Shown in pieces: positions 1 to 64,000 of a stretch of DNA of 64,000 nucleotides. Each line of letters opens with the position of its first letter. The stretch's first letter is position 1. The translations under genes were made by a program, and so were the position numbers. This DNA comes from Saccharothrix sp. (GTDB lineage: Bacteria; Actinomycetota; Actinomycetes; Mycobacteriales; Pseudonocardiaceae): positions 186,001-250,000 of the forward strand of contig NZ_JAPSLK010000004.1 of NCBI RefSeq assembly GCF_031180885.1, given 5' to 3'. Under the pieces are notes generated by a model. That model was not told the DNA's origin. It made no database searches and was given only the letters and a program-made list of their open reading frames with translations.

Positions 1-950
1 CGCAGCTGGGCCGCGGTGGCCAGCAGCTTGGTGTCCGTGACGGGAACGGCGCCGTAGACCGCCGCCTGGACGATGTCGACGTTCGGGTCGTACCCGCTCA
101 CGACCGGGTCGTGCGGCGACGGCTGGACGCCGTTGCCCCGGTCGGCCATCACGCTGACGTACATGCTGCCGTCCCAGTGGTCCGCGAGCGCCTGGCGCAG
201 CCAGTCGGTGGCGGGCCGCAGCCCGGCGGGCTTGTCGATGCCGGGGATGGTCGAGGCCAGGACCTCCTGGAAGCAGCGCAGCTGGGCGGACCGGGCGAAG
301 AAGCTGTAGCCGGCGTGCTCCTCCCACAAGTTCGTGGTGGGGTTCTGGTAGACGCCGAGGAGGTAGGCCACGTTCGCGTTCACCAGGCCGACCGCCCGCT
401 TCCGGGAGTCGGTGTCGAGCTGGTCGTAGGCGGCCAGGATGGTGATCGACTGCAGGGCCGGGCCGTCGTTCTGCTCGCTCCACGGTCGGACGTCGCCCGC
501 GATCGTGAAGCAGGCGTGGCCCTTGGTCCACGGCGGCTGGGCGTTGGCGTGGCAGAGGTCGGCGAACGCCACGTAGTCGTTGAGCGCCTCCACGGACCCG
601 CCCAGTCCGGTGGGCATGACGGCCTTGGCCACTTCCATGGCCGTGATGGCGCCGTCGCGCACCCAGTTGAAGACGTAGTCCTGGTCGATGCCCGGGGTCT
701 GCGCAGGGAAGGACGGCGCGGCGATGACGCAACCCGGCTTCGAATCCCGGGAGCGGTCGCCCGGCGACTGCGGATCGCTGAAGACGAAACCGTTGCTGGC
801 GATGTTGCGGAACATGAGGGTGTACATGATCGGCACGAGCGACGGCAGGTCGACCGCACTGGAGTTCTGGACGCTCTCCCGCGCTGGAGAAGTGCTGGCG
901 GGTCGATTCGTGCGCGCGGGCAGGTCGAGCGGGGCAGCGGACGTGAGCAT
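1..950 (-). CDS. GH15 glucoamylase-like protein (partial, N-terminal part)
   Basis: The minus strand reads from an ATG at 950 without a stop to the window edge, so about 316 residues of the N-terminal part are present. The translation contains QDYVFNWVRDGAITAMEVA, the tryptophan/arginine/aspartate motif of the GH15 (alpha/alpha)6 barrel that lines the glucose-binding subsite. GH15 enzymes release glucose from alpha-glucans or trehalose-like substrates. A GGAG ribosome-binding site lies 8 nt before the ATG. The N-terminus shows no obvious signal peptide and is unusually Ser/Pro/Ala-rich. The C-terminal part with the second catalytic glutamate lies outside the window, so activity cannot be judged. 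Confidence 0.8.
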   Translation of the reverse strand, partial: MLTSAAPLDLPARTNRPASTSPARESVQNSSAVDLPSLVPIMYTLMFRNIASNGFVFSDPQSPGDRSRDSKPGCVIAAPSFPAQTPGIDQDYVFNWVRDGAITAMEVAKAVMPTGLGGSVEALNDYVAFADLCHANAQPPWTKGHACFTIAGDVRPWSEQNDGPALQSITILAAYDQLDTDSRKRAVGLVNANVAYLLGVYQNPTTNLWEEHAGYSFFARSAQLRCFQEVLASTIPGIDKPAGLRPATDWLRQALADHWDGSMYVSVMADRGNGVQPSPHDPVVSGYDPNVDIVQAAVYGAVPVTDTKLLATAAQL

Positions 951-1721
951 GGCTGACTCCGTATATTTGTCGAGCGTGTTCGCGCGATCGAAAAGCGGTG
1001 ATACCCGCTATTCGTCCACGTTGGGCACAGGCGTGCGAAAACGAGCACGAGACTGGCGGCCGTCGCGCCGTCAGTGATCTGACCAGCGGTTATCTGCCCT
1101 GTTGACGCCTGTGGCCAACCCCGGTGGCACCGCTGTCCGCAATAATGTGGCGAATTAGGTTTCGCCGATCATGGGACCTCCACCCTCCGCCGGAATGGCG
1201 TGCCGGAACGGCCGGCGGAAGCCGTTCCCGTGTTCGCCGCAGGTATCGCCAGTGCGTCGAACATAGGGTTCGGGCGGCTACCCGGGGAAGACAATGGCGA
1301 AACGAGCACCTTCGAGTGTGGCGCGATTTCCACGAACAGCCTAAGGGCGTCACTTGCTGTGCGTTCTTCCGCGCCGGCGCCACGGGCAGTCCGTCACCGG
1401 TTGTGTGAGCCGTGGCGACGTGCCCCGCGACACCCCGTCGGACAAGGGTGTCGCACCTCGCCATCGCCGGCGGTCTGTGGTGCTGATGACGACGTGGCCG
1501 AGGTGTCGTCTGATCTGGCGGAGCGCGTGACCCGATCATGCGCAACCGAAGACCGCGGCTGCCGGCTGTGCATGTCCGGTCGAGGGACCGAGTGCTCTGG
1601 CCGGCCGTGCGCTCCCGACGTGCACGGTCCTGCGGGGGAGGTGGTGTGGAAAGGTTTCGCCGCGCGTCCAGGGTCGTTGGTGCGCTCGCCGGCACCGGGG
1701 CGTGGCTGCGGCGCCGGCCGG
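951..1721. other. Intergenic region, no gene seen
   Basis: About 770 bases between the glucoamylase start and the end of the cupin operon. No reading frame here has convincing amino-acid composition, and the long frames are antisense shadows rich in Arg/Pro. The part near 951-1080 is AT-richer and probably holds the promoter of the glucoamylase gene, with an imperfect inverted repeat (AGCGG...CCGCT) around 993-1008. I saw no tRNA or IS remnant. Confidence 0.5.
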
Positions 1722-2957
1722 TCAGTCGTAGCCGCCGAACATGAACAGCGAGATCCGGTGGTCCGACGGGTTGGCCAGGCCGTGCAGGTTGCCGCCCTTC
1801 AGCAGCGCCAGGTGCCCCGCCCGCAGCAGCCGCACCTCGAAGCACCGGGTCCGCAGGTCGGTCTCGGCCCAGTCGCCGATCACCATCCAGCCCTCGCCGT
1901 CGAGCATCAGGAACGCCTCGGAGTTGTCCCGGTGCCGGTGCAGGCCGATGCCGCACCCGGCGTCCAGCACGTGCAGGTCCATGTAGTCCACGGCCAGGAA
2001 GGGCTCACGTGCGCCCGCGGCCGCCTTGCGGCCGAACGCGTCCAGGTTGTGCGGCTCCAGCGTGCGGCCCAGCTCGCCGGACCCGGTGAACCGGAAGTAG
2101 TTCGACAGCAGGTTGCGGTACTCCAGGAACCCGATGCCGCCGTGCGGGTTCGGGCTGCGGCCGACCTCCAGGAACGCGTCCCAGCCGCGGACCACCATGC
2201 CGAACGCGAGGGTCACCGGCCCGACCTCGGTGGCGCGGTCCGCGCTGCGCCACCGCAGCACGACCCGCAGCGGCCGCACCGGGTGCAGCAGGTGGTCCGG
2301 CGCGATGTCGCGGACGTCCCGGCCGTCCAGCCCCGCGCGGGCGAACGCGTCCGGCGCGCCGCGCGCCAGGTCGGGCCGCGCCTGGAGGATGCCGAGCTTG
2401 AGCGACTGCCGCCCGCGCGCGCCGACCCGGGACTCCAGGTCGGCGCCGCCGTAGCCCCACAGCTCGGCGACGTAACGGCCGCTGTCGGGGTCGTAGGGCG
2501 CCTCCACCTCGGCCTGCCCGCCGCCCTCGACCCGCACGTCCACCAGCAGCCGGTCGCCGAGCGATCCCCGGTGCGCCCGCGCGAGCGCGCTGTCCGGGCC
2601 CGCGCGGTGGGACAGGTGCAGGAACGGGCCGGTCCAGTCGCCCGCCAACGCCCAGCCGCGCACCGCCCTGGTGTCGCCGAGCCGGAAGTCGGCGACGTTC
2701 TGCTTCTGGAAGTCGGTCTTGAAATCCTGCGCGGCCGGGTCGAGGACGTCGGTGTTCGGGCTGCTCGGCCCGTACAGCGCCAGCCACTCGTGCGGCAGCA
2801 GGTACTGCAGCGACGGCGTCGCGTAGCACTCCAGCTCGGCCGCGAGCCGGGTCTCCTGCACCACCGTGAGCAAGCGCTCCAGCGGGTTGTCGGACGAGTA
2901 GTTCGGCACGGCGCCGGGCTCGACCCGGTGCACGGTGTCGCCTTGGGGTAGCCGCAC
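1722..2957 (-). CDS. Cupin-domain protein, last gene of the oxidoreductase operon
   Basis: A 411-residue protein starting at GTG 2957 behind a strong GGAGG. The N-terminal ~270 residues are unrecognised and beta-rich. The C-terminal ~110 residues form a cupin barrel with the metal-binding signature GIGLHRHRDNSEAFLML and a later HGLANPSDH segment. Cupins of this type bind a metal and small acids or sugars. It is the fourth gene of a minus-strand unit with another cupin, a GMC flavoenzyme and a gluconate-dehydrogenase-3-like protein, so a role in sugar or sugar-acid oxidation is plausible but inferred. Its layout (long N-terminal region, C-terminal cupin) matches the upstream gene, suggesting an old duplication. 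Confidence 0.75.
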   Translation of the reverse strand: MRLPQGDTVHRVEPGAVPNYSSDNPLERLLTVVQETRLAAELECYATPSLQYLLPHEWLALYGPSSPNTDVLDPAAQDFKTDFQKQNVADFRLGDTRAVRGWALAGDWTGPFLHLSHRAGPDSALARAHRGSLGDRLLVDVRVEGGGQAEVEAPYDPDSGRYVAELWGYGGADLESRVGARGRQSLKLGILQARPDLARGAPDAFARAGLDGRDVRDIAPDHLLHPVRPLRVVLRWRSADRATEVGPVTLAFGMVVRGWDAFLEVGRSPNPHGGIGFLEYRNLLSNYFRFTGSGELGRTLEPHNLDAFGRKAAAGAREPFLAVDYMDLHVLDAGCGIGLHRHRDNSEAFLMLDGEGWMVIGDWAETDLRTRCFEVRLLRAGHLALLKGGNLHGLANPSDHRISLFMFGGYD

Positions 2958-2986
2958 GGCCCCTCCTCTCGGGCTGGTACGCCGGA

Positions 2987-4132
2987 TCACGGCTGGTACA
3001 GGAACGCGACGAACTTCAGCGGCTCGTCGCCGTCGGCGCGGATGCCGTGGATGCCGCCGCTCTTGGTGAACAGGGTGCTGCCGGGGCCCACGGCGACCTC
3101 GCGGCACGGCTTGGGCCCGATGCCGTACACGTGGCGCTCCACGACCGGCTCGTCCGCGGCGTCCGGGTCGTCGTCCACGCCCAGGTAGGCTCGTCCGCGG
3201 CCGGACACCACGTAGTACAGCTCCTCGGAGCCGATGTGGCGGTGCGTGCCCTCCACGACACCGGGCGGGATGGTCACCTCGTGGAAGAACACCAGGTCGC
3301 CGCCCAGTTCGCGCTGCACGAGCCAGCGCATCTCCAGCACGTTGCCCTCGCCCGCGTCCGGGTTGCCCGGGTCCATCATGGCGTTGCGGTAGCGCACCGG
3401 CGGCACCCGCGCCGCGTCCGCGACGAACCACCCGCGCCGGTAGTCCAGCAGGTAGTTCAGGTCGCGCACGGTGTTGTTGTCCGAGGACGGCGCCGGGTCG
3501 CGCGGCTCCTGGTGCGAGCGCAGGAAGTTGTTGTCCCACTGGACGTCGGCCACCGGGTGGCCGGTCGGCGTGGTCATCGCCACCTCGCTGAACGCGACCT
3601 CCAGCCGCCGCAGCGCCCTGATGTCGACCAGTGCGGGCGCGAGGGCCGGCGGGCGCGTGATCGGGGCGTTCGCGCCCATCAGCGGCAGCACGCGGTAGTC
3701 GTGGTGGGTGGGCTCGGGTGGTTCCAGGGTGTCCCACATCTCCACCGCGTAGGCGTCGACGGCCTTGTCGTAGCGCAACGTCACCGTCGCGTCGGCGGTC
3801 AGCGAGCCGTCGGCGGGCAGCAGCCGCACCCAGGCGTTCAGCGAGTCGCCCAGCCGCCGGCCGCGTTCGCGGACCAGCTCGGTGAGGCGGCCCGCGCGGT
3901 ACTCCAGGCGCAGCACGCTGCACAGCCGCGCGCCGTCGAGGTACACGCTGCCCTTCATCGCGGTGATGTCCGGGCCGTTGCGCACCTCGTCCACGTCGTA
4001 GCGGTAGCGGGGGCTGCGCGCGGCGTGCAGGTAGCGCGAGTGGTAGATGCGGTCCGGGTAGAACACGACCCGGAAGATCTCGTTCTCCGGCTGGGTGAAG
4101 ATGTCGTCGAAGGCGGGGTCCACGGCGGTCAC
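2987..4132 (-). CDS. Cupin-domain protein (paralogue-like)
   Basis: A 381-residue protein. The chosen start is GTG 4132, which overlaps the stop of the upstream GMC gene (GTGA) and implies translational coupling. Residues 1-270 are unrecognised. The C-terminal domain carries GTHRHIGSEELYYVVSGRGR, a clear cupin motif 1, followed by a second conserved His region near KSGGIHGIRA. It ends 29 nt before the next cupin gene. The repeated architecture of the two neighbours suggests a metal-dependent isomerase, lactonase or dioxygenase working on the product of the GMC enzyme. That assignment is inference. Confidence 0.78.
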   Translation of the reverse strand: MTAVDPAFDDIFTQPENEIFRVVFYPDRIYHSRYLHAARSPRYRYDVDEVRNGPDITAMKGSVYLDGARLCSVLRLEYRAGRLTELVRERGRRLGDSLNAWVRLLPADGSLTADATVTLRYDKAVDAYAVEMWDTLEPPEPTHHDYRVLPLMGANAPITRPPALAPALVDIRALRRLEVAFSEVAMTTPTGHPVADVQWDNNFLRSHQEPRDPAPSSDNNTVRDLNYLLDYRRGWFVADAARVPPVRYRNAMMDPGNPDAGEGNVLEMRWLVQRELGGDLVFFHEVTIPPGVVEGTHRHIGSEELYYVVSGRGRAYLGVDDDPDAADEPVVERHVYGIGPKPCREVAVGPGSTLFTKSGGIHGIRADGDEPLKFVAFLYQP

Positions 4133-5922
4133 ACCCTCGTGGTGAGCAGGTCGCCGACGCGGAAGGCGTTGGCCTGGATGGTCAGGGTCGGGTTGGCGCC
4201 GCCCGAGGTCGGCATGAACGACCCGTCGGTGACGTAGAGGTTGTCGAACCGCCACGCGCGGCAGTCCGGGTCGAGGACCGAGTCGTCCGGGTCGGTGCCG
4301 AAGCGCGCGCCGCCGAGGACGTGGTTGGCGATGCGCCGCACGTCGTTGCCGACGTGGCCGTGGCCGATCACCTGCACGCCGTCACCGCCCGCGGCGAGGA
4401 TGCGGCGGCACTGCTCGGCCAGCACGTCCATGACCGCGCGGTCGTGACCGTGCCAGCCCTTGTCGATGTTGGCGACCGGGCGGTTCCACTTGTCCCGCAC
4501 CGCCGGGTGCAGGGTGATCCGGTTGGTGGGCAACGGGACCTGGTTGGCCATGAACGCCACCGACAGCTGCCGGCCGAAGTTCTCGGTCAGGTAGCCGTCG
4601 AACCCGTCGCCGCGCATGTCCAGGTCGTACAGGTAGCCCTTCCACATGGTGTCCATGTCGTTGGCGGCCCACGTGCGCGCCATGCTGATCGGCAGCGCCG
4701 AGTCCGACGTGTTGTTGTAGATCGCGCCGCCCGCCCACAGGTTGTTGGCGCGCACGAACTCCGGCGCGGCGCACGCGTCGGTGGCCCAGTCGGAGTCGAG
4801 CGTGCGCGACTTGTCGTGCCGGCCGGGCACGCGCGCCGACGCGCCGCCGAAGCAGTGCGTGAGGAAGTAGCGGCCGAGCAGGTCGTTGCCGTTGATCCGG
4901 TCCGCGAAGGCCGCGTCGCGCTCGGCGGACAGCTGCAACAGCCGCACCGACTCGATCGCGCTGCACGCCACCACGACGACCGTGCCCGACACCGTCCGCT
5001 CGCGGCCGAGCGGGTCGCGGTAGTGCACGGCGGTCACGCGCGGGCCGGTCGCGGACAGGTGCGTCACGGAGCAGTTGGCGCGCAACGAGAAACCCGGCTC
5101 GGCGGAGACCGGGTGCAGCAGCGACACCCACGTGTTCGACTTCCACCCCAGCGGGTCGCCGTAGCGGTTGACGAACGCCGTCTTGATCGACTCGCGGTCG
5201 GCGGGCACCGTGCGGCCGCTGGGCGCGTGGTCCTCGGTGATGACCGCCAGCGGCGTGCGGTAGCGGCGGTAGCCCAGCGCGTCCATCCCGGCCGCGACGT
5301 GCGCGCTGATGCTGTTGGGCGCCAGCGGTTGCTGGTAGTTGTCCACGCTCGCGGGCTTGAGCTGGCCGTCGCGCGTGCCGTTGATGCCGATCAGCTCCTC
5401 GGCGCGGCAGTACCACGGCTCCAGGTCGTCGTAGCCGAACGGCCAGTCGCGGGCCTCGCGGGCGACGTCGCCGTTGGGGTCGGCGCGCAGGTCGTCCCGG
5501 TCCCGGTTCACCGTGCGCAGCCGGAAGTCGTCGGGCGCGAACCGCAGCGACACCCCGCCGTAGAGCTGCGTGCCGCCGCCGACGACCTGGGCCGTGTAGC
5601 CCTCGATGGTCGCCTTGTCGCGGCCGTCGCTGTCGCGGTAGACGTGCGGCTCGTCGTTGAGGTCGGGCTCGACGTGGCTGGAGTAGAACGACACGCCGGT
5701 GTTGGCCACGCCCTGGACCCGCAGCACCTTCTCCGCGCCGGTGGCGAACTCCTCGTCGCGCTTGAAGTCCGACAGGCCGTCGGCGCTGGTGTGCTGGGCG
5801 TGGAACAGCGGCCCCTTCTCCAGCACCAGCACGCGCTTGCCCGCACGCACCAGCGCGTGCGCGACGGGTGCCCCGCCCGCGCCGCTGCCGATGATCACCG
5901 CGTCGAACGCCTCGTCGGCCAT
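4129..5922 (-). CDS. GMC-family FAD oxidoreductase
   Basis: A 597-residue flavoenzyme starting at ATG 5922. The N-terminus has the Rossmann dinucleotide motif GSGAGGAPVAHALVRAGKRV and the following acidic residue in VLEKG. The C-terminus has the conserved GMC tail with GGARFG, the VTDGSFMPTSGGANPTLT segment and a final Rossmann-associated helix. The family oxidises alcohols, sugars or sugar acids at C1-C5. The gene overlaps the downstream cupin by 4 nt and lies 5 nt behind a protein with a gluconate 2-dehydrogenase subunit 3 domain, the usual partner of membrane-bound GMC dehydrogenases. No cytochrome subunit is encoded nearby, so the electron acceptor is unknown. Confidence 0.88.
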   Translation of the reverse strand: MADEAFDAVIIGSGAGGAPVAHALVRAGKRVLVLEKGPLFHAQHTSADGLSDFKRDEEFATGAEKVLRVQGVANTGVSFYSSHVEPDLNDEPHVYRDSDGRDKATIEGYTAQVVGGGTQLYGGVSLRFAPDDFRLRTVNRDRDDLRADPNGDVAREARDWPFGYDDLEPWYCRAEELIGINGTRDGQLKPASVDNYQQPLAPNSISAHVAAGMDALGYRRYRTPLAVITEDHAPSGRTVPADRESIKTAFVNRYGDPLGWKSNTWVSLLHPVSAEPGFSLRANCSVTHLSATGPRVTAVHYRDPLGRERTVSGTVVVVACSAIESVRLLQLSAERDAAFADRINGNDLLGRYFLTHCFGGASARVPGRHDKSRTLDSDWATDACAAPEFVRANNLWAGGAIYNNTSDSALPISMARTWAANDMDTMWKGYLYDLDMRGDGFDGYLTENFGRQLSVAFMANQVPLPTNRITLHPAVRDKWNRPVANIDKGWHGHDRAVMDVLAEQCRRILAAGGDGVQVIGHGHVGNDVRRIANHVLGGARFGTDPDDSVLDPDCRAWRFDNLYVTDGSFMPTSGGANPTLTIQANAFRVGDLLTTRV

Positions 5923-5927
5923 GGTCT

Positions 5928-6923
5928 CTACCCCCGGTAGTCGGTGTTGCGGCCCAGCGGCGCCTCGATCGCCGCGCGCCAGTCGAACGCGAAGCGCTCG
6001 GCGAGGTAGGCCCACGCCGCCGCGCCCTGGTTGCCGCCGTGCTTGGGGTGCGCGAACGCGCCGGTCATGGCGTGGCGGCGGAGCAGGACCAGGAAGTGGC
6101 GCGGCTCGCCGTACCGGCCGGTGTCCCAGCCCGGGACGTTGTTAGCGGCCAGTTCGTCGTAGAGGTCCATGAAGGCCTGCCTGCCCAGCTCGGCGGGCTC
6201 CCGGCCGGGGAAGCGGGCGCGCAGGACGCCGTCGATCAGCAGCAGGCACGTCTTGTAGTCGTCGAGGTTGTGCCGCTCCTCGCGGGCCACCAGCTTGTCG
6301 ATGAAGTTGACCACGCCGACCGACTCGTCCATGAGGAACGCCAGCGGGAACCGCCGGTCCCGCTCGGCGCGGCTCAGGCCGTGGTAGAAGTCGGCGAGGA
6401 ACCGCCGATTCTCGGCGAGCTGGAACGGCAGCACCTGCGTCACCAGCCGCTCCAGCAGCCGCAGCTCCCAGCGGTCGAAGCTGATCGGCACGGCGCACCC
6501 GTGGGTGAAGAACCGCGACCACTCCTGCCCGTTGTCCGACCGGAGCCGTTGGGGGTTCACCGGGTCGAGGACGGACCGGCCGTCCACGGTGAACCGGTAG
6601 CGGTGGACCTGGCCCTTGCCGACCCGCACGGTGAGCGCCCACAGGCCGGTCGGCTCGTCCAGGAACCGGACCCGGCGCAGCGGGACCGGGGTGTGCAGGT
6701 CGCCGAACGTGCCCACCACGCCCACCTCGCCCGCCTGGTCGTCGCGGTGCACGAAGGTGACGTCGTTGAAGCGGTAGGACGTCTCCGCCGAGGTGCCGTC
6801 CCAGTGGGTGTCGACCACCGGCAGGTGGAACGGCTCGGACACCTCGCCGGTGTCGCGGGCGAGGAAGCGGGTGGTGTGGTTGAGCACGTACTGGTCGTCT
6901 CGGGCTACCTGCACGACGGGCAT
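5928..6923 (-). CDS. E-set (CBM48-like) domain fused to gluconate 2-dehydrogenase subunit 3
   Basis: A 331-residue protein starting at ATG 6923. Residues ~40-130 resemble an immunoglobulin-like E-set or glycogen-recognition module (GVVGTFGDL, VHRYRFTVDGR, LDPVNPQR). Residues ~165-331 match the gluconate 2-dehydrogenase subunit 3 family (LAENRRFLADFYHGL ... VGVVNFIDKLVAREE ... AFMDLYDELAANNVPG). That family is normally a small TAT-exported subunit. Here no twin-arginine signal is visible and a carbohydrate-binding-like domain takes its place. It is the first gene of the operon and is followed by the GMC enzyme after 5 nt. The fusion suggests a glycan-docked small subunit, which is inference. 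Confidence 0.75.
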   Translation of the reverse strand: MPVVQVARDDQYVLNHTTRFLARDTGEVSEPFHLPVVDTHWDGTSAETSYRFNDVTFVHRDDQAGEVGVVGTFGDLHTPVPLRRVRFLDEPTGLWALTVRVGKGQVHRYRFTVDGRSVLDPVNPQRLRSDNGQEWSRFFTHGCAVPISFDRWELRLLERLVTQVLPFQLAENRRFLADFYHGLSRAERDRRFPLAFLMDESVGVVNFIDKLVAREERHNLDDYKTCLLLIDGVLRARFPGREPAELGRQAFMDLYDELAANNVPGWDTGRYGEPRHFLVLLRRHAMTGAFAHPKHGGNQGAAAWAYLAERFAFDWRAAIEAPLGRNTDYRG

Positions 6924-7264
6924 GGCCTTCACCCACCTGGACGGGCAGGGCGGCGGCGCCCGGCCCGGTCGTGATCGGACGGTGCGGTACACCGGGGAAG
7001 TCGCGGCCCGCCGGCACCTGGTTAGCCACCCGCCGCCGGATTCAACGCTCCGGGTGAAATCCGCCGTTCGGCGTAACGAAACTCTTTCACGTCGGAGCGG
7101 CGCGGGCGAACGCCTTCCGAGCGGTGCTCGCGTTCACCGGACTCCGCGACACCTTCCACACCGTCTGGGTGAGGCGCCTCCGACGGCGATCGGCCCAGGT
7201 CGGGACCGGTCCCTCCGCGTGGCCGGCACCGTGGCCCGGACACACGTCCGACCAGGAGGTCCAC
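6924..7264. promoter_or_regulatory. Divergent intergenic region between the GMC operon and the PL7 gene
   Basis: About 340 bases with no convincing gene, holding the outward promoters for the oxidoreductase operon (minus) and the alginate lyase gene (plus). I did not find a clear palindromic operator here. An AGGAGG ribosome-binding site at 7254-7259 serves the lyase gene. Confidence 0.45.
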
Positions 7265-9136
7265 TTGAGACGAATGCAGTGCGCGGCCCTGGTGGTGGTC
7301 CTCACCGCCGGGATTGCCAGCGGGTTCCACGCGGTGGCGGCCGCGGCGGGTTCCCCGTTGACGGTCGCGGAAGTCACGGCGCTCTCCGACGACGGCAACG
7401 TGCCAGCCAACACCCTCGACAACGACCCGACGACGCGCTGGTCCGCCGAGGGTGACGGGGTGTGGATCCGGTACGACCTCGGTTCGGCGCAGACCGTGGG
7501 CTCGGTGTCGATCGCGTGGCACAAGGGGGACACCCGGCGGGCCACCTTCGACGTCGAGCTGTCCGACGACCGCACCACCTGGACCACCGTGCTGGCGCGC
7601 AAGTCCAGCAGCGGCACCACGCTCCAACCGGAGGTCTACGACTTCCCCGACCGCTCCGCCCGGTACGTCCGCGTCGTCGGCCACGGCAACACGTCCAACG
7701 ACTGGACCAGCATCACCGAGACCAAGATCCTCGGGGCCGACGGCGGCGGTGGCACCTGCTCCTACCCGGCCGACGTGCTGGACCTGTCGAACTGGTACAT
7801 CGGCCTGCCGATCGGCGCGGAGGAGAGCCCCACCAACGTCTACCAGCCGGCGCTGGACACCTACAAGATCGACCCGTGGTTCACCACGACCCCGGCGTGC
7901 GACGCGGTCCAGTTCCGCTCCGCCGTCAACGGGGTCACCACGAGCGGTTCCAGCTACCCGCGCTCGGAGTTGCGTGAGATGAACGGCTCCGCCAAGGCGA
8001 GCTGGTCGTCCACCTCGGGGACGCACACGATGGTGGTCGACCAGGCCATCACCGCGCTGCCCGCGGACAAGCCGCACGTCGTGGCAGGCCAGATCCACGA
8101 CTCGTCCGACGACGTGTCGGTGTTCCGGCTCGAAGGCGGCAACCTCTACATCACCAACGGCGACACCAGCCGCCACAAGCTCGTGACGAGCAACTACGTG
8201 CTGGGCACCAGGTTCCAGGCCAAGTTCGTGGTGAGTGGTGGCCAGATCAAGGCCTACTACAACGGTGTGCTGCAGACGACGATCTCGAAGAGCTTCACCG
8301 GCGGCTACTTCAAGGCGGGCGCGTACACGCAGGCCAACTGCACCAACTCCTCGCCGTGCAGCGACAGCAACTACGGCGAGGTGAAGATCTACGGGCTGAC
8401 GGTCAGCCACGGCCAGGCGGACTCCGACCAGACGCAGGCCGCCGTCCGGTACGGCTGGGGCACGCCGCAGCCGATCTCCGACGAGTTCGACTACACCGGT
8501 CCGGTCGACCCCGCGAAGTGGGCGGTGCCGTCCGGTGACGTCGGCGGCACGGCGGGGTGCTGGGCGGGCCACGCCGGCAACGGCCGCCGGTGCGCGAAGA
8601 ACAGCACCGTCGCCAACGGCATCATGACCATGACCGGCGAGGCCAACGGCGACACCGGGTGGCTCCGGCAGAAGCTCGACACCCAGTACGGCCGCTGGGA
8701 GATCAGGTCGCGCTCCCGCAACACGGGCGCGAGCGGCGGGCCCTACCACCCGCTGCACCTGATCTGGCCCACCGCGGGCAACCGGCTGGAGAACGGCGAG
8801 TACGACTGGGTCGAGTACTCCGACCCCGACGCCCAGTGCCTGACCGCGTTCCTGCACTACCCGAAGAGCCCGACGGACAAGAAGGAACGCCGGGACCTCT
8901 GCCCGGTGGACATGACGCAGTGGCACAACTTCGCCTTCGAGTGGACGGCGCAGGGGCTGGTCGGCTACGTCGACGGTGTCGAGTGGTTCCGCCTGTCCGG
9001 CGGCGCGAACGCCGACCGCGGCGACATCCAGGCCATGCCGTCCGGACACCTCAACATCCAGCTCGACAACTTCACCGGCGCGGGTGGCCTGCGCCCGGCC
9101 GTGTTCGAGGTCGACTGGGTCCGGTTCTACCGATAA
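7265..9136 (+). CDS. Secreted PL7 alginate lyase with discoidin-like and GH16-like modules
   Basis: A 623-residue secreted protein. The start is placed at TTG 7265, five bases after AGGAGG, giving an RR-plus-hydrophobic signal peptide ending near VAAAAG; an in-frame ATG follows at 7274. Residues ~30-165 form an F5/8-type C (CBM32-like) domain (TLDNDPTTRWSAEG). Residues ~170-390 are a PL7 lyase with the three family motifs SELRE, QIHD and YFKAGAYTQ, which hold the catalytic Arg/Gln/His/Tyr. Residues ~395-623 look like a GH16-type jelly roll with an ExDxxE-like element (GEYDWVEY). Two potential catalytic modules in one chain are unusual. Confidence 0.82.
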   Translation: MRRMQCAALVVVLTAGIASGFHAVAAAAGSPLTVAEVTALSDDGNVPANTLDNDPTTRWSAEGDGVWIRYDLGSAQTVGSVSIAWHKGDTRRATFDVELSDDRTTWTTVLARKSSSGTTLQPEVYDFPDRSARYVRVVGHGNTSNDWTSITETKILGADGGGGTCSYPADVLDLSNWYIGLPIGAEESPTNVYQPALDTYKIDPWFTTTPACDAVQFRSAVNGVTTSGSSYPRSELREMNGSAKASWSSTSGTHTMVVDQAITALPADKPHVVAGQIHDSSDDVSVFRLEGGNLYITNGDTSRHKLVTSNYVLGTRFQAKFVVSGGQIKAYYNGVLQTTISKSFTGGYFKAGAYTQANCTNSSPCSDSNYGEVKIYGLTVSHGQADSDQTQAAVRYGWGTPQPISDEFDYTGPVDPAKWAVPSGDVGGTAGCWAGHAGNGRRCAKNSTVANGIMTMTGEANGDTGWLRQKLDTQYGRWEIRSRSRNTGASGGPYHPLHLIWPTAGNRLENGEYDWVEYSDPDAQCLTAFLHYPKSPTDKKERRDLCPVDMTQWHNFAFEWTAQGLVGYVDGVEWFRLSGGANADRGDIQAMPSGHLNIQLDNFTGAGGLRPAVFEVDWVRFYR

Positions 9137-9145
9137 CCGCACTTT

Positions 9146-9187
9146 CCGCGAGAAGCGCGCTCCACGCCGCCGGCGCGCTTCTCGCGG
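9146..9187. terminator. Perfect 15-bp hairpin terminator
   Basis: Arms 9146-9160 and 9173-9187 are exact inverted complements with a 12-nt loop, ten bases after the PL7 stop. The half-arm GCGCGCTTCT recurs at 9191-9200. No T-run follows, as is usual in actinomycetes. It sits between convergent genes and may serve both. Confidence 0.8.
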
Positions 9188-9269
9188 CAGGCGCGCTTCT
9201 AGTGGCAAAGCCGCAAAGCCAATGTCAGCAGTAATCCACGACCACCACAGTCCGGCGACGAAGTACGTG

Positions 9270-10193
9270 TCATAGGCGGTCGCGCCAGGGTGACAGGTCG
9301 AGGTTCGGGTACCGCAGTGCCATGCCGGCCAGTGTGTCCGCTGTCCAGAACCGGTGTCCGGGTGGTGGGAACCCGAACAGCGCGAGTTGGGCGGGTGTGG
9401 CGCGTTCGACGAATCGGTACCAGGCGGGTTCGTGGCTGCGGTCGGCCCACGCCTGGCGCTGCGCCCACTCGGCCTCCGCGCGCCGGTAGTTGAGGTGCAT
9501 CGTGTAGCGCGCCCCGCCGGGGCGGGTCATGCCGGTGCCGCGGTGGAACGTGCTCGTCTCGAAAGCCACGACCGTGCCCGCGGGTCCCGCGGCGGAAACC
9601 TCGCGTTCGTACAACTCCGCATGACCGGACGCGCCGAACCCGCCGTCCTCCGGCGCCGTGCCGGTCGCAGCCCGGCGGGACAACCAGTTCGGCTTCGCCG
9701 CGATGTGTGCGGTGTGCTCCTTGGGGACCAGGTGCGGAGGGCCGAGGTCTTCGGGCACGTCGACCAGGTAGACGAACATCTCCAACTGTTGGAAGTCGGC
9801 CGCCTCGCTGGGCACGAGGACGGTGTGGTTGAGGTAGTCGCGGTGCAGGTCTTGGTCGTAGTCGGCGGCGCCGGTGTACTTCGCCCAGGCCTCGGCCGAG
9901 TAGATCCGGAGGTCGTCGTCGCCCAGCAGCGTCCGGGCCAGGCGGATCAGCAGGTCGTGCACGGCCAGCAGGGAGATTTCGGGGCTGGCGAAGGGAAAGC
10001 TGTCGATCCCGGCGAACTCGTCGCCGAGGTACCGCTGCCGGCGGGGGTCGCTGCCGTCGTGGAATCCCGAAGGTGACGGGAACATCGTGCCCAGTTCGGC
10101 GACCGCGGGGCGCAGCACCTCGCCGGGCAGGTAGCCGGGCAGGACGACGAACCCGTTCGTCTGCCAGTCACGCGCGGCGTCCGCGAGGTCCAT
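9270..10193 (-). CDS. Phytanoyl-CoA dioxygenase (PhyH)-family protein
   Basis: A 307-residue Fe(II)/2-oxoglutarate oxygenase of the PhyH family, read from ATG 10193. Metal ligands are visible in DLHRDYLNH (His-x-Asp) and in the distal FHRGTG segment, followed by the arginine-containing LNYRRAEAEW that would bind 2-oxoglutarate. Family members hydroxylate small molecules. Nothing adjacent indicates the substrate, and it stands alone between a terminator and a degraded region. An upstream in-frame GTG would add six residues, and the ribosome-binding site is weak for both choices. Confidence 0.8.
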   Translation of the reverse strand: MDLADAARDWQTNGFVVLPGYLPGEVLRPAVAELGTMFPSPSGFHDGSDPRRQRYLGDEFAGIDSFPFASPEISLLAVHDLLIRLARTLLGDDDLRIYSAEAWAKYTGAADYDQDLHRDYLNHTVLVPSEAADFQQLEMFVYLVDVPEDLGPPHLVPKEHTAHIAAKPNWLSRRAATGTAPEDGGFGASGHAELYEREVSAAGPAGTVVAFETSTFHRGTGMTRPGGARYTMHLNYRRAEAEWAQRQAWADRSHEPAWYRFVERATPAQLALFGFPPPGHRFWTADTLAGMALRYPNLDLSPWRDRL

Positions 10194-10435
10194 CCCGGCA
10201 GTATCGGCCACGTGACGGCGCAGCCGCCAACGATTTCCCATCCGCACGTCGGCATGAGCGTATTGGCTCCGTGGTGTTCGGCTGCGGTTCGTGCTTCGGG
10301 CGCTGAACCAGTTCAGCTCTATCGGCAAGGATCGGCACTCCGGCACGCTTGGGCGGCCTCGCGCGAGGACGCCGGTGCCAGTAGCCGTTGGGCGGGGTCA
10401 TGGTTGACCGGGGCACCGTCGGCGCGACGCTTGGG

Positions 10436-10975
10436 TCAACCGACCTGACCGCCGCAGCACGATCGGATGACCGCCGGCGTCAGGTCGACCGGCGCACTCT
10501 GGAGGAACTTGCGTACGGCGGCTGGCGGACCAGTTTCCGGAAAGTTTCGGCAGGTCGTCGACCGGGTAGCTTTTTCGTCCGCTTTGATTTTCTCGATCAG
10601 GTCGGGGTCGTGTTGGAGGTGGTCTGCGAGCAGGGGCCACCGGATGCGGATCGCGGTCCACATCGCCAGGGCGTCCAATGGCACTGTGGCACCCTCCAGT
10701 GTGCGCAGGATTCGCAGTACGCTGTAGGCGTTGACGAAGCGCTTCATGCTGCGGGGGTTGGCCAGGAGCATTGGTGCGAACCTTTGGGGGGCGTGCTCGG
10801 TGGCGGTGGTGATTTCCGGTGCGGACATCCGGGCGATGGCGTCCGTGACGACGGCTTGCCGGGCGACCGGATCCGCGTCGTTCAACGCCTCTAGGACGTC
10901 CAGCTCACTGTGTCCGCTCATGACCCGCGCGCGCAGTTCTTGGATCTCGTCGGTGGTCTTCGGCGACGAACAACT
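10436..10975 (-). pseudogene. KAP-family P-loop NTPase, C-terminal remnant
   Basis: Minus-strand translation shows LANPRSMKRFVNAYSVLRIL and LAMWTAIRIRWPLLADHLQ, the conserved C-terminal helices of KAP-type NTPases (phage-exclusion or membrane-associated ATPases). The N-terminal two thirds with the Walker motifs are missing, because at about 10975 the sequence changes into an integrase remnant on the other strand. I read it as a truncated, inactive gene. Confidence 0.55.
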
Positions 10976-11890
10976 CGCCGCGCTCGAGCGCCGGCCCACC
11001 CCATTCCTCGAAGAACAGGTCAACGACCTCGCCGAACGTCGAGCCGTCCACTCACCTGGCACTGCCTACGCCGCCTTCGCCGAAGCGGCCAACGTTCTCC
11101 CGCCGGACAAGTCACCCTCAACCAGGCCCTAGCGGTCAAACGCGAAATCAGAGTCGCCTGCCACCTGATTCGCCGGCTCAGGGCCGATGGCAGCAGCCTG
11201 GCCAACTGCGACCAAGGCGATGTCGACCAATGGTTGGCAACGGGCAGCACCTACCGCTACGAAGCACGCACCTTCATCCTCTGGGCCATCCGCTGCGGCC
11301 ACGCCAGCGACATCACCATCCCCTCACGCCCCCAGCAAAACCTGCGTTCGGACTTCATCGACGCCGACGAACGCTGGGACCTGGCCCGCAGACCTCCTCC
11401 ACGACACCACGCTGAACACCGTCGACCGCGTCGCCGGCCTCCTGCTGCTGCTCCACGCCCAGTCCCTCAGCCGCATCGCCCGCCTCACCCTCGACCGCGT
11501 CACCCAACGGGTCACCGACAGGACCGTCGAGCTCCACCTGGGCCGTACGCCACTGGAACTGCCCACTCCTTTGGACCAACTGGTGCTCGACCTGGTCGAT
11601 CGACGGCACGGCAGCGCCGTTGTCGGCCGCACCCACGACCTCACCTGGCTCCTGCCCGGAGGGGCACCCGGCCACCCCATCAGCGCAAGACAACTCATGC
11701 GCCGCTTGCAGAAACTCGGCATCCGCGCCCGCCACGTCCGCAACACCACACTCATGGACCTCGCCGCTCAACTACCCGCATCCGTGCTCGCCGACCTTCT
11801 AGGCCTGCGACCACCGCCACACGCTGGACCCAACTCGCAGGCAACACCCCGCCCACCTACGCCGCCGAGATCGTTCGTCGGAAGACTTGA
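10955..11890 (+). pseudogene. Tyrosine-type site-specific integrase remnant with frameshifts
   Basis: Homology to the actinobacterial integrase family moves between frames: LAALERRPTPFLEEQVNDLA (frame of ~10970-11105), then ALAVKREIRVACHLIRRLRA and DVDQWLATGSTYRYEARTFI (~11120-11395), then LTLDRVTQRVTDRTVELHLG and RRLQKLGIRARHVRNTTLMD (~11400-11810), then WTQLAGNTPPTYAAEIVRRK up to the stop at 11890. At least three frame changes make it a decayed gene. With the KAP fragment facing it, it marks an old mobile-element insertion. No attachment site or tRNA was seen beside it. Confidence 0.65.
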
Positions 11891-11997
11891 CCACCTCGAA
11901 CCATCGTCAAGAATCAAGGGCTGTCGTCAGGGGCACCCAGTAGGGCCACCTGCTTGGCCGAATGAGGATTGGGAGCGGTCTCACTAACGTCGAGGTC

Positions 11998-14124
11998 ATG
12001 CTGCTGGAGAACGTAACGCGGGGGCCGTGGCACCTGCGAGTCGACGGCGGCTACCTCGCCGCGCCGAGGTTGGCCGATGACCGATCCTGGCCGCTGACCA
12101 CCGTGGACGCCCGGCCAGGGGTGCTGTTCGACTTCAGCGTGGAGTCGTCCCGTGGCTCGGAGGTCGACGCCTACCTGACCGACACCGCCACGCAGCGGCC
12201 CTTGCTGGTGGACTCCGATGCGCTGGCGCTCGCCCCGCCCGGCAAGACCGGCACCCTGTTCACGCTCTTCCAGCGTCGGGCCACGGCGCTGTCCATCAAG
12301 GGCGGCCATCCCGACGCGCGGTGGACGGTGGTCCACGACGAGGTGAACAAGAAACTCGTCGTGAGTCGGACGAGCGGTGTGCGGCCCGCGCTGCTGACTC
12401 TCGTCGGTGGGGTGCTGAACCGGACGCAATTCCCCGTGCCGCCGTTCTGGCGGCGCCGACTGGGCGGCGCGGCGTTCGGGGCGCCGGCGATGTTCGGCGG
12501 CTACCGGATCAGCAGCGGTCGGGACCCGTTCCTGACCTGCCTGGACGGGCTGACCGGGCATGTGGTGTGGACCTTTGACGGCGATCCGGCGACGAGTCCG
12601 GTCGCGGTGAGCTGGGTGACCCGCACCGCCGTCGCCGCGGCCGGCAAGAAGGTGCACGCGGTGTCGCTGGACTCGGCGAAGGCCATGTGGACGTTCGAGG
12701 CGGCGACCACGATCACGGCCCGGCCCCGAGCCTTCGCCGACGACGTCTACGTCACGACCACCGGCGGCGTGCTACACGCCCTGGCGGCGCGCGACGGCAC
12801 GCAGCGCTGGAAGTTCGAGGCCACCGGACTGCATGGCAGTCCGGCGATCAGCGGCCGCACGGTCGTCGTGGGGTCCACCGCCGGATCGGTGTACGGCGTG
12901 GACGACCGCACCGGGACGCAGCGGTGGGTTCATGACGCGGGCTCGTCGATCAGCGAGATCCTGACCGACGAGTCGGGCATCTACTTCGGAACCACGAGCG
13001 GAAAGGTGTTCGCGCTCCATCCCGAATCGGGGCAGCACCGGTGGACCGCAGCACAGTCGGAGAACGCGACGATCACCGCGCGGCCCGTGCGGCACAACGG
13101 GATGGTCATCGCGGCCGCGGTGGGCAGCATGGTAGAGGCGTTCGACGAGCGGACCGGCGACCGGCTCTGGACGGCGCCGACCCGGTCCACGCGGCCGGTT
13201 GGTCTCGCGGTCGCCGACGACATCCTTTACCAGACCGACGATGATGTGCTCTGGGCTTCGGAAGTCACCCGGACCGGGATGTCGAGTGTCCAGGACGGCC
13301 GCCGAGTCGGCACACCGGTGAGCGTACCCACCGTGTTCTCCGGTTCGGTGCACGTCAACACGTACATGGGCTCCGGGTTCGCCTTCCCCGGCAAGTCGAC
13401 CACCGCGCTGATGTCCCCGTTGGACATGGTGGTCGCGCTCGTCGCCGCCACAGCGGCCGAGCACGTCGAGAAGGACCGGCGACCACCGCTGCCGCCCGAC
13501 TGGAAGGTGTTGGGCTACTGGAGCGGTGGCACCACGTTCTCCTCTGTCGTCGTCGTCCGGCTGCGGCTGCCGTCCGACGACCGCGAGGTCGGACTGGTCG
13601 CGTTCGGCACTCGGCCCGGCGCCGCGCCCGTCACGTACGACCCGGCCACGGCGAAGCTCGTCGAGCTGCCCGACACCATCCTCGGTCCGGGGCACGTCAA
13701 CCGGTCCAAGGTCACCGACCACGTCCTGGCGGACTACCAGAGCAACCGGATGACGCTGCTCACGATGGTGCCCCGCGACAACACCGAACTGCTGATCACC
13801 GGGTACGGCCACGGCGGTGCGCTGGCCGCGCTCGCGGCGCTGGACTTCCGGCTCGACAAGCGGCCCGACACGGATGGGATTCGCGACGTCACGTGCGTGA
13901 CCTTCGGCGCGCCGCCCACCGGGGACGCGGTGTTCGCGTCGGTGCACCGGCGCGTGGTGCTCACGTCGTACCGGGTCGTGCTGCCCGGTGACCCGGTGGT
14001 GAGCGGCTTCGGGAAGGGGTGGGCGCACGCGGGGGACCAGGTCACCGTGGGCCAACACCTGCCCACGAGTGCGGTGACCGATCCGCTCGAGCAGTACCGC
14101 TACGCCCTCACGGGGGTGGTGTGA
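11998..14124 (+). CDS. PQQ-type beta-propeller protein with C-terminal pseudo-lipase domain
   Basis: About 708 residues; start ATG 11998 (an in-frame ATG at 11962 would add 12). Residues ~180-430 contain repeated PQQ/WD-like blades (LTGHVVWTFDG, RDGTQRWKFEA, RTGTQRWVHDA, ESGQHRWTAAQ, RTGDRLWTAPT). The last ~200 residues follow the class-3 lipase fold, but the nucleophile elbow reads TGYGHGGALAAL: the catalytic Ser of GxSxG is Gly, so the domain should be catalytically dead. No signal peptide or membrane helix is visible. The stop overlaps the next ATG (TGATG), coupling it to an intact lipase. A sensor, scaffold or inhibitor role for that lipase is inferred. Confidence 0.72.
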   Translation: MLLENVTRGPWHLRVDGGYLAAPRLADDRSWPLTTVDARPGVLFDFSVESSRGSEVDAYLTDTATQRPLLVDSDALALAPPGKTGTLFTLFQRRATALSIKGGHPDARWTVVHDEVNKKLVVSRTSGVRPALLTLVGGVLNRTQFPVPPFWRRRLGGAAFGAPAMFGGYRISSGRDPFLTCLDGLTGHVVWTFDGDPATSPVAVSWVTRTAVAAAGKKVHAVSLDSAKAMWTFEAATTITARPRAFADDVYVTTTGGVLHALAARDGTQRWKFEATGLHGSPAISGRTVVVGSTAGSVYGVDDRTGTQRWVHDAGSSISEILTDESGIYFGTTSGKVFALHPESGQHRWTAAQSENATITARPVRHNGMVIAAAVGSMVEAFDERTGDRLWTAPTRSTRPVGLAVADDILYQTDDDVLWASEVTRTGMSSVQDGRRVGTPVSVPTVFSGSVHVNTYMGSGFAFPGKSTTALMSPLDMVVALVAATAAEHVEKDRRPPLPPDWKVLGYWSGGTTFSSVVVVRLRLPSDDREVGLVAFGTRPGAAPVTYDPATAKLVELPDTILGPGHVNRSKVTDHVLADYQSNRMTLLTMVPRDNTELLITGYGHGGALAALAALDFRLDKRPDTDGIRDVTCVTFGAPPTGDAVFASVHRRVVLTSYRVVLPGDPVVSGFGKGWAHAGDQVTVGQHLPTSAVTDPLEQYRYALTGVV

Positions 14125-15407
14125 TGGCGATCGACTGGACCAAGGCCGTGGAGATGGCCCTGTACGCGAGCGAGGCGTACAAGTCGTACTACGAAGACGC
14201 TTTGTTCGTCACGGGATACCAACGGCTCGACGGCGCGTTCCGGCAGGCCGCCGACCGGGAGACATGGCTGAAGGGCAACGCGTACAAGGCCATCGAGAAT
14301 CCCGCCGGGACGTCCCTGGACACCCGTTTCATGGGCATCGTCACCACGGCCGCGGACGGCTCGCTGGTGGTCGCGTTCCGGGGCTCGGCAACGCGCGGCG
14401 ACTGGGCCACCAACATGAGCGGCTTGTGGCCGTTCTGGACCGACAAGGACTGGGTCGACGCCTCGGTCGCGTTCGCGGCCTGGCAGCCGATGCTCGGCAA
14501 CCCGAACACGTTGTTGGTGCACAACGGGTTCCTGGCGAGGTACCTGCTGTTCCGGGACTCCGTGCGGCGCCACGTGGAGGCCGCGTTCGGGCCAGGGCCC
14601 AAGCCACCGAACCTGTACGTGACGGGGCATAGCCTCGGGGGCGCGCTGGCCACGATCTGCGCCCTGGACCTCGCGGCGTCGCCGGGTGTCCTGCTGCCGA
14701 GACCGATCCTCCACACCTTCGGCGCGCCCAGGGTGGGCGACCACGCGTTCGCGGGGGCGGTCCAGGACCGGGTGACCGGCTACCGGATCTGGAACCGGCA
14801 GGACGTGGTGACCCGCCTGCCGGCTCGTGGCTACCTGCCGGCACCGGATGCCACCAGGTGGGCGAGCTACGAGCACGCGGGGACCGAAGGGGTGCTGGGG
14901 TCCGATGGCGTCGAAGCCGGGGCGCACTACCTGGACACCTACTACGCGGAGTGCGTCCTACGCGGCCCGGAGTACCAAGTGCGGGCGGGCGTGCGGCTGG
15001 CACCGGACGACCGGATCACCAGCCTCACAGTGCGGATCAAGACGGCGAACTCGTGGGGCGCGGGGACGAACAACGACGTCTTCATCGACCTGCTCGGCAC
15101 GCGGTGGGGGCCGCTGGACCGGTGGGGCAACGACTTCGAGGCCGGAGCGACGGGCGAATACGACCTGTTCGCCATGTTCCCGGACAAGGTCGCGGGGAAC
15201 TCGTGGACCGGCCGCGACCTCAAGGACGTCGGTCTCTTCCTGGGCAGTGGCCCCGGTGACCACTACAACGTCTTTACCCATGCCTGGACGCCGAGTTGGA
15301 TCGAGATCGAGGTGAACGGCAGGAGCCTGCCCAAGGCGTTCGTGAACGGATCTCTGAGCATCGGAAACAGGTACGCGTTCGCATCGCTCGCCGGCGACGC
15401 ACCCTGA
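14124..15407 (+). CDS. Class-3 lipase with C-terminal PLAT-like domain
   Basis: A 427-residue alpha/beta hydrolase. The nucleophile elbow VTGHSLGGAL places the catalytic Ser at about residue 170; downstream NRQDVVTRLP and AGAHYLD can supply the Asp and His. The oxyanion-side motif VVAFRGSATRGDW typical of lipase_3 precedes it. Residues ~310-427 resemble a PLAT or C2-like beta sandwich (LTVRIKTANSWGAGTNNDVF), a lipid- or protein-contact domain. No signal peptide is visible. The start ATG overlaps the stop of the propeller/pseudo-lipase gene, so the two are probably made in fixed ratio. The substrate, phospholipid or acylglycerol, is unknown. Confidence 0.82.
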   Translation: MAIDWTKAVEMALYASEAYKSYYEDALFVTGYQRLDGAFRQAADRETWLKGNAYKAIENPAGTSLDTRFMGIVTTAADGSLVVAFRGSATRGDWATNMSGLWPFWTDKDWVDASVAFAAWQPMLGNPNTLLVHNGFLARYLLFRDSVRRHVEAAFGPGPKPPNLYVTGHSLGGALATICALDLAASPGVLLPRPILHTFGAPRVGDHAFAGAVQDRVTGYRIWNRQDVVTRLPARGYLPAPDATRWASYEHAGTEGVLGSDGVEAGAHYLDTYYAECVLRGPEYQVRAGVRLAPDDRITSLTVRIKTANSWGAGTNNDVFIDLLGTRWGPLDRWGNDFEAGATGEYDLFAMFPDKVAGNSWTGRDLKDVGLFLGSGPGDHYNVFTHAWTPSWIEIEVNGRSLPKAFVNGSLSIGNRYAFASLAGDAP

Positions 15408-15517
15408 GCGGAGCACGAGCAAATTTCGTGTAAGAGCTGTGGTGAAACGACGTGTGGGCAATTCGATCGAGGCGATCATGGGCCACGCGAGCGCGTTGGC
15501 GGGGAGTACGGCGTCAG

Positions 15518-16484
15518 TCACCGCCTGGGCGCCCCCCAGTACCACGAGGTGGGGCAGTGGGCGGACGGCCTGGCGGGCCCGGCGGGCGGGTGCCGACTCG
15601 AATGATGCTCCTGGTCCGCTTGCGCGCGGACGTGCCACCGTACGACCAGGCAGAAGATCAGCGCCGACAGCCAGTACGCGCCCCAGGTGAAGGGCTTGTG
15701 CGTCCGGTCGGTGGCCCGCGCGGTGACGGTGGTGCGTGTGTCCGGGCGCAGTTCGGCGGACACGACCCGGTAGTCCGGTGGCGCCGTCGCGGGAGGCGGC
15801 TGGAACGGATCGCGGGCACTGTAGCTCCGACCCATCCAGCTTGGCCGACTGCCCACGGTTGCGGTGCGGACAGCCACCCGTCCGGGGCGAGCAGCGAGAC
15901 CTCCCAGGCGGCGAACCGCAAGCCGAGGCGTCAACAGCCAGCCGCCACGGTCGACCGGTCGTGTCGATCTTCTCGATGCTGGTGAAGTCGGCCCAGGCGG
16001 TGGATTGGTGCTCGATGTCTGTGGTTGCCCGGTGGGCGACGTCTGTGGTCGATCGGTGGGTGACGACCACGACCCCGTCGCGCAGGACGACACCGGACGG
16101 CGAGTCCCGCACCTCGAACGGCGACCGTTCACGTCCCAGCAGGCACGCGAACGCGGTGCGGCCGTGCGCGCCCGCGGAGCCGGCGAGCAGGCTCTCCGCC
16201 CCCGGTACCGCGCGCGGCATCGTGATCCGCACGTCGCTGGTGATCCGCGGGTAGTCCAACCCGGCCACCGCCACCTGTACCCGCAGGTCCACCTCGGCCG
16301 CCCGGAACTTGCGGGGATCGCACGTCGAAGGCAATCCCTTGTCCGGACTGTGCGGTGCCGTGAACCATCCCGCGCCCACCACTGCGACCGCCGCCATGGT
16401 CAGGACGTACAGAACGGTAGGTACCCAGCGGCGCAGCCACCTCAAGGAGCGTCGCCATCGTGACAGGCAGAGGGCGACCAACAC
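15518..16484 (-). pseudogene. Broken two-TM membrane protein gene
   Basis: Read from GTG 16484, the N-terminal part encodes a membrane segment (WVPTVLYVLTMAAVAVVGAG) and a beta-rich extracellular region to about 15930. Coding character then jumps to a second frame (AAWEVSLLAPDGWLSAPQPW, ~15840-15915) and a third (VVSAELRPDTRTTVTARATD then WGAYWLSALIFCLVVRW, to 15518). Two frame changes indicate a decayed gene or, less likely, base-call errors. The family is not recognised. Confidence 0.55.
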
Positions 16485-17034
16485 GCGCTGACGGTCCGGG
16501 ACGCCGTAGATGGTGACATGACTACGGCCTGCGCCGTGTAAGGGCGACGCAGTGGAGCCAGTCTAAGCGTGGGTGGTCGTGGTGGTCAGCGAAGGACCCG
16601 TGGTGCGGTGGTGTGTTGCTTCGGGTTCCCGGCTGGCCGCTGTCACTCGTTCGTGGGATAGCGGCTTGCTCGGGCATGGGCGGTGCTGAAGATGGGGGAG
16701 TTGACGAGCAAACGGAGTGCTGGTCGTGTGAAGACTCGGGCGTGTCGTCCTGGCAGCAGGCCGTCCCGACCACCGACGGCGGGTTCGAGTTCGTCGATGT
16801 GACCTACCCATGCCTTTGTGTGCGTTCGCGTTGGTGGCGATTGCCCGCTGCCGAGCAGGGCACAGTGGTGGGTGTGGCGGCTGATGAGCAGCCGGTGGGA
16901 AACGTCGCCCAGGCGAATCTCATACACCGCACCGACTGGTCGCAGCCCTGGCGCACTGCCAGCTGATTCGTTCGCGTCGCGCAGCTGCCCGGGAGGTCCG
17001 CAGCCCGGCAGGTTGATGGCGGCAGCGGCCCGCG
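16485..17034. other. Intergenic, non-coding or debris region
   Basis: About 550 bases with no gene I can defend. A minus-strand stretch near 16720-16960 has weakly protein-like composition (YEIRLGDVSHRLLISRHTHH) but no start, ribosome-binding site or recognisable family. It forms the left edge of a zone of mobile-element debris. Confidence 0.4.
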
Positions 17035-17265
17035 GAGGGCACACCCGACCTCGTCGTGCTCGACCTCGGCCTGCCCGACATGGACGGCCTCGACGTCATC
17101 GCCGGCGTCCGCGGCTGGACCACCATCCGATCATCGTCCTGTCCGCCCGCTTCGGCACGGCCGTCAAGGTCCACGCCCTCGACGCTGGTGCCGACGACTA
17201 CATCACCAAGCCGTTCGCCATGGACGAGTTCCTCACGAGGCTGCGCTGTGCCTGCCGAAAACGTC
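17035..17265 (+). pseudogene. Response-regulator receiver fragment (KdpE/OmpR-like)
   Basis: The receiver core is recognisable across two frames: TPDLVVLDLGLPDMDGLDVI (phospho-acceptor Asp) in one, then PIIVLSARFGTAVKVHALDA and GADDYITKPFAMDEFLTRLR (Thr/Ser and Lys switch residues) in another. A frame change near 17125 and the missing N-terminus and DNA-binding domain show that this is a fragment. Confidence 0.6.
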
Positions 17266-17276
17266 GTCCGTGCAGG

Positions 17277-17466
17277 TCAGGTGGCGTGGTGGTACTCGTT
17301 GAGGATGCCGCCAACCGCTGTCGTTTGCGGATGTCGAGGCCGGTGAGCGCTGCTTGATTCGTGATGGGTTGCGGCAGAGCGTGTAGTGGTCGGGCGTTGG
17401 TGATGCCTTGGTGGGGTTGGTGGGTGTCGTAAAAGTGCTCGTACTCGCGTAGGGCGTGGAGTAGGT
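17277..17466 (-). mobile_element. Transposase (integrase-core) C-terminal remnant
   Basis: The minus strand encodes REYEHFYDTHQPHQGITNAR and, after a frame slip, RLGGILNEYHHAT before a stop. This matches the C-terminal tail of rve-core transposases of the IS481/IS3 type. The catalytic core is missing, so it is an inactive remnant. Confidence 0.6.
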
Positions 17467-17499
17467 GCTTCTGGTTCCAGATTCAGGCATTCCCGCTCG

Positions 17500-17696
17500 G
17501 GTCGCCAGGCCGTCACGACCGTCCCGTCGGTAGGCACACGCCACCAGGTGACCACCGAACGTTCGGAGACCCCGAACACCTCCGCGGCCTTCCGATAGCC
17601 CTCGACCGTCCCAGACTTCAACGCCGCCACCACCCGCAACCGCAGCACCTCCCGCTCGGCAGGCGACAACCGGTGCGCACCCTCGACCTCGATCAT
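17500..17696 (-). mobile_element. IS630-type transposase N-terminal helix-turn-helix remnant
   Basis: Starting at ATG 17696, the translation LSPAEREVLRLRVVAALKSG followed by KAAEVFGVSERSVVTWWR is the N-terminal DNA-binding HTH of IS630-like transposases. The frame then loses homology and runs into the neighbouring transposase tail, so two different IS fragments are joined here. Confidence 0.55.
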
Positions 17697-17846
17697 GAGC
17701 GATGAACAGCAGGACGACGATCACTTTCGACTCGATACCTGACACGGAGGAGATCCTTCCCCCAGAGCGCTGTCTGGGATCAAGGCGTCCGGTTCAGAAG
17801 GACAACCTCGAACCCAGGACGGTTCATGGTCCTGTCACCTCGGTGT

Positions 17847-17867
17847 CCACCACTCGGAGTGAACGTC
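17847..17867 (+). promoter_or_regulatory. Shared 21-bp motif upstream of the clavam cluster's first operon
   Basis: The core CCACCACTCGGAGTGAAC at 17847-17864 recurs with 18 of 21 matches at 30542-30562 upstream of ceaS. It lies about 195 nt before the M20 peptidase start, in the ~360-base non-coding stretch 17700-18061. Two matching copies before two operons of the same pathway suggest a binding site for a cluster regulator, perhaps the SARP protein; that is inference. Confidence 0.5.
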
Positions 17868-18061
17868 CAAAACTCAGGCTACGCCAGGTAAGCGACGTCG
17901 CTCACAAGGTTGATCTGTCGAGTGACGACGCGAGATAGCCCTGTCGGCCGAGACCAGCTGTGCGCAACGCTGCTCCGGGATGTCGCCAACAGGCCCTGGC
18001 CACGGCGCATGTTCGTTCCGAAACTCGACAACAAGCATCCCCCGCTGGATAGGAGATCCAC

Positions 18062-19504
18062 ATGCCCGAGACCACGATTCGGACCCCGGCTGCCGACGTC
18101 AAGCACCTGCGTGAGCAGGTGCAGGAGCTCATGCCGCACCTGCGCGATGTGCTCAAGATGCTCGTCGGTATCCCGTCGATCGCGACGGTGCCCCCATCAT
18201 CCGACATGGACGCGTGCAGCAACGCCATCGTCTCCCAGTTCCAGCGCGCCGGACTCAACTCGGCGCGCGCCGATCGGATCCGCTACAACGGCCAGGAGAC
18301 CGCACCGATCGTCTTTGTCGACGAGCCCGGCCCACCTGAGGCGCCAAGCGTGCTGTTCTTCTCGCACTACGACGTGGCCCCGGTCAAGGGTCAGCAATGG
18401 TCAAGTGATCCGTTCAAACCGACCGAGAAGAACATCAGCAACGACGTTCGGCTCGTCGGCCGCGGCGCGTGCGACGACAAGGCCAGCATCTGTGCTCACC
18501 TCGGCATGGCTCAGCTGTTCGAAGGCAAGCCGCCAGTGCACCTGAAGATGGTCATCGAAGGTGAGGAGAAGCTGGGCCGCAGGGTGCTTTCGGACTACCT
18601 AAGCGACCCCACGACCCAAGACAACCGATTCTCCGCCGACGTCATCGTCGTGGCCAACAGCGGAAAACCGAACAGCAGTTCGCCGGCCATCACTTCGACG
18701 GTCCGTGGATTCGCCGTGTACGACCTGGAAGTCGCCACCCTCGAGCGACCGATCCACAGTGGCGCGTTCGGCGGACCGGTGCCGGATGCATTCATGGCGC
18801 TGGCGCAGTTGCTCGCGACGCTGCACGATCGCAACGGTGACGTGGCTGTGCCCGGTCTTACCCAGGACCAGCACGACTGGAACGCTGTCGATGAGAGCCG
18901 CATGCGCGCCGATGCCGGCCTACTGCCCGGCGTGTCGCTGATCGGCACTGGCCCGCTGGAGCAGCGCCTCTACGGCAAGCCGTCGATCAACGTGGTCGGC
19001 CTGGACACCGCCGGAGTGCAGCCAATAGACCATGCCGCACATGTGCTTTGTGCCCGCGCAAAAGCCCGCATCAGCGTGCGGCTGGCCCCCGGCCAAGACG
19101 TTCGCGCAGTGCAGTCGGCGCTGGAGCAGCACCTGAAAGGCGCGCGTCCGTGGGGCATCGACTTCACTCTGACGCCTGTGACCAACAGTTACGGTTTCAA
19201 CGCCGCACCAGGGGGGCAGTACCGTCTGCTGGCCGGGATGGCCATGGCCGAGGCACACGGCGCCGAGAGCGCTGAGGATATCGGGCAGGGTGGTGCAGGC
19301 TGGGCACCGCACGTTCTCCAGCAGCTCAACCCTGGCTCTGATGTCGTGCTGTGGGGTGTGCAGGACTCGCTGTCGAACAACCACAGCACCGATGAAAGCA
19401 TCAGCTACACCGAGCTGGAACGGCTGACACTGGCCGAGGCACTGTTGGTGCGCAAGGTCTCTGAAGCTGCGGCGGCCCCCGTCCCCCAGGCCAGGAAGAG
19501 CTGA
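18062..19504 (+). CDS. M20-family metallopeptidase
   Basis: A 480-residue M20/M28-clan peptidase starting at ATG 18062 behind AGGAG. Zinc-site motifs are SHYDVAP, GRGACDDKAS and EGEEK (the general-base Glu region), with HSGAFGG beginning the dimerisation lid and NNHSTDESI near the C-terminus supplying the last His. The family cleaves dipeptides or amidohydrolyses N-acyl amino acids. It is the first gene of a plus-strand unit with an ATP-grasp ligase and the SARP regulator. In a clavam context it could trim or release a peptidyl-clavam, which is inferred. No signal peptide is seen. Confidence 0.82.
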   Translation: MPETTIRTPAADVKHLREQVQELMPHLRDVLKMLVGIPSIATVPPSSDMDACSNAIVSQFQRAGLNSARADRIRYNGQETAPIVFVDEPGPPEAPSVLFFSHYDVAPVKGQQWSSDPFKPTEKNISNDVRLVGRGACDDKASICAHLGMAQLFEGKPPVHLKMVIEGEEKLGRRVLSDYLSDPTTQDNRFSADVIVVANSGKPNSSSPAITSTVRGFAVYDLEVATLERPIHSGAFGGPVPDAFMALAQLLATLHDRNGDVAVPGLTQDQHDWNAVDESRMRADAGLLPGVSLIGTGPLEQRLYGKPSINVVGLDTAGVQPIDHAAHVLCARAKARISVRLAPGQDVRAVQSALEQHLKGARPWGIDFTLTPVTNSYGFNAAPGGQYRLLAGMAMAEAHGAESAEDIGQGGAGWAPHVLQQLNPGSDVVLWGVQDSLSNNHSTDESISYTELERLTLAEALLVRKVSEAAAAPVPQARKS

Positions 19505-19543
19505 CCACCACAGACTCACGTTACGGAGAGGAGTCCTTCAGCC

Positions 19544-20794
19544 ATGCGGCCTAGGGTGGTCCTTGTCGGCCAACTGTCCTACTTTCCTCCGGTGTTCGAC
19601 AGTGCATGCCGGGCTGGCATCGACCTGATCCTCGTGCCCAGATCCGACGATCCGATCACGCCGGCCCGGTTGCCCGCCCCGGTCGTGGAGTTGCTCCCGT
19701 TGCCAATCGCCACCGACCCGGATGCGGCGTTGGACCTCCTGGCCCAGCGCCACAACCGGGAGCCGTTCGACGGCGTCATGGCCGGCAACGAGAAGGTCGT
19801 GCAGTTCGTGGCTCGTGCGGCCGCTAGGCTCGGTCTGGTAGGACTCACTGATGAGGCCGCAGCCGTCGTGCGAGACAAGGCGCTCATGCGGGCACGGCTG
19901 CTGGCTGCCGGTCTGACCATTCCGGACTTCGTCGTGCTGGCCGGGCCGGACCGCTGGCGGGATGCGTTGCGGCTCCGGTTCCCGCTGGTCGTAAAGCCGA
20001 CCAACGGGTACTCCAGCCTCGGTGTGGTCAGGATCGACCGTCCTGACCAGCTCGCCGCCGCGGTTGCCAGGGTGCACGCGCTGGCAACGGCGCGTCTCGC
20101 CGAAGGACGTCCGGTAGAGGTGCTCGTCGAGGAGTACCTGGACGGCGTTGAGTTGACCGCCGAATCCATAGCCCACCAAGGAACTGTGCGAGTCTGCGGG
20201 GTCAGCTACAAAAGCGATATGCCCGGCCCGTACTTCGAGGAGACGATGATGCGCGCGCCGACCCGGCTGCCAGCGGACGTGGTCACCGCCGTCGAGCACG
20301 AGGTGGTGGCCGCACACGTGGCGTTCGGGGTCACCGACGGCACAACGCACACAGAACTGCGCCTGCTAGCCGACGGGACGCCGGTCCTGCTTGAGATGGC
20401 GGCCCGTCTCGGCGGTGCTGGCGTCATGCATCACGTCATCCACGCCGCGACAGGAATCGACGTCGCCGCGGAGGCACTGCGGGTCCACATGGGGCATTCA
20501 CCTGAGTACTGGACGAAGCCGCCTGCACGACGCGGGCACGGCGCGGCGTTCAGCGTTCCGGTCGGTCCCGGCGGGCGGGTCGCGCGAGTCCGCGGGCTCG
20601 ACGGGCTGCGCGACGACCCCAGGGTGGACTACGTTATCGGGAACATGGTCCATCCAGGAGACGTCCTGGAGCCCTACCCGAACTGGTCTGCCTACCCCGG
20701 TATCGTGCTGTCCCACCACGACAGCGACGCCGACGCGACCGCCTTCCACCACTACCTCGCCCGCAACGTCCGCGTCGAGTATGAGCCTGCCTAG
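19544..20794 (+). CDS. ATP-grasp carboxylate-amine ligase
   Basis: A 416-residue ATP-grasp enzyme from ATG 19544. Visible elements are RFPLVVKPTNGYSSLGVV (ATP-binding Lys and flexible loop), EVLVEEYLDGVELTAESI (central strand) and LLEMAARLGGAG (metal-binding Glu and the catalytic-loop region). The fold joins a carboxylate to an amine through an acyl phosphate. In the S. clavuligerus clavulanate cluster an ATP-grasp ligase (GcaS, orf17) makes N-glycyl-clavaminate. This gene could similarly add an amino acid to a clavam intermediate, but the substrate is not readable from sequence. It lies 39 nt after the peptidase gene and overlaps the regulator by 14 nt. Confidence 0.82.
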   Translation: MRPRVVLVGQLSYFPPVFDSACRAGIDLILVPRSDDPITPARLPAPVVELLPLPIATDPDAALDLLAQRHNREPFDGVMAGNEKVVQFVARAAARLGLVGLTDEAAAVVRDKALMRARLLAAGLTIPDFVVLAGPDRWRDALRLRFPLVVKPTNGYSSLGVVRIDRPDQLAAAVARVHALATARLAEGRPVEVLVEEYLDGVELTAESIAHQGTVRVCGVSYKSDMPGPYFEETMMRAPTRLPADVVTAVEHEVVAAHVAFGVTDGTTHTELRLLADGTPVLLEMAARLGGAGVMHHVIHAATGIDVAAEALRVHMGHSPEYWTKPPARRGHGAAFSVPVGPGGRVARVRGLDGLRDDPRVDYVIGNMVHPGDVLEPYPNWSAYPGIVLSHHDSDADATAFHHYLARNVRVEYEPA

Positions 20795-23700
20795 AGTCGG
20801 CCGGAGCGAACCAGACGGCACCGACTGCCTCCAGTGGGCAGAGCGGCCGTGCCTGACGGTGTTCGGCCCCATGTCGGTGATGGTGGATGGGGAGCTCGTA
20901 CAGCCGGGGCCGCCCCGCCAGCGGGCGGTGTTGGCGCTGCTGCTGGTCAACGCACGTCAGGTGGTTCCTGTATCCACCCTGATCGAGTCGATCTGGGAAG
21001 GCCATCCGCCAGAGCGGGTGACGGCGACATTGCAGTCCTACGTGTCCCGACTGCGCGTGCTGCTGACCCGCTCCGGATCTGCACCTGCGCTGCACTGGCG
21101 GGCGCCTGGCTATCTGCTGGCCGTTCGGCCCGACCAAGCCGATGTCGGTCGGTTCGAGCTGGCAGTAGCGCACGGCAGAGAGTCCCTGCGCTGTGGTCGT
21201 GCGGCAGCGGCGCAGCGGTCTCTGTCGCTGGCGCTGCGGTTGTGGTCGGGCCAACCGTACGCCGAGTTGGCCGGCTACGGGTTTGCCAAGCAAGAGGCGA
21301 CCCGGTTGGATCAGATACGGCTGGCGGCCGTGGAGGGCCGAGCTGACGCCTGCTTCCAACTCAGGCAGGACGACGAAGTGCTTGAGGTGCTCGGCCGGGA
21401 GGTAGAGCAGAACCCGTTGCGCGAGAGTCTGGTGCTGCGGCTGATGCGCGCGCAATACCGGGTCGGGCGGCAGGCCGACGCGTTGCAGGTGTACGAACAG
21501 GTGAGGACACGCCTGGCCGATGAACTGGGCGCCGATCCCGGCCGAGACCTACAGCACCTTCACCGGGCCATCCTCCGCCAAGACCCCTCGCTCGACCCAG
21601 CCACACGGCCGGGTCGAGCGGTGTCTCGACGGGAGTTCACGCCCGCTCCGGGCGGTCCGCTTATATCCGCAACCGGGCCGCCCGCGCCGCAGCATCCGCT
21701 TAGGCTGCCGTTCGTCGGACGGAGTCACCTGATCGAACAGCTGGCTGGCAGGCCGATAGGCGCGTCCGGCCAGCGGGGTCGTGTGGTGCTGGTGACCGGG
21801 ACCGCCGGAACCGGCAAGAGCCGGCTGCTACTCGAACTGGCCGACCGGCTGACAGCCGACGGTACGGACGTGCTGTGGGCCTTCTGCCCGCCCGAGGACG
21901 CACCGCCGCTGTGGCCGTGGCGGCAGGTACTGCGCCGGCTACTCGGAGGATGGTCGCCCGCCGGACTACCAGCACCGGCGGAGCGGATCGTGCGGGCGGT
22001 GGCTGGCGGCGACGAGCACGCCCCGGCTAGCGCGCCAGCTTTCGACGTGGCCGACGCGGTGTGCCAAGCGGTGCTGGCCGCGGCCGTCGAACGGCGGCGG
22101 GCGGTGCTCGTCGAGGATGTCCAGTGGGCCGATGCCCGGTCGCTTGCCGTGCTGCGGCTGCTCACTCAGCAAGCGCACCAAGCGCCGTTGCTGCTGGTGG
22201 CCACCGCCCGTGGCTACGAAACCACCGATCCCACCGCTCACCCGGACATGCCACGGACACTGTCCGCCCTCGACGGCTCGCCCGCCGCGACCGTGATCCG
22301 GCTCTCCGAGCTACACCTGCAGAACACCGCAGCGCTGGTGCGCGCGGTAATTGGTGAGCCAGCCAGCGCCGGCATCGCAGCGGACCTGCACGAGCGGACC
22401 GGGGGGAACCCGTTGCTGCTGACGCAGTTGCTCGCCTCGCTGGAGAGTGCCCGAGGTGCTGGCGCCGCACTGGAGCGGATACCCGACGCGGTGCGTTCGA
22501 CCGTCCGGCAGTGGCTGGCGCGGCTGCCTCGGTGTGTGCGGGACGAACTTGAGATGTGCGCTGTGCTGGATCGGGACGCCGACCGGGCGCTGCCACCCGA
22601 TGTACCGTTGATAGGTCGGGACGGGCGCGATCCGACTCGGGTGGCGATCGGCGCGGGGCTGCTGGCGCCGTCCGGACGGCGCCTGGCGCATCCGCTGGTC
22701 GGCGAAGTGATCATGTCGGATCTGCCGCGTGTCCGGCTATCGTGGGTGCACGCCGCAGCGGCCAAGGCGTTGGTCGCGCGGGGGGCGGACGCGCAGACCA
22801 CCGACGCCGAGCCGATCCTACGGCATGCAGGCGCGGTGGCCGGGCTGGCCGGTGCCGTACGGGCGGTTCGGCCGCTGCTGTACGCGGCGCACCTGGCCGA
22901 ACGCGCCAGGGACACCCCGCAGGCGCTGGCCTGGGTGCGCCACGCGGTGAGCCTTATCGGCCGAAGTCACGACCGCCGAGCCGACGCCGAGATCGAGGTG
23001 GTGTTGCAATTGCACCGGGCGCGGCTCGGAGCCGCTGTGCACGGCTTCCGCAGCCAGGATGTGGATGCGGCCCACGCCAGGGCCGAGGAACTGTGCCGAC
23101 GAGTGCGCCTGCCGCTGCGTGCCACGGTGCTGCGGGCCCGCTGCCTGACCCGGCTGGTGACCGGTCAGTACGAGGAAGTGAACGTGCTGGCCGCGGAGCT
23201 GGACGAAGTGGGAGTGCAGGGCGACCGGGAGGCGGCCGTCACCGCGTGCCTGAGCCGGGGTGCCGCCCGCCACGAGCAGGGTCGGCTGGACGAGGCGCTG
23301 GCCGAGTTCGACCGAGGCGCGGCGCTCGCCAGCGCCGCAGGATCACGGCCGGGCGACCCCGCCGCGGTCGCGGTCGGCTGCTACATCACTCTCACCCACT
23401 GGTTCCAAGGGGCCCGCGAGGCCGCGTCCGCGCGCAGCCGTGCCCTGCTGTCGGCGACTGCCGTGGTCGGGGTGCGGCCCGTCGCCAGAGTGTTCGCGCT
23501 CTACGTCGACAGCGTGCTCGCCGCACTGGATGGCAACGTTGAGCAGGCCTCGCGCAGCGGGCAGGCCGGAACCGTGCTGGCCTCCCGGAGCGGGCTGAGC
23601 TACTGGCGCGACATGACGGCCGTGCCGTACGGCTGGGCGCTGGTCCACCGCGGCCAGGCTGACGCAGGGCTCGGGCTCATCCGGACGGCGCTGGCCTCGG

Positions 23701-23885
23701 CGGCGCGGTCCGAGGTGTGGTTGCGGCGGGCGCTGCACCTGCGGCTGCTGGCCGACGCCGAGCACCGCGCTGGCCACAACCTCGACGCCTGCCGGACGCT
23801 GCGCACGATGGTTGTACACGCCAGGTGCCGCCGCGAAGAACTCTACCTGCGGCCGGGCACCCAGTTCACGTTGCCACCGCTGTAG
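20781..23885 (+). CDS. SARP/BTAD-AAA transcriptional regulator (Cvm7-like)
   Basis: A 1034-residue regulator; start ATG 20781 inside the end of the ATP-grasp gene. Residues ~24-115 form an OmpR-like winged helix (LTVFGPMSVMVDG, RQRAVLALLLVNARQVV). Residues ~120-270 are the BTAD domain (ELGADPGRDLQHLHRAIL). An AAA/STAND ATPase follows with Walker A TGTAGTGKS near residue 340 and Walker B AVLVEDVQWAD near 440. The C-terminal ~350 residues look like TPR-type helices. The clavam clusters of S. clavuligerus also carry a large SARP-type regulator (Cvm7/Cvm7P). It ends 8 nt from the convergent clavaminate synthase gene. It is the most likely activator of this cluster, perhaps through the repeats at 24960-24996. 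Confidence 0.88.
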   Translation: MSLPRVGRSEPDGTDCLQWAERPCLTVFGPMSVMVDGELVQPGPPRQRAVLALLLVNARQVVPVSTLIESIWEGHPPERVTATLQSYVSRLRVLLTRSGSAPALHWRAPGYLLAVRPDQADVGRFELAVAHGRESLRCGRAAAAQRSLSLALRLWSGQPYAELAGYGFAKQEATRLDQIRLAAVEGRADACFQLRQDDEVLEVLGREVEQNPLRESLVLRLMRAQYRVGRQADALQVYEQVRTRLADELGADPGRDLQHLHRAILRQDPSLDPATRPGRAVSRREFTPAPGGPLISATGPPAPQHPLRLPFVGRSHLIEQLAGRPIGASGQRGRVVLVTGTAGTGKSRLLLELADRLTADGTDVLWAFCPPEDAPPLWPWRQVLRRLLGGWSPAGLPAPAERIVRAVAGGDEHAPASAPAFDVADAVCQAVLAAAVERRRAVLVEDVQWADARSLAVLRLLTQQAHQAPLLLVATARGYETTDPTAHPDMPRTLSALDGSPAATVIRLSELHLQNTAALVRAVIGEPASAGIAADLHERTGGNPLLLTQLLASLESARGAGAALERIPDAVRSTVRQWLARLPRCVRDELEMCAVLDRDADRALPPDVPLIGRDGRDPTRVAIGAGLLAPSGRRLAHPLVGEVIMSDLPRVRLSWVHAAAAKALVARGADAQTTDAEPILRHAGAVAGLAGAVRAVRPLLYAAHLAERARDTPQALAWVRHAVSLIGRSHDRRADAEIEVVLQLHRARLGAAVHGFRSQDVDAAHARAEELCRRVRLPLRATVLRARCLTRLVTGQYEEVNVLAAELDEVGVQGDREAAVTACLSRGAARHEQGRLDEALAEFDRGAALASAAGSRPGDPAAVAVGCYITLTHWFQGAREAASARSRALLSATAVVGVRPVARVFALYVDSVLAALDGNVEQASRSGQAGTVLASRSGLSYWRDMTAVPYGWALVHRGQADAGLGLIRTALASAARSEVWLRRALHLRLLADAEHRAGHNLDACRTLRTMVVHARCRREELYLRPGTQFTLPPL

Positions 23886-23893
23886 AGCCGGGG

Positions 23894-24883
23894 TCAGCGG
23901 CCCACGAACGGCACTACGTCTGCCGGTCTGATCTGGGCGTCCAGCAGATGCGGATCCCGGGTGTACATCCGGTGGAGCCAGCGGTCGCGGCCGTCCCACC
24001 TGGGGTGAAACGGCGTCCGGGCGTGCGTAGTCCGGCGGTTGTCCACGACGAGCAAGTCTCCTGACCTCAACCGCACCGGCTCGGCCACCTCGGTCAAAGC
24101 GGTTGACAACGCGCCAAGCGCCCGCCGTCCCGCCGGATCGTCCGGGCACATCAGCTCGCGGTCGTAGCTCATCATCGGATCGTCCGGGTCTCCGTACAGC
24201 ACTCGCACCGCCGTCACCGGCTCCGGTTGGCCCGGCGGCCGGAATGCCATGTCCACGTGGCAGGCGACGGGCTCGCCGAGCAGCCGATCGCGGTCGGAGG
24301 CAGGCAGGAGCGGCAGGGCGTTCCGCACCGAGGCCACCAGTGTCCGGGCTTTGCCGTCATGGTCAGCCCGTGAACATGCCAGCAGCACGTGGTGCGGCTG
24401 GTGGCGGTGATAGGCCATCTCGGTGTGGAACTCGAGCAGCGTCTCGGAGGTCTCGGCGGACAGGTGGTGGGCGTCGGGCGACGGGTAGATGTCTTGGAAC
24501 ACGCTGCCCGCGCGCAGCTCCCGATAGCCGGTTGGCTCTCCCAGCCGCAGCGCGATGATTGCCAGCCACGCCTCCATGGCCAGCAGCGGTCGCTGTTCCG
24601 GGGCGGGCGTCGTGGTCGGCGTGGCCGGCAGCTTGGCGGCGTCAACAGGGAGCCCGGTCAACAGCAGGTAGCCGTGCCGGTTACCCGCCTGGCGAAACGC
24701 ACGCAAGGGCTCCAACAGCTCGCCAGGTAGGCGCTCAGCCGCGGCGCGGGCCGCGCTGAAGAACGCAGGCAGGTCGCCCCGCGGTTGCACCGGCAACGTG
24801 TCGCGCAGTGCGCCGAGCAGGTCGCGGTGTGCGTCGCAACGCAGCACCGGCTGGTCGGTGATCGCTGTGGGAGAAGTTGTCAC
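23894..24883 (-). CDS. cas: Clavaminate synthase-like Fe(II)/2-oxoglutarate oxygenase
   Basis: A 329-residue clavaminate synthase-family oxygenase, about the length known for CAS (324). The start is GTG 24883 behind GGGAG. The metal triad is visible as His155/Glu157 in LLEFHTEMAYH and His289 in RRTTHARTPFH, with Arg303 fourteen residues later as the 2-oxoglutarate anchor, the same spacing I recall for CAS. CAS hydroxylates deoxyguanidinoproclavaminate, then closes and desaturates the oxazolidine ring to give clavaminate. VioC-type arginine hydroxylases are close relatives, but the neighbours ceaS, bls and pah make CAS the best call. It is transcribed divergently from the aldo-keto reductase gene. 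Confidence 0.88.
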   Translation of the reverse strand: MTTSPTAITDQPVLRCDAHRDLLGALRDTLPVQPRGDLPAFFSAARAAAERLPGELLEPLRAFRQAGNRHGYLLLTGLPVDAAKLPATPTTTPAPEQRPLLAMEAWLAIIALRLGEPTGYRELRAGSVFQDIYPSPDAHHLSAETSETLLEFHTEMAYHRHQPHHVLLACSRADHDGKARTLVASVRNALPLLPASDRDRLLGEPVACHVDMAFRPPGQPEPVTAVRVLYGDPDDPMMSYDRELMCPDDPAGRRALGALSTALTEVAEPVRLRSGDLLVVDNRRTTHARTPFHPRWDGRDRWLHRMYTRDPHLLDAQIRPADVVPFVGR

Positions 24884-24959
24884 GGTGACTCCCTGAATAG
24901 TCGTCGCGGTCGCGGCGCAGACGCCAGCTCGGCTGGTCGATACGAGGCTGGCAGGGCCT

Positions 24960-24996
24960 CCTTGCAGGGGACTGGACGAGTGCCTTGCAGGCGACT
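24960..24996. promoter_or_regulatory. Direct repeat with 23-bp period, possible SARP site
   Basis: CCTTGCAGGSGACT occurs at 24960-24973 and again at 24983-24996, about two helical turns apart, in the divergent cas/aldo-keto reductase promoter region. SARP regulators commonly bind direct repeats spaced 11 or 22 bp. Assignment to the cluster regulator is inference. Confidence 0.45.
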
Positions 24997-25041
24997 CTGG
25001 CCGGGATGCCAGAGCCGGATCGCACACCTAAGCTGCCCTAC

Positions 25042-26025
25042 ATGGATGTCTCGCTGCCCAATCGCACACTCGGCGATCTGACGGTGGCGGCACAGGGTTT
25101 GGGTTGTCTGAGCATGACCGGCTTCTACGGTCCCGCGGACGCCACCGAGTCGATTGCCACCATCCGACAGGGGATCGACCTCGGGGTGACCTTGTTGGAC
25201 ACCGCGGATGTGCAGGGCATGGGTACCGCGGAATGTTTGCTCGGCCGCGCACTGCGCGGACGGCGCGAGCAGGTCGTGGTGGCCACGAAGTTCGGGATGT
25301 TGCGCGCGGCGGACGGAACCTTCATTGGGCTGCGTGGCGACCCGGCTTATGTCCGGGAGGCCTGCACGGCATCGCTCCGCCGGTTGGGCATCGACCACAT
25401 CGACCTGTATTACCAGCACTGGATGGATCCGGTCGTGCCGGTCCAGGAGACCGTCGGTGCACTGGCCGAACTAGTGGCCGAGGGCAAAGTCATCCACATC
25501 GGCCTGTCCGAGCCAGGCCCGAACAGCGTCCGGCGCGCCCACACCGTGCACCCGATCACCGCAGTGCAGAGCGAGTGGAGTGTGTGGACCCGTGAACTAG
25601 AGACCGGCGTATTGCCTGTGTGCAGGGAACTGGGCATCGGACTGGTCGCCTACGCCCCACTCGGCCGCGGCTTCCTCGCTGGCCGCATCACTTCGGTCGC
25701 GCACCTGCGCCACGACGACTTCCGTCGCACCATCCCACGGTTCAGCGCCGACAACCTGCCGCGCAACCTCGCCATCGTCCGCGTGCTGTCCACCGTCGCG
25801 ACGCGGGCCGGCTGCACGCCGGCACAAGCAGCGCTGGCCTGGATAGCGCGGCGCGGGCCGGACGTGGTCGCCATCCCCGGCACTGCACGGCACGCGCACC
25901 TTCGGGAGAACCTAGCCGCTCTCGCCGTCGAGTTGTCCGAGGCGGACCTCGCGGAGCTGGATGCGGTCGGGCCAGCGCACGGCGCACGGTACGGTCCAGA
26001 CATGTTGGCCATGACCGGACGGTGA
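25042..26025 (+). CDS. cvm1: Aldo/keto reductase (Cvm1-like), catalytic Tyr replaced
   Basis: A 327-residue TIM-barrel aldo/keto reductase; start ATG 25042 (ATG 25006 is possible). Family motifs are RTLGDLTVAAQGLGCLSM, VVVATKFG (catalytic Lys), LYYQHWMDP (His) and the NADPH-binding end region AIPGTARHAHLREN. The usual DTADVYG reads DTADVQG: the catalytic Tyr is Gln, so ordinary carbonyl reduction is doubtful. S. clavuligerus cvm1, in the 5S-clavam cluster, is an aldo-keto reductase homologue. Here it lies between cas and the aminotransferase, convergent with the latter at 5 nt. Confidence 0.78.
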   Translation: MDVSLPNRTLGDLTVAAQGLGCLSMTGFYGPADATESIATIRQGIDLGVTLLDTADVQGMGTAECLLGRALRGRREQVVVATKFGMLRAADGTFIGLRGDPAYVREACTASLRRLGIDHIDLYYQHWMDPVVPVQETVGALAELVAEGKVIHIGLSEPGPNSVRRAHTVHPITAVQSEWSVWTRELETGVLPVCRELGIGLVAYAPLGRGFLAGRITSVAHLRHDDFRRTIPRFSADNLPRNLAIVRVLSTVATRAGCTPAQAALAWIARRGPDVVAIPGTARHAHLRENLAALAVELSEADLAELDAVGPAHGARYGPDMLAMTGR

Positions 26026-26030
26026 GCTGA

Positions 26031-27431
26031 TCAGGCCCGGACGAGGCTGCCGTCGGGCCGCGCCCGGCTCAGCACCGCGTGGATCCCGTCGGCCAGTTCG
26101 TCGGCCTCGGCACGGGTCAACACCAGCGGCGGATTGATCAGCAAGGCGTGTGCGTTGGTGCGCAGAAGGATTCCGGCGTCGGTGCGCAACGCGTCGGCGA
26201 TGTGGCCCGTGCCGCCGGGCAGTGGATCACGGGAGTCCTTGTCCGCCACCAGTTCCACCGCCAGCATCATGCCGAGTCCTCGTACGTCGCCGACCACTGG
26301 GAGGTCGATACAGTCGCGCAGCCGGGTGGCGAGGTGGGCACCAGTGTCGACGGCGTTGGCAAGCAGGTGTTCCCGTTCGATAAGGTCCAGGTTGGCCAGT
26401 GCCACGGCGCAGGCGGTCGGGTGGCCGGTGTAGGTGAAGCCAACTGGAAACCCGCGATCACGGCACAGCGCATCAGCGACCTCACTGGTGGTGAGCACCG
26501 CCCCGTGGGGCACGTATCCCGACGTGATGCCCTTGGCCGTGACCAGGATGTCCGGGGCCATGCCGAAGTGCTCAGTGGCGAACCACCGACCAGTGCGGCC
26601 GAACGCGCTAACCACTTCGTCGAAGATCAGCAGAATGCCGTGCGAACGCAGCAGTTCAGCCATTCTCGGCCAGTAGTCCGGCGGTGGCACCACCGCTCCA
26701 CCACCACTCATCACCGGCTCGCCGATCATGGCCGCGATCCGGTCACCGCCAATTCGTTCGATGACCGTTGCCAGCTCGCGCAGGCAGAACCCGGTGACAT
26801 CCGTGCCGGTGTAGCGGTTGTACTGGTACGGGTGTGGTGGGCTGAGATGGTGCACGTGCGGCATTTTCGGGCCGAAACCCTCGTGGTAGAGCGGAAATCC
26901 GGAGACACTGCCGCTGCCGTATCCGATCCCGTGGTAACCAAGGCGGCGAGCCAGTACCCAGGTGCGGTTCGGTTCGCCGTTACGATGGTGGACGAACCTG
27001 GCCATCCGTAGCGCGATCTCATTGCCCTCCGCGCCGCCGCTGGTGAAGTACACATGATCCAGTCCGGTTGGTGCCAGCGCGACCAGCCGCCGCGCCAGCT
27101 CGACGGCACGGTCGTTGGTAATCGTGCCCCAGGTGTGGAAGCAGTCCAGGGTGGACATTTGAGCGGACGCCGCCTCTGCGAGCTCCCGCCGGCCATGCCC
27201 GACCTGCGACAGGCCCAGCACCGCCGAGCCATCCAGGTATCCGCGCCCGTCGCTGTCCCACACCCGGCAACCCGCGCCGCGCACCAGGACCGTGCGGTCC
27301 GATCGGTGGCCGGGCAGCGTCGGATGGATCAGCAAGGCGCGGTCGGCCGCGACGAGCACGGCGGTCGTCTCGCCGGACGCGGCGACGGGTGTCGGTGCGG
27401 TGGAGGGCGTTGCGGTGGACACAGTAGACAC
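26031..27431 (-). CDS. cvm6: Class-III PLP aminotransferase (Cvm6-like)
   Basis: A 466-residue fold-type-I, class-III aminotransferase; start GTG 27431. The PLP-binding Lys is in ILVTAKGITSGY, the cofactor-anchoring Asp in LLIFDEVVSAFGRTG, and the phosphate-binding region in YFTSGGAEGNEIALR. Relatives use omega-amino acids or beta-alanine-like donors. S. clavuligerus cvm6 and its paralogue cvm6P encode this type of enzyme and are required for 5S clavams. Here it would act on the amino or aldehyde side chain of the clavam nucleus; the exact reaction is inferred. It is divergent from the monooxygenase gene across 151 nt. Confidence 0.85.
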   Translation of the reverse strand: MSTVSTATPSTAPTPVAASGETTAVLVAADRALLIHPTLPGHRSDRTVLVRGAGCRVWDSDGRGYLDGSAVLGLSQVGHGRRELAEAASAQMSTLDCFHTWGTITNDRAVELARRLVALAPTGLDHVYFTSGGAEGNEIALRMARFVHHRNGEPNRTWVLARRLGYHGIGYGSGSVSGFPLYHEGFGPKMPHVHHLSPPHPYQYNRYTGTDVTGFCLRELATVIERIGGDRIAAMIGEPVMSGGGAVVPPPDYWPRMAELLRSHGILLIFDEVVSAFGRTGRWFATEHFGMAPDILVTAKGITSGYVPHGAVLTTSEVADALCRDRGFPVGFTYTGHPTACAVALANLDLIEREHLLANAVDTGAHLATRLRDCIDLPVVGDVRGLGMMLAVELVADKDSRDPLPGGTGHIADALRTDAGILLRTNAHALLINPPLVLTRAEADELADGIHAVLSRARPDGSLVRA

Positions 27432-27582
27432 GGCGGGCTCCCTCGACACGTGAGGCGTCCAGGATCGCCGCGCCGGCTTGGCACCGGCTGGAGGACGGTG
27501 GGAGAACGCAGCCAGCGAATCATCCAACCGACGCCAAGGTCACCCTGGCACAGTCAGCGGCGGGTACGAGGAGGTGGTGCCG

Positions 27583-28767
27583 GTGAAATCGATTCTGTTC
27601 TACCTGCCCAGCGTGGGCAGCCACGGTCAGATCACCAGGGGCATGTCGGGGAGGAACCACCAAAACTACCAGAACATGCTTTGGCAGCTCGGGCATCAGG
27701 CGCAGGCCGCCGACGAGATGGGCTACTGGGGACTGTGCTTCACCGAGCACCACTTTCATATCGAGGGGTTCGAGGTCTCCAACAACCCGATCATGCTCGG
27801 GCTCTACCTCGCCATGCGTACCCGCCACATACGGGTCGGACAAATGGCGAATGTACTGCCCGTGCACAATCCGCTGCGGCTGGCCGAGGACCTCGCGATG
27901 CTCGACCACATGACCCGAGGTCGCGTCTTCGTCGGCGTGGCGCGGGGATCCCAGAAGCGCTGGGCCGAGGTGATGGGTCAGGTCTACGGCATCGGCTCGG
28001 CACTGTCGGATGCAAGTGCGGCAGACCAGCGAAACCGGGAACTGTTCGAGGAACACTGGGAGATCATCAAGAAGGCGTGGACCAGGGATACGTTCAGCCA
28101 TCATGGGCCTACTTGGACGATTCCGCCAGCCGGGGTGAACTTCCCGTACGACGCAGCACGCCGGTATGGCCGGGGGCTGGCCGCCGACGGCAGCGTGACT
28201 GAGATCGGCATCGCGCCACAGCCGTACCAGAAGCCGTACCCACCGGTGTTCCAGCCGTTCAGTTTCAGTGAGGAGACGTTCCGGTTCTGCGCCCGCGAGG
28301 GCATCGTGCCGGTGGTACTCAATACCGACGACCAGATCATCGCGCGGCTCCTCGACGTGTACCAGCAGGAGGCTGAGGCGGCTGGTCACGGCCAGCTCAA
28401 GCGAGGTCAGCGCGTCGGTGTGATGCGCGATGTGCTCGTCTCGCGCGACGCTGACACTGCACATCGCTGGGCACGGTGTGGCGGTGGGTTCATCTTCGAG
28501 CACTGGTTCGGCCCGATGGGCTATAGCGAATGTCTGCGCAGGATCGGGGAGACTGGTCGGATCGAGGCGGACTACGACACGCTCGTCGAGCGCGGCCTGG
28601 AATGGGTCGGCACGCCGGACGATATCAACCGCATGATCGAGCAAATGGTAACCCTGCACGAGCCGGAATACCTGTTGCAGTGCCAGTACTCCGGACTCAT
28701 TCCCCACGATGTCCAGATGCGCAGCCTTGAACTGTGGGCGACGGAAATCGCGCCCAACTGGTTGTGA
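27583..28767 (+). CDS. cvm5: Luciferase-like flavin monooxygenase (Cvm5-like)
   Basis: A 394-residue bacterial-luciferase-family monooxygenase. GTG 27583 was chosen because GAGGAGG ends 8 nt upstream. Typical segments are MGYWGLCFTEHHFHIEGFEV, RTRHIRVGQMANVLPVHNPL, LAEDLAMLDHMTRGRVFVGV and YPPVFQPFSFSEE, forming the FMN/substrate TIM barrel. S. clavuligerus cvm5, in the clavam cluster, encodes this enzyme type and acts late in 5S-clavam formation. It starts an operon with the SnoaL-like and SHMT-like genes. No flavin reductase (cvm3-like) gene is present in the window, so reduced FMN must come from elsewhere. Confidence 0.87.
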   Translation: MKSILFYLPSVGSHGQITRGMSGRNHQNYQNMLWQLGHQAQAADEMGYWGLCFTEHHFHIEGFEVSNNPIMLGLYLAMRTRHIRVGQMANVLPVHNPLRLAEDLAMLDHMTRGRVFVGVARGSQKRWAEVMGQVYGIGSALSDASAADQRNRELFEEHWEIIKKAWTRDTFSHHGPTWTIPPAGVNFPYDAARRYGRGLAADGSVTEIGIAPQPYQKPYPPVFQPFSFSEETFRFCAREGIVPVVLNTDDQIIARLLDVYQQEAEAAGHGQLKRGQRVGVMRDVLVSRDADTAHRWARCGGGFIFEHWFGPMGYSECLRRIGETGRIEADYDTLVERGLEWVGTPDDINRMIEQMVTLHEPEYLLQCQYSGLIPHDVQMRSLELWATEIAPNWL

Positions 28768-28774
28768 CCACGTC

Positions 28775-29221
28775 ATGATGACCGACGAGGAACGCGTGGC
28801 GCTGGTAACGGCGTACCTGATGGCATTCGACAACGGCGGAACCGGGCATGATGGAATTGGCGTGTTGGACTACTTCGCCGACGATGCGCGATTCTGGTTT
28901 CCCAAGTGGGGCTTGGCCATCGGCCGGTCCAGGATCGGCGATCTGTTTGCCGATCTCAGCTCTACCGTCCACGCCGTCACCCACCACTTCTCGTCGTTCA
29001 CCTGGATTCTGTCTGGCGGTGATCTGCTCGCGGTCGAGGGCACCACTCACGGCGAGCACCGCGACGGTCGGTGGCAGGTCGGCCAGCCGGAGTGGGGCGC
29101 CGGGCACTGGTGCGGCGTGTTCGAGGTACGCGACTGGCTGATCCAACGGGCATTCATCTACCTCGACCCCGACTACGCCGGCCAGGACGTGGACCGCTAC
29201 CCGTGGCTGAGCCGCCGATGA
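28775..29221 (+). CDS. cvm2: SnoaL/NTF2-like protein (Cvm2-like)
   Basis: A 148-residue small protein of the NTF2/SnoaL cone fold (LVTAYLMAFDNGG, VLDYFADDARFWFPKWG, VHAVTHHFSSFTW, LLAVEGTTHGEHRDGRWQ). The start is the first of two tandem ATGs at 28775, 7 nt after the monooxygenase stop. Such folds act as isomerases, cyclases or ligand-binding proteins. S. clavuligerus cvm2, needed for 5S clavams, encodes a protein of this type. The position directly after the Cvm5 homologue supports orthology, but no catalytic residues can be fixed from sequence alone. Confidence 0.78.
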   Translation: MMTDEERVALVTAYLMAFDNGGTGHDGIGVLDYFADDARFWFPKWGLAIGRSRIGDLFADLSSTVHAVTHHFSSFTWILSGGDLLAVEGTTHGEHRDGRWQVGQPEWGAGHWCGVFEVRDWLIQRAFIYLDPDYAGQDVDRYPWLSRR

Positions 29222-29256
29222 CGAATTGTCGTCGACCCGACTCTGAGGAGCCCCAA

Positions 29257-30450
29257 GTGGATGTTATGGCAACGTTGGGCGAGACCTGCAGCCTCAACCT
29301 GTTCCCGATCGAGAACCGCATGTCACCGCGGGCATTGGCGGCGCTGTCGTGCGACGCGGTGAACCGCTATCCGTACTCCGAGACCCCGGATACCGTCTAC
29401 GGCGACGTAAGTGGGTTGGCAGCGGTATACGAATACTGCGCGGAACTGGGGAAGACGTACTTCGGGGCACGGCACGCCTTCGTGCAGTTCCTGTCCGGGC
29501 TCCACACGATGCACACCGTGCTGACCGCGCTGGCCGCTCCCGGAGACCGTGTCATGATCATGGATCCGTCCTGCGGCGGCCACTACGCCACCGCCGTGAT
29601 CTGCCGCGGCTACGGCTACCAGTACCGTTACGTACCGTTCGACCGCACCAGCTGCCAGCTCGACATCGAGGCCCTGGCCGCCAGTTGCGCCGACGTCGAC
29701 CTGATCTACCTGGATATGTCCACGCTGCTGCGGTTGCCCGACGCGCGGGCATTGCGCTGGGCCGCCCCGCACGCACGGATCTGTCTGGACGCGTCACACA
29801 TCTTCGGCCTGCTGCCGGCTACCGGCCGCACCCTCGTCCTCGATGGCGGATTCGATAGCATCTCCGGCAGCACACACAAGACTCTGCCGGGCCCGCAGAA
29901 GGGGATGCTCGTCACCAACCAGGACTCAGTCGCCGACCGGCTGGCCGCACGGATTCCCTACACCGCGTCGAGCCCACACTCGGCGAGTATTGGGGCTCTG
30001 GCGATCACCCTCGAGGAGCTCATGCCGCACCGCGTCGAATACGCCACGCAGATTGTCGCCAACGCGCGTGCCTTGGCCGCGAGTCTGGTCGACCAGGGCT
30101 TCGACGTGGCTGGGTCTGCGTTCGGCTACACCGACACGCACCAGGTCTGGGTGCACCCGCCAGCCAGCGTCGGGACGCATACCTGGAGCCGGTGCCTGAC
30201 CGCGGCGCGCATTCGCTCGACCACCGTAGTTCTGCCCAGTTCTGGTTTGACCGGGCTACGCATTGGGGTGCAGGAGTTGACCAGGACGGGGATGTGCGAG
30301 GAGGACATGTTGGCAGTCGCCGACCTACTCGGCCGACTGCTGTTGCGGCACGAGTCACCGGATGAAGTCATTCCGGACGTGGTCGATCTGGTCCGATCGT
30401 TCCCCGATGTGCACTTCGCAACCCAGCCCACAGCCGTCGTAGCCCACTGA
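29257..30450 (+). CDS. SHMT-like PLP enzyme (alanylclavam OrfA-like)
   Basis: About 397 residues from GTG 29257, which has AGGAG six bases upstream; an ATG at 29218 overlapping the previous stop would give 410. The protein follows fold-type-I serine hydroxymethyltransferase/threonine aldolase enzymes: YSETPDTVYGDVSGLAAV, LSGLHTMHTVLTALAAPGDR, ICLDASHIFGLLPA (PLP Asp/His) and SGSTHKTLPGPQKGML (PLP Lys). The S. clavuligerus alanylclavam group includes an SHMT-like gene (orfA), thought to add a glycine- or alanine-derived unit to the clavam aldehyde. The same role here would give an amino-acid side-chain clavam; this is inference from context. Confidence 0.8.
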   Translation: MDVMATLGETCSLNLFPIENRMSPRALAALSCDAVNRYPYSETPDTVYGDVSGLAAVYEYCAELGKTYFGARHAFVQFLSGLHTMHTVLTALAAPGDRVMIMDPSCGGHYATAVICRGYGYQYRYVPFDRTSCQLDIEALAASCADVDLIYLDMSTLLRLPDARALRWAAPHARICLDASHIFGLLPATGRTLVLDGGFDSISGSTHKTLPGPQKGMLVTNQDSVADRLAARIPYTASSPHSASIGALAITLEELMPHRVEYATQIVANARALAASLVDQGFDVAGSAFGYTDTHQVWVHPPASVGTHTWSRCLTAARIRSTTVVLPSSGLTGLRIGVQELTRTGMCEEDMLAVADLLGRLLLRHESPDEVIPDVVDLVRSFPDVHFATQPTAVVAH

Positions 30451-30541
30451 GTGGTTCCGTAGCCTCCGCCTCGCCGCGGCACTGACCTGCTTCAAACGAC
30501 TCACCAAACTCACCACGTGAGACGACGTCTAAGCAACCTGC

Positions 30542-32333
<1,792 letters not shown>

Positions 32334-32338
32334 CCAAT

Positions 32339-33898
32339 ATGTTCACTGGAGACGCATCAGTTCCACCTGTGCTCGGATTCCGAGTCCGGGTAGGAACGCG
32401 CGGTGAGCCGGGGCCGATACCGCGCTGGCTCGCCGCTGGCACGGCTGTCCCGGTCGTCGACGAACGGTATGCGGGCTGGCTGCTGGCCGGGGTTGGTCCG
32501 GCGAGCCCGCGTACGGCCGATGGCGTCACCGTGCTGCTCGCTGGCGAGCTGTACCACCGCGACGCGCTGCGGGCCGCGCTCGGCGAGTCGACTGGCGTGG
32601 TCACCGATGACGCCGAACTCCTGTTGGCCTGCTGGTTGAAGTACGGTCACGCCGGGCTCCGGCTGTGCAACGGTCGGTTCGCCGCAGTCGTTGTCGACGC
32701 CGACTCGGTTGTGATCGCGACGGACCATGCCGGCAGCGTCCCGGTCTACCTGCGCCGGGAGGCTGGCGCAGTGCACGTAGCCACGGAGGCCAAGGCGCTG
32801 GCCGGGGGGCGCCCTGGCAACGCCTTGCCAGGCACGGAGCCGGTGCCCGCGACACCGGGCGTACTACGGATGCGGGCTGGTTCGGCCCTGACACTGCGAC
32901 CATCGGGGCCGATCGGAGTGGCCGGGTGGGTGCGAACCTGGACGCCTCCTGTGCACCGGTTGGCGATCCTGCCCGGACAGGCCGTGCGGCAGGTGGCGGA
33001 TGTGCTGGAGGCGGCGGTCCACACGCGGATGGCAGGCTCAGTCACGGTGGTGCTGTCCGGCGGAATCGACTCCAGCTCTGTGGCAGCGCTGGCGAGTCGG
33101 GCCGGTAGCCGGCTCACCACCGTCTCACTGGGCACCGACGTTGGTGACGAGTTCGCCGCCGCCCGTGTGGTCGCGGAGCATGTCGGAAGCGACCACAGAG
33201 AGTTCCGGTGCCGGGGCGAGGAACTGGTCCGGCAGTTGCCATGGGCGGTGGCAGCGGCCGAGATCGCCGATGCCAAGGTGCTGGAGTACCTGCTGCCGTT
33301 GGTGGTGCTGTACCGGATGCTGCCGCCGGAGGGGCGGTTGCTGACCGGCTACGGTGCAGATATCCCACTGGGTGGAATGCACCGGGACACGACCAGGTTG
33401 GCTTCGCTGGACGGCACCATCGCCGCCGACATGTCCGGCTTCGATGGGCTCAACGAGCTGTCCCCGGTGCTGTCCACCCTGGCCGGGCACTGGACGACGC
33501 ACCCGTTCTGGGATCGCGACGTACTCGATCTGCTCACCGCACTGGAGCCGGGGCTCAAGCGGCGCGACGGGCGGGACAAGTGGGTGCTGCGCGAGGCGAT
33601 ACGGGACCTGCTGCCCGAGGCGACCGTGCGCCGGCCCAAGCTCGGCGTGCACGAGGGCTCGGGCACGACCGGTATCTGGACGCGGCTGCTGCTGGCGCAC
33701 GGCGTGTTGGCGGCTGACGTGGCTGCTGTCAAGAGCGCGATGGTGGCCGCGATCCACCGCAGGGTCGTCGGTGCCGGGGAACATCCCGACTCAGTGTCGT
33801 TCGATGAGGTGCTGGCTGCGGTGCTCGGGTCCGTTCGTCGCTGCCGACACCGGCCATTCCAGGCATGTCTCACTAGTGTGCAAAGGGGGGAGTCGTGA
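32339..33898 (+). CDS. bls: Beta-lactam synthetase
   Basis: A 519-residue asparagine-synthetase-B homologue, matching BLS length (513). The N-terminal domain lacks the catalytic Cys1 of glutamine-dependent AsnB, as expected for BLS. The C-terminal domain has the ATP pyrophosphatase loop VVLSGGIDSSSVAAL and the KLGVHEGSG segment containing the lysine that stabilises beta-lactam closure. BLS adenylates carboxyethylarginine and closes the four-membered ring to deoxyguanidinoproclavaminate. The ATG at 32339 is chosen; a TTG at 32330 would overlap the ceaS stop. It overlaps pah by 4 nt. Confidence 0.93.
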   Translation: MFTGDASVPPVLGFRVRVGTRGEPGPIPRWLAAGTAVPVVDERYAGWLLAGVGPASPRTADGVTVLLAGELYHRDALRAALGESTGVVTDDAELLLACWLKYGHAGLRLCNGRFAAVVVDADSVVIATDHAGSVPVYLRREAGAVHVATEAKALAGGRPGNALPGTEPVPATPGVLRMRAGSALTLRPSGPIGVAGWVRTWTPPVHRLAILPGQAVRQVADVLEAAVHTRMAGSVTVVLSGGIDSSSVAALASRAGSRLTTVSLGTDVGDEFAAARVVAEHVGSDHREFRCRGEELVRQLPWAVAAAEIADAKVLEYLLPLVVLYRMLPPEGRLLTGYGADIPLGGMHRDTTRLASLDGTIAADMSGFDGLNELSPVLSTLAGHWTTHPFWDRDVLDLLTALEPGLKRRDGRDKWVLREAIRDLLPEATVRRPKLGVHEGSGTTGIWTRLLLAHGVLAADVAAVKSAMVAAIHRRVVGAGEHPDSVSFDEVLAAVLGSVRRCRHRPFQACLTSVQRGES

Positions 33899-34902
33899 CC
33901 ACCGAGCAGCGGATCTCAACCGGCAGCTCGCCGCGCTATGCACAAGTCGCCACGTTCATGCGGCTACCGTTGGTGCCCAACCCTCGCCAGCGCGATTTGG
34001 TCGTGGTCGGCGCACCCTATGACGGCGGGACCAGCTACCGGCCAGGTGCGCGGCTGGCGCCACGGGCGATCCGGCACGAGTCGTGCCTGATCCACGGCAC
34101 CGGTATCGATCGGGGGCCCAACGTTTTCGACGTGCTGAACGTCGTTGACGCCGGTGACATCGATCTGAGTCCGTTTGCGATGGAACAGGCCATCGAGACC
34201 GCCACCGCCGCACTGACCGAGTTGGCCAACGACAACGATGCGTTCCTTCTGCTGGGTGGTGATCATTCACTGTCCCTGCCGGGTATGCGGGCCGCTCACT
34301 CACGGCACGGGCCGCTGGCGGTCTTGCACCTCGACGCGCACAGTGACACGTTCCCTCCGGTCTACGGCGGGCTGCACCACCACGGTACGCCCTTTCGGTG
34401 GGGTATCTACGAAGGGCTGATCGACCCGACCGGCATGATCCAGATCGGGATCCGCGGCCACAACCCGAGTCCGGACTCGCTGGACTACCCGCGTGATCGT
34501 GGGGTCACTGTCGTGCTGGCGCGGGACTGCATGGGCGGGGCTGCAGTCGAGCGACTGGTGGATCAGATCCGACGGGTCGTGGGGACCCGGCCGCTGTACG
34601 TGTCGGTCGATGTCGATGTGGTCGATCCGGCGTTTGCGCCGGGCACCGGAACGCCTGCGCCGGGAGGGTTGTCCTCCCGCGAACTGCTGAGCCTGCTCAC
34701 GGCGGTCGGCGACCTCAAGCCGGTGGCGTTCGACGTGATGGAGGTCTGCCCGCCATACGACCCGTCCGGCATTACCGCGCTGCTGGCCGCCGAAGTCGGC
34801 GCAGAGCTCATCTACCAGTACCTGCGGGCGCATCGGCAGGCTAGTGCAGCGGTCCCAGCCGTCGAGCGTCAAGCCGACCCGCCTGAAACCCGCCGCAGGT
34901 AG
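33895..34902 (+). CDS. pah: Proclavaminate amidinohydrolase
   Basis: A 335-residue ureohydrolase (arginase/agmatinase family). Binuclear Mn ligands are visible in LLGGDHSLSLPGM, LHLDAHSDTFP and VSVDVDVVDPAFAPGTGTPA. PAH removes the guanidino group of guanidinoproclavaminate as urea, giving proclavaminate for the second clavaminate synthase reaction. Agmatinase is the alternative by homology, but the GTGA overlap with bls and the downstream oat gene fix the pathway. No signal peptide is present. The C-terminal ~25 residues beyond the barrel are Ala/Pro/Arg-rich and probably disordered. Confidence 0.92.
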   Translation: MTTEQRISTGSSPRYAQVATFMRLPLVPNPRQRDLVVVGAPYDGGTSYRPGARLAPRAIRHESCLIHGTGIDRGPNVFDVLNVVDAGDIDLSPFAMEQAIETATAALTELANDNDAFLLLGGDHSLSLPGMRAAHSRHGPLAVLHLDAHSDTFPPVYGGLHHHGTPFRWGIYEGLIDPTGMIQIGIRGHNPSPDSLDYPRDRGVTVVLARDCMGGAAVERLVDQIRRVVGTRPLYVSVDVDVVDPAFAPGTGTPAPGGLSSRELLSLLTAVGDLKPVAFDVMEVCPPYDPSGITALLAAEVGAELIYQYLRAHRQASAAVPAVERQADPPETRRR

Positions 34903-34950
34903 CGGTGTGGCCGTCCAAGCTTCCGCAAGGGTTTTCGAGGAAGGTCGTCG

Positions 34951-36108
34951 ATGTTCGAGCACGTTCCTGCGGGATTTCGGGTGCACACCGACAGCGCACG
35001 CATACTCGACGATGATCGGCACGACTTGACGATCATCATCTCCGAGACGCCTGCGATTGCCAGCGCGGTGTTTACCCGGTCTCGATTCGCCGGACCCAGC
35101 GTGTTGGTGAGTCGTGAGGCCATGCGCGACCAGGTGGTGCGTGGCGTGGTGGTGCTTGCCCGCAACGCCAATGTGGCAACCGGCTCGCAAGGGCTCGCCA
35201 ACGCCGTCGAGGTACGCCGACTGGCCGCCGTCGCTGTGGGCGTGCCACAGGAGGAACTGCTGATAGCGTCCACCGGGGTGATTGGTGTGCAGTACCCGAT
35301 GGCTAGTGTGACCGCCGCGCTAGGTAGGGTGCCGCGGCCCCTGGGCGGCTCCGACTTTGGCGCCGCGGCACGCGCGATCATGACGACCGACATCCGACCG
35401 AAGGTCTTCAGCCGCCGATGCGGCACTGCCTCGCTCGTCGGCATCGCCAAGGGGATCGGCATGATCGAACCGGATATGGCGACGATGCTGGCGTTCTTCT
35501 GCACCGACGCAGCCATTCCGGCCCCAGACCTGGATCGGATGTTCCGTGCGACGATCGCCACGACGTTCAACGCGGTGAGCATCGACACCGACACCTCGAC
35601 CAGTGACACCGCCGCCATCTTCGCCAACGGCCAGGCCGGTCCTGTCGACTTCGACGACTTCGAGGCGCAACTGCATGCCGTAGCGCTGCATTTGACCCGC
35701 GAGATCGCCAGGGACGGCGAGGGCGCCAGCAAACTTATCGAGGTTCAGGTCACCGGAGCTCGCGACGACCAACAGGCCAAGCGCGTAGGCAAGGCCGTCG
35801 TCAACTCACCACTGGTGAAGACTGCCGTCCACGGCAGCGATCCCAACTGGGGCCGGATCGTCATGGCCATCGGAAAATGCCAGGACGACGAGGACATCGA
35901 CCCGGACAAAGTGAGCATCGCCTTGGGCGACCTGGAAGTCTATCCTGCAACCCCTACCGCTGACGACCTCGCCGTGCTGGCCGACGAAATGCGCGGAGAT
36001 ACTGTCCACATCAACATCGCGCTTGGCGTAGCCACCGGCCGTTTCACCGTCTACGGCTGTGACCTGACCGAGGGCTACGTCCGTCTTAACTCCGCTTACA
36101 CCACGTGA
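34951..36108 (+). CDS. oat: Ornithine acetyltransferase (ArgJ family)
   Basis: A 385-residue ArgJ-family protein, like OAT2 of the clavulanate cluster (393). The autoproteolytic site is in KGIGMIEPDMATML, where cleavage before the Thr makes the alpha/beta chains and frees the Thr nucleophile; NSPLVKTAVHGSDPNWGRI and the C-terminal region complete the family pattern. The enzyme moves acetyl groups between N-acetylornithine and glutamate and so supports arginine supply, the clavam precursor. GGAAGG precedes ATG 34951. It is the last gene of the early operon, with about 80 non-coding bases before the IS debris. Confidence 0.9.
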   Translation: MFEHVPAGFRVHTDSARILDDDRHDLTIIISETPAIASAVFTRSRFAGPSVLVSREAMRDQVVRGVVVLARNANVATGSQGLANAVEVRRLAAVAVGVPQEELLIASTGVIGVQYPMASVTAALGRVPRPLGGSDFGAAARAIMTTDIRPKVFSRRCGTASLVGIAKGIGMIEPDMATMLAFFCTDAAIPAPDLDRMFRATIATTFNAVSIDTDTSTSDTAAIFANGQAGPVDFDDFEAQLHAVALHLTREIARDGEGASKLIEVQVTGARDDQQAKRVGKAVVNSPLVKTAVHGSDPNWGRIVMAIGKCQDDEDIDPDKVSIALGDLEVYPATPTADDLAVLADEMRGDTVHINIALGVATGRFTVYGCDLTEGYVRLNSAYTT

Positions 36109-36186
36109 TCTAAGGTCGACTCTGTCGGTGATCTTGGAATGGCTGGCGTGTCGTGGAGGGTGACTGATCGGTAACAGCGAACCTTT

Positions 36187-36360
36187 TCATCCTGCGGTGG
36201 TCTCGTAGTTCTGGAGGACGTGGATGGCTTTGGCAAGGCGGCTGGCGCGGTAGGGGCAGATCCGTAGTTTGCGCAGGACGCGCCAGGTCTTGAGTTGGGA
36301 GTTGGCGCGTTCGCCGGGTCTGCGGAGTCGGGCGTGGGCTCGGTTGGCGCGGTCGCGGAG
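36187..36360 (-). mobile_element. IS5-family transposase C-terminal remnant
   Basis: The minus strand encodes LRRPGERANSQLKTWRVLRK and CPYRASRLAKAIHVLQNYE before the stop at 36187, the typical DDE-tnp_4 tail of actinobacterial IS5-type transposases. The rest of the gene is replaced by an oppositely oriented IS3 fragment at about 36340-36360. Confidence 0.65.
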
Positions 36361-36552
36361 TCGTTTTTCGCCACCATCAAGACCGAGCTGCTCGACCGAC
36401 AGCCCTGGCCCACCAGGACCATGGCGCACAAGGCGATCTTCGAGTACATCGAGGGCTGGTTCAATACCCGTCGCCTGCACTCCAGCCTCGGCTACCTCAG
36501 CCCCGCCGCCTACGAAGCAACCCGCCACCACCAGCTGGAACAGGTAGCCTGA
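36338..36552 (+). mobile_element. IS3-family OrfB C-terminal remnant
   Basis: The plus strand encodes VGAVAESFFATIKTELLDRQ, EYIEGWFNTRRLHSSLGYLS and PAAYEATRHH up to the stop at 36552, the C-terminal part of an IS3-type integrase-core transposase with its final catalytic Glu region. Orientation and start coincide with the break in the IS5 remnant, so one element inserted into or recombined with the other. It is inactive. Confidence 0.7.
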
Positions 36553-36575
36553 CCACACCTCATCGACCCTGTCCG

Positions 36576-36698
36576 TCAAAACGGGTCTCGCCAGAGCCGG
36601 GTGCCGGTCAACTTGCCGTCGTGATCGATGTCGGGCAGCGGGCGGAAGCCTGCGGCGTGGAGGCGTCGGCTCAGCTCTTGGGCTGCTTGCGCGGGCAT
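36576..36698 (-). CDS. Small hypothetical protein (40 aa)
   Basis: ATG 36698 (or GTG 36707) to a stop at 36576 encodes a 40-43 residue peptide with protein-like composition (AAQELSRRLHAAGFRPLPDI, then DHDGKLTGTRLWRDPF). It lies on the same strand as the CYTH gene, about 95 nt downstream. No ribosome-binding site is clear. It may be a small partner protein or the tail of a truncated gene. Confidence 0.35.
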   Translation of the reverse strand: MPAQAAQELSRRLHAAGFRPLPDIDHDGKLTGTRLWRDPF

Positions 36699-36792
36699 GG
36701 CGCTCACGGCTGGTGGGTGTGCGGGGGCCGCACACCCGCAGAGCTGATCGGCGGTTCGCGGGCGTGCGGACGCGGTGGACGGGTGGCGATGG

Positions 36793-37323
36793 TCAGAAGC
36801 GCAGTTCGGGGATGGTGTTGAGGTCGATGCCGTAGCGGGCGTAGATCTTGATGGTGTTTTCTCCGGTCAGGTCGGCTTCGGTGTGGCCGAGCAGTCCGGC
36901 GACCCTGATCACCTCGTCCTTGGACCCGGCTTCGATCTCCAGGTACGGGGGGATCTGGGGCCAGGTGTCGATCTCGACCTGTGCGCCGTCGAGGATGAAG
37001 CTGGTGCGCTTGGTTTCCTGGTAGGACTTCGCGGTGAAGCCGAGCACGTTCAGCAGGGCGTTGGTGGCGGTGAAGTCGTCGACGCCCACTTCGATCTCGT
37101 GGGTGCCGTCGATGGCGTCGCTGGTGATCTGCTTGACGGTCAGCGTGGTCTCGTCGCCGGTGTCGCGGAGCCTGATCCACTTGGACTGGTCGCCGGGGGT
37201 GATGTCGTAGACGTAGCGGCGCATGAACCGTTCGCCGAGCTTCTGTCCGCCCTTGTCCAGGATCAGCCGTTGCATGGTGTCGGGGTCGATGTCGAGGATC
37301 TTGGCTTCGTGCTCGATGGGCAC
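36793..37323 (-). CDS. CYTH-domain protein (class IV cyclase/triphosphatase-like)
   Basis: A 176-residue CYTH tunnel-fold protein from GTG 37323 with AGGAG upstream. It begins with the signature IEHEAKIL (ExExK) and continues with FMRRYVYDITPGDQSKWIRL, ETTLTVKQI, GTHEIEVGVDDF and a C-terminal acidic strand YLEIEAGSKDEV. CYTH proteins bind triphosphates through paired Arg/Lys and metal through the acidic residues, acting as thiamine triphosphatases, inorganic triphosphatases or adenylate cyclases. The neighbour is a broken radical-SAM gene whose stop lies 36 nt upstream, so it may have lost its partner. Confidence 0.78.
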   Translation of the reverse strand: MPIEHEAKILDIDPDTMQRLILDKGGQKLGERFMRRYVYDITPGDQSKWIRLRDTGDETTLTVKQITSDAIDGTHEIEVGVDDFTATNALLNVLGFTAKSYQETKRTSFILDGAQVEIDTWPQIPPYLEIEAGSKDEVIRVAGLLGHTEADLTGENTIKIYARYGIDLNTIPELRF

Positions 37324-37359
37324 CGCGGGGCTCCTTCCGATGGTGATCAGTGGTGGACG

Positions 37360-38327
37360 TTATCCGGCGAGGCGGGCGGTGAGCCGCTGGTAGTCGGCTT
37401 CGCGGAGGGCGAGGATCTCGGAGCGTTTCGGGCTGGTCACGAACTCGCCCAGCGGCATGCACGGGTCCATGCGTTGGATGCACACGCCGACCTGGTGGCG
37501 GCCGGTGCGGTCGTAGTGGAGCCGCACGCCGTAGAAGCCTTCCTGGCAGTCGGTGTCGTTGTTGAGCTGGCACCCGGCGCACGTGTCGGGCAGCCGCACG
37601 GGCCGGATCTGCTTGAAGAACACCCGCCGTCCGTCCGGCAGCCGGTAGGCGGTGCGTGCGCCGGACACACCAGCGGTGATGTAGTGGGATTCGGCGACCG
37701 CGCCGCGCTCGGAGAGGATGCGTTCGATGGCCTCGATCGAGACCGCGCCGTGGTCCAGCGAGTTGAGCAGCCGAACCGACAGGTAGGGCGAGTATTCGTC
37801 CAGCAGGCGGTGCACGCGCGGGGCGTGGCTGTGGTCGAGTACCACGATGTTGGCGCTCGCCTTGATCCCGTGGGCCTCGCATTCGGCGATCGAGCGTTTC
37901 AGGGCGTCGATCTTGCGCTGTGCGCGGTCGGGGTCGCGGTAGCGGGCGTGCTGGACCTCGGCGAGTTCGGCGGCTGTGGTGCCGAAGACGGAGAAGTTCA
38001 CCCCTGTCGAGCCCGGGCGGCGGCGCAGTCGGCGAGTACCCGTTCGCCGCGCTCACCGTTGGAGGTCATCCCGACCCGGAACCCGGCGTCCACCGCGATC
38101 TTGGTCAGCCGCGCCGCGGCGGGATGGAACGTCGGCTCGCCACCGGTCAGATGTAGCCCGGCGAGGTCCAGGGCGTTGCCCAACTTGGTCAGCGCCTCGC
38201 CGAACTGCTCGTTGTCGGGGACTGCGGCGGGCAGGAATGCCGCGCCGTTGGTGGCCGCGTAGATCGACACGCGCCCGCTGGGGCCGGCGGTGGTGAAGTC
38301 GCCGAGCGGCCGGCGGCGGTTGTCCAC
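37360..38327 (-). pseudogene. Radical SAM (MoaA-like/SPASM) gene, frameshifted and lacking the cluster cysteines
   Basis: Two minus-strand frames carry one protein: ALDLAGLHLTGGEPTFHP and VGMTSNGERGERVLADCAAA (38327 to ~38000), then NFSVFGTTAAELAEVQHARY and a C-terminal cysteine cluster DTCAGCQLNNDTDCQEGFYG (38001 to 37360). At the join the DNA would read AAGLDRVNFS if bases were removed, so a frameshift is likely; alternatively the GTGA overlap would make two proteins. The radical-SAM CxxxCxxC motif expected about 50 residues before TGGEP is absent. As it stands it cannot be a working radical SAM enzyme. Confidence 0.6.
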
Positions 38328-38329
38328 GG

Positions 38330-38461
38330 GCAGCAGCCGACACAGGCGAACACCTGGGAACCGGTCACCGACCGGCCCACCGGCACATGCGGGACACGGA
38401 CACGCAGGAAGTTAGCTCCACATGCCACGCAGGCCAGCCCATGGGCCTGCGACAGCGACAA
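38330..38461 (-). pseudogene. Zinc-ribbon small protein remnant
   Basis: From TTG 38461 the minus strand encodes GLACVACGANFLRVRVPHVP and VGRSVTGSQVFACVGC, a two-CxxC-type ribbon seen in small actinobacterial proteins. After the last Cys the frame loses protein character and merges with the radical-SAM remnant in another frame, so the C-terminal end is probably lost. Confidence 0.45.
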
Positions 38462-38527
38462 CCCGATGCCGAAAGTCTGCTCGTCGACATGAGCGGATGT
38501 TGGGCTACTTGCGCGCGTCGCGTCAGA

Positions 38528-38565
38528 GCCGGGGACGGATGCGCCTGGGCGCGTCCGTCCCCGGC
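38528..38565 (-). terminator. Hairpin terminator after the sugar dehydrogenase gene
   Basis: Arms 38528-38544 and 38549-38565 pair over 17 positions with one G-T, with a 4-nt loop. It lies 31 bases beyond the stop of the minus-strand dehydrogenase gene. Confidence 0.75.
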
Positions 38566-38595
38566 GCTCGTGCGATGCCGGTTACCCCTGGGAAT

Positions 38596-39837
38596 TCAGC
38601 GGATCGCCATCCCGACACCTGAGGTTGGCCGGATCCACTCGAACCGCACTCGGTTCAGCCAACCCGGGAGGTCGCTGAGCACGTAGAGTTCGCCGTGCAC
38701 GTCGGTGCCGATCGCGGTCGGCTGGGTGGGGAAGTTGCCGATCACGGCGGAGTCGTAGCCGCCGCCGGTCTTGGGGCGCACGGCGAACACGCGGGTGGAG
38801 CAGTAGTCGCTCGCGACGTAGGTCCCCCACGCTTGGGGAGTCCGGAACCCCCGGTACACGACGCCGCCGGTCACCGAGCAGTTGCCGTTGTAGTGGTCGT
38901 ACTCGAAGACCGGGTCGGTGTAGCGCCCGTCCGGTCGGCACTGCTGCGGGTCGAAGACCGGGGTGCCCTCGCGGCAGGACCAGCCGAGGTTCGCCCCGCC
39001 CTGCCACGGGCGGATGTGGTTGATCTCCTCGACCAGGCCCTGGCCGACGTCGCCGATCCACAGCGAGCCGTCGACCGGGTCGACGGAGAACCGCCACGGG
39101 TTGCGCAGTCCGTAGAGCCAGATCTCCGGCCGCGCGCCCGGCACGTTGACGAACGGGTTGGTGGAGGGCACGCAGTAGGGCTTGGGCCCGCAGGTGCGGT
39201 TGACGTCGATCCGCACGATCTTGCCGAGCAGGGTGCCGAGGTTCTGGCCGGACTTGAACGGGTCGAACGCGCCGCCGCCGTCGCCGAGGGACCAGTAGAG
39301 GTAGCCGTCGCGGCCGAACGCCACCTGCCCGCCGTTGTGGTTGCCGTACTCGGCGTGTTCCTGGGTGAGCAGCACCTGCAACCGCCCGGGAGCGCCGATG
39401 GGCACCCGCGCCAGGGTCAGCTCGCCCGCCGGCAGGCTCGTGTAGGCCACGTAGAGGATCCCGGTCCGGGCGAAGTTCGGCGCGGGCGTGATGCCGAGCA
39501 GGCCGCGCTCGTTGTCCGACGTGTCGACCCGGTCGGTCAGGTCGAGCACCGGCTCGGCCGCCAGGCCGGTGTCGGGGCGGTAGGCGCGGACGGTGCCGTC
39601 CTTCTCCGCGATCAGCATCCGGCCGTCGGGCAGCCCGGTGATCGCGACCGGACGCCGCAGACCGGACGCCACCTGTTCGGACACCACGGTCAGCTCGGTG
39701 AGCGGCACCGCGCGGGTGTGGGACGTGCCGGCCGGGGCGGCGCTGCTCGCCGATAACGGCGGTAGCAGCAACGCGGTTAAGGCCGGGACAAGCAAGCAGG
39801 CCAGCAGGGCGGCCGGGCGACTACGTCGTCGCAACAT
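38596..39837 (-). CDS. Secreted PQQ-dependent aldose sugar dehydrogenase (GSDH family)
   Basis: A 413-residue secreted beta-propeller starting at ATG 39837 with GAGGAG eight bases upstream. The N-terminus is RRR plus a hydrophobic signal region. Family motifs are VASGLRRPVAITGLPDGRML, DNERGLLGITPAPNF, YGNHNGGQVAFGRDGYLYWS (the catalytic-base His region), YGLRNPWRFSVDP and LGWSCREGTPVFD. Such enzymes oxidise aldoses at C1 with PQQ outside the cell. A perfect CebR-like operator at 39875-39888 lies 37 nt before the start, so control by a cello-oligosaccharide-type signal is likely. PQQ synthesis genes are not in the window. Confidence 0.88.
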   Translation of the reverse strand: MLRRRSRPAALLACLLVPALTALLLPPLSASSAAPAGTSHTRAVPLTELTVVSEQVASGLRRPVAITGLPDGRMLIAEKDGTVRAYRPDTGLAAEPVLDLTDRVDTSDNERGLLGITPAPNFARTGILYVAYTSLPAGELTLARVPIGAPGRLQVLLTQEHAEYGNHNGGQVAFGRDGYLYWSLGDGGGAFDPFKSGQNLGTLLGKIVRIDVNRTCGPKPYCVPSTNPFVNVPGARPEIWLYGLRNPWRFSVDPVDGSLWIGDVGQGLVEEINHIRPWQGGANLGWSCREGTPVFDPQQCRPDGRYTDPVFEYDHYNGNCSVTGGVVYRGFRTPQAWGTYVASDYCSTRVFAVRPKTGGGYDSAVIGNFPTQPTAIGTDVHGELYVLSDLPGWLNRVRFEWIRPTSGVGMAIR

Positions 39838-39874
39838 GTGTGGGCTCCTCGAGCAGGGTGTGGGGGACACGTTC

Positions 39875-39888
39875 TGGGAGCGCTCCCA
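39875..39888. promoter_or_regulatory. CebR-type LacI-family operator
   Basis: TGGGAGCGCTCCCA is a perfect 14-bp palindrome identical to the CebR box known from Streptomyces, where cellobiose or cellotriose relieves repression of cellulose-use genes. It sits in the promoter region of the aldose dehydrogenase gene. Confidence 0.85.
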
Positions 39889-39954
39889 ACCTACCGCGAC
39901 GCCTCAGCGACATCCAGCCGCAGTCTCGCCTCGCCCGATCACGAGCAACGTCGA

Positions 39955-40689
39955 TCACAGACCCGGAGGCTCAGTGGGCACCCACCCCGTCCCGCTGGTC
40001 GTGAATCCCATCGCCTGGTAAGCCGTTCCACCGTCAGCAGCCTGCGGGTTGACGACACTGATCACGCTGTGCCACGCCACGACCTCCGTCAATCGCCGGA
40101 AGTCGCCTCCGGTCCTGGGCTTGCCCTCCACCCAACCCGTGAAGTTCTGCACCGCGTGGATCCAGGTGTGCCCGAGATGGCCGAGCACCGACGGACCGGG
40201 GCTGTCGTCGTAGACGACCGCGGTGTCCGTCACCCGCTGGCTCTCGGGCTGGGGGTCGTCAGGCCCGGCTCCGTTCCCGCGGGAACGCGTCTGCCACGGC
40301 GAACCCAGCGGCGGACCGGTCTTGAAGTAGACGGCTTCGGGTCCGGACCACTGCCGGGGGCGGAGGACCGAGTACCGCGACCTGGCGCCGGGTTCGAGGT
40401 CGAAAACGATCTCCACCCCGTTCACGTAGTACGGTCCTGAACTCCGAAAACCCAGGGCTCGCCCCAACAGGCTGGTTCCGGAGTTCAGGAAGCGGCCCGC
40501 CCCGACCCCGGTGCCCCGGGACGACGAACCCGCGTCCCGGTTCTGCCGCTGCACCGACGCGACGACCGCCGAATTGCCGGCCATCCGCTGGAGGCGGAGG
40601 AATCCGCTCTCCACCGGGGCAAGACGGGTGGGTGCCGGCGGGCGGTTCCTTCCCGCGTCGGCCTGAGGTGGGGTTTTGTCACGGAACAT
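39955..40689 (-). CDS. Protein with eCIS/DUF4157-type leader motif
   Basis: A 244-residue protein from ATG 40689. Near residue 35-50 it carries LRLQRMAGNSAVVASVQRQ, the leader motif (LQR-x-AGN-x-AV) found on proteins associated with extracellular contractile injection systems and on DUF4157 proteins. The remaining ~190 residues, with LGHLGHTWIHAVQNFTGWVEG, match no family I recognise. No HExxH metallopeptidase motif is visible. It may be a cargo or effector. No contractile sheath, tube or baseplate genes are in the window. It is divergent from the repeat-rich toxin gene across about 256 bases. Confidence 0.6.
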   Translation of the reverse strand: MFRDKTPPQADAGRNRPPAPTRLAPVESGFLRLQRMAGNSAVVASVQRQNRDAGSSSRGTGVGAGRFLNSGTSLLGRALGFRSSGPYYVNGVEIVFDLEPGARSRYSVLRPRQWSGPEAVYFKTGPPLGSPWQTRSRGNGAGPDDPQPESQRVTDTAVVYDDSPGPSVLGHLGHTWIHAVQNFTGWVEGKPRTGGDFRRLTEVVAWHSVISVVNPQAADGGTAYQAMGFTTSGTGWVPTEPPGL

Positions 40690-40945
40690 GAGCGCACACC
40701 GGATTCGCTGATCTGCTGGACGATCGGGCGGCGATCGGCCACTGCCGTCGCAGCGTACGTCGACCGGGAATCGATCGTGAACGTCCACAGGTGCTGCCGG
40801 GATTGCCCGCGTATCCGCACGCAGGGGCAAAGTGGCTGCACCGGATCTGCATCGCCGTCGCACCGGCCGGTGTGAGGGTGCTCGCCGCAGGAATCCCTCG
40901 ACCTGAAGCGAGCAACCACATGGAGCACGATCCGGGGACGAAGTC

Positions 40946-43774
40946 ATGACCGGCAAGCGGGCGACGATGCGGAAGGCAGCGCTGTACGCCGCGTCGGGCG
41001 GTTTGCTGACGTTGGCCTTCGGCGCGCTCGGGGCTCAGGAGGCGGAAGCGGCGCCGAAGTCCAAGCCCCACGGCACCTCACGTCCCGCCGCCGCGAAACC
41101 CAAACCGAACGCGAAACCCAAGCCGGCCCCGAGGAAAGCCGCCCCGAAGAAGGCTGCCCCGAAAAAGGCGGTTCCGAAGAAGGCGGTTCCGAAGAAGGCC
41201 GGGCCGAAGAAGGCGGTGGCACCGAAGAAGGCACCGGCCAAGGCGACGAAGCCCGCCGCCAAGCCGAAGCCGCGGCCGGTCGCCAAGCCCAAACCCGCGC
41301 CCAAGCCGAGGGCTGTGCCGAAGCCCGCGCCCAAGCCGAGGGCCGTCCCCAAGCCCGCGCCCAAGCCGAAAGCCGTGCCCAAGCCCAAGCTCGCGCCCAC
41401 ACCGAGGCCTGCGCCCAAACCGAAGGCCGGCCCCAAGGCGAAGGCCGCACCGACACCAAGGCTGGCGCCGAAGCCGAAGGCCGTGCCCAAGCCCGCACCC
41501 GGCGCCAAGCCGAGGCCGGCACCCAGGCCCAAGATGGTTCCGAAGCCGCCCGCGCCACCCCCGCGCACCGCGCACAAGCCGCCGAACACCGCCGCACTCC
41601 CCACGGGAGGCCCGCGTGACGAAGCCGTCCGTCGCCGAACGCTCAAAACCAACCCCAAACCCCTAGCGGCACAGCGACCACAGCCACCCGCGAACCCGAA
41701 GACACGCACGCCGCAGAAGCTGCCGAACACCACCGCACTCCCCACCGGCGGCCCGCGCGACGAAGCCATGCGTCGCCGAGCACTCAAAACCACACCCAAA
41801 CCCCCAGCGGCACAACAAGTACCGCCTCCGCCCACCCACCCGAAGCCGCGCGCCATGCCCCAGTCGCTGAGGCTGGCGGAAGCGGCGGCGCAGAAGGAGT
41901 CGCAGACCGCTCGCGAGTACGCCAAGCGCCGCGAGGCCATGGAGGAACTCGTCCGGACCGCACCCGCCCGCCAGGCCTATGCCGAGGCACAACGCGGTGG
42001 CGCGCCGGGCACGGCCGCCCGACGGGCCGAGCGGGACCTGCAGTTGCGGATCGCCCAGGGCCAGGTCGACTACCACGACGCCATCATGGGCAAGAAGGTG
42101 GGCGAGCGGGACGCCCAGGTCGTCGAGAAGGTGGACGACAAGCGCACCCGCGTCACCAACGCGCGCACCGGCCAGTCGGCCGTCCTGGACATGCCGCTCA
42201 GCGGCTACCTGCACCCGACGTCCAAGTCGGTCGAGGCCGACATGAACACGGTGGTCAACGGCGAGCCCACCAAGGTGCGCCAGACGGTGAAGGTCGACGA
42301 GTGGCGCAAGCCCAAGGACCCCCGGTACGCCAACATGTCGGTCGGCGCGACCGCGGACGGCCGGACCGTCACCGTGTCACCCGGGAACCTCCCCAAGGAG
42401 GTCAAGGAACGCCTGCGCGACAGCCGCATGCTCGGCCCTGAGGAGGGCAAGGCGACCGGGGACGGCCGGACGGTCACCGTCTTCCAGCCCAAGCAGCGGA
42501 TCGAGCACAACGCCGAAGACCTCGGCAAGCAGTGGAAGGAGTCGGTCAAGGACGGCAAGGTGCGGCCGGGTGAACTCGGCCAGGCGCTCGCCGGCACGGC
42601 CGCCATCGGCACCGACTTCTTCGTCGGGATGGGGCAGTCCAACGTCTACGGCACCGGCAAGGACTGCCTGGGCGGCGGCAAGAACTGCGGCGACTTCGCG
42701 ACCGAGGCCGGGCTCGCGGCGGTCAGCGCCACGCCCCTGAAGGGAGCGGGCCTGGCGCGCAACGCCGTCTCCGGCGCGGCCCGCGGCGGGTCCGCCGTCG
42801 CCCGCGCCGAGCAGGCCGCGGAGAAGGCCGCGCGGGTGGGCAGGTCCTCCTCGCCACGACCCCGGGAAGCAGCCGGCACACCCACCCGGGCGACGGCGGA
42901 GGCCCCACGGCCGCCGGTCCGGGAAACGGCCGAAGCACCACGCGTCCCGGCGTTGGTCGGGGCACCGGCACGAGCATCGGTCGCAACGCCACGACCACCC
43001 ACACGGCCGACAGTCGAAACACCGCGTCCAACGGTGGAAACACCGCGGCCGACGGTCGGATCGCCGCGGCCGACAGTCGGAACACCGCGACCGCCGGTGC
43101 GGGAGGCGCCACAAGCGTCGCGTCCCTCCGGCGGGCACCGCCCGGTCGTCCGCCGGGCCCCGGAAATCGCCGCCCTCGGAATCGCCGGCGCCACCCAGCT
43201 GCCGGGCCAACCGGAAGCCCCCCGAGCGCCCGGCGCAACCCCGGACGGGGAACCGCCCACCACCCGCGAGGGCGAGCCGAGGTTCGTCGACCCGGCCAAC
43301 CCCGACACCCTGGCCGACCCCGAGGGCCCCGAAGCACCACGCCAACCACCCGCCACCGGCGACAGCCCGATCATCCCCGAACACCCCACCGGACCGGACC
43401 GGCCGGGCACCTCCCACGACTCGGCGGACGGACAACCGGACCCCGAAGCGCAACCGACGCTGGACGAGGTGATCCCCGACGGCGCGCTGGACAAGATCCC
43501 CGACCACTGGCCACCCCCGACCGACACGAGGAAGGAGGGCGAGGGGATACGGTTCTTCGGGCCCAACAGGAACCGTGAGGGAGTCAGGATCGACAACGCC
43601 GTGCCCAATTCGCCCTACCCGTCGCAGCGGGTGCCCCACGTCGTCGTCCGCGACGGTGGGCGGGTCATCGGCCGGGACGGCAAGCCGATCTCGGGTTCGA
43701 TCAAGGACGACTACTGGAACGCACACATTCCCCTGAGCGAGTGGATCACGTGGTCGCAATGGAACAAGCCATGA
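40946..43774 (+). CDS. Large Lys/Ala/Pro-repeat polymorphic toxin
   Basis: A 942-residue protein. The N-terminus (KRATMRKAALYAASGGLLTLAFG, giving 19 hydrophobic residues ending in AEAAP) looks like a signal peptide. Residues ~35-205 are almost pure PKP/PKK/APK repeats, histone-H1-like. Two copies of a PNTxALPTGGPRDEAxRRR module follow, then a pretoxin-like region (~440-610) and a Pro/Arg/Thr repeat region. The last ~75 residues form a compact unmatched domain containing VPHVVVRDGGRVIGRDGKPI and AHIPLSEWITWSQWNKP, the likely toxin tip. The next gene overlaps by ATGA and encodes an SCO4402-family protein, as expected for immunity. The delivery route is unknown. Confidence 0.68.
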   Translation: MTGKRATMRKAALYAASGGLLTLAFGALGAQEAEAAPKSKPHGTSRPAAAKPKPNAKPKPAPRKAAPKKAAPKKAVPKKAVPKKAGPKKAVAPKKAPAKATKPAAKPKPRPVAKPKPAPKPRAVPKPAPKPRAVPKPAPKPKAVPKPKLAPTPRPAPKPKAGPKAKAAPTPRLAPKPKAVPKPAPGAKPRPAPRPKMVPKPPAPPPRTAHKPPNTAALPTGGPRDEAVRRRTLKTNPKPLAAQRPQPPANPKTRTPQKLPNTTALPTGGPRDEAMRRRALKTTPKPPAAQQVPPPPTHPKPRAMPQSLRLAEAAAQKESQTAREYAKRREAMEELVRTAPARQAYAEAQRGGAPGTAARRAERDLQLRIAQGQVDYHDAIMGKKVGERDAQVVEKVDDKRTRVTNARTGQSAVLDMPLSGYLHPTSKSVEADMNTVVNGEPTKVRQTVKVDEWRKPKDPRYANMSVGATADGRTVTVSPGNLPKEVKERLRDSRMLGPEEGKATGDGRTVTVFQPKQRIEHNAEDLGKQWKESVKDGKVRPGELGQALAGTAAIGTDFFVGMGQSNVYGTGKDCLGGGKNCGDFATEAGLAAVSATPLKGAGLARNAVSGAARGGSAVARAEQAAEKAARVGRSSSPRPREAAGTPTRATAEAPRPPVRETAEAPRVPALVGAPARASVATPRPPTRPTVETPRPTVETPRPTVGSPRPTVGTPRPPVREAPQASRPSGGHRPVVRRAPEIAALGIAGATQLPGQPEAPRAPGATPDGEPPTTREGEPRFVDPANPDTLADPEGPEAPRQPPATGDSPIIPEHPTGPDRPGTSHDSADGQPDPEAQPTLDEVIPDGALDKIPDHWPPPTDTRKEGEGIRFFGPNRNREGVRIDNAVPNSPYPSQRVPHVVVRDGGRVIGRDGKPISGSIKDDYWNAHIPLSEWITWSQWNKP
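41090..41560 (+). repeat. Degenerate tandem repeat coding for PKP/PKK units
   Basis: About 470 bases of imperfect 12-30 nt repeats built from AAGCCG, AAGAAGG and GCCCAAGC units encode (A)PKP(K/R) and (A/V)PKKA. The reading frame is kept throughout, so the array is under protein-level selection or recent expansion. Confidence 0.8.
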
Positions 43775-44151
43775 GCGGTGTGGAGTACCCGGAGATGCGT
43801 GCCGAGGTCATCGAGGCGGTCCGGGCGCTGTCGGACCTGGAGCACCAGCGACGCGTGTGGGTGCGCCGGGAACTGCCGCACCCGGACTACCACGACGACT
43901 TCGCCCTCAACCTCAACGTCCTCTACGACGACACGAGCGTCCTGGAGGACCCGGCTGCCGCGATCGGCGACGTCCTGCGGGACGACCGCGAAGCCCGTGC
44001 GCTCGCTCCCCTCCGGGACAGCCTGGAGGACCTGCTCGCCAAGCACCCCCACCTGACCGACGAGCAGTACCTGGACACACCGGAGTGGCCGACCGTCCTG
44101 GCCACGGCCGCCGCGGCACTGGCGGTGCTCACCCGACCCGACGAAGCCTGA
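43771..44151 (+). CDS. SCO4402-family protein, likely immunity protein
   Basis: A 126-residue acidic protein beginning at ATG 43771, which overlaps the toxin stop (ATGA). Features PEMRAEVIEAVRALSDLEHQ, YHDDFALNLNVLYDDTSVLE and LDTPEWPTVLATAAAALAVL match the SCO4402 family of small actinobacterial proteins commonly placed next to polymorphic toxins. The tight coupling and acidity against a basic toxin support an immunity function. A strong hairpin follows, so toxin and immunity form a two-gene unit. Confidence 0.75.
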   Translation: MSGVEYPEMRAEVIEAVRALSDLEHQRRVWVRRELPHPDYHDDFALNLNVLYDDTSVLEDPAAAIGDVLRDDREARALAPLRDSLEDLLAKHPHLTDEQYLDTPEWPTVLATAAAALAVLTRPDEA

Positions 44152-44156
44152 GCAAC

Positions 44157-44189
44157 GCCGGCCGCCTCCTGCCGGAGGAGGCGGCCGGC
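44157..44189 (+). terminator. 13-bp hairpin terminator after the immunity gene
   Basis: Arms 44157-44169 and 44177-44189 pair perfectly around a 7-nt loop, six bases after the stop. It faces the end of the convergent SMP-30 gene and may act in both directions. Confidence 0.75.
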
Positions 44190-44278
44190 GTGGTCGGCCG
44201 CGCAGCAGCTGCCCTTGCACATCGCCGCCCGCGCCGTCGTCCTCATGTCTCGGGTGCTGTATCCGCGTCCCGTCTGCG

Positions 44279-45268
44279 TCAGTAGGGGTTGCCGGGCACG
44301 TTGAGGCGCACCTGGTAGAGCCCGAACGCGCCGGGGGTGCCGGAGGTGATGTACAGGGTTCGCCCGTCCGGGCCGCCGAACGCCGCGTTGGTCGTGTTGC
44401 GGCCGGCGGAAATGGTGCCCAGTGGGGTGCCTGAGGGGGAGAAGACGCGGATCAACCCCTCGTCGTAGGAGGCCCAGTACACGTTGCCCGCGCAGTCGAC
44501 GGTCGCACCGTCGGGTGTCCGCATGGTCGCGAACGTGGTGCGGTTGCCGGTGCTGCCGTCCGGGTTGACGGGGTACTTCATGATCGCGTTGTTGCCGGTG
44601 GCGCCGACGTACAGCGTGGTGCCGTCCGGGGAGAGGACGATGCCGTTGGGCTGGGAAAGCCCGTAGTCGACGAGGCTCACAACGCCGTCGCGGACCCGGA
44701 AGACGCCGGTTCGGCCGCCTTGTTCGTCGGCGCGGTTGCCGCGCTGGTAGGTGGGGTCGGTGAAGTAGGTGGTGCCGTCGGCGCGGATGGTGAGGTCGTT
44801 GGGGGAGTTGAACGCCCGGCCGAGGTGGTTGGCGGCGATGGTGGTGCGGCTGCGGTCGGTCGTGGAGTAGGACGAGACGGTGCGGTTGTCGTGGGTCGCG
44901 GCGAGCAGCCGGGTGCCGTCCGGGGTGATCGCGAGGCCGTTGCTGCCCGAGTTGGGGATGAACGTGTCGAATGTGGACGGTGGCGTGAACCGGACCACTG
45001 TGGACGGTTGCACGCCCTGCGGGCCGGTGGGGCTCTGCATGTTCGACAGCAGCAGGGTGCCCGTTCGCTGGTCCCAGGTCGGACCTTCGAGGAAGTTGAA
45101 GCCGCCTCGGACGAGCTGGGCGGTGACGGTGGGGGATGGCAGCGGTGGGCCGTAGGTTGCTCCTGGTGTGCACGCCGAGGCCGTCGTGGCGGCGGTGGCC
45201 GTCGGTGAGAGCGTGCCGGCGATGGCGATCGCGACGGCCGTGAGCGCCCGTGTCCTGCGGTGAGTCAT
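44279..45268 (-). CDS. Secreted SMP-30/gluconolactonase-like beta-propeller
   Basis: A 329-residue secreted protein from ATG 45268 behind AGGAAGGAAG. The signal peptide (RRTRALTAVAIAIAGTLSPT ending near ATA) is followed by SMP-30/strictosidine-synthase-type blades: GFNFLEGPTWDQRTGTLLLS (metal Glu), GLAITPDGTRLLAATHDNRT, RAFNSPNDLTIRADGTTYFT (metal Asn/Asp), SQPNGIVLSPDGTTLYVG and TPDGATVDCAGNVYWA. Such Ca/Zn-dependent enzymes hydrolyse aldonolactones. It could open the lactone made by the PQQ dehydrogenase encoded 5 kb away; this link is inferred. A degraded gene lies upstream on the same strand. Confidence 0.84.
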   Translation of the reverse strand: MTHRRTRALTAVAIAIAGTLSPTATAATTASACTPGATYGPPLPSPTVTAQLVRGGFNFLEGPTWDQRTGTLLLSNMQSPTGPQGVQPSTVVRFTPPSTFDTFIPNSGSNGLAITPDGTRLLAATHDNRTVSSYSTTDRSRTTIAANHLGRAFNSPNDLTIRADGTTYFTDPTYQRGNRADEQGGRTGVFRVRDGVVSLVDYGLSQPNGIVLSPDGTTLYVGATGNNAIMKYPVNPDGSTGNRTTFATMRTPDGATVDCAGNVYWASYDEGLIRVFSPSGTPLGTISAGRNTTNAAFGGPDGRTLYITSGTPGAFGLYQVRLNVPGNPY

Positions 45269-45379
45269 GGAGACTTCCTTCCTGATCGGGACGGCCGACT
45301 CCCCGACCTTGAGGATGCGTTTCGCCATTCGACGGCGCGCAGCCGCCCGTAGGTGCCGGGGAGGTACTGCTGCACGTTC

Positions 45380-45608
45380 GTCAGGCTGTCACCGGACATC
45401 TCGGCCGGGTGCAGGAGTGTGCCGCGCAGGCAGACGATGTGGAGGACGTCGCGGACCACAACGACGCCGCTGCACGAGCCCCTCGGCGATGGGGAAGATG
45501 CGCTCGGGTGCGACGAAACCGCCGCAGGTCCCGGTGGTGCCCTCGCGGAGCGACCGGCCGTGGTCGCGGCCGATCAGGTTCGGTCGTCTGCTGCGCACGT
45601 GGTGCCAT
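45380..45608 (-). pseudogene. Degraded gene of unknown family under a LacI-type operator
   Basis: A start-like ATG at 45608 has AAGGAGG upstream, but protein-like sequence appears in other frames: GTCGGFVAPERIFPIAEGLV, then VVRDVLHIVCLRGTLLHPAE followed by MSGDSLTNVQQYLPGTYGRL. Frame changes break the gene. The family is not recognised. Confidence 0.4.
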
Positions 45609-45657
45609 GCTTCGCCTCCTTGCGAGCAGGGTGCGTGGCGGCGCGGTCTCGACGACG

Positions 45658-45671
45658 TGGGAGCGGTCCCA
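45658..45671. promoter_or_regulatory. Imperfect CebR-like operator
   Basis: TGGGAGCGGTCCCA differs from the perfect palindrome at 39875-39888 by one base. It lies about 50 nt before the start-like codon of the degraded gene and upstream of the SMP-30 gene. Confidence 0.55.
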
Positions 45672-45765
45672 GAACGGACCGTAGCGCAACCGGTTCGACC
45701 CCGACAAGGGACAACCAGCGGGACCGGCCCCACGGCCTGACCGGTGGACCGGGAGCGTCCTCTGC

Positions 45766-45972
45766 CTAGAGGGTGGTGTGGCGACCCGGTGCCGGTGTGG
45801 TGCGGATGCCTAAGCGAGCGGCCAGTTCGTCGTGGATCGGCGTGGTGCAGGAGGGTTCCGTCGTCGCGGTGCCGAGCGCCGAGGTCTTGGCGTCGGTGTC
45901 GTCGACGATCTCGACAGCCGCGCGTGCTTCGGCGTCCGCAGGCTGATCTGCGGAGCGGGAGTTGCCTGCCAT
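45766..45972 (-). CDS. Small hypothetical protein (68 aa)
   Basis: ATG 45972 to a stop at 45766 encodes an acidic, Ala/Thr-rich peptide (RAAVEIVDDTDAKTSALGTA, then SCTTPIHDELAARLGIRT) unlike the Arg/Pro shadows around it. A GGAGGG lies 12 nt upstream, rather far. It contains one Cys. There is no family match, and it could be a small secreted or RiPP-like peptide or chance. Confidence is low. Confidence 0.3.
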   Translation of the reverse strand: MAGNSRSADQPADAEARAAVEIVDDTDAKTSALGTATTEPSCTTPIHDELAARLGIRTTPAPGRHTTL

Positions 45973-46246
45973 CGTGTCGCGGTGCCCTCCGTCTGGACGA
46001 TCGGATCTGGTCGGTCCGTGTCGCCGGCCATGGTGGCACTGCGGATGCGGCGTCACGTCCGCCTGCTCGGCAGCTGGTCCCGCGCTTGACTCGAAAGTGT
46101 GAACACTTCGTGGTTCGATTAGGTGATGGCCGGTCGAGGTTGGCCTGGGGCAGCGGGAACACGGTGGGCTGCTCGGCGGCTGGGCGGCGTGCTCCGGCGG
46201 TAACAGACGGCTTGCTGCGCTCGAATGACGTGACACGTCATGTCCC

Positions 46247-46525
46247 GTGCCGGTGCCCATGGCGGCGATCCTCGGGGTCGTCTGGGTCGTGAAGGGTCGG
46301 TATCGCAGCCGTGTCGGCGGTGACCGGACGCGCCGGACCACGACGTGGTGGATGGTTGGCGCGGTGATCAGGTTGGGGCTCGACGTGCTGGAAAGCGTCG
46401 TGTTCCGGCGCCGGTCCGGTTTCGAGGCGAGCACGCTGTGGTTCGACCTCGCTGTCGCGCCGTTCTACGTCGCGGCGCTCGCCATGGTGTTCTGCGGTCC
46501 GGTGCCGACGTCGGCCGGGGTGGCG
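46247..46525 (+). other. Possible membrane-protein fragment
   Basis: The frame from ATG 46247 encodes two hydrophobic segments (PMAAILGVVWVVKG and FDLAVAPFYVAALAMVFCG) with a basic stretch between, then loses protein character near 46530. It may be the C-terminal remnant of a small DUF1453-like membrane protein. The same frame continues open into the next gene. Confidence 0.35.
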
Positions 46526-46615
46526 CACCTCAAGGCGGGCCGGTCCTCATGCCTTCGAGCCTTCCGGGACAACCATCGATCTGCGGACGACGCGGCCGGC
46601 TCGCACAATGTCGTC

Positions 46616-47089
46616 GTGCGTGTGAACGCAGCCGTCCGCGACTCGCGACATCACGGCCGCCGATTCCCCTGGATGATCGAATCCTGCGAAGACGGCCGTT
46701 CCTGGGCCCAGCCACGCCACCCCGTTGCCCGGCTGGCGCGCAGCGGCGGGATCGAGTACGCGGCCACGGCCGAGTGCCTCGCTGTCGACGTGCTGGTCAG
46801 GTACATCGCCGCCGAACACCGCGAGAACCCCGAGCACCTGCTCCGCCGTTGGCTGCGCGCGACCGTCTGGGACCTCGACCTGGCCACCTCCACCAACCCG
46901 GCCCAGCCACCGTACGACCCGCCGGACCGGGCCGGCATCGCGCCCCACCGCTACGGCCAGTACCTCGCCGTCCACCACGCCGAACCGGTCGCCGTCGTGA
47001 TCCGCACCCCGCACCAGGTCCGCGCCGTGGTTCGGCATATCGCCGAACACCCTGGTGCCACGCTGACGATCCGCGAACGGCCTGGCTAG
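46616..47089 (+). CDS. Hypothetical protein
   Basis: About 157 residues from GTG 46616 (alternatives 46622 and ATG 46673). Composition is protein-like: GGIEYAATAECLAVDVLVRY, LRRWLRATVWDLDLA, QYLAVHHAEPVAVVIRTPHQ. No known family or signal peptide is recognised. The frame is open upstream into a hydrophobic fragment, so the start is uncertain. It ends tail-to-tail with the STAS gene, overlapping by 4 nt. Confidence 0.5.
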   Translation: MRVNAAVRDSRHHGRRFPWMIESCEDGRSWAQPRHPVARLARSGGIEYAATAECLAVDVLVRYIAAEHRENPEHLLRRWLRATVWDLDLATSTNPAQPPYDPPDRAGIAPHRYGQYLAVHHAEPVAVVIRTPHQVRAVVRHIAEHPGATLTIRERPG

Positions 47090-47439
47090 GCGACGGCGTC
47101 TTCCAGGCCCCGGTGGATGGTGATCACCTGGTCCACCTGGGTGATTTGGAGCGGCCGCAGGACGGCGCGGTGGTCGGCGACGACGGCGAACTCGACGCCG
47201 CGGCGCTGTGCTTCGAGGTGGATCTCCAGAAGTGCCGCGATGCCCAGGGAACCCAGCAGCCGTACCCTGGTGAGGTCGGCGACGAGGACGGCCGGGCGCT
47301 CGTCCAGCCGAGCCGTCAGCTCCGCGCGCAGGGTCTCCACGCTGGTGACGTCCAGGTCGCCGGCGACGTGGGCGACCGTCGCGCCGGGCAGGTCGGTGCT
47401 CACGACCACGACGCTGGTACGGGGATCGTGGTCGGTCAC
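47086..47439 (-). CDS. STAS-domain protein (anti-sigma factor antagonist-like)
   Basis: A 117-residue STAS protein from GTG 47439 with GGAGG eight bases upstream. It has HVAGDLDVTSVETLRAELTA, VLVADLTRVRLLGSLGIAAL and LEIHLEAQRRGVEFAVVADH. In SpoIIAA-type antagonists the Ser in D-x-S is phosphorylated; here the loop reads LLGSLGIAALLEIH, with Ser at the expected place. Such proteins free a sigma factor by binding an anti-sigma kinase. No kinase or sigma gene is adjacent. Confidence 0.82.
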   Translation of the reverse strand: MTDHDPRTSVVVVSTDLPGATVAHVAGDLDVTSVETLRAELTARLDERPAVLVADLTRVRLLGSLGIAALLEIHLEAQRRGVEFAVVADHRAVLRPLQITQVDQVITIHRGLEDAVA

Positions 47440-47533
47440 GATGCGTTCCTCCTCCCGCCGGCCACCTCGCCCTGCCGCACGCACGTCGACGGGCGGTGGT
47501 GTGTGGGGTGGATCGCGTGGAATCGATTTGGCG

Positions 47534-47777
47534 TTACTCCGGCCGGATGTCACGGAGAACGTCGGCCGAGCCGAGCAGGTCATGGGGGAGCATCACCGGT
47601 TCGCCGTCCAGAGGGGTGTCCCGTAGCGGACCGCGTCGGCGGTGGGGACGCCCAGGTGGATCTCGACCGGTCCCTCGGCGGTCACCGGTTGCGGCGGGAT
47701 CGCCATGGACGGGGTGGCGGCCCGGGTCGCGGCGGCGGTGTCGGGACCAGGGGCGCCTGGCCCCAACCGTGGTCCAT
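47534..47777 (-). pseudogene. Frame-broken small gene
   Basis: ATG 47777 has a perfect AGGAGG eight bases upstream and begins MDHGWGQAPLVP, but protein-like sequence continues only after frame changes: PSMAIPPQPVTAEGPVEIHL and GVPTADAVRYGTPL in one frame, then DGEPVMLPHDLLGSADVLRD in another, ending at 47534. If joined it would be about 80 residues. Family unknown. The rest of the stretch 47440-48146 shows nothing else I can support. Confidence 0.35.
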
Positions 47778-48146
47778 GGCAACCACCTCCTGGTTTGACG
47801 GTGCAGGGGGATCCGCAGTGGGTGTCGCAGAAGTCCCACCGGACCCGGGACCCGCCGTTGCGCTAGTACGAAGTGGACAGTCCATTGAGGTCGATGGCGA
47901 CGGTCGTGTCGGTGGAGGTGCCGGTTCGGCCATATCCATCTCCCGAAGACCAGGGAAGACCAGAGTCCCCACCAAAGCCAGGCCGGTTCAGCAACTGAAC
48001 GTGACGCCGCCGGCCTCGTATTGATGACGTCCACTCCCCGAACAGGGATTCATGCGGCAGGCGGCCACAACGGCGGTGTAGAAGAGGTTGGGCCGGTCCT
48101 GCTCGGGGGAACCGGTGGCGCTCCGCTGGGGAAGGTGGTTGCGAAG

Positions 48147-48821
48147 ATGGGCAGTACGGACGATCAACGTGACGGTGACCATGACGGGATGTCGGCGGAA
48201 CAGGCGGCGCTGTTCCTGACCGGAGGGCCGGTGGGTCGGGAACTGCGGGAGGGGAGCCACGAGGCGGGTGGCCCGCGGGAGGGTCTGACCACGACCGCGA
48301 CCGCGCCGGTGCTCGAGTTGCACGTGTGCCGGGGGTTGAACTCCTGCAAGGCGCATGACGAGTCCGGGAAGGCGAAGCTGCCCGGAGAGGGCACCTGTGC
48401 CACGGCGCTGCACGTCTGCCACGGCGACAACCAGTGCCGGGGGCAGGGCGGGTGCGGTTACGCCGGCAGTGAGTTCGAGCAGACCAAGCCGGGCGAGCAG
48501 TCGTGCAGCGCCAACGGCAGTTGCGCGAGCCCGATCAACGAGTGCCGGGTGGCGTCGGCGGGTCCGTTCAAGGGCACGAGCGTGTGGAAGTTGGCGCGCA
48601 CGCGGTTCGAGGCGCGGATGTGGGATGCCGGCATCGCGTTCGGCCCGGCGCCCGGCGAGGGCTATCCGAACGACAAGGTGCCGCCGTACGAGACGGATCG
48701 CGCGCAGCTCTTCGCCCTGCTGAACGCGAGGCCGATCGTGACCCCGCGGGTCGAGGAGGGGCAGCGGGCCGAGGAGCCCGAGCAGGTGGTCGAGCTGCCG
48801 CGTTACGTGGGCCGCGTCTGA
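48147..48821 (+). CDS. Cys-rich MNIO substrate (RiPP/metallophore precursor)
   Basis: A 224-residue protein from ATG 48147. Nine cysteines fall at residues 61, 67, 84, 91, 97, 103, 120, 126 and 133, mostly in CX5C spacing (CRGLNSC, CHGDNQC followed by C103, CSANGSC). Such C-x-G-x-N-x-C repeats occur in substrates of multinuclear non-heme iron oxidases, which turn Cys into oxazolone/thioamide or related groups that can bind copper (bufferin-type). A conserved-looking C-terminal part ([20 protein letters not shown], then [15 protein letters not shown]) follows. No signal peptide is visible, unlike bufferins. The stop overlaps the MNIO start (TGATG), strong evidence for a precursor-enzyme pair. 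Confidence 0.8.
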
Positions 48822-49657
48822 TGTCGGCACTCGACCGGCTCGGCCCGCGGGACCTGGGCTTCGGCGTCGGCCTGCGCTCGCAGCACGCCGACCAGGTGCT
48901 CCGGGGGCCGTCCGGGGTGGACTGGTTCGAGGTCGTCACGGAGAACGTCCTGGACAACGGCGGTTACGCCCGGTACCTGCTCGACCAGGTCGCCGAGCGG
49001 TTTCCCGTGGTGTTGCACGGTGTGTCGCTGTCGATCGGGAGCACCGATCCGCTCGACCTGGACTACCTGCGACGGGTAAGGCGGCTGGCCACCGGTGTGG
49101 GCGCCGTGTGGGTGTCGGACCACCTGTGCTGGACCGGGGTTCTCGGGTTGAACACGCACGAGCTGCTGCCCCTGCCGCTGACCGAGGAGTCGTTGCGCCA
49201 CGTCGTGCGCAGGGTCCGGGTCGCGCAGGACGTGCTGGAGCGTCCGCTGGTCCTCGAGAACCCCAGCACGTACCTCGGCTTCACGGAGTCGACCGTGCCG
49301 GAGTGCGAGTTCCTCGCCCGGTTGGCGGAGGAGGCCGGCTGCGGGTTGCTGCTGGACGTGAACAACGTCTACGTGTCGGCGGTCAACCACGAGTTCGACC
49401 CGTACGACTACGTCCGGGCGCTGCCGCCCGACCGGATCGCGTACCTGCACCTCGCTGGGCACACCGACCGCGGCACGCACCTGATCGACACGCACGACCA
49501 GCCGGTGGCCGATCCGGTGTGGGACCTGTACGAGTTCACGACCGGCCTGCTGCCGTCGGTGTCGGTGCTGATCGAGTGGGACGACCGGATTCCGCCGTTC
49601 CCGGTCCTGACCGCCGAGCTGGACAAGGCGCGGGAGCGGACGGCCCGTGTCGGCTGA
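48821..49657 (+). CDS. DUF692 multinuclear non-heme iron oxidase (MNIO)
   Basis: A 278-residue DUF692 TIM-barrel enzyme. Conserved elements are [57 protein letters not shown] (His/Asp metal ligands), [30 protein letters not shown] and [19 protein letters not shown]. The family (MbnB, TglH, BufB) uses two or three irons and O2 to modify Cys in peptides. It starts inside the stop of the Cys-rich precursor and overlaps its partner-protein gene by 11 nt. The product chemistry cannot be read from sequence. Confidence 0.92.
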
Positions 49658-50453
49658 GCGGTTGCGCCGGCTCCAGAGCTGGTTGCAGGGCGCGATCCTG
49701 GGCCCGCCGGACGCCGGTGAGCCGGCGGACGTGGTGGTGGGGACGGCACGGCTGTCCGCGGCGCGGCGGCTGGCGATCTACCAGCACGGTTACCGCTCCA
49801 GGCTGGTCAACTGCCTGAACGCGCAGTACCCGGTCGCCCGGCACCTGCTCGGCGCGGAGTTGTTCGAGGAGTTCGCCCGGGAGTACCTGCGGGCCCGCCC
49901 TTCGCGCAGCTACACGTTGGAGGCGCTCGGCGCGGGGTTCGCCGACCACTTGGCCGCCGGTCGTCCGGACCTGGCCTCGGGGGAGCGGGAGCCGTGGATC
50001 GACCTGCTGCTCGACGTCGTCCGGTTCGAGCGGGCCTTCACCGAGGCGCACGCCGCGGCCGGCGCGGAGTTCGGCGAACCGCCACCGGTCGCGCCGGAGT
50101 TCGGTGACCCGAGGTGGGCGGACACCGCGGTGTCCACTGTGGAGTGCCTGCGGCTGGTTCGGGCGGGTTTCCCGGTGCACACCTTCGCGGTCGCGGTGCG
50201 TGCCGGTCAGGATCCGCCGCTGCCCCGGCCGGGTGAGGTCCGGTTGGCGTTGGCGCGCACCGACTTCGTGGTGACGGTGGCCGAACTGGACGAACCCCGC
50301 TACCGGCTGCTGGCGGCGCTGCGGGCCGGCACGCCCCTGGGCCGGGCCGGTCGCGACGCCGGGTTGACCCCGCAGGAGGCCGACGCGTGCCTGCGCACCT
50401 GGATCGCCGATCGACTGATCGTCGGAATCAACGGAAGGACTCCCCACCGATGA
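49647..50453 (+). CDS. DUF2063-family MNIO partner protein
   Basis: A 268-residue protein from GTG 49647. The N-terminal ~95 residues match the DUF2063 (putative DNA-binding) domain: [74 protein letters not shown]. In MNIO operons this type (TglI, MbnC or BufC-like) acts as the peptide-presenting partner rather than a DNA-binder. The C-terminal ~70 residues ([20 protein letters not shown]) look like the partner's wHTH-like end. It is flanked by overlaps on both sides, so the operon is tightly coupled. Confidence 0.85.
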
Positions 50454-51742
50454 CCACCACCCACACCGCCGTGCCCAGGGGGTACCGGTCCCCCACGGCC
50501 GACAAACCGATCGACTCCGTCGACTCGCTGTTTTCGCACCTCTACGACGCGGCCCGGCTGGAGCTGTCGACCATCCCGCTGTACCTGTACGCCGCGTACT
50601 CGATCAAGACGGACAACGTGTCGCAGTGGTCGGCGGGACCGGGCGCCTTCCGGCTGATCAAGAGCATCGTGGTCGAGGAGATGCTGCACCTGTCCCTGGT
50701 GCGCAACCTGATCGTGGCCATCGGGCGCGGCGACGACATCAAGTTCCAGAACGCGGATTTCGTTCCGAAGTTCCCTTCACCGATGTTGCACCGGGTGCCG
50801 AAGCTCGAGCTCAAGTTGTCCCGGCTGACCACGGACCTGGTTCGGGACGTCTTCATGCCGCTGGAACTCCCGGCGAAGGTGGGCGCGCCGGAGGAGCCGG
50901 GCAAGCACTACCAGACGATCGGCCAGTTCTACAAGGCGATCTTCGACGGTTTCCAGCGGCTGTGCGGTATCGATCCCGTGGTGCCCTCCCGACGGGATCC
51001 GCGGCGGGAGCGAGAGCTGGAGCTGGAGCTGTTCAAGCACAACCGGCTGGACCTGCAGTACACCAACACGTACTGGAACGAGGGCGGCGGGGGCGCGCCG
51101 ATCATCGTGAACGACCTGTATTCGGCGCTCACCGCGATCAACGTGATCGTGGAGCAGGGCGAGGGCATGGACCCGGACCAGCAGGTGGTGCCGATCGACC
51201 CGGCGGATCCGAAGGAGGGCATGACGACGGGTCTGTTCGAGGCTCCGCACTACGTGAAGTTCAAGCGCATCGCCGACGGCTGGGAACCGATCGGCGAGGT
51301 CTACCACGTGCCGGAGAACCCGCGCGTGGCCGATTACCCCGAGGGGCCCGTCCGCGACCTCGGACAGTTGGCGTGCGCCGCCTACACCTACGTGCTCGCG
51401 CTTTTGGACGAGCTCTACAACACCTCGGGGATGGACGTGAAGCCGGGCGCGAGGAGCCCGCGTTACGGGTTGGAGCGCGTGTTCGTCGCGGCGATGCAGG
51501 GTCTGCTGTTCGGGGTGGTCAAGGAGTTGGTCCGCACGCCGATCACCGAGGGGCCGCACCGCACGTTGCACGCCGCGCCGACGTTCGAGTACTACGAATT
51601 CCCTGAGGACGTGCCGATGACCCAGCACCTGAAGGAGCTGTGCGAGCTCGTGCTGCCGCACTACCCGGCGCTCGGCGGGGACAACGGCGTCCTGTGGCTG
51701 ATCAGCGAGCAGATGCCGAAGGACCTCGGCACCCGCCATTAG
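50450..51742 (+). CDS. Ferritin-like domain protein (VioB N-terminal-like)
   Basis: A 430-residue protein whose start ATG overlaps the previous stop (ATGA). Residues ~25-260 form a ferritin-like four-helix bundle with AARLELSTIPLYLYAAYSI and KSIVVEEMLHLSLVRNLIVA (ExxH metal motif), and a later Glu-rich helix; this resembles the iminophenylpyruvate dimer synthase/ferritin-like family. Residues ~290-430 are less conserved. As the last gene of an MNIO operon it may carry out a further di-iron oxidation or manage iron; this is inferred. It is followed by a very strong terminator. Confidence 0.8.
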   Translation: MTTTHTAVPRGYRSPTADKPIDSVDSLFSHLYDAARLELSTIPLYLYAAYSIKTDNVSQWSAGPGAFRLIKSIVVEEMLHLSLVRNLIVAIGRGDDIKFQNADFVPKFPSPMLHRVPKLELKLSRLTTDLVRDVFMPLELPAKVGAPEEPGKHYQTIGQFYKAIFDGFQRLCGIDPVVPSRRDPRRERELELELFKHNRLDLQYTNTYWNEGGGGAPIIVNDLYSALTAINVIVEQGEGMDPDQQVVPIDPADPKEGMTTGLFEAPHYVKFKRIADGWEPIGEVYHVPENPRVADYPEGPVRDLGQLACAAYTYVLALLDELYNTSGMDVKPGARSPRYGLERVFVAAMQGLLFGVVKELVRTPITEGPHRTLHAAPTFEYYEFPEDVPMTQHLKELCELVLPHYPALGGDNGVLWLISEQMPKDLGTRH

Positions 51743-51751
51743 GAACGGGGT

Positions 51752-51799
51752 GACCCGGCCGGCCCGCGGTGGGGCGTTCCCACCGCGGCCGGCCGGGTC
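51752..51799. terminator. Strong bidirectional terminator
   Basis: Arms 51752-51773 and 51779-51799 pair over 21 bp with one bulged C and a 5-nt loop, between the ends of the convergent ferritin-like and 51820 genes. Confidence 0.88.
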
Positions 51800-51819
51800 G
51801 AGGTCGGTCCACAGCGGCG

Positions 51820-52800
51820 TCACATCGTCTTCACCCTGGTGAGCACGTTGGAGGTCGGGTGCTGGAAGGTGTAGTGCTCGTCGCCGATCAGGATGTCGAG
51901 CACGATGCGCTGCGTGTAGGCGAGGATGTCGTAGTTGGCGCCGCCGTCGAGTGACATGAGCCAGTAGTCCGCGCCGTAGCCGGTGAGTGCCGCCTTCCGC
52001 TGTTCGAAGGGGATGTTCATCACCTGGCCACCGTTGGCGGTGTCGACCTGGCAGTGGATGTGGTTGGAGACGGGGTGGCCGGCCGCGAACAGGTCCAGGA
52101 TCGCGACTTGGAGCGGCAGGTTGATCTGTTCGGTCAGCTCGGGTTGAGGGTTTTGGTAGTCGTCCGGAGCGGTGAGGGTGTCTTGGTACGGTGAGGTGTC
52201 GAGACCTTCGGGGGTCGGCTCCGGAGAGCTCGCTTTCGGGATCAGCGGTGCGAGGAGATGTTCCGTGTAGTTGCCCATGGCCAGGACCGAGACGCCGTGT
52301 GGCACCGAGATCTGCTTGCAGATCGTTTGTGTCGAGGGCTGTGGTTCGGGATCGCCCGGCTCATAGGCTTGGGGGTCCGTCGGATAGGGGCCGATCGGCT
52401 GGTTTTCCGTCTGGAGGTACAGCCACGCCCCGTTCTCCTCGTGGACGATGGTGTCGATGCCGGGGCCTTCGGCGAAACGAATCTGCTGGTCGTAGAACAG
52501 CGCGTACGGCGACTGCTGGTAGTCGCCGCCCCGGTTCGGCGCCTCCACCGGGCCGACCACGTCGCCCATGCCTTTGAACACGATCTTCTCGTAGTAGGTG
52601 AAGTTCTTCAGGATGTACCCCGAGTTCTTCCCGTTCTGGGGTGACTGCTGCGGTAGGGGCATGACGTTGTACGAGTACGGGCTGTCCGGGCCGCCCTTGC
52701 CGGTGCCGGGCAGGTCCTGATTCGTCCACGTGCCGATCAGCAGTTGCTGGAAGTGTGACAGGTCCGCGATTTGTGCCTTGAGTGGCATCAGGCGCTCCAT
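51820..52800 (-). CDS. Hypothetical beta-rich protein, possibly heme- or ligand-binding
   Basis: A 326-residue protein from ATG 52800 with GGGGAGGAACA directly upstream. Near residue 20 LLIGTWTNQDLPG recalls the GxW opening of lipocalin/nitrobindin beta-barrels. Later segments (YSYNVMPLPQQSPQNG, KNFTYYEKIVFKGMGDVVGP, VHEENGAWLYLQTENQPIGP, VPHGVSVLAMGNYTEHLLAP) suggest two barrel-like domains. No signal peptide or catalytic motif is seen. It is convergent with the MNIO operon, sharing the terminator. Family uncertain. Confidence 0.6.
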   Translation of the reverse strand: MERLMPLKAQIADLSHFQQLLIGTWTNQDLPGTGKGGPDSPYSYNVMPLPQQSPQNGKNSGYILKNFTYYEKIVFKGMGDVVGPVEAPNRGGDYQQSPYALFYDQQIRFAEGPGIDTIVHEENGAWLYLQTENQPIGPYPTDPQAYEPGDPEPQPSTQTICKQISVPHGVSVLAMGNYTEHLLAPLIPKASSPEPTPEGLDTSPYQDTLTAPDDYQNPQPELTEQINLPLQVAILDLFAAGHPVSNHIHCQVDTANGGQVMNIPFEQRKAALTGYGADYWLMSLDGGANYDILAYTQRIVLDILIGDEHYTFQHPTSNVLTRVKTM

Positions 52801-53019
52801 TGTTCCTCCCCAGCCCCCCTGAAACATGGTCGATCGTCGCCGGCACGCACATCAAGGGAACCCCGGAGGCGTCACCCCTCGTGGCATCTCCGTCACACGT
52901 TCGGAGACGAGTTCGTCGCGTGACGCGACCGCCGGGACCAAGCGCTGTCTCGTGAGTCGGTGACGGCTCGGCTGGGTCGATCGGCGATCAGGGTCGGGTG
53001 CGGGTGATCTCGGCGTCCC

Positions 53020-53225
53020 GGTCGGAGTGGATGAACCACCGGTACTCCACCGATCTCCGGGTCGCCGTCGACGCCGGCACCCGCCTGGTGATCGCGGGCG
53101 GTGATCCCGCGGGCGGTGATCCCGCGTCCGGGCAGCCGCAACGACCGCACCGTCCACCACGACTCCGGCATCGCCGACGCGCTCGCCGGGCGTCCACCCG
53201 CGACGCTGGCGGGCGTCGCATCGGT
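53020..53225 (+). mobile_element. IS5-type transposase internal remnant
   Basis: The plus strand encodes STDLRVAVDAGTRLVIAGGD and, after a frame change, RPGSRNDRTVHHDSGIADAL, the DDE-core region of IS5-like transposases (usually ...PLPGNRNDxxAWxxSG). The ends are missing and a 15-bp duplication interrupts it. The surrounding stretch 52801-53436 shows no other gene; its left part probably holds the promoter of the 51820-52800 gene. Confidence 0.55.
53094..53123 (+). repeat. 15-bp exact tandem duplication
   Basis: GCGGGCGGTGATCCC occurs twice in a row (53094-53108 and 53109-53123) inside the transposase remnant. It keeps the frame but inserts GGDPA residues, probably by replication slippage. 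Confidence 0.85.
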
Positions 53226-53436
53226 CAGCGGTAGCAGCACCGCGGACTGCCGAGATGAGGTTCCGACGAAGCCGGCCGCGCCGCGGGGACCGGGCTCCGA
53301 AGGGGCAGCGGTGTTGGACCAGGTCGCCGTGTCCGGTCCGGAGCACCCGGAACAGCACCGCGGCCTCCCGAGAAGGAGTTCTCCGGGTGCCGGTGCCCGC
53401 CGTCCGGGCGTTCGGTCGTCATCCGGCGTCCGAGCG

Positions 53437-54081
53437 CTACCGCAGGATCCCCTCGTGCAGCGCCCGCAGGACCGCGTTGGTCCGGTCCCGGGCGCCGAGT
53501 TTGAGCAGGATGGTCGAGACGTGATTCTTCACCGTGCCTTCGGCGAGGAACAGGGCCGCGGAGATCTCCCGGTTGTTGTAGCCCTCGGCCACCAGCCGCA
53601 GCACCTCCCGCTCGCGCTCGGTGAGCTCCTTCACGGACGCTGCGCCGGCCCCCACCGGCGACCGGCCGGAGCGGATCGCCCGCAGCAGCCGGTCGGTGAT
53701 GGACGGGGCGATCAGGGTCCCGCCGCCGGCCAGGGTGTGCACCGCACGGGTCAGCTGCTCGAGCGTCACGTCCTTGAGCAGGTACCCGCGCGCGCCGGCG
53801 TGGAGCGCGTCGAGCACCAGCGAGTCGTCGTCGAAGGTCGTCAGGACGAGCACCGGGACCTCGACACCACGCTCGCGCAACCGGTGCAGGGTCCAAATGC
53901 CGTCGTACCGGGGCATCCGCAGGTCGAGCAGGACCACGTCCGGCGCCGTCTCGGCGATGACGTCCAGCGCGGACTGCCCGTCGTCGGCCTCGCCGGCCAC
54001 CTCGACCTCGGCGACCTCCAGCAGGGTGCGGATCCCCTGCCGAACCAGGGTCTGGTCGTCGACCACCACGACCCGGGTCAC
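53437..54081 (-). CDS. NarL/LuxR-type response regulator
   Basis: A 214-residue regulator from GTG 54081. The receiver domain has VVVVDDQTLVRQG, DVVLLDLRMPRYDG (phospho-Asp), LTTFDDD and the Lys of ARGYLLKD. The C-terminal LuxR helix-turn-helix reads LTEREREVLRLVAEGYNNRE and TVKNHVSTILLKLGARDRTN. It overlaps the histidine kinase gene by 4 nt. The pair is divergent from an ABC transporter, the usual layout for antibiotic- or peptide-responsive resistance modules in actinomycetes. Confidence 0.93.
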   Translation of the reverse strand: MTRVVVVDDQTLVRQGIRTLLEVAEVEVAGEADDGQSALDVIAETAPDVVLLDLRMPRYDGIWTLHRLRERGVEVPVLVLTTFDDDSLVLDALHAGARGYLLKDVTLEQLTRAVHTLAGGGTLIAPSITDRLLRAIRSGRSPVGAGAASVKELTEREREVLRLVAEGYNNREISAALFLAEGTVKNHVSTILLKLGARDRTNAVLRALHEGILR

Positions 54082-55181
54082 GACACCGGCACCCGCGCCG
54101 TCACCCGGAACCCGCCGCTGCCGTCGAACGCCACGGCGCCGCCGAGCGCCTCGAACCGCTCGACGAGCCCGCGCAGCCCGTTGCCGAGCACCGGCTCACG
54201 CGCCCCGCGCCCGTCGTCCACGGCGGTCAGGATCGCGGACGGCCCGTCGGAGGAGACCTGGATCCACAGCTCGCGGGCGTCGGCATGGCGGATCGCGTTC
54301 GTCACCAGTTCCTGCACGGCCCGCACGAACGCGGCGGTCTGCTCCTCACCCACCCGGACGTCGGCGTCGACGTCGATCGACACCTCCAGACCCGGCAGGT
54401 CCTGCACCACCTGACGCAGCGCCTCGGTGAGATCCGACGGCTCGGTCCGCAACTCGCCCACCGTCGCGCGCACGTCCGCCAGCAGGTCCCGGGCGACCCG
54501 GTTCGCCCGGTCGACGTGGGTCCGCGCCTGCTCGGGTTCGCGGTGCCGCGCCGCCTCCAGCTCCAGCGTGAGGACGGTCAGCTGGTGGCCGATGAGATCG
54601 TGCAGGTCACGCGAGATCCGCAGGCGCTCCGCCGTGCGGGTCGACTCCGACAGCAGGACCGCGGTCGCCCGCAGGTCGACGTGTGCCTCGGTCAGCTCAC
54701 GGCGCATCCGCTGCTCGCGAACGAACGCCACGGAACTCAGCACCACCGCCAACTGGATCAGCAGGTAGAAGCCCAAGGTGGTCGTCGTCTCGGCGACCCC
54801 TCCGCCGCGCTGCACCGCGACCAGCGCGAGGACACCCGTGTTGAGCCCCACGACGACGAACGCGACGTACACCGGCGCGACGTAGACGCTCAACGCCGCG
54901 ACGAGGACCAGCAGGATCGACAGCAGCCCGAGGTTCGGCGCGGTGAGCACGACCGCCCAGCACGACCCGACCGCCGCGGCGAACGCCACGTGCCTGAACG
55001 TGGACGGCCGGTCGCCGACCGCGGTGACCAGCAGGACGGCGATGTGCGCGGCGAACAGCGCGATCCACCAGCCTCGGGCGATCGTCGGCTCGGCGACTCC
55101 GAACAGGACCGGCCCGCCCACCGCTACCGACACGACGAGCATCGCCAGCCCGGACCACACCTCCACCCCCACTCGACGCAT
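54078..55181 (-). CDS. Membrane sensor histidine kinase (HisKA_3 type)
   Basis: A 367-residue kinase. Residues ~8-150 form about five or six membrane helices without a large extracellular loop (intramembrane-sensing style). A short coiled coil precedes the HisKA_3 box ERLRISRDLHDLIGHQLTVL with the phospho-acceptor His. The ATP-binding domain shows AVQELVTNAIRHADA, AILTAVDDGRGAREPVLGNG and LRGLVERFEALGGAV. It overlaps the response regulator by 4 nt and lies 113 bases from the divergent ABC transporter gene. A role in sensing envelope stress or a peptide is inferred. Confidence 0.92.
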   Translation of the reverse strand: MRRVGVEVWSGLAMLVVSVAVGGPVLFGVAEPTIARGWWIALFAAHIAVLLVTAVGDRPSTFRHVAFAAAVGSCWAVVLTAPNLGLLSILLVLVAALSVYVAPVYVAFVVVGLNTGVLALVAVQRGGGVAETTTTLGFYLLIQLAVVLSSVAFVREQRMRRELTEAHVDLRATAVLLSESTRTAERLRISRDLHDLIGHQLTVLTLELEAARHREPEQARTHVDRANRVARDLLADVRATVGELRTEPSDLTEALRQVVQDLPGLEVSIDVDADVRVGEEQTAAFVRAVQELVTNAIRHADARELWIQVSSDGPSAILTAVDDGRGAREPVLGNGLRGLVERFEALGGAVAFDGSGGFRVTARVPVS

Positions 55182-55294
55182 GACACCACCTTAGGTTCCG
55201 GGCGCCGCGCCGCGCCGGTGCCGAAAGTCATGGTGTGGGCTCCTGACCATCGGCACAGGCGCACCGCCGCCCGCGCCACCTAGCGTCCCGGCCC

Positions 55295-56032
55295 ATGAGC
55301 AGCACCACGGCCGCGATCGAGGCCGAGAACCTCCACAAGCGGTACGGCGACACGGTCGCGGTCGACGATCTGAGCCTGCGGGTCGCCACGGGCGAAGTGC
55401 TCGGCATCCTCGGCACCAACGGCGCCGGCAAGACCACCGCCGTCGAGATGATCGCCGGGTTGCGCAACCCGGACCGCGGCCGGGTCCGCGTGCTCGGCCT
55501 GGACCCGGTTCGCGACCGCGCGAAGGTCCGGCAGGTGCTCGGCGTCCAGCTGCAAGAGGCCACCCTGCACAGCGCGTTGACCGTCGCCGAGCTCCTCGCC
55601 CTCCACCGCAGCTTCTACCCCGACCCCAGGCCCGCCGAGGAGCTGCTGGAGCTGGTCGGTCTGGCCGGCCGGCGCGACATCCGCTTCGACGATCTCTCCG
55701 GTGGACAGCGGCAACGCCTGTCCGTCGCCCTCGCACTCGCCGGACGGCCCCGCGCGGTGATCCTCGACGAGCTGACGACGGGCCTCGATCCGCGGGCCAG
55801 ACGCCGGATGTGGACGACGATCGAGGGCCTTCGCGACGAGCGGGTCACCGTCGTCCTGGTCAGTCACGCGATGGACGAGGTAGAACGCCTCTGCGACCGC
55901 GTGGCCCTGATCGACGCGGGTCGCGTCGTCGCGCTCGACACCCCCGCCGGCCTCGTCGCGCTCGCCGGCGCCGGGAACCTCGACGAGGCGATCGTCACGC
56001 TCACCGGCAAGGAACTGGTGGACACCGAATGA
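55295..56032 (+). CDS. ABC transporter ATP-binding protein
   Basis: A 245-residue ABC ATPase: Walker A GTNGAGKTTAVEM, signature LSGGQRQRLSVALALAG, Walker B AVILDELTTGLD and H-loop VVLVSHAMDEVERL. It belongs to the drug/peptide exporter (DrrA/CcmA-like) group. Its stop overlaps the permease start (ATGA). With the divergent two-component system and the azole-peptide cluster 50 bp beyond the permease, it is a candidate for export or self-immunity; this is inference from position. Confidence 0.93.
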   Translation: MSSTTAAIEAENLHKRYGDTVAVDDLSLRVATGEVLGILGTNGAGKTTAVEMIAGLRNPDRGRVRVLGLDPVRDRAKVRQVLGVQLQEATLHSALTVAELLALHRSFYPDPRPAEELLELVGLAGRRDIRFDDLSGGQRQRLSVALALAGRPRAVILDELTTGLDPRARRRMWTTIEGLRDERVTVVLVSHAMDEVERLCDRVALIDAGRVVALDTPAGLVALAGAGNLDEAIVTLTGKELVDTE

Positions 56033-56796
56033 GCACGGCGATCAAGGCAGGCCGGCCCGGTCCGCGGGCCTGGCTGATCATGATCGGTTGCGAGGCCAGG
56101 ATGGTCGCCCGGGACACCGCCGGCCTCGTCGTCCCCATCGGGCTGCCACTGCTGATCCTGGTGATGAGCGCGTCGTCGGCGGGCGACCAGGTCGTGGCCG
56201 ACGGGCGAACCGCCCTCGACGTCTTCGTCCTGCCGCTGGTGCTCACCATGGTGATCGCGACCATCGGCATCATCAACATGCCGAGCTTCCTGGCCTACTA
56301 CCGCCGCAGCGGAATCCTGCGCCGGCTCGCGGTCACCCCGGCGTCACCGGTCATGGTCCTGCTGGCCCAGGTGGTGGTGAGCGTGATCCAGGCGGTCATC
56401 GGAATCACGGCCGCGCTCACCGTGGCGATGTCGGCGTTCGACGCCGGTCCCCCGACCCGCCTCGCGACCGCGCTCGGCGTGTTCGTTCTCGCGATGGCGG
56501 CGATGTACGGCGTCGGCATGATCGTCGCCGCGGTCGCGCCGACGCCCAACTCCGCGGTGGCGATCGGGCTCGTCGCGTTCTTCGCCCTCGGCGCCCTCGG
56601 CGGCATGTTCGGCGGGCGCGACGCCCTCCCGGACGCGGTCGCGACGGTCGGCGAGTGGCTCCCGTTCGGCGCCTCGGTCGAGGCGCTGGGCGCGGCGTGG
56701 GCCGGAGCCCCGGTCGAACCGGCACACCTGGTCAGCCTGGGCGCGACGACGGTCGTCGGCGGCACCGTCGCGGGCCTGCTCTTCCGCTGGGAGTGA
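56029..56796 (+). CDS. ABC-2 type permease
   Basis: A 255-residue membrane protein with about six helices (GLVVPIGLPLLILVMS, VLPLVLTMVIATIGI, LLAQVVVSVIQAVIGITAAL, VFVLAMAAMYGVGMIVAAVA, GLVAFFALGALGGMFGG, GATTVVGGTVAGLLF) and the ABC-2 cytoplasmic segment YYRRSGILRRLAVTPASP. It pairs with the overlapping ATPase. It ends 45 bases before the convergent SagB-like gene. Confidence 0.92.
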   Translation: MSTAIKAGRPGPRAWLIMIGCEARMVARDTAGLVVPIGLPLLILVMSASSAGDQVVADGRTALDVFVLPLVLTMVIATIGIINMPSFLAYYRRSGILRRLAVTPASPVMVLLAQVVVSVIQAVIGITAALTVAMSAFDAGPPTRLATALGVFVLAMAAMYGVGMIVAAVAPTPNSAVAIGLVAFFALGALGGMFGGRDALPDAVATVGEWLPFGASVEALGAAWAGAPVEPAHLVSLGATTVVGGTVAGLLFRWE

Positions 56797-56841
56797 CGCC
56801 GTGACCCCGATCGGTGGGTCGCCTCAGTGGCCTGCGCGGTG

Positions 56842-58434
56842 TCACCCCGCCGACGTGGGTGCCGAGCTGACCGGCATGAGGTAGACCAGCATGTCGTTCA
56901 CGCCGTCCAACCCGAGCACGTCGTGGGCCATGTCGTCGTAGAACCCGCCGATCATCCCCAGCGACAACCCGGCCGACTGGGCCACGAGCGCGAGGTTCTG
57001 GGCCAGGTGCCCCGCCTCGACCAAGGTCAGCCGCAGCGCCCGCAGGCCGTAGAACCGGCGCAGCTCGCCTGCCCGCACGTACAGGGCGAGCAGCGCGGGT
57101 GTCGTGGCGAGCACGACGCCGTCATCCCGCGGGCCGAACCACATCGACGTCAGCGTGACCTCCGATGTGGACGGTGCGGGTGCGATCCGCACGAGGACCC
57201 GCCTCGCCTCGTCCACGTCGTACACACCCGGCGCGAGGTCGGACACCTCCCACGCGATCAACCTCAGCCGAGCGGTGTGCAGCGCGCCCGCGCTCGGGTA
57301 CGGCCTGCGCCCGCCGGGCAGCGCGCCCTGCGCGGTCCACAGCAGGGTGGCCAGTTGCCCCGCTGACAGCGGCCCGGTCAACTGCTCGCCACGCGAGGTG
57401 TGGCGGTCGGACAGCGCGTCCGCCAGCGAACCGGACGGGGCCTGGGCCGGCGGCAGCGTCACGACCTCGTGCCACGGCAGCACCGGCGGCCAGGACGGGA
57501 CCACGCCCTTGCGCGGTCCCTGTTCCTCCACGCCGGACAGGAACTTGCTCGCCTCCAGGTACCGGCGGTCGGGCGCCGACGCGCCGTCCTCGTGGAACGG
57601 CGTGACGCCGTCCGGGGAGCCCGCGGTCTGCGCGACCAGCCAGCACACCGTGCGCTCCTCCTCGGGGCCGATGCCGAGCCGGTTCAGCAGCATGTGCAAC
57701 TGCGACGCCCACACGTACGACGGCAGGTCCGGCCGCACCTGGTCCATCCAGAACGCGACCGCGCCGGTCGCGTGGGACTCCAGCCGGTCCCAGCGGGCGC
57801 TGAGATCCGCCGCCCGTTGCTCGTGCAGCTTCCGCGCGGCCACGTGCGAGCGGAGCGTCGGCGGCGCGGACGGCTCGTGGCCCTGCCGCCACCCGGACGC
57901 GAGCGTGCGCAGCCACGACGCCGCGGCCAGGCGGTCCATCTTGAGCGCGATGGTCGTGGCCATCACCAGCTCCACGGCGGCGCTGACCTTCGCGCCCGGT
58001 GTCCTCGCGGCGCGCAGCACGGCCACCGCGACCTCCGTGCCGCGGCAGAACACCTCCTCCGCCACCGGCAGCGCCCGCGGTCCGCCGTACCGGTGCACTT
58101 CGGGCTCGTACGGCACCTCGCGCACGTCGCCGTGCGGCAGCCAGTCGTCCCCCGAGGTGCCGAGGGAGGCGTAGAACCGCTCGGGGTCGACCGACAGCTC
58201 GGGGAAGCCCGCGCCGGAGACCAGGTCGCGCAACTGCGCGGTGAGGTCCGTGGTCGCGTCGCGGAGCCGGATGCGCAGGTGCGGGCCGGTCGACCAGTAC
58301 CGGAGGTAGAACCAGTCGGCGATCCGGCCCGCCGCGCGGTGCTCGGCCAGCGCCGGTGCGAGCGTGTCGGCGATGAACGCGTCCACGTGCTCGGTCGCCC
58401 ACGACAGCCGGACGTGCAGGCTGGTCCAGGTCAT
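56842..58434 (-). CDS. SpaB_C domain fused to SagB-type azoline dehydrogenase
   Basis: A 530-residue two-domain protein starting at ATG 58434, overlapping the previous stop (TGATG). Residues ~1-270 match the thiopeptide-type SpaB_C domain (ADWFYLRYWSTGPHLRIRLR). Residues ~330-530 are a nitroreductase-like FMN domain of the SagB/ThcOx type (LSDRHTSRGEQLTGPLSAGQ, LPGGRRPYPSAGALHTARLR, LRLTLVEAGHLAQNLALVAQ, DVLGLDGVNDMLVYLMPV). Such enzymes oxidise azolines to thiazoles or oxazoles. The SpaB_C domain usually acts in tRNA-Glu-dependent dehydration or [4+2] pyridine formation, so the fusion combines two maturation functions. It is the last gene of the cluster on this strand. Confidence 0.85.
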   Translation of the reverse strand: MTWTSLHVRLSWATEHVDAFIADTLAPALAEHRAAGRIADWFYLRYWSTGPHLRIRLRDATTDLTAQLRDLVSGAGFPELSVDPERFYASLGTSGDDWLPHGDVREVPYEPEVHRYGGPRALPVAEEVFCRGTEVAVAVLRAARTPGAKVSAAVELVMATTIALKMDRLAAASWLRTLASGWRQGHEPSAPPTLRSHVAARKLHEQRAADLSARWDRLESHATGAVAFWMDQVRPDLPSYVWASQLHMLLNRLGIGPEEERTVCWLVAQTAGSPDGVTPFHEDGASAPDRRYLEASKFLSGVEEQGPRKGVVPSWPPVLPWHEVVTLPPAQAPSGSLADALSDRHTSRGEQLTGPLSAGQLATLLWTAQGALPGGRRPYPSAGALHTARLRLIAWEVSDLAPGVYDVDEARRVLVRIAPAPSTSEVTLTSMWFGPRDDGVVLATTPALLALYVRAGELRRFYGLRALRLTLVEAGHLAQNLALVAQSAGLSLGMIGGFYDDMAHDVLGLDGVNDMLVYLMPVSSAPTSAG

Positions 58435-59546
58435 CACGCCTCCAGCGGACTCAGGTCGTAGGTGAAACCCGTGCCGCGCGGGCGGCCTGCCACGAGCAGG
58501 TACAGCAGCGAGTGCGACGCCGGCGCCCGGACGAGCGCTTCCAGCGGGCTGTCGAACACGCTGCGGGCGGGCCTGCAGAACATCCCCGCGCCCGCCGCCG
58601 CCGTGCACGCGTGCTGCGCCGTCGCGCCGGCCGCGCGCAGGAGTGCGCGATAGCCGTCCGGGCCGTCCGAGGCCACGGCCGCGGCCGGGTCGCCCGTGGT
58701 GACCAGCGCCAGGTTCATCCGGGCCACGTCGATGGTGTTGGGCGGGTGCCCGAACACCTCGCGCACGTCCTCCAGGGCCTGGCCGGGTTCGACGAGCCGC
58801 AGCCCGTCCACCGCGTACCAGCCGTCGACCAGGCCCTCGACGTTGCGCACCGCCAGCCTGTGCCGCAGGTCGTCGCGCACCGGTGAGCCCGCCGGGGGAC
58901 GGGTGATCGCCGCCACGAAGGCGCGCACGGCGCTCGCGGGCAGCGGCCTGGGGTCGGCGGAGATGCCGCACGGCCCGAAACCCGAGCTTCGCGGCGGCAT
59001 CGGCGGCAACGGCTCACCGGTCTCCCGGTCCGGGGCCACCGTCACGGTGAGCCCCGAGGTCCACGCCTCCAGCCCGTGCCGGGGAGCGTGTTCGACCAGG
59101 GCCGCGGCCAGGTGGCCGACCTCCAGCTCGGTGAGCACGTCGCCGAACTCCCGGTAACCCTCGGACAGGCGTTCCCGCCGCCGCACGAGCTCCAGCCGCA
59201 CCGGCCCGTCCAGGACGGGCGGTTCGGCGCCGATCGTGGCCCGCCGCACCGGGTCCAGCGGCCACCGCCGCGACCCGATCACCAGCACCAGGTCCACCGT
59301 GAACGCGGCCCGCGCCGACGGGTAGCCGCGGTGGTCGTTGTACTGGTTCCACGTCTCCCAGCGCAGCGGCGTCGCCACTTCCGTCAGCAGCCGGCCCAGC
59401 GCCGCGCCGAAACGGCCCTGGGCGGCCAGGGCGGTGAACGGCACCCGCGGTCCCGCCGAGGGCCGGAACGGCGCGGGTCGCCCTCGCTCCACCACCCGGC
59501 CCGGGCCGTGCGCGTAGGCGGTGGCGAGCGCGTCGGCGGCGGTCAC
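58434..59546 (-). CDS. Second nitroreductase-like (SagB-family) oxidoreductase
   Basis: A 370-residue protein from GTG 59546, overlapping the YcaO stop. Two nitroreductase-like halves are visible: RPSAGPRVPFTALAAQGRFG with RWETWNQYNDHRGYPSARAA (N-terminal), and LRAAGATAQHACTAAAGAGM with FCRPARSVFDSPLEALVRAP (C-terminal). The glycine/arginine-rich FMN loops are weaker than in the neighbouring SagB domain. Thiopeptide and linear-azole clusters often carry two such dehydrogenases, one active and one as partner. That division here is inferred. Confidence 0.75.
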   Translation of the reverse strand: MTAADALATAYAHGPGRVVERGRPAPFRPSAGPRVPFTALAAQGRFGAALGRLLTEVATPLRWETWNQYNDHRGYPSARAAFTVDLVLVIGSRRWPLDPVRRATIGAEPPVLDGPVRLELVRRRERLSEGYREFGDVLTELEVGHLAAALVEHAPRHGLEAWTSGLTVTVAPDRETGEPLPPMPPRSSGFGPCGISADPRPLPASAVRAFVAAITRPPAGSPVRDDLRHRLAVRNVEGLVDGWYAVDGLRLVEPGQALEDVREVFGHPPNTIDVARMNLALVTTGDPAAAVASDGPDGYRALLRAAGATAQHACTAAAGAGMFCRPARSVFDSPLEALVRAPASHSLLYLLVAGRPRGTGFTYDLSPLEA

Positions 59547-61276
59547 GGGAACGGGTGGGGCAGCGGGGGACCGACCGGGCGCAGCCGGGGTATGCCGCGC
59601 GTGCGGCGGTTGCGCTCGCCGAACGACATCGGCACGGTTCCGGGCACGATGACCTTCGCCGAGTGCAGTCCCAGCCGGGTGCGCCACACCGGGTCCGTCT
59701 GGTCGACCGCGATCACCTCCAGGTCCAGTGCGGCCCACTTGCGCACGTAGTGCTCCAGCAGCGCGTCCAGGTCGTCCCGCGGCACGTCCGGGACCACCGG
59801 GTCGACCGGTGTCCCGGGCACGAGGAAGTCGTACCGGTCGGCGGCCTCCGGGAGCCCGTTGACGGCCACGTGGTCCTCCATCGTGCGGATCAGCTCCGGT
59901 GCCGCGAGCATCTTCCGCAGCCGTTCCGGGTCGTGGTCGCCGGGACGGGCGCGGTACTGCTTGGCCGCCGACTCGACGTCCACCGCCACTTCGGCCGCCG
60001 CCGAGCGCATCGCCGCGTCCGGGTCCAAGCTCGCGCCGGCGGCGAAGAACGCCCTCGGTGGCAGCTCTCCGCGGCCGGTGTAGCGGGCCAGGGACAACAC
60101 GGAGGGCACGCCCAGGTCGTTGGTGGCGTCGTAGAACTCCAGGTCGTAGCCCAGCTGCGCCATCCGGTCGACCAGGTGCAGGCAGAACCCGTCCCGGACG
60201 ACCAGGTGCGGCAGGCGTTTGCGCTCGTACCAGGCGGTCAGGAACGCGTCCCGCTCGGCGATCTCGAACATCCCGTGCAGCACGGCTTCGGTGGGGCTGT
60301 TGCCCGTGCCGCAGCCGTTGGAGGTCTCGTCCACGAACCGCGGGCCCGCGTCGTGCCCCATGGCCCAGTACGCCACGTGCTCGGGCACCGCGATCGGCTT
60401 GGCGTGCGTGTACGACCAGCCGTGCACCCACCGCGTCCGGACATCGGGGTGGTACTCGACGGTGTGCGGTGACTCGTTGTCGGGCAGGCCCAGCCGGGTC
60501 GGGTCCAGCGCCGTCTCCCCGAGTTCGGCGTAGGACGCCACCAGGACCGTGGTGACGCGGCGGGGCCGCATCCCGGCGTGCCGCTCCACGGCCTCGAACA
60601 GCGCCACCCGCTCGGCTCCGGCGTAGTCGCCCGTGCGGCCGAAACCGACTTGCCCGGCCTGGTTGTCCGGCACGATCTCCGCGGTGACCGCCGCCAGGGG
60701 CAGGTCCCCGACCCGGAAGAGCCCGCCGACCGGGCCGTGCCGCAGGTCGAACAGCGCTTCCCGCACCGCGTCGCCGTCGGTGCGCGGGTTGGCACCCCGC
60801 AGCGTGCCCGGGACCACCGGGACCGGCGTGCGGACGACCGTCGCGGCGTCGGGGGAGTCCTCCGGCAGCGGCCCGCACACCGGGCAGCCGCCGGACCGGG
60901 GCCGCACCCGGTGTTCGGCGACTGTCGCGAGATCCGTCCGCACGGCCAGCACGACGTCGCGGTACGCGTCCGGATCCGCCAGCACCCGCTCGACGAGCAC
61001 GTCCACCAGGGGCCCCAGCGCGGGGGAACACAGGCCGCCCAAGCGCATGCCCTCGTCGCGGCGCGGTACGGACCTGCCCAGCGTGGCGAGCCGCGCGTCC
61101 TCGGCGCAGCGCAGGCACACACCGCCACCGCCGCCGAACACCGGCCCGAGCAGCACCAGACCACCGTCGTGGCGCATCGGCAGCACGGGCGCGTCCGCGC
61201 CGTCCGCGCTGATCCGGTCGAGATCGCCGATCGTGTACCGGGACAGCTCCAGCACGTTCAGGTCCAGCACGGTCAC
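59543..61276 (-). CDS. YcaO cyclodehydratase
   Basis: A 577-residue protein from GTG 61276. Residues ~45-160 hold two CxxC pairs (CLRCAEDARL and CPVCGPLPED), likely a zinc site. Residues ~180-560 are a YcaO domain with ATP/Mg-binding segments ERVALFEAVERHAGM, FVDETSNGCGTGNSPTEAVL, HGMFEIAERDAFL and AAAEVAVDVESAAKQY. The C-terminus ends in PPLPHPFP, the PxPxP tail typical of azoline-forming YcaO proteins. It activates backbone amides with ATP to cyclise Cys, Ser or Thr. Overlapping genes on both sides include the E1-like partner. Confidence 0.92.
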   Translation of the reverse strand: MTVLDLNVLELSRYTIGDLDRISADGADAPVLPMRHDGGLVLLGPVFGGGGGVCLRCAEDARLATLGRSVPRRDEGMRLGGLCSPALGPLVDVLVERVLADPDAYRDVVLAVRTDLATVAEHRVRPRSGGCPVCGPLPEDSPDAATVVRTPVPVVPGTLRGANPRTDGDAVREALFDLRHGPVGGLFRVGDLPLAAVTAEIVPDNQAGQVGFGRTGDYAGAERVALFEAVERHAGMRPRRVTTVLVASYAELGETALDPTRLGLPDNESPHTVEYHPDVRTRWVHGWSYTHAKPIAVPEHVAYWAMGHDAGPRFVDETSNGCGTGNSPTEAVLHGMFEIAERDAFLTAWYERKRLPHLVVRDGFCLHLVDRMAQLGYDLEFYDATNDLGVPSVLSLARYTGRGELPPRAFFAAGASLDPDAAMRSAAAEVAVDVESAAKQYRARPGDHDPERLRKMLAAPELIRTMEDHVAVNGLPEAADRYDFLVPGTPVDPVVPDVPRDDLDALLEHYVRKWAALDLEVIAVDQTDPVWRTRLGLHSAKVIVPGTVPMSFGERNRRTRGIPRLRPVGPPLPHPFP

Positions 61277-62823
61277 CGGCTCACCTCCGGCACCGCGAAC
61301 GCCACCACGCCGGCGGCGTCCAACACCGGGCCGAGGCTCACCGGTTTCACCTCGGCCGGCGCGAGCAGCGCCCGCAGGTCGTGCTGCAACGCCTCTTCGC
61401 CGTCCCGGACCCCGAAGGGCCAGAACCAGTCCCGGTTCGTCCACGGCGCGTCGGCGCCCTCCGGGGCGGCGACCGGCGTCGCTCCACAAAGGACGACGGT
61501 GTCGTCGTGCCCGGCCTGCGCCCGTCCGGCGGCGGCCAGCGCGGCGAACGCCACGGCGTCGGCGGCGCTCGCCTCCACCGCCCAGGACAGCACCTGTCCG
61601 CGCAGCCGCACGACGGCGCGGACCACGCGGTGGTCCAGCCTCGTCACCTCGACCTGTGCGGGCAGGCCGAACCGCAGCGTGACGGCCTTCCACCAGCGCC
61701 GCGCGGTCGGGTCGGTGAGCCACTCGTCCTCACCGACCGGCGTGCCCGGCACGTCCCGCGCGGCCGTGCGCAGCGCCAGGCCCAAGGCGTGGGTCCGGTC
61801 CGCGCCGAGTACCGCGCCCTCGGGCGCGAGTTCCCGCGCGGCGCGGATCAGCGCGTCGAGCCGCGCCGAGTGCTCGGTCGTGCCGAACCCGACCACGTCA
61901 CCGGACGCGGCGAGCTTGACCGGCAGTTGTGGCAGGTCGCCGGGCACCGGTTTCGCCACCGGGCCGAGTTCGGCGTCCCCCAGCACGTCCAGCAGCGTCC
62001 CGTTCGGCTCGCACGGCCGGACCTCGGACAGCCACGGGTGGTACTCGGCGCGCAGCGGATCGACCCTGGCGACGAGCACCGCCTGGTGCGGCGGGCCGGG
62101 CGGCGGCACGTCCTGCCACATGTTCACGACCTCCACCGACGGGTCGGGCAGACCGCCCACCGCGCACACCAGCCGGTGCGCGGCGGCCGAGCCGACCAGC
62201 GCGGCCAGCACCTCGGGCGGCGCACCCGCGGTGCCCGCGAGCCGGTCGGCGACCGCTGACGCGTCCGCGAGCACGTCGGCCCGCGAGCCCGGCGCGACCA
62301 CGAAACCCACGTCCTCGGCGCACCCGGCGGCAACCGCGTGACCGCCGGCGGTGAGCAGGAGCCCTGCGCCGGACTCGACCGCGGTCGCCAGCCCGGACGC
62401 GGTGAGCGCGCGGACCGCCGCTTTCGCCAACGGGCCTTCGCCCGTCACGGTGACCGTCGCGGCCTTCAGCCGCCGCCACGACTCCAGCGGTGCCGCGGCG
62501 ACGGACTCCAGCCAACTCGCGATCTCCCCGGGAGGCGCCTCGTCGCCCCAGGACGCGGGCACCTCCACCAGCAGGTCGTGCTCCCACAACTGGGTGATGA
62601 TCAGCTCCAGGGCCTTGGCCACGGCCGGCGACGCGTTCTCCGGAACGGCCAACCGGCCTGGCGGCACGCCGTCGGCCAGCGGACCGGCGAGGCGTTCCCA
62701 GATGGCCCACAGGCCCTTGCCGCCGTCCAAGGTGAAGCTGGACTTCCAACCGCGCACGTGCAGGCCGGTCGCCGTGGGGGTGGCGTGCGCGATGGGGCGC
62801 AGGCGCAGCAGCACGTCGTTCAC
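61273..62823 (-). CDS. E1-like/Ocin-ThiF-type cyclodehydratase partner
   Basis: A 516-residue protein from GTG 62823, overlapping both neighbours by 4 nt. The start (LLRLRPIAHATPTATGLHVR, then SSFTLDGGKGLWAIWERLAG) resembles the RRE-containing N-terminus of azole-cluster partner proteins, and ATVTVTGEGPLAKAAVRALT is a degenerate ThiF/E1 Rossmann motif lacking the usual GGGxG. The position directly before YcaO fits the leader-peptide-binding partner that delivers the precursor. The C-terminal ~200 residues are poorly conserved. No catalytic Cys of true E1 enzymes is evident. Confidence 0.78.
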   Translation of the reverse strand: MNDVLLRLRPIAHATPTATGLHVRGWKSSFTLDGGKGLWAIWERLAGPLADGVPPGRLAVPENASPAVAKALELIITQLWEHDLLVEVPASWGDEAPPGEIASWLESVAAAPLESWRRLKAATVTVTGEGPLAKAAVRALTASGLATAVESGAGLLLTAGGHAVAAGCAEDVGFVVAPGSRADVLADASAVADRLAGTAGAPPEVLAALVGSAAAHRLVCAVGGLPDPSVEVVNMWQDVPPPGPPHQAVLVARVDPLRAEYHPWLSEVRPCEPNGTLLDVLGDAELGPVAKPVPGDLPQLPVKLAASGDVVGFGTTEHSARLDALIRAARELAPEGAVLGADRTHALGLALRTAARDVPGTPVGEDEWLTDPTARRWWKAVTLRFGLPAQVEVTRLDHRVVRAVVRLRGQVLSWAVEASAADAVAFAALAAAGRAQAGHDDTVVLCGATPVAAPEGADAPWTNRDWFWPFGVRDGEEALQHDLRALLAPAEVKPVSLGPVLDAAGVVAFAVPEVSR

Positions 62824-63896
62824 CGCGTCACCTCGGCCATCCGCGCGATGTGCTCGGACCAGCCGACCCCGGTGATCCGCTGGGCGGCCTTCGCGACGAG
62901 GTTCGCCGCCAGGTAGCGCTCGACCGGCGTCACGTCGCACACCGCGAGCAGTTGGTAGAGCATGTTGGTCCCGAATCGGTAGACGGTGACGGGTCGCTGG
63001 TAGAGCGGGTGGTCGAGGTCGACGGCCTGGAGCTGCCGGTGGTACTCGCTCTGGTAGTCGCGGTGGTCGGGGTGCCAGCGGCGGATCGCCTTCTCCTCGC
63101 CCAGCTCCACGGCCCGCTCGCCGTGCAGCGACGGCCGCTCGGTGGGCAGCTCGCCCCGGTCGAAGACCTCCTCGATCACCCCGCGGGTGTCGACCGTCCA
63201 CGTCGTCCACGGCGTCGGGGTCCGGCCCTCGGCGATGTCGCGCACGGTCTCCGTGGCCTGGTCGGCGTTGCGCTCCCACACCTGGTCGAACCGGGCGCGC
63301 AGCACACCTTCCGGATCGCTGTGCAGCAGGAAGTCCTCCAGGTGGGACAGGAACGAGTGGTAGCCGTTGAGCAGCCCGGCCGGGTAGCGGCTCGCGTGCG
63401 CGGCCATCGCGGTCAGGGCGAGGTGGACGCGGGACGCGGAGGTGCCGTCGGTGGCCACCGCGTCCCGCACGGCCGGCATCCCCAGGCGCAGGCACCGCGT
63501 TCGCAGGCGCACCAGCACGTCGGAGCCGAGCAACCCCCGGATGTCGGTCAGGTCCGTCGGCTCGACCATTACCGTGTTGTCGGGGTGGATCGGCTCGTAG
63601 GGTGGCCGGATCAGCTCGGCCACGCCGTTGTGCCGGGCCTGCGCCAGCAGCTCCTCGTCCGACATGTCCACCGTGGAGGGATGGGCGGACAGGTACGAGC
63701 GCAGCCGGTCCGCGACGAACTCGGCCGCCTCCTCGGAGCCGTCCAACCTGATGCGCAGGTGGGGGCCGTGCAGCCAGTGCCGTTCCACGTGGCCGGTGGC
63801 GCCGGCGCGCCCCACCGCCGCGAGTGCGGGCAGCACCGCCTCCCGGAGCAGTGGCGCCTTCACCGGGTCACGGTAGTAGCAGACGACATCGGTCAC
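62820..63896 (-). CDS. SpaB_C-type lantibiotic dehydratase C-terminal/pyridine-synthase-like protein
   Basis: A 358-residue protein from GTG 63896 with the SpaB_C signature VERHWLHGPHLRIRLDG near residue 40 and later PLYQRPVTVYRFGTNMLYQL. Stand-alone proteins of this kind are the elimination half of split LanB dehydratases, or the [4+2] pyridine synthases of thiopeptide pathways. Sequence alone does not separate the two. Overlaps with the LanB-like end upstream and the E1-like gene downstream place it within the same unit. Confidence 0.8.
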   Translation of the reverse strand: MTDVVCYYRDPVKAPLLREAVLPALAAVGRAGATGHVERHWLHGPHLRIRLDGSEEAAEFVADRLRSYLSAHPSTVDMSDEELLAQARHNGVAELIRPPYEPIHPDNTVMVEPTDLTDIRGLLGSDVLVRLRTRCLRLGMPAVRDAVATDGTSASRVHLALTAMAAHASRYPAGLLNGYHSFLSHLEDFLLHSDPEGVLRARFDQVWERNADQATETVRDIAEGRTPTPWTTWTVDTRGVIEEVFDRGELPTERPSLHGERAVELGEEKAIRRWHPDHRDYQSEYHRQLQAVDLDHPLYQRPVTVYRFGTNMLYQLLAVCDVTPVERYLAANLVAKAAQRITGVGWSEHIARMAEVTR

Positions 63897-64000
63897 ACTG
63901 CCCTCCAGTACGTTTCCGCGATCATCTCGACCACCCGCCCGTTCGGTGACCCGGCGCCGGGCACGGGCAGTGCCTCGGTCAGCCGGACGCCCTCGGGGAA
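63893..64000 (-). CDS. Partial gene, likely LanB dehydratase C-terminus
   Basis: Only the last 35 codons are inside the window (FPEGVRLTEALPVPGAGSPN and RVVEMIAETYWRAV). The stop overlaps the GTG of the SpaB_C gene. Position suggests the tRNA-Glu-dependent glutamylation half of a split LanB, but too little sequence is visible to confirm it. Confidence 0.5.
   Translation of the reverse strand, partial: FPEGVRLTEALPVPGAGSPNGRVVEMIAETYWRAV

Follow-up and report, generated by a model that had tools for sequence, protein, structure and literature searches.

A probable 5S-clavam dipeptide cluster in Saccharothrix

The stretch analysed here (the window; 64,000 nucleotides of a Saccharothrix sp., positions 186,001 to 250,000 of NZ_JAPSLK010000004.1) carries what is probably an intact 5S-clavam cluster, whose product is predicted to be a small peptide antibiotic, namely a clavam-containing dipeptide, more plausibly of a hydroxy-alanylclavam type than valclavam itself. 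The reading draws on gene content, kept catalytic motifs, kinship and co-occurrence; from these we infer all substrates, the order of the late steps, the side-chain length, the identity of the second amino acid and regulation.

Extent and gene content

An earlier note on this DNA had described thirteen adjacent genes holding a complete early clavam pathway together with 5S-clavam genes. An ORF check of 18,062-36,108 found all thirteen frames open, at or near where the note had placed them (Table 1). The true starts of four genes probably lie inside the longest ORF, at about 24,889 (CAS), 27,583 (LLM), 28,775 (SnoaL-like) and 29,218 (SHMT-like). DNA homology to Saccharothrix luteola, at 79-84%, covers the window from 17,875 to 35,424 with none beyond (30 kb of S. 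luteola compared), so the cluster limits look real; 12 of the 13 proteins are conserved there at 67-91%. The SARP regulator that the note had also listed is present, and aligns with the SARP of Streptomyces clavuligerus pSCL4 in pieces at 52% and 34%.

Table 1. Genes of the cluster, in window coordinates.
Product	Position	Strand	Basis and remarks
M20-family peptidase-like protein	18062..19504	+	Pfam PF01546/PF07687; nearest solved structure 3dlj; cluster-specific
ATP-grasp L-amino-acid ligase (LAL)	19544..20794	+	Pfam ATP-grasp_4, ATPgrasp_N, LAL_C2; predicted dipeptide-bond maker
SARP-type regulator (BTAD + AAA), Cvm7P-like	20781..23885	+	Pfam BTAD, AAA_16, Trans_reg_C; start codon uncertain
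Clavaminate synthase (CAS)	23894..24889	-	NCBIfam NF043003; 1drt; probable GTG start 24889, longest ORF to 25027
Aldo/keto reductase, Cvm1-like by family	24985..26025	+	PF00248; divergent neighbour of CAS
Class-III aminotransferase, Cvm6-like	26031..27527	-	PF00202; predicted entry into 5S branch
Luciferase-like flavin monooxygenase (LLM), Cvm5-like by family	27583..28767	+	PF00296; longest ORF from 27478
SnoaL/NTF2-fold small protein (cvm2 of the earlier note)	28775..29221	+	PF12680; longest ORF from 28709
PLP enzyme, putative L-threonine transaldolase (OrfA/KaTTA-like; previously SHMT-like)	29218..30450	+	NCBIfam scores, kinship to OrfA
CeaS, N2-(2-carboxyethyl)arginine synthase	30606..32333	+	1upa
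BLS, beta-lactam synthetase	32330..33898	+	1jgt; start overlaps CeaS stop
PAH, proclavaminate amidinohydrolase	33895..34902	+	1gq6; start overlaps BLS stop
OAT, ornithine acetyltransferase	34951..36108	+	1vz6; intact here

Early enzymes, the 5S branch and their mosaic kinship

The five early enzymes named in the earlier note hold up: among solved structures each is matched best, and by a wide margin, by a clavam enzyme. CeaS matches 1upa (781 bits, E 4.6e-234; next 259 bits), BLS 1jgt (414 bits, E 8.8e-123), PAH 1gq6 (448 bits, E 1.4e-133; next 216 bits), CAS 1drt (371 bits, E 7.8e-110; the second, also a clavaminate synthase, has 357 and is followed by 147) and OAT 1vz6 (492 bits, E 8.3e-147). 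CarA reaches 105 bits with BLS against the 414 of 1jgt, which rules out a carbapenam synthetase in its place, and CAS lies above the NCBIfam clavaminate synthase cut-off (487 bits versus 450). The residues that we take to be catalytic are kept in the alignments: Glu of RHEFTAG and Asp of GDGG in CeaS, the Tyr, Glu and Lys positions of BLS and the metal-ligand motifs of PAH in 22 of 22 sequences each, HTE and the distal His of CAS in 21 of 21. The nucleophile Thr of OAT is present here (18 of 19 in the alignment). Stop codons inside aligned pieces were written as X. Two positions after the NN pair of the CeaS TPP motif (N and S) are peculiar to the window, each occurring in one sequence of 22. 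Neither a best match of ceaS, bls or pah outside clavam pathways nor a loss of catalytic residues, the outcomes that the note had set against its own reading, was seen in the solved structures and alignments. OAT, at only 46% to the pSCL4 copy, is intact in the window and a frameshifted remnant in S. luteola, where a housekeeping ArgJ could perhaps stand in for it.

The aminotransferase is, as had been proposed, a cvm6 homologue, at 67% to the enzyme adjoining OAT on pSCL4, which is cvm6P in the table of PMC3992018. The gene previously labelled cvm2 encodes a SnoaL-like protein (61-86% to copies in other clavam clusters), unlike the ribulose-5-phosphate epimerase under which S. clavuligerus cvm2 is entered in the same table. 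The Cvm1-like and Cvm5-like labels follow from family and from conservation in clavam clusters; for the Cvm5-like protein, counterparts in five further loci that carry OrfA are at 71-91%. Relatives of Cvm5 at E 1e-60 were found in four plasmid records, none of them from S. clavuligerus. On the S. clavuligerus chromosome cvm6, cvm5, cvm4, cas1, cvm1, cvm2 and cvm3 are consecutive loci, cas1 and cvm1 having consecutive locus numbers (PMC3992018); a search directed at this chromosome returned 2 of 258 genomes (G1027 and G1188).

In trees CeaS, BLS and PAH of the window group with a clavulanate-type cluster and the aminotransferase with other 5S-type clusters, and a clean clavulanate/5S split is rejected (clavulanate-clade test with 10000 resamplings, four unclassified genomes left free and G1024, cut by its contig, included; one of its constraints was degenerate and carries no information). 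By these trees the cluster is a mosaic. Its CeaS is at 77% to that of the clavulanic-acid-type locus G340, and among the loci compared only S. luteola is closer. In the ortholog grouping PAH and CAS fell together, and that group was left unused. CeaS-BLS-PAH and CAS are common to the window and to clavulanic-acid-type clusters (G340 and several Streptomyces-type genomes), whereas the ortholog groups of their markers ORF12/Cpe, clavulanate dehydrogenase, P450 and the oligopeptide-binding OppA (4, 9, 10 and 11) are unrepresented within window 10-46 kb; on the first three of these absences a clavulanic acid cluster was rejected.

The transaldolase, the ligase and their distribution

The SHMT-like gene of the earlier note is there, but its product is most plausibly an L-threonine transaldolase of the OrfA/KaTTA type. 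It is at 61-65% to OrfA, the SHMT-like protein of pSCL4, a kinship that led us to reject a plain housekeeping SHMT; it scores 188 bits with the NCBIfam fluorothreonine transaldolase model versus 179 with SHMT, both below cut-off, and the PLP lysine lies in an STHK motif in 6 of 6 sequences. Its best solved-structure matches are SHMTs, narrowly above 7k34, which we take to be ObiH. Tree-based work groups OrfA with L-threonine transaldolases (PMC5490192). KaTTA, from a predicted valclavam cluster, groups with OrfA and is described in PMC10495429 as active with L-threonine, inactive with glycine or serine and able to use aryl aldehydes as acceptors. From this kinship we infer that the cluster enzyme would likewise use L-threonine rather than glycine or serine. 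On this reading a clavam dipeptide, rather than a simple 5S clavam, is the predicted product.

Two genes had been left without interpretation. The ATP-grasp LAL matches 3vot, the L-amino acid ligase BL00235 (phmmer, E 8.6e-64). Its clade is not exclusive to clavam clusters: nested within it is a 58% relative from Streptomyces angustmyceticus, where it belongs to a deazapurine-type cluster and 41 kb of sequence hold no further clavam enzyme. The M20-like protein, whose nearest solved structure is a Beta-Ala-His dipeptidase, is at 82% to the copy in the S. luteola cluster and at most 47% to three other copies (E 1e-100, 40 genomes). In an active M20 metallopeptidase five residues (His, Asp, Glu, Asp/Glu, His) bind metal; two of the positions that we presume to hold them are replaced here, E by K in EGEEK and D by N in VVAN. 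Both changes occur in the window and S. luteola copies and are absent from the three other M20 proteins; the cluster protein is unlikely to be an ordinary peptidase.

The comparison took in ten OrfA-bearing loci, which are mutually related and do not count as ten independent events. OrfA is unbroken in eight. Six of these (the window, S. luteola or G065, G844, G949, G1325 and G1185) have LAL with no OrfB/C/D ortholog in the fetched stretches, two have OrfB/C/D without LAL (G1027, genome-wide at E 1e-40, and S. clavuligerus, plasmids only), and none has both in one cluster. OrfB, OrfC and OrfD, labels that we assume from gene order on pSCL4, serve to remove the hydroxyl in the alanylclavam route. 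Against this pattern, G844 has a 47% OrfC relative, though on a different contig, and G1185 has a weak Rid match (37% over 71 aa) on the contig of the cluster itself. The other two loci, G1188 and G1348, have neither partner and a broken OrfA. G1348 has also lost nearly all early genes, so its broken OrfA reflects general decay, and G1188, where LAL was sought within 39.5 kb, is the sole clean case (its comparison set of 12 ORFs includes one shadow ORF and lacks the cvm2-like gene). The late steps are not uniform, since in G1325 and G1185 LAL is present but neither a Cvm5-like nor a SnoaL-like gene turned up.

The earlier note had regarded the uniting of these functions in one cluster as special, a view that the comparison does not sustain: S. 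luteola, G844, G949 (on two contigs), G1027 and G1188 unite them too, and Streptomyces antibioticus Tu1718 was reportedly described in 2012 as doing so. G844 and G949, presumably of the family Streptomycetaceae, have the same set (CeaS, BLS, PAH, CAS, OAT, Cvm1/5/6-like, SnoaL-like, OrfA, LAL, SARP), but no M20-like protein was found in their fetched stretches and their early genes belong to another branch. The alanylclavam (paralog) cluster of pSCL4 also has CeaS, BLS, PAH, OAT, a Cvm6P-type aminotransferase, SARP and OrfA; compared with S. clavuligerus as a whole (pSCL4 plus the chromosomal cluster, the latter by its listed genes) the window unites the functions, lacks OrfB/C/D and adds LAL and the M20-like protein. 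The valclavam cluster of Tu1718 and the predicted one bearing KaTTA likewise have an OrfA-type transaldolase among clavam genes, although their products may differ in side-chain length and in the amino acid. A class-wide CeaS search returned 1 of 394, the window's own genome alone, and a scan of genome contigs yielded, besides S. luteola, a single distant match in Pirellulales.

Proposed product and significance

In the proposed route CeaS, BLS, CAS and PAH would build clavaminic acid, with OAT aiding arginine supply and the SARP switching the cluster on. The Cvm6-like aminotransferase, with the SnoaL-like, Cvm5-like and Cvm1-like proteins, would convert clavaminic acid to a 5S-clavam aldehyde, onto which the OrfA-type enzyme would place the glycyl unit of L-threonine to form a beta-hydroxy clavam amino acid. 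This would then be coupled to another amino acid by the ATP-grasp ligase, following the logic of valclavam and clavamycin. Given its Cvm5-like monooxygenase, the cluster probably shortens the side chain by one carbon, as in alanylclavam, which would yield a hydroxy-alanylclavam dipeptide. A putative transaldolase and a predicted peptide-bond-forming enzyme do stand beside the clavam genes, our working definition of a valclavam-type cluster, and valclavam is an N-aminoacyl beta-hydroxy clavam amino acid. It is classed as a dipeptide in PMC5096306.

A true valclavam cluster, with the transaldolase acting on a two-carbon aldehyde and the Cvm5- and SnoaL-like proteins giving side products, is unlikely. 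KaTTA's cluster is predicted to be of this kind (PMC10495429), and G1325 and G1185 share LAL and OrfA; yet the Cvm5- and SnoaL-like genes are retained in the window, S. luteola, G844 and G949, and the aminotransferase here is of the Cvm6 type, to which G1325 and G1185 have only 32% relatives. We consider it improbable that the cluster makes simple 5S clavams (hydroxymethylclavam, formyloxymethylclavam, clavam-2-carboxylate) with OrfA and LAL as mere passengers: the 5S-branch genes are present, and G1188 keeps the other genes with OrfA broken and no LAL nearby, but OrfA and LAL are unbroken here, and S. luteola conserves them at 84% and 88%, respectively. A silent or decaying cluster without a product in nature, which the loss of OAT in S. 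luteola and the lack of an evident transporter or resistance gene among the thirteen would fit, is more improbable still, given thirteen open frames and the conservation of twelve proteins in S. luteola; also in its favour, PMC6856088 states that clavulanate production by the CA-like cluster of Saccharomonospora viridis has not been demonstrated. Least credible is an alanylclavam producer drawing OrfB/C/D functions from elsewhere in the genome, for although OrfA is common to this and the S. clavuligerus plasmid cluster, OrfB/C/D are absent from the window at E 1e-8 and no OrfC relative occurs at E 1e-60 anywhere in its genome or that of S. luteola.

Returning to the hydroxy-alanylclavam dipeptide, we tentatively suggest a new clavam chemotype, one carbon shorter than valclavam and made by an OrfA-plus-LAL route that combines those of alanylclavam and valclavam. 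The ligand-deficient M20 protein may have been co-opted to serve a non-hydrolytic or protective function, and the cluster may have arisen when an early operon shared with the clavulanate-type branch was joined to a 5S late module, early genes having possibly been exchanged repeatedly between 5S and clavulanate-type clusters. Little or nothing was found in the literature on the product, the ligase, Cvm5 chemistry or S. luteola.

Dipeptide clavams are antimetabolite-type agents. Beta-lactamase inhibition among clavams is said to be limited to clavulanic acid (PMC6163296), so no inhibitor promise is to be claimed. The clavulanic acid cluster has been thought to arise through duplication of a 5S-clavam cluster (an idea cited in PMC6856088 and PMC9146315); the mosaic trees bear on it, as the early genes are not sorted by cluster type in the present sample. 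The alternation of OrfA/LAL with OrfA/BCD offers a simple genetic rule for dipeptide versus free alanylclavam, to be tested on more loci. With Saccharothrix, an unbroken clavam cluster is placed far from the Streptomyces producers, and at 18 kb it is compact enough for whole-cluster expression.

Early enzymes and cluster layout

The best matches among solved structures are clavam enzymes for CeaS (781 bits), BLS (414), PAH (448), CAS (371) and OAT (492), and for CeaS, BLS and PAH the scores far exceed those of the next family. The residues that we take to be catalytic are invariant in the aligned CeaS, BLS and PAH (n = 22) and CAS (n = 21) sequences, the window counted in, and the OAT nucleophile is retained in 18 of 19. 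The earlier note had placed these genes in the early clavam pathway, and the assignment stands: solved structures and alignment gave neither a best match outside clavams for CeaS, BLS or PAH nor a lost residue. In the window CeaS, N and S directly follow the NN pair of the TPP motif (each in 1 of 22 sequences; 1upa has D and T there), which is a mild change.

The CeaS/BLS and BLS/PAH gene pairs, as called, overlap by 4 bases each and look translationally coupled. Mean third-position GC is 0.80 in the block (12 mechanically chosen ORFs, one of them a shadow ORF) compared with 0.90 in 26 flanking ORFs. The window's genome (9.46 Mb) is congeneric with Saccharothrix luteola NEAU-S10 (G065). In S. 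luteola the OAT gene beside PAH is a frameshifted, truncated remnant (fetched stretch L013, ~5.2–5.6 kb), the other 12 proteins are conserved and the early operon is inverted and relocated relative to the window order.

Features of the window, with positions in window numbering
Feature	Position	Description
Class-3 lipase genes	11962–15407	two, adjacent; one with a beta-propeller, one with a PLAT domain
Remnant-like frames	16818–17357 and 36187–36735	flank both cluster edges; one bears a tail that we take to be transposase-like (no Pfam match), one part of a response-regulator domain
DNA homology to S. luteola	17,875–35,424	none beyond the block (30 kb of S. luteola compared)
Predicted clavam cluster	18,062–36,108	13 tightly packed genes: M20-like, ATP-grasp ligase, SARP, CAS (reverse), aldo/keto reductase, aminotransferase (reverse), luciferase-like monooxygenase, SnoaL-like, SHMT-like, CeaS, BLS, PAH, OAT
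CeaS	30606–32333	
942-aa protein	40946–43774	signal-like start; extended repeats rich in Lys, Pro and Ala; without a match in Pfam; resembles a secreted repeat protein; very strong AT skew (0.30–0.33) around it

Late genes, ligase and M20-like protein

The SHMT-like protein of the window shares 61–65% with the SHMT-like protein of the S. clavuligerus plasmid pSCL4, which we take to be OrfA. Profile models score the window enzyme at 188 bits as a transaldolase versus 179 as an SHMT, both under the cut-off, and its structure matches put SHMTs slightly in front. A 2017 study (PMC5490192) reports that OrfA clusters with L-threonine transaldolases; for KaTTA, which groups with OrfA and comes from a cluster predicted to make valclavam, a 2023 study (PMC10495429) describes activity with L-Thr and none with Gly or Ser.

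The window aminotransferase and the pSCL4 copy adjoining OAT are 67% identical; a table in PMC3992018 gives the latter the name cvm6P. In that table cvm6, cvm5, cvm4, cas1, cvm1, cvm2 and cvm3 follow one another as loci. Of these, cvm6, cvm5, cas1 and cvm1 have counterparts at family level in the window, and none of the cluster's 13 genes remains to correspond to cvm3 or cvm4. The SnoaL-like gene had been labelled cvm2, whereas S. clavuligerus cvm2 is a ribulose-5-phosphate epimerase in the same table.

Of the 13 adjacent genes counted in the earlier note, those for the ATP-grasp and M20-like proteins had been left uninterpreted. Pfam domains and the top structure match, BL00235 (3vot, E 8.6e-64), identify the ATP-grasp protein as an L-amino-acid ligase. 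A relative (58%) lies on Streptomyces angustmyceticus plasmid p1 (L098, 20.0–21.2 kb) among 7-deazaguanine genes, SARP-like genes and an NRPS, possibly a peptide-nucleoside pathway with the same kind of ligase. The G1325 clavam cluster holds a second PAH-like gene (55%) beside its ligase, at ~22.7 kb in the joined L083–L084 sequence.

The M20-like protein shares 82% with the S. luteola cluster copy and 43–47% with the three other copies found (matches at E 1e-100 in 5/40 genomes, its own counted in). It retains the M20 frame, with the second Glu of the EE pair replaced by Lys and the next Asp ligand by Asn. Both changes occur in the window and S. luteola cluster copies and in none of the three other M20 proteins, and both differ from 3dlj; judged from these residues, the protein is probably not an ordinary peptidase.

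Distribution of the ligase and OrfB/C/D

CeaS (E 1e-150) was found in 6 of 390 host-family genomes, the window's own among them, in 1 of 394 genomes drawn from the class (its own) and in 15 of 394 genomes of a second family, which its chaplin genes suggest is Streptomycetaceae. OrfA (E 1e-90) was found in 2/70 and 4/392 genomes in two genera of that second family; in the host family and class it was sought solely around CeaS matches. Ten OrfA-bearing loci were compared, some on short contigs: the survey loci, the window, S. luteola, the S. clavuligerus plasmid and G1188, the last found via a monooxygenase search (2/258 genomes). The union of early and 5S genes in one cluster, which the earlier note had set against their dispersal in S. 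clavuligerus, recurs in G844, G1027, G1188 and others. Four more CeaS-BLS-PAH-CAS clusters (G219, L019–L020; G917, L044–L045; G1135, L070–L071; G1062, L048–L049) could be assigned neither to the clavulanate-type nor to the 5S set, and in three of them an ATP-grasp gene lies between the BLS and PAH genes.

OrfA is unbroken in eight of the ten loci. Six of these (the window, S. luteola, G844, G949, G1325 and G1185) have the ligase and no ortholog, in the fetched stretches, of the alanylclavam genes that we take, from their order on pSCL4, to be OrfB, OrfC and OrfD. The other two, G1027 and S. clavuligerus (plasmids searched), have OrfB/C/D and no ligase. The G949 ligase is on a second contig with the monooxygenase, aminotransferase and SARP. 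In G844 a different contig carries a 47% OrfC relative, and the 20 kb fetched around it contain neither OrfB nor OrfD; G1185 shows a weak Rid match (37% over 71 aa). G1188 (checked within 39.5 kb) and G1348 have neither ligase nor OrfB/C/D, and OrfA is broken in both. Sequencing error may account for the break in G1188; G1348 is decaying as a whole, since only a piece of CeaS remains and BLS, PAH, CAS and OAT are gone within 39.5 kb. Because the loci share ancestry, the pattern is an association and not ten events.

Mosaic history and predicted product

In the CeaS, BLS and PAH trees the window and S. luteola group with G340 (100% support), a clavulanate-type genome by its ORF12, dehydrogenase and P450 orthologs; the G1011 members of those ortholog groups match ORF12 (2xep, 3e-184) and clavulanate dehydrogenase (2jah, 1e-127). 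The window's OAT groups with G219, G215 and G340 (100%), its CAS with G1027 instead (100%). The aminotransferase tree unites the window, S. luteola, G844, G949 and G1348 (100%), a grouping weaker in the OrfA tree (78%). In the ligase tree the window and S. luteola are sister to all others, and the S. angustmyceticus ligase is nested among clavam ligases.

Under a single model (LG+F+G4, no outgroup), a forced clavulanate/5S split is rejected by CeaS+BLS+PAH (p-AU 5e-5) and CAS (2e-4), with types labelled by gene content (G215 lacking the dehydrogenase group, G1024 assigned from a cut contig by closeness to G963, four genomes left free). A forced grouping of the window, G065, G844 and G949 is rejected by CeaS+BLS+PAH and by CAS, and the early-gene arrangement by the aminotransferase (p-AU 2.6e-4). 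On these results the early and the late genes do not share one history; genes may have passed from one cluster type to another, or clusters of the clavulanate type may have arisen more than once.

No Saccharothrix clavam cluster is described, and clavam, ATP-grasp and dipeptide are not mentioned jointly, in the literature searched (for the former, titles and abstract openings), which leaves most subscription journals outside its coverage. What is new here is the occurrence in Saccharothrix, the alternation of ligase and OrfB/C/D, the mosaic ancestry and the M20-like protein with its altered residues.

Going by the structures of the clavam products, the alanylclavam route would have to remove the hydroxyl of the aldol step, which would suit a dehydratase, a Rid protein and an aminotransferase (roles inferred from their families). 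In loci without OrfB/C/D the product would be expected to keep its hydroxyl, and the ligase would take the step after the aldol, forming an aminoacyl bond as in valclavam, which PMC5096306 classes as a dipeptide. The Cvm5-like monooxygenase is present in the window, S. luteola, G844 and G949 and has no match in G1325 or G1185, which suggests two sub-types whose products would lie one side-chain carbon apart.
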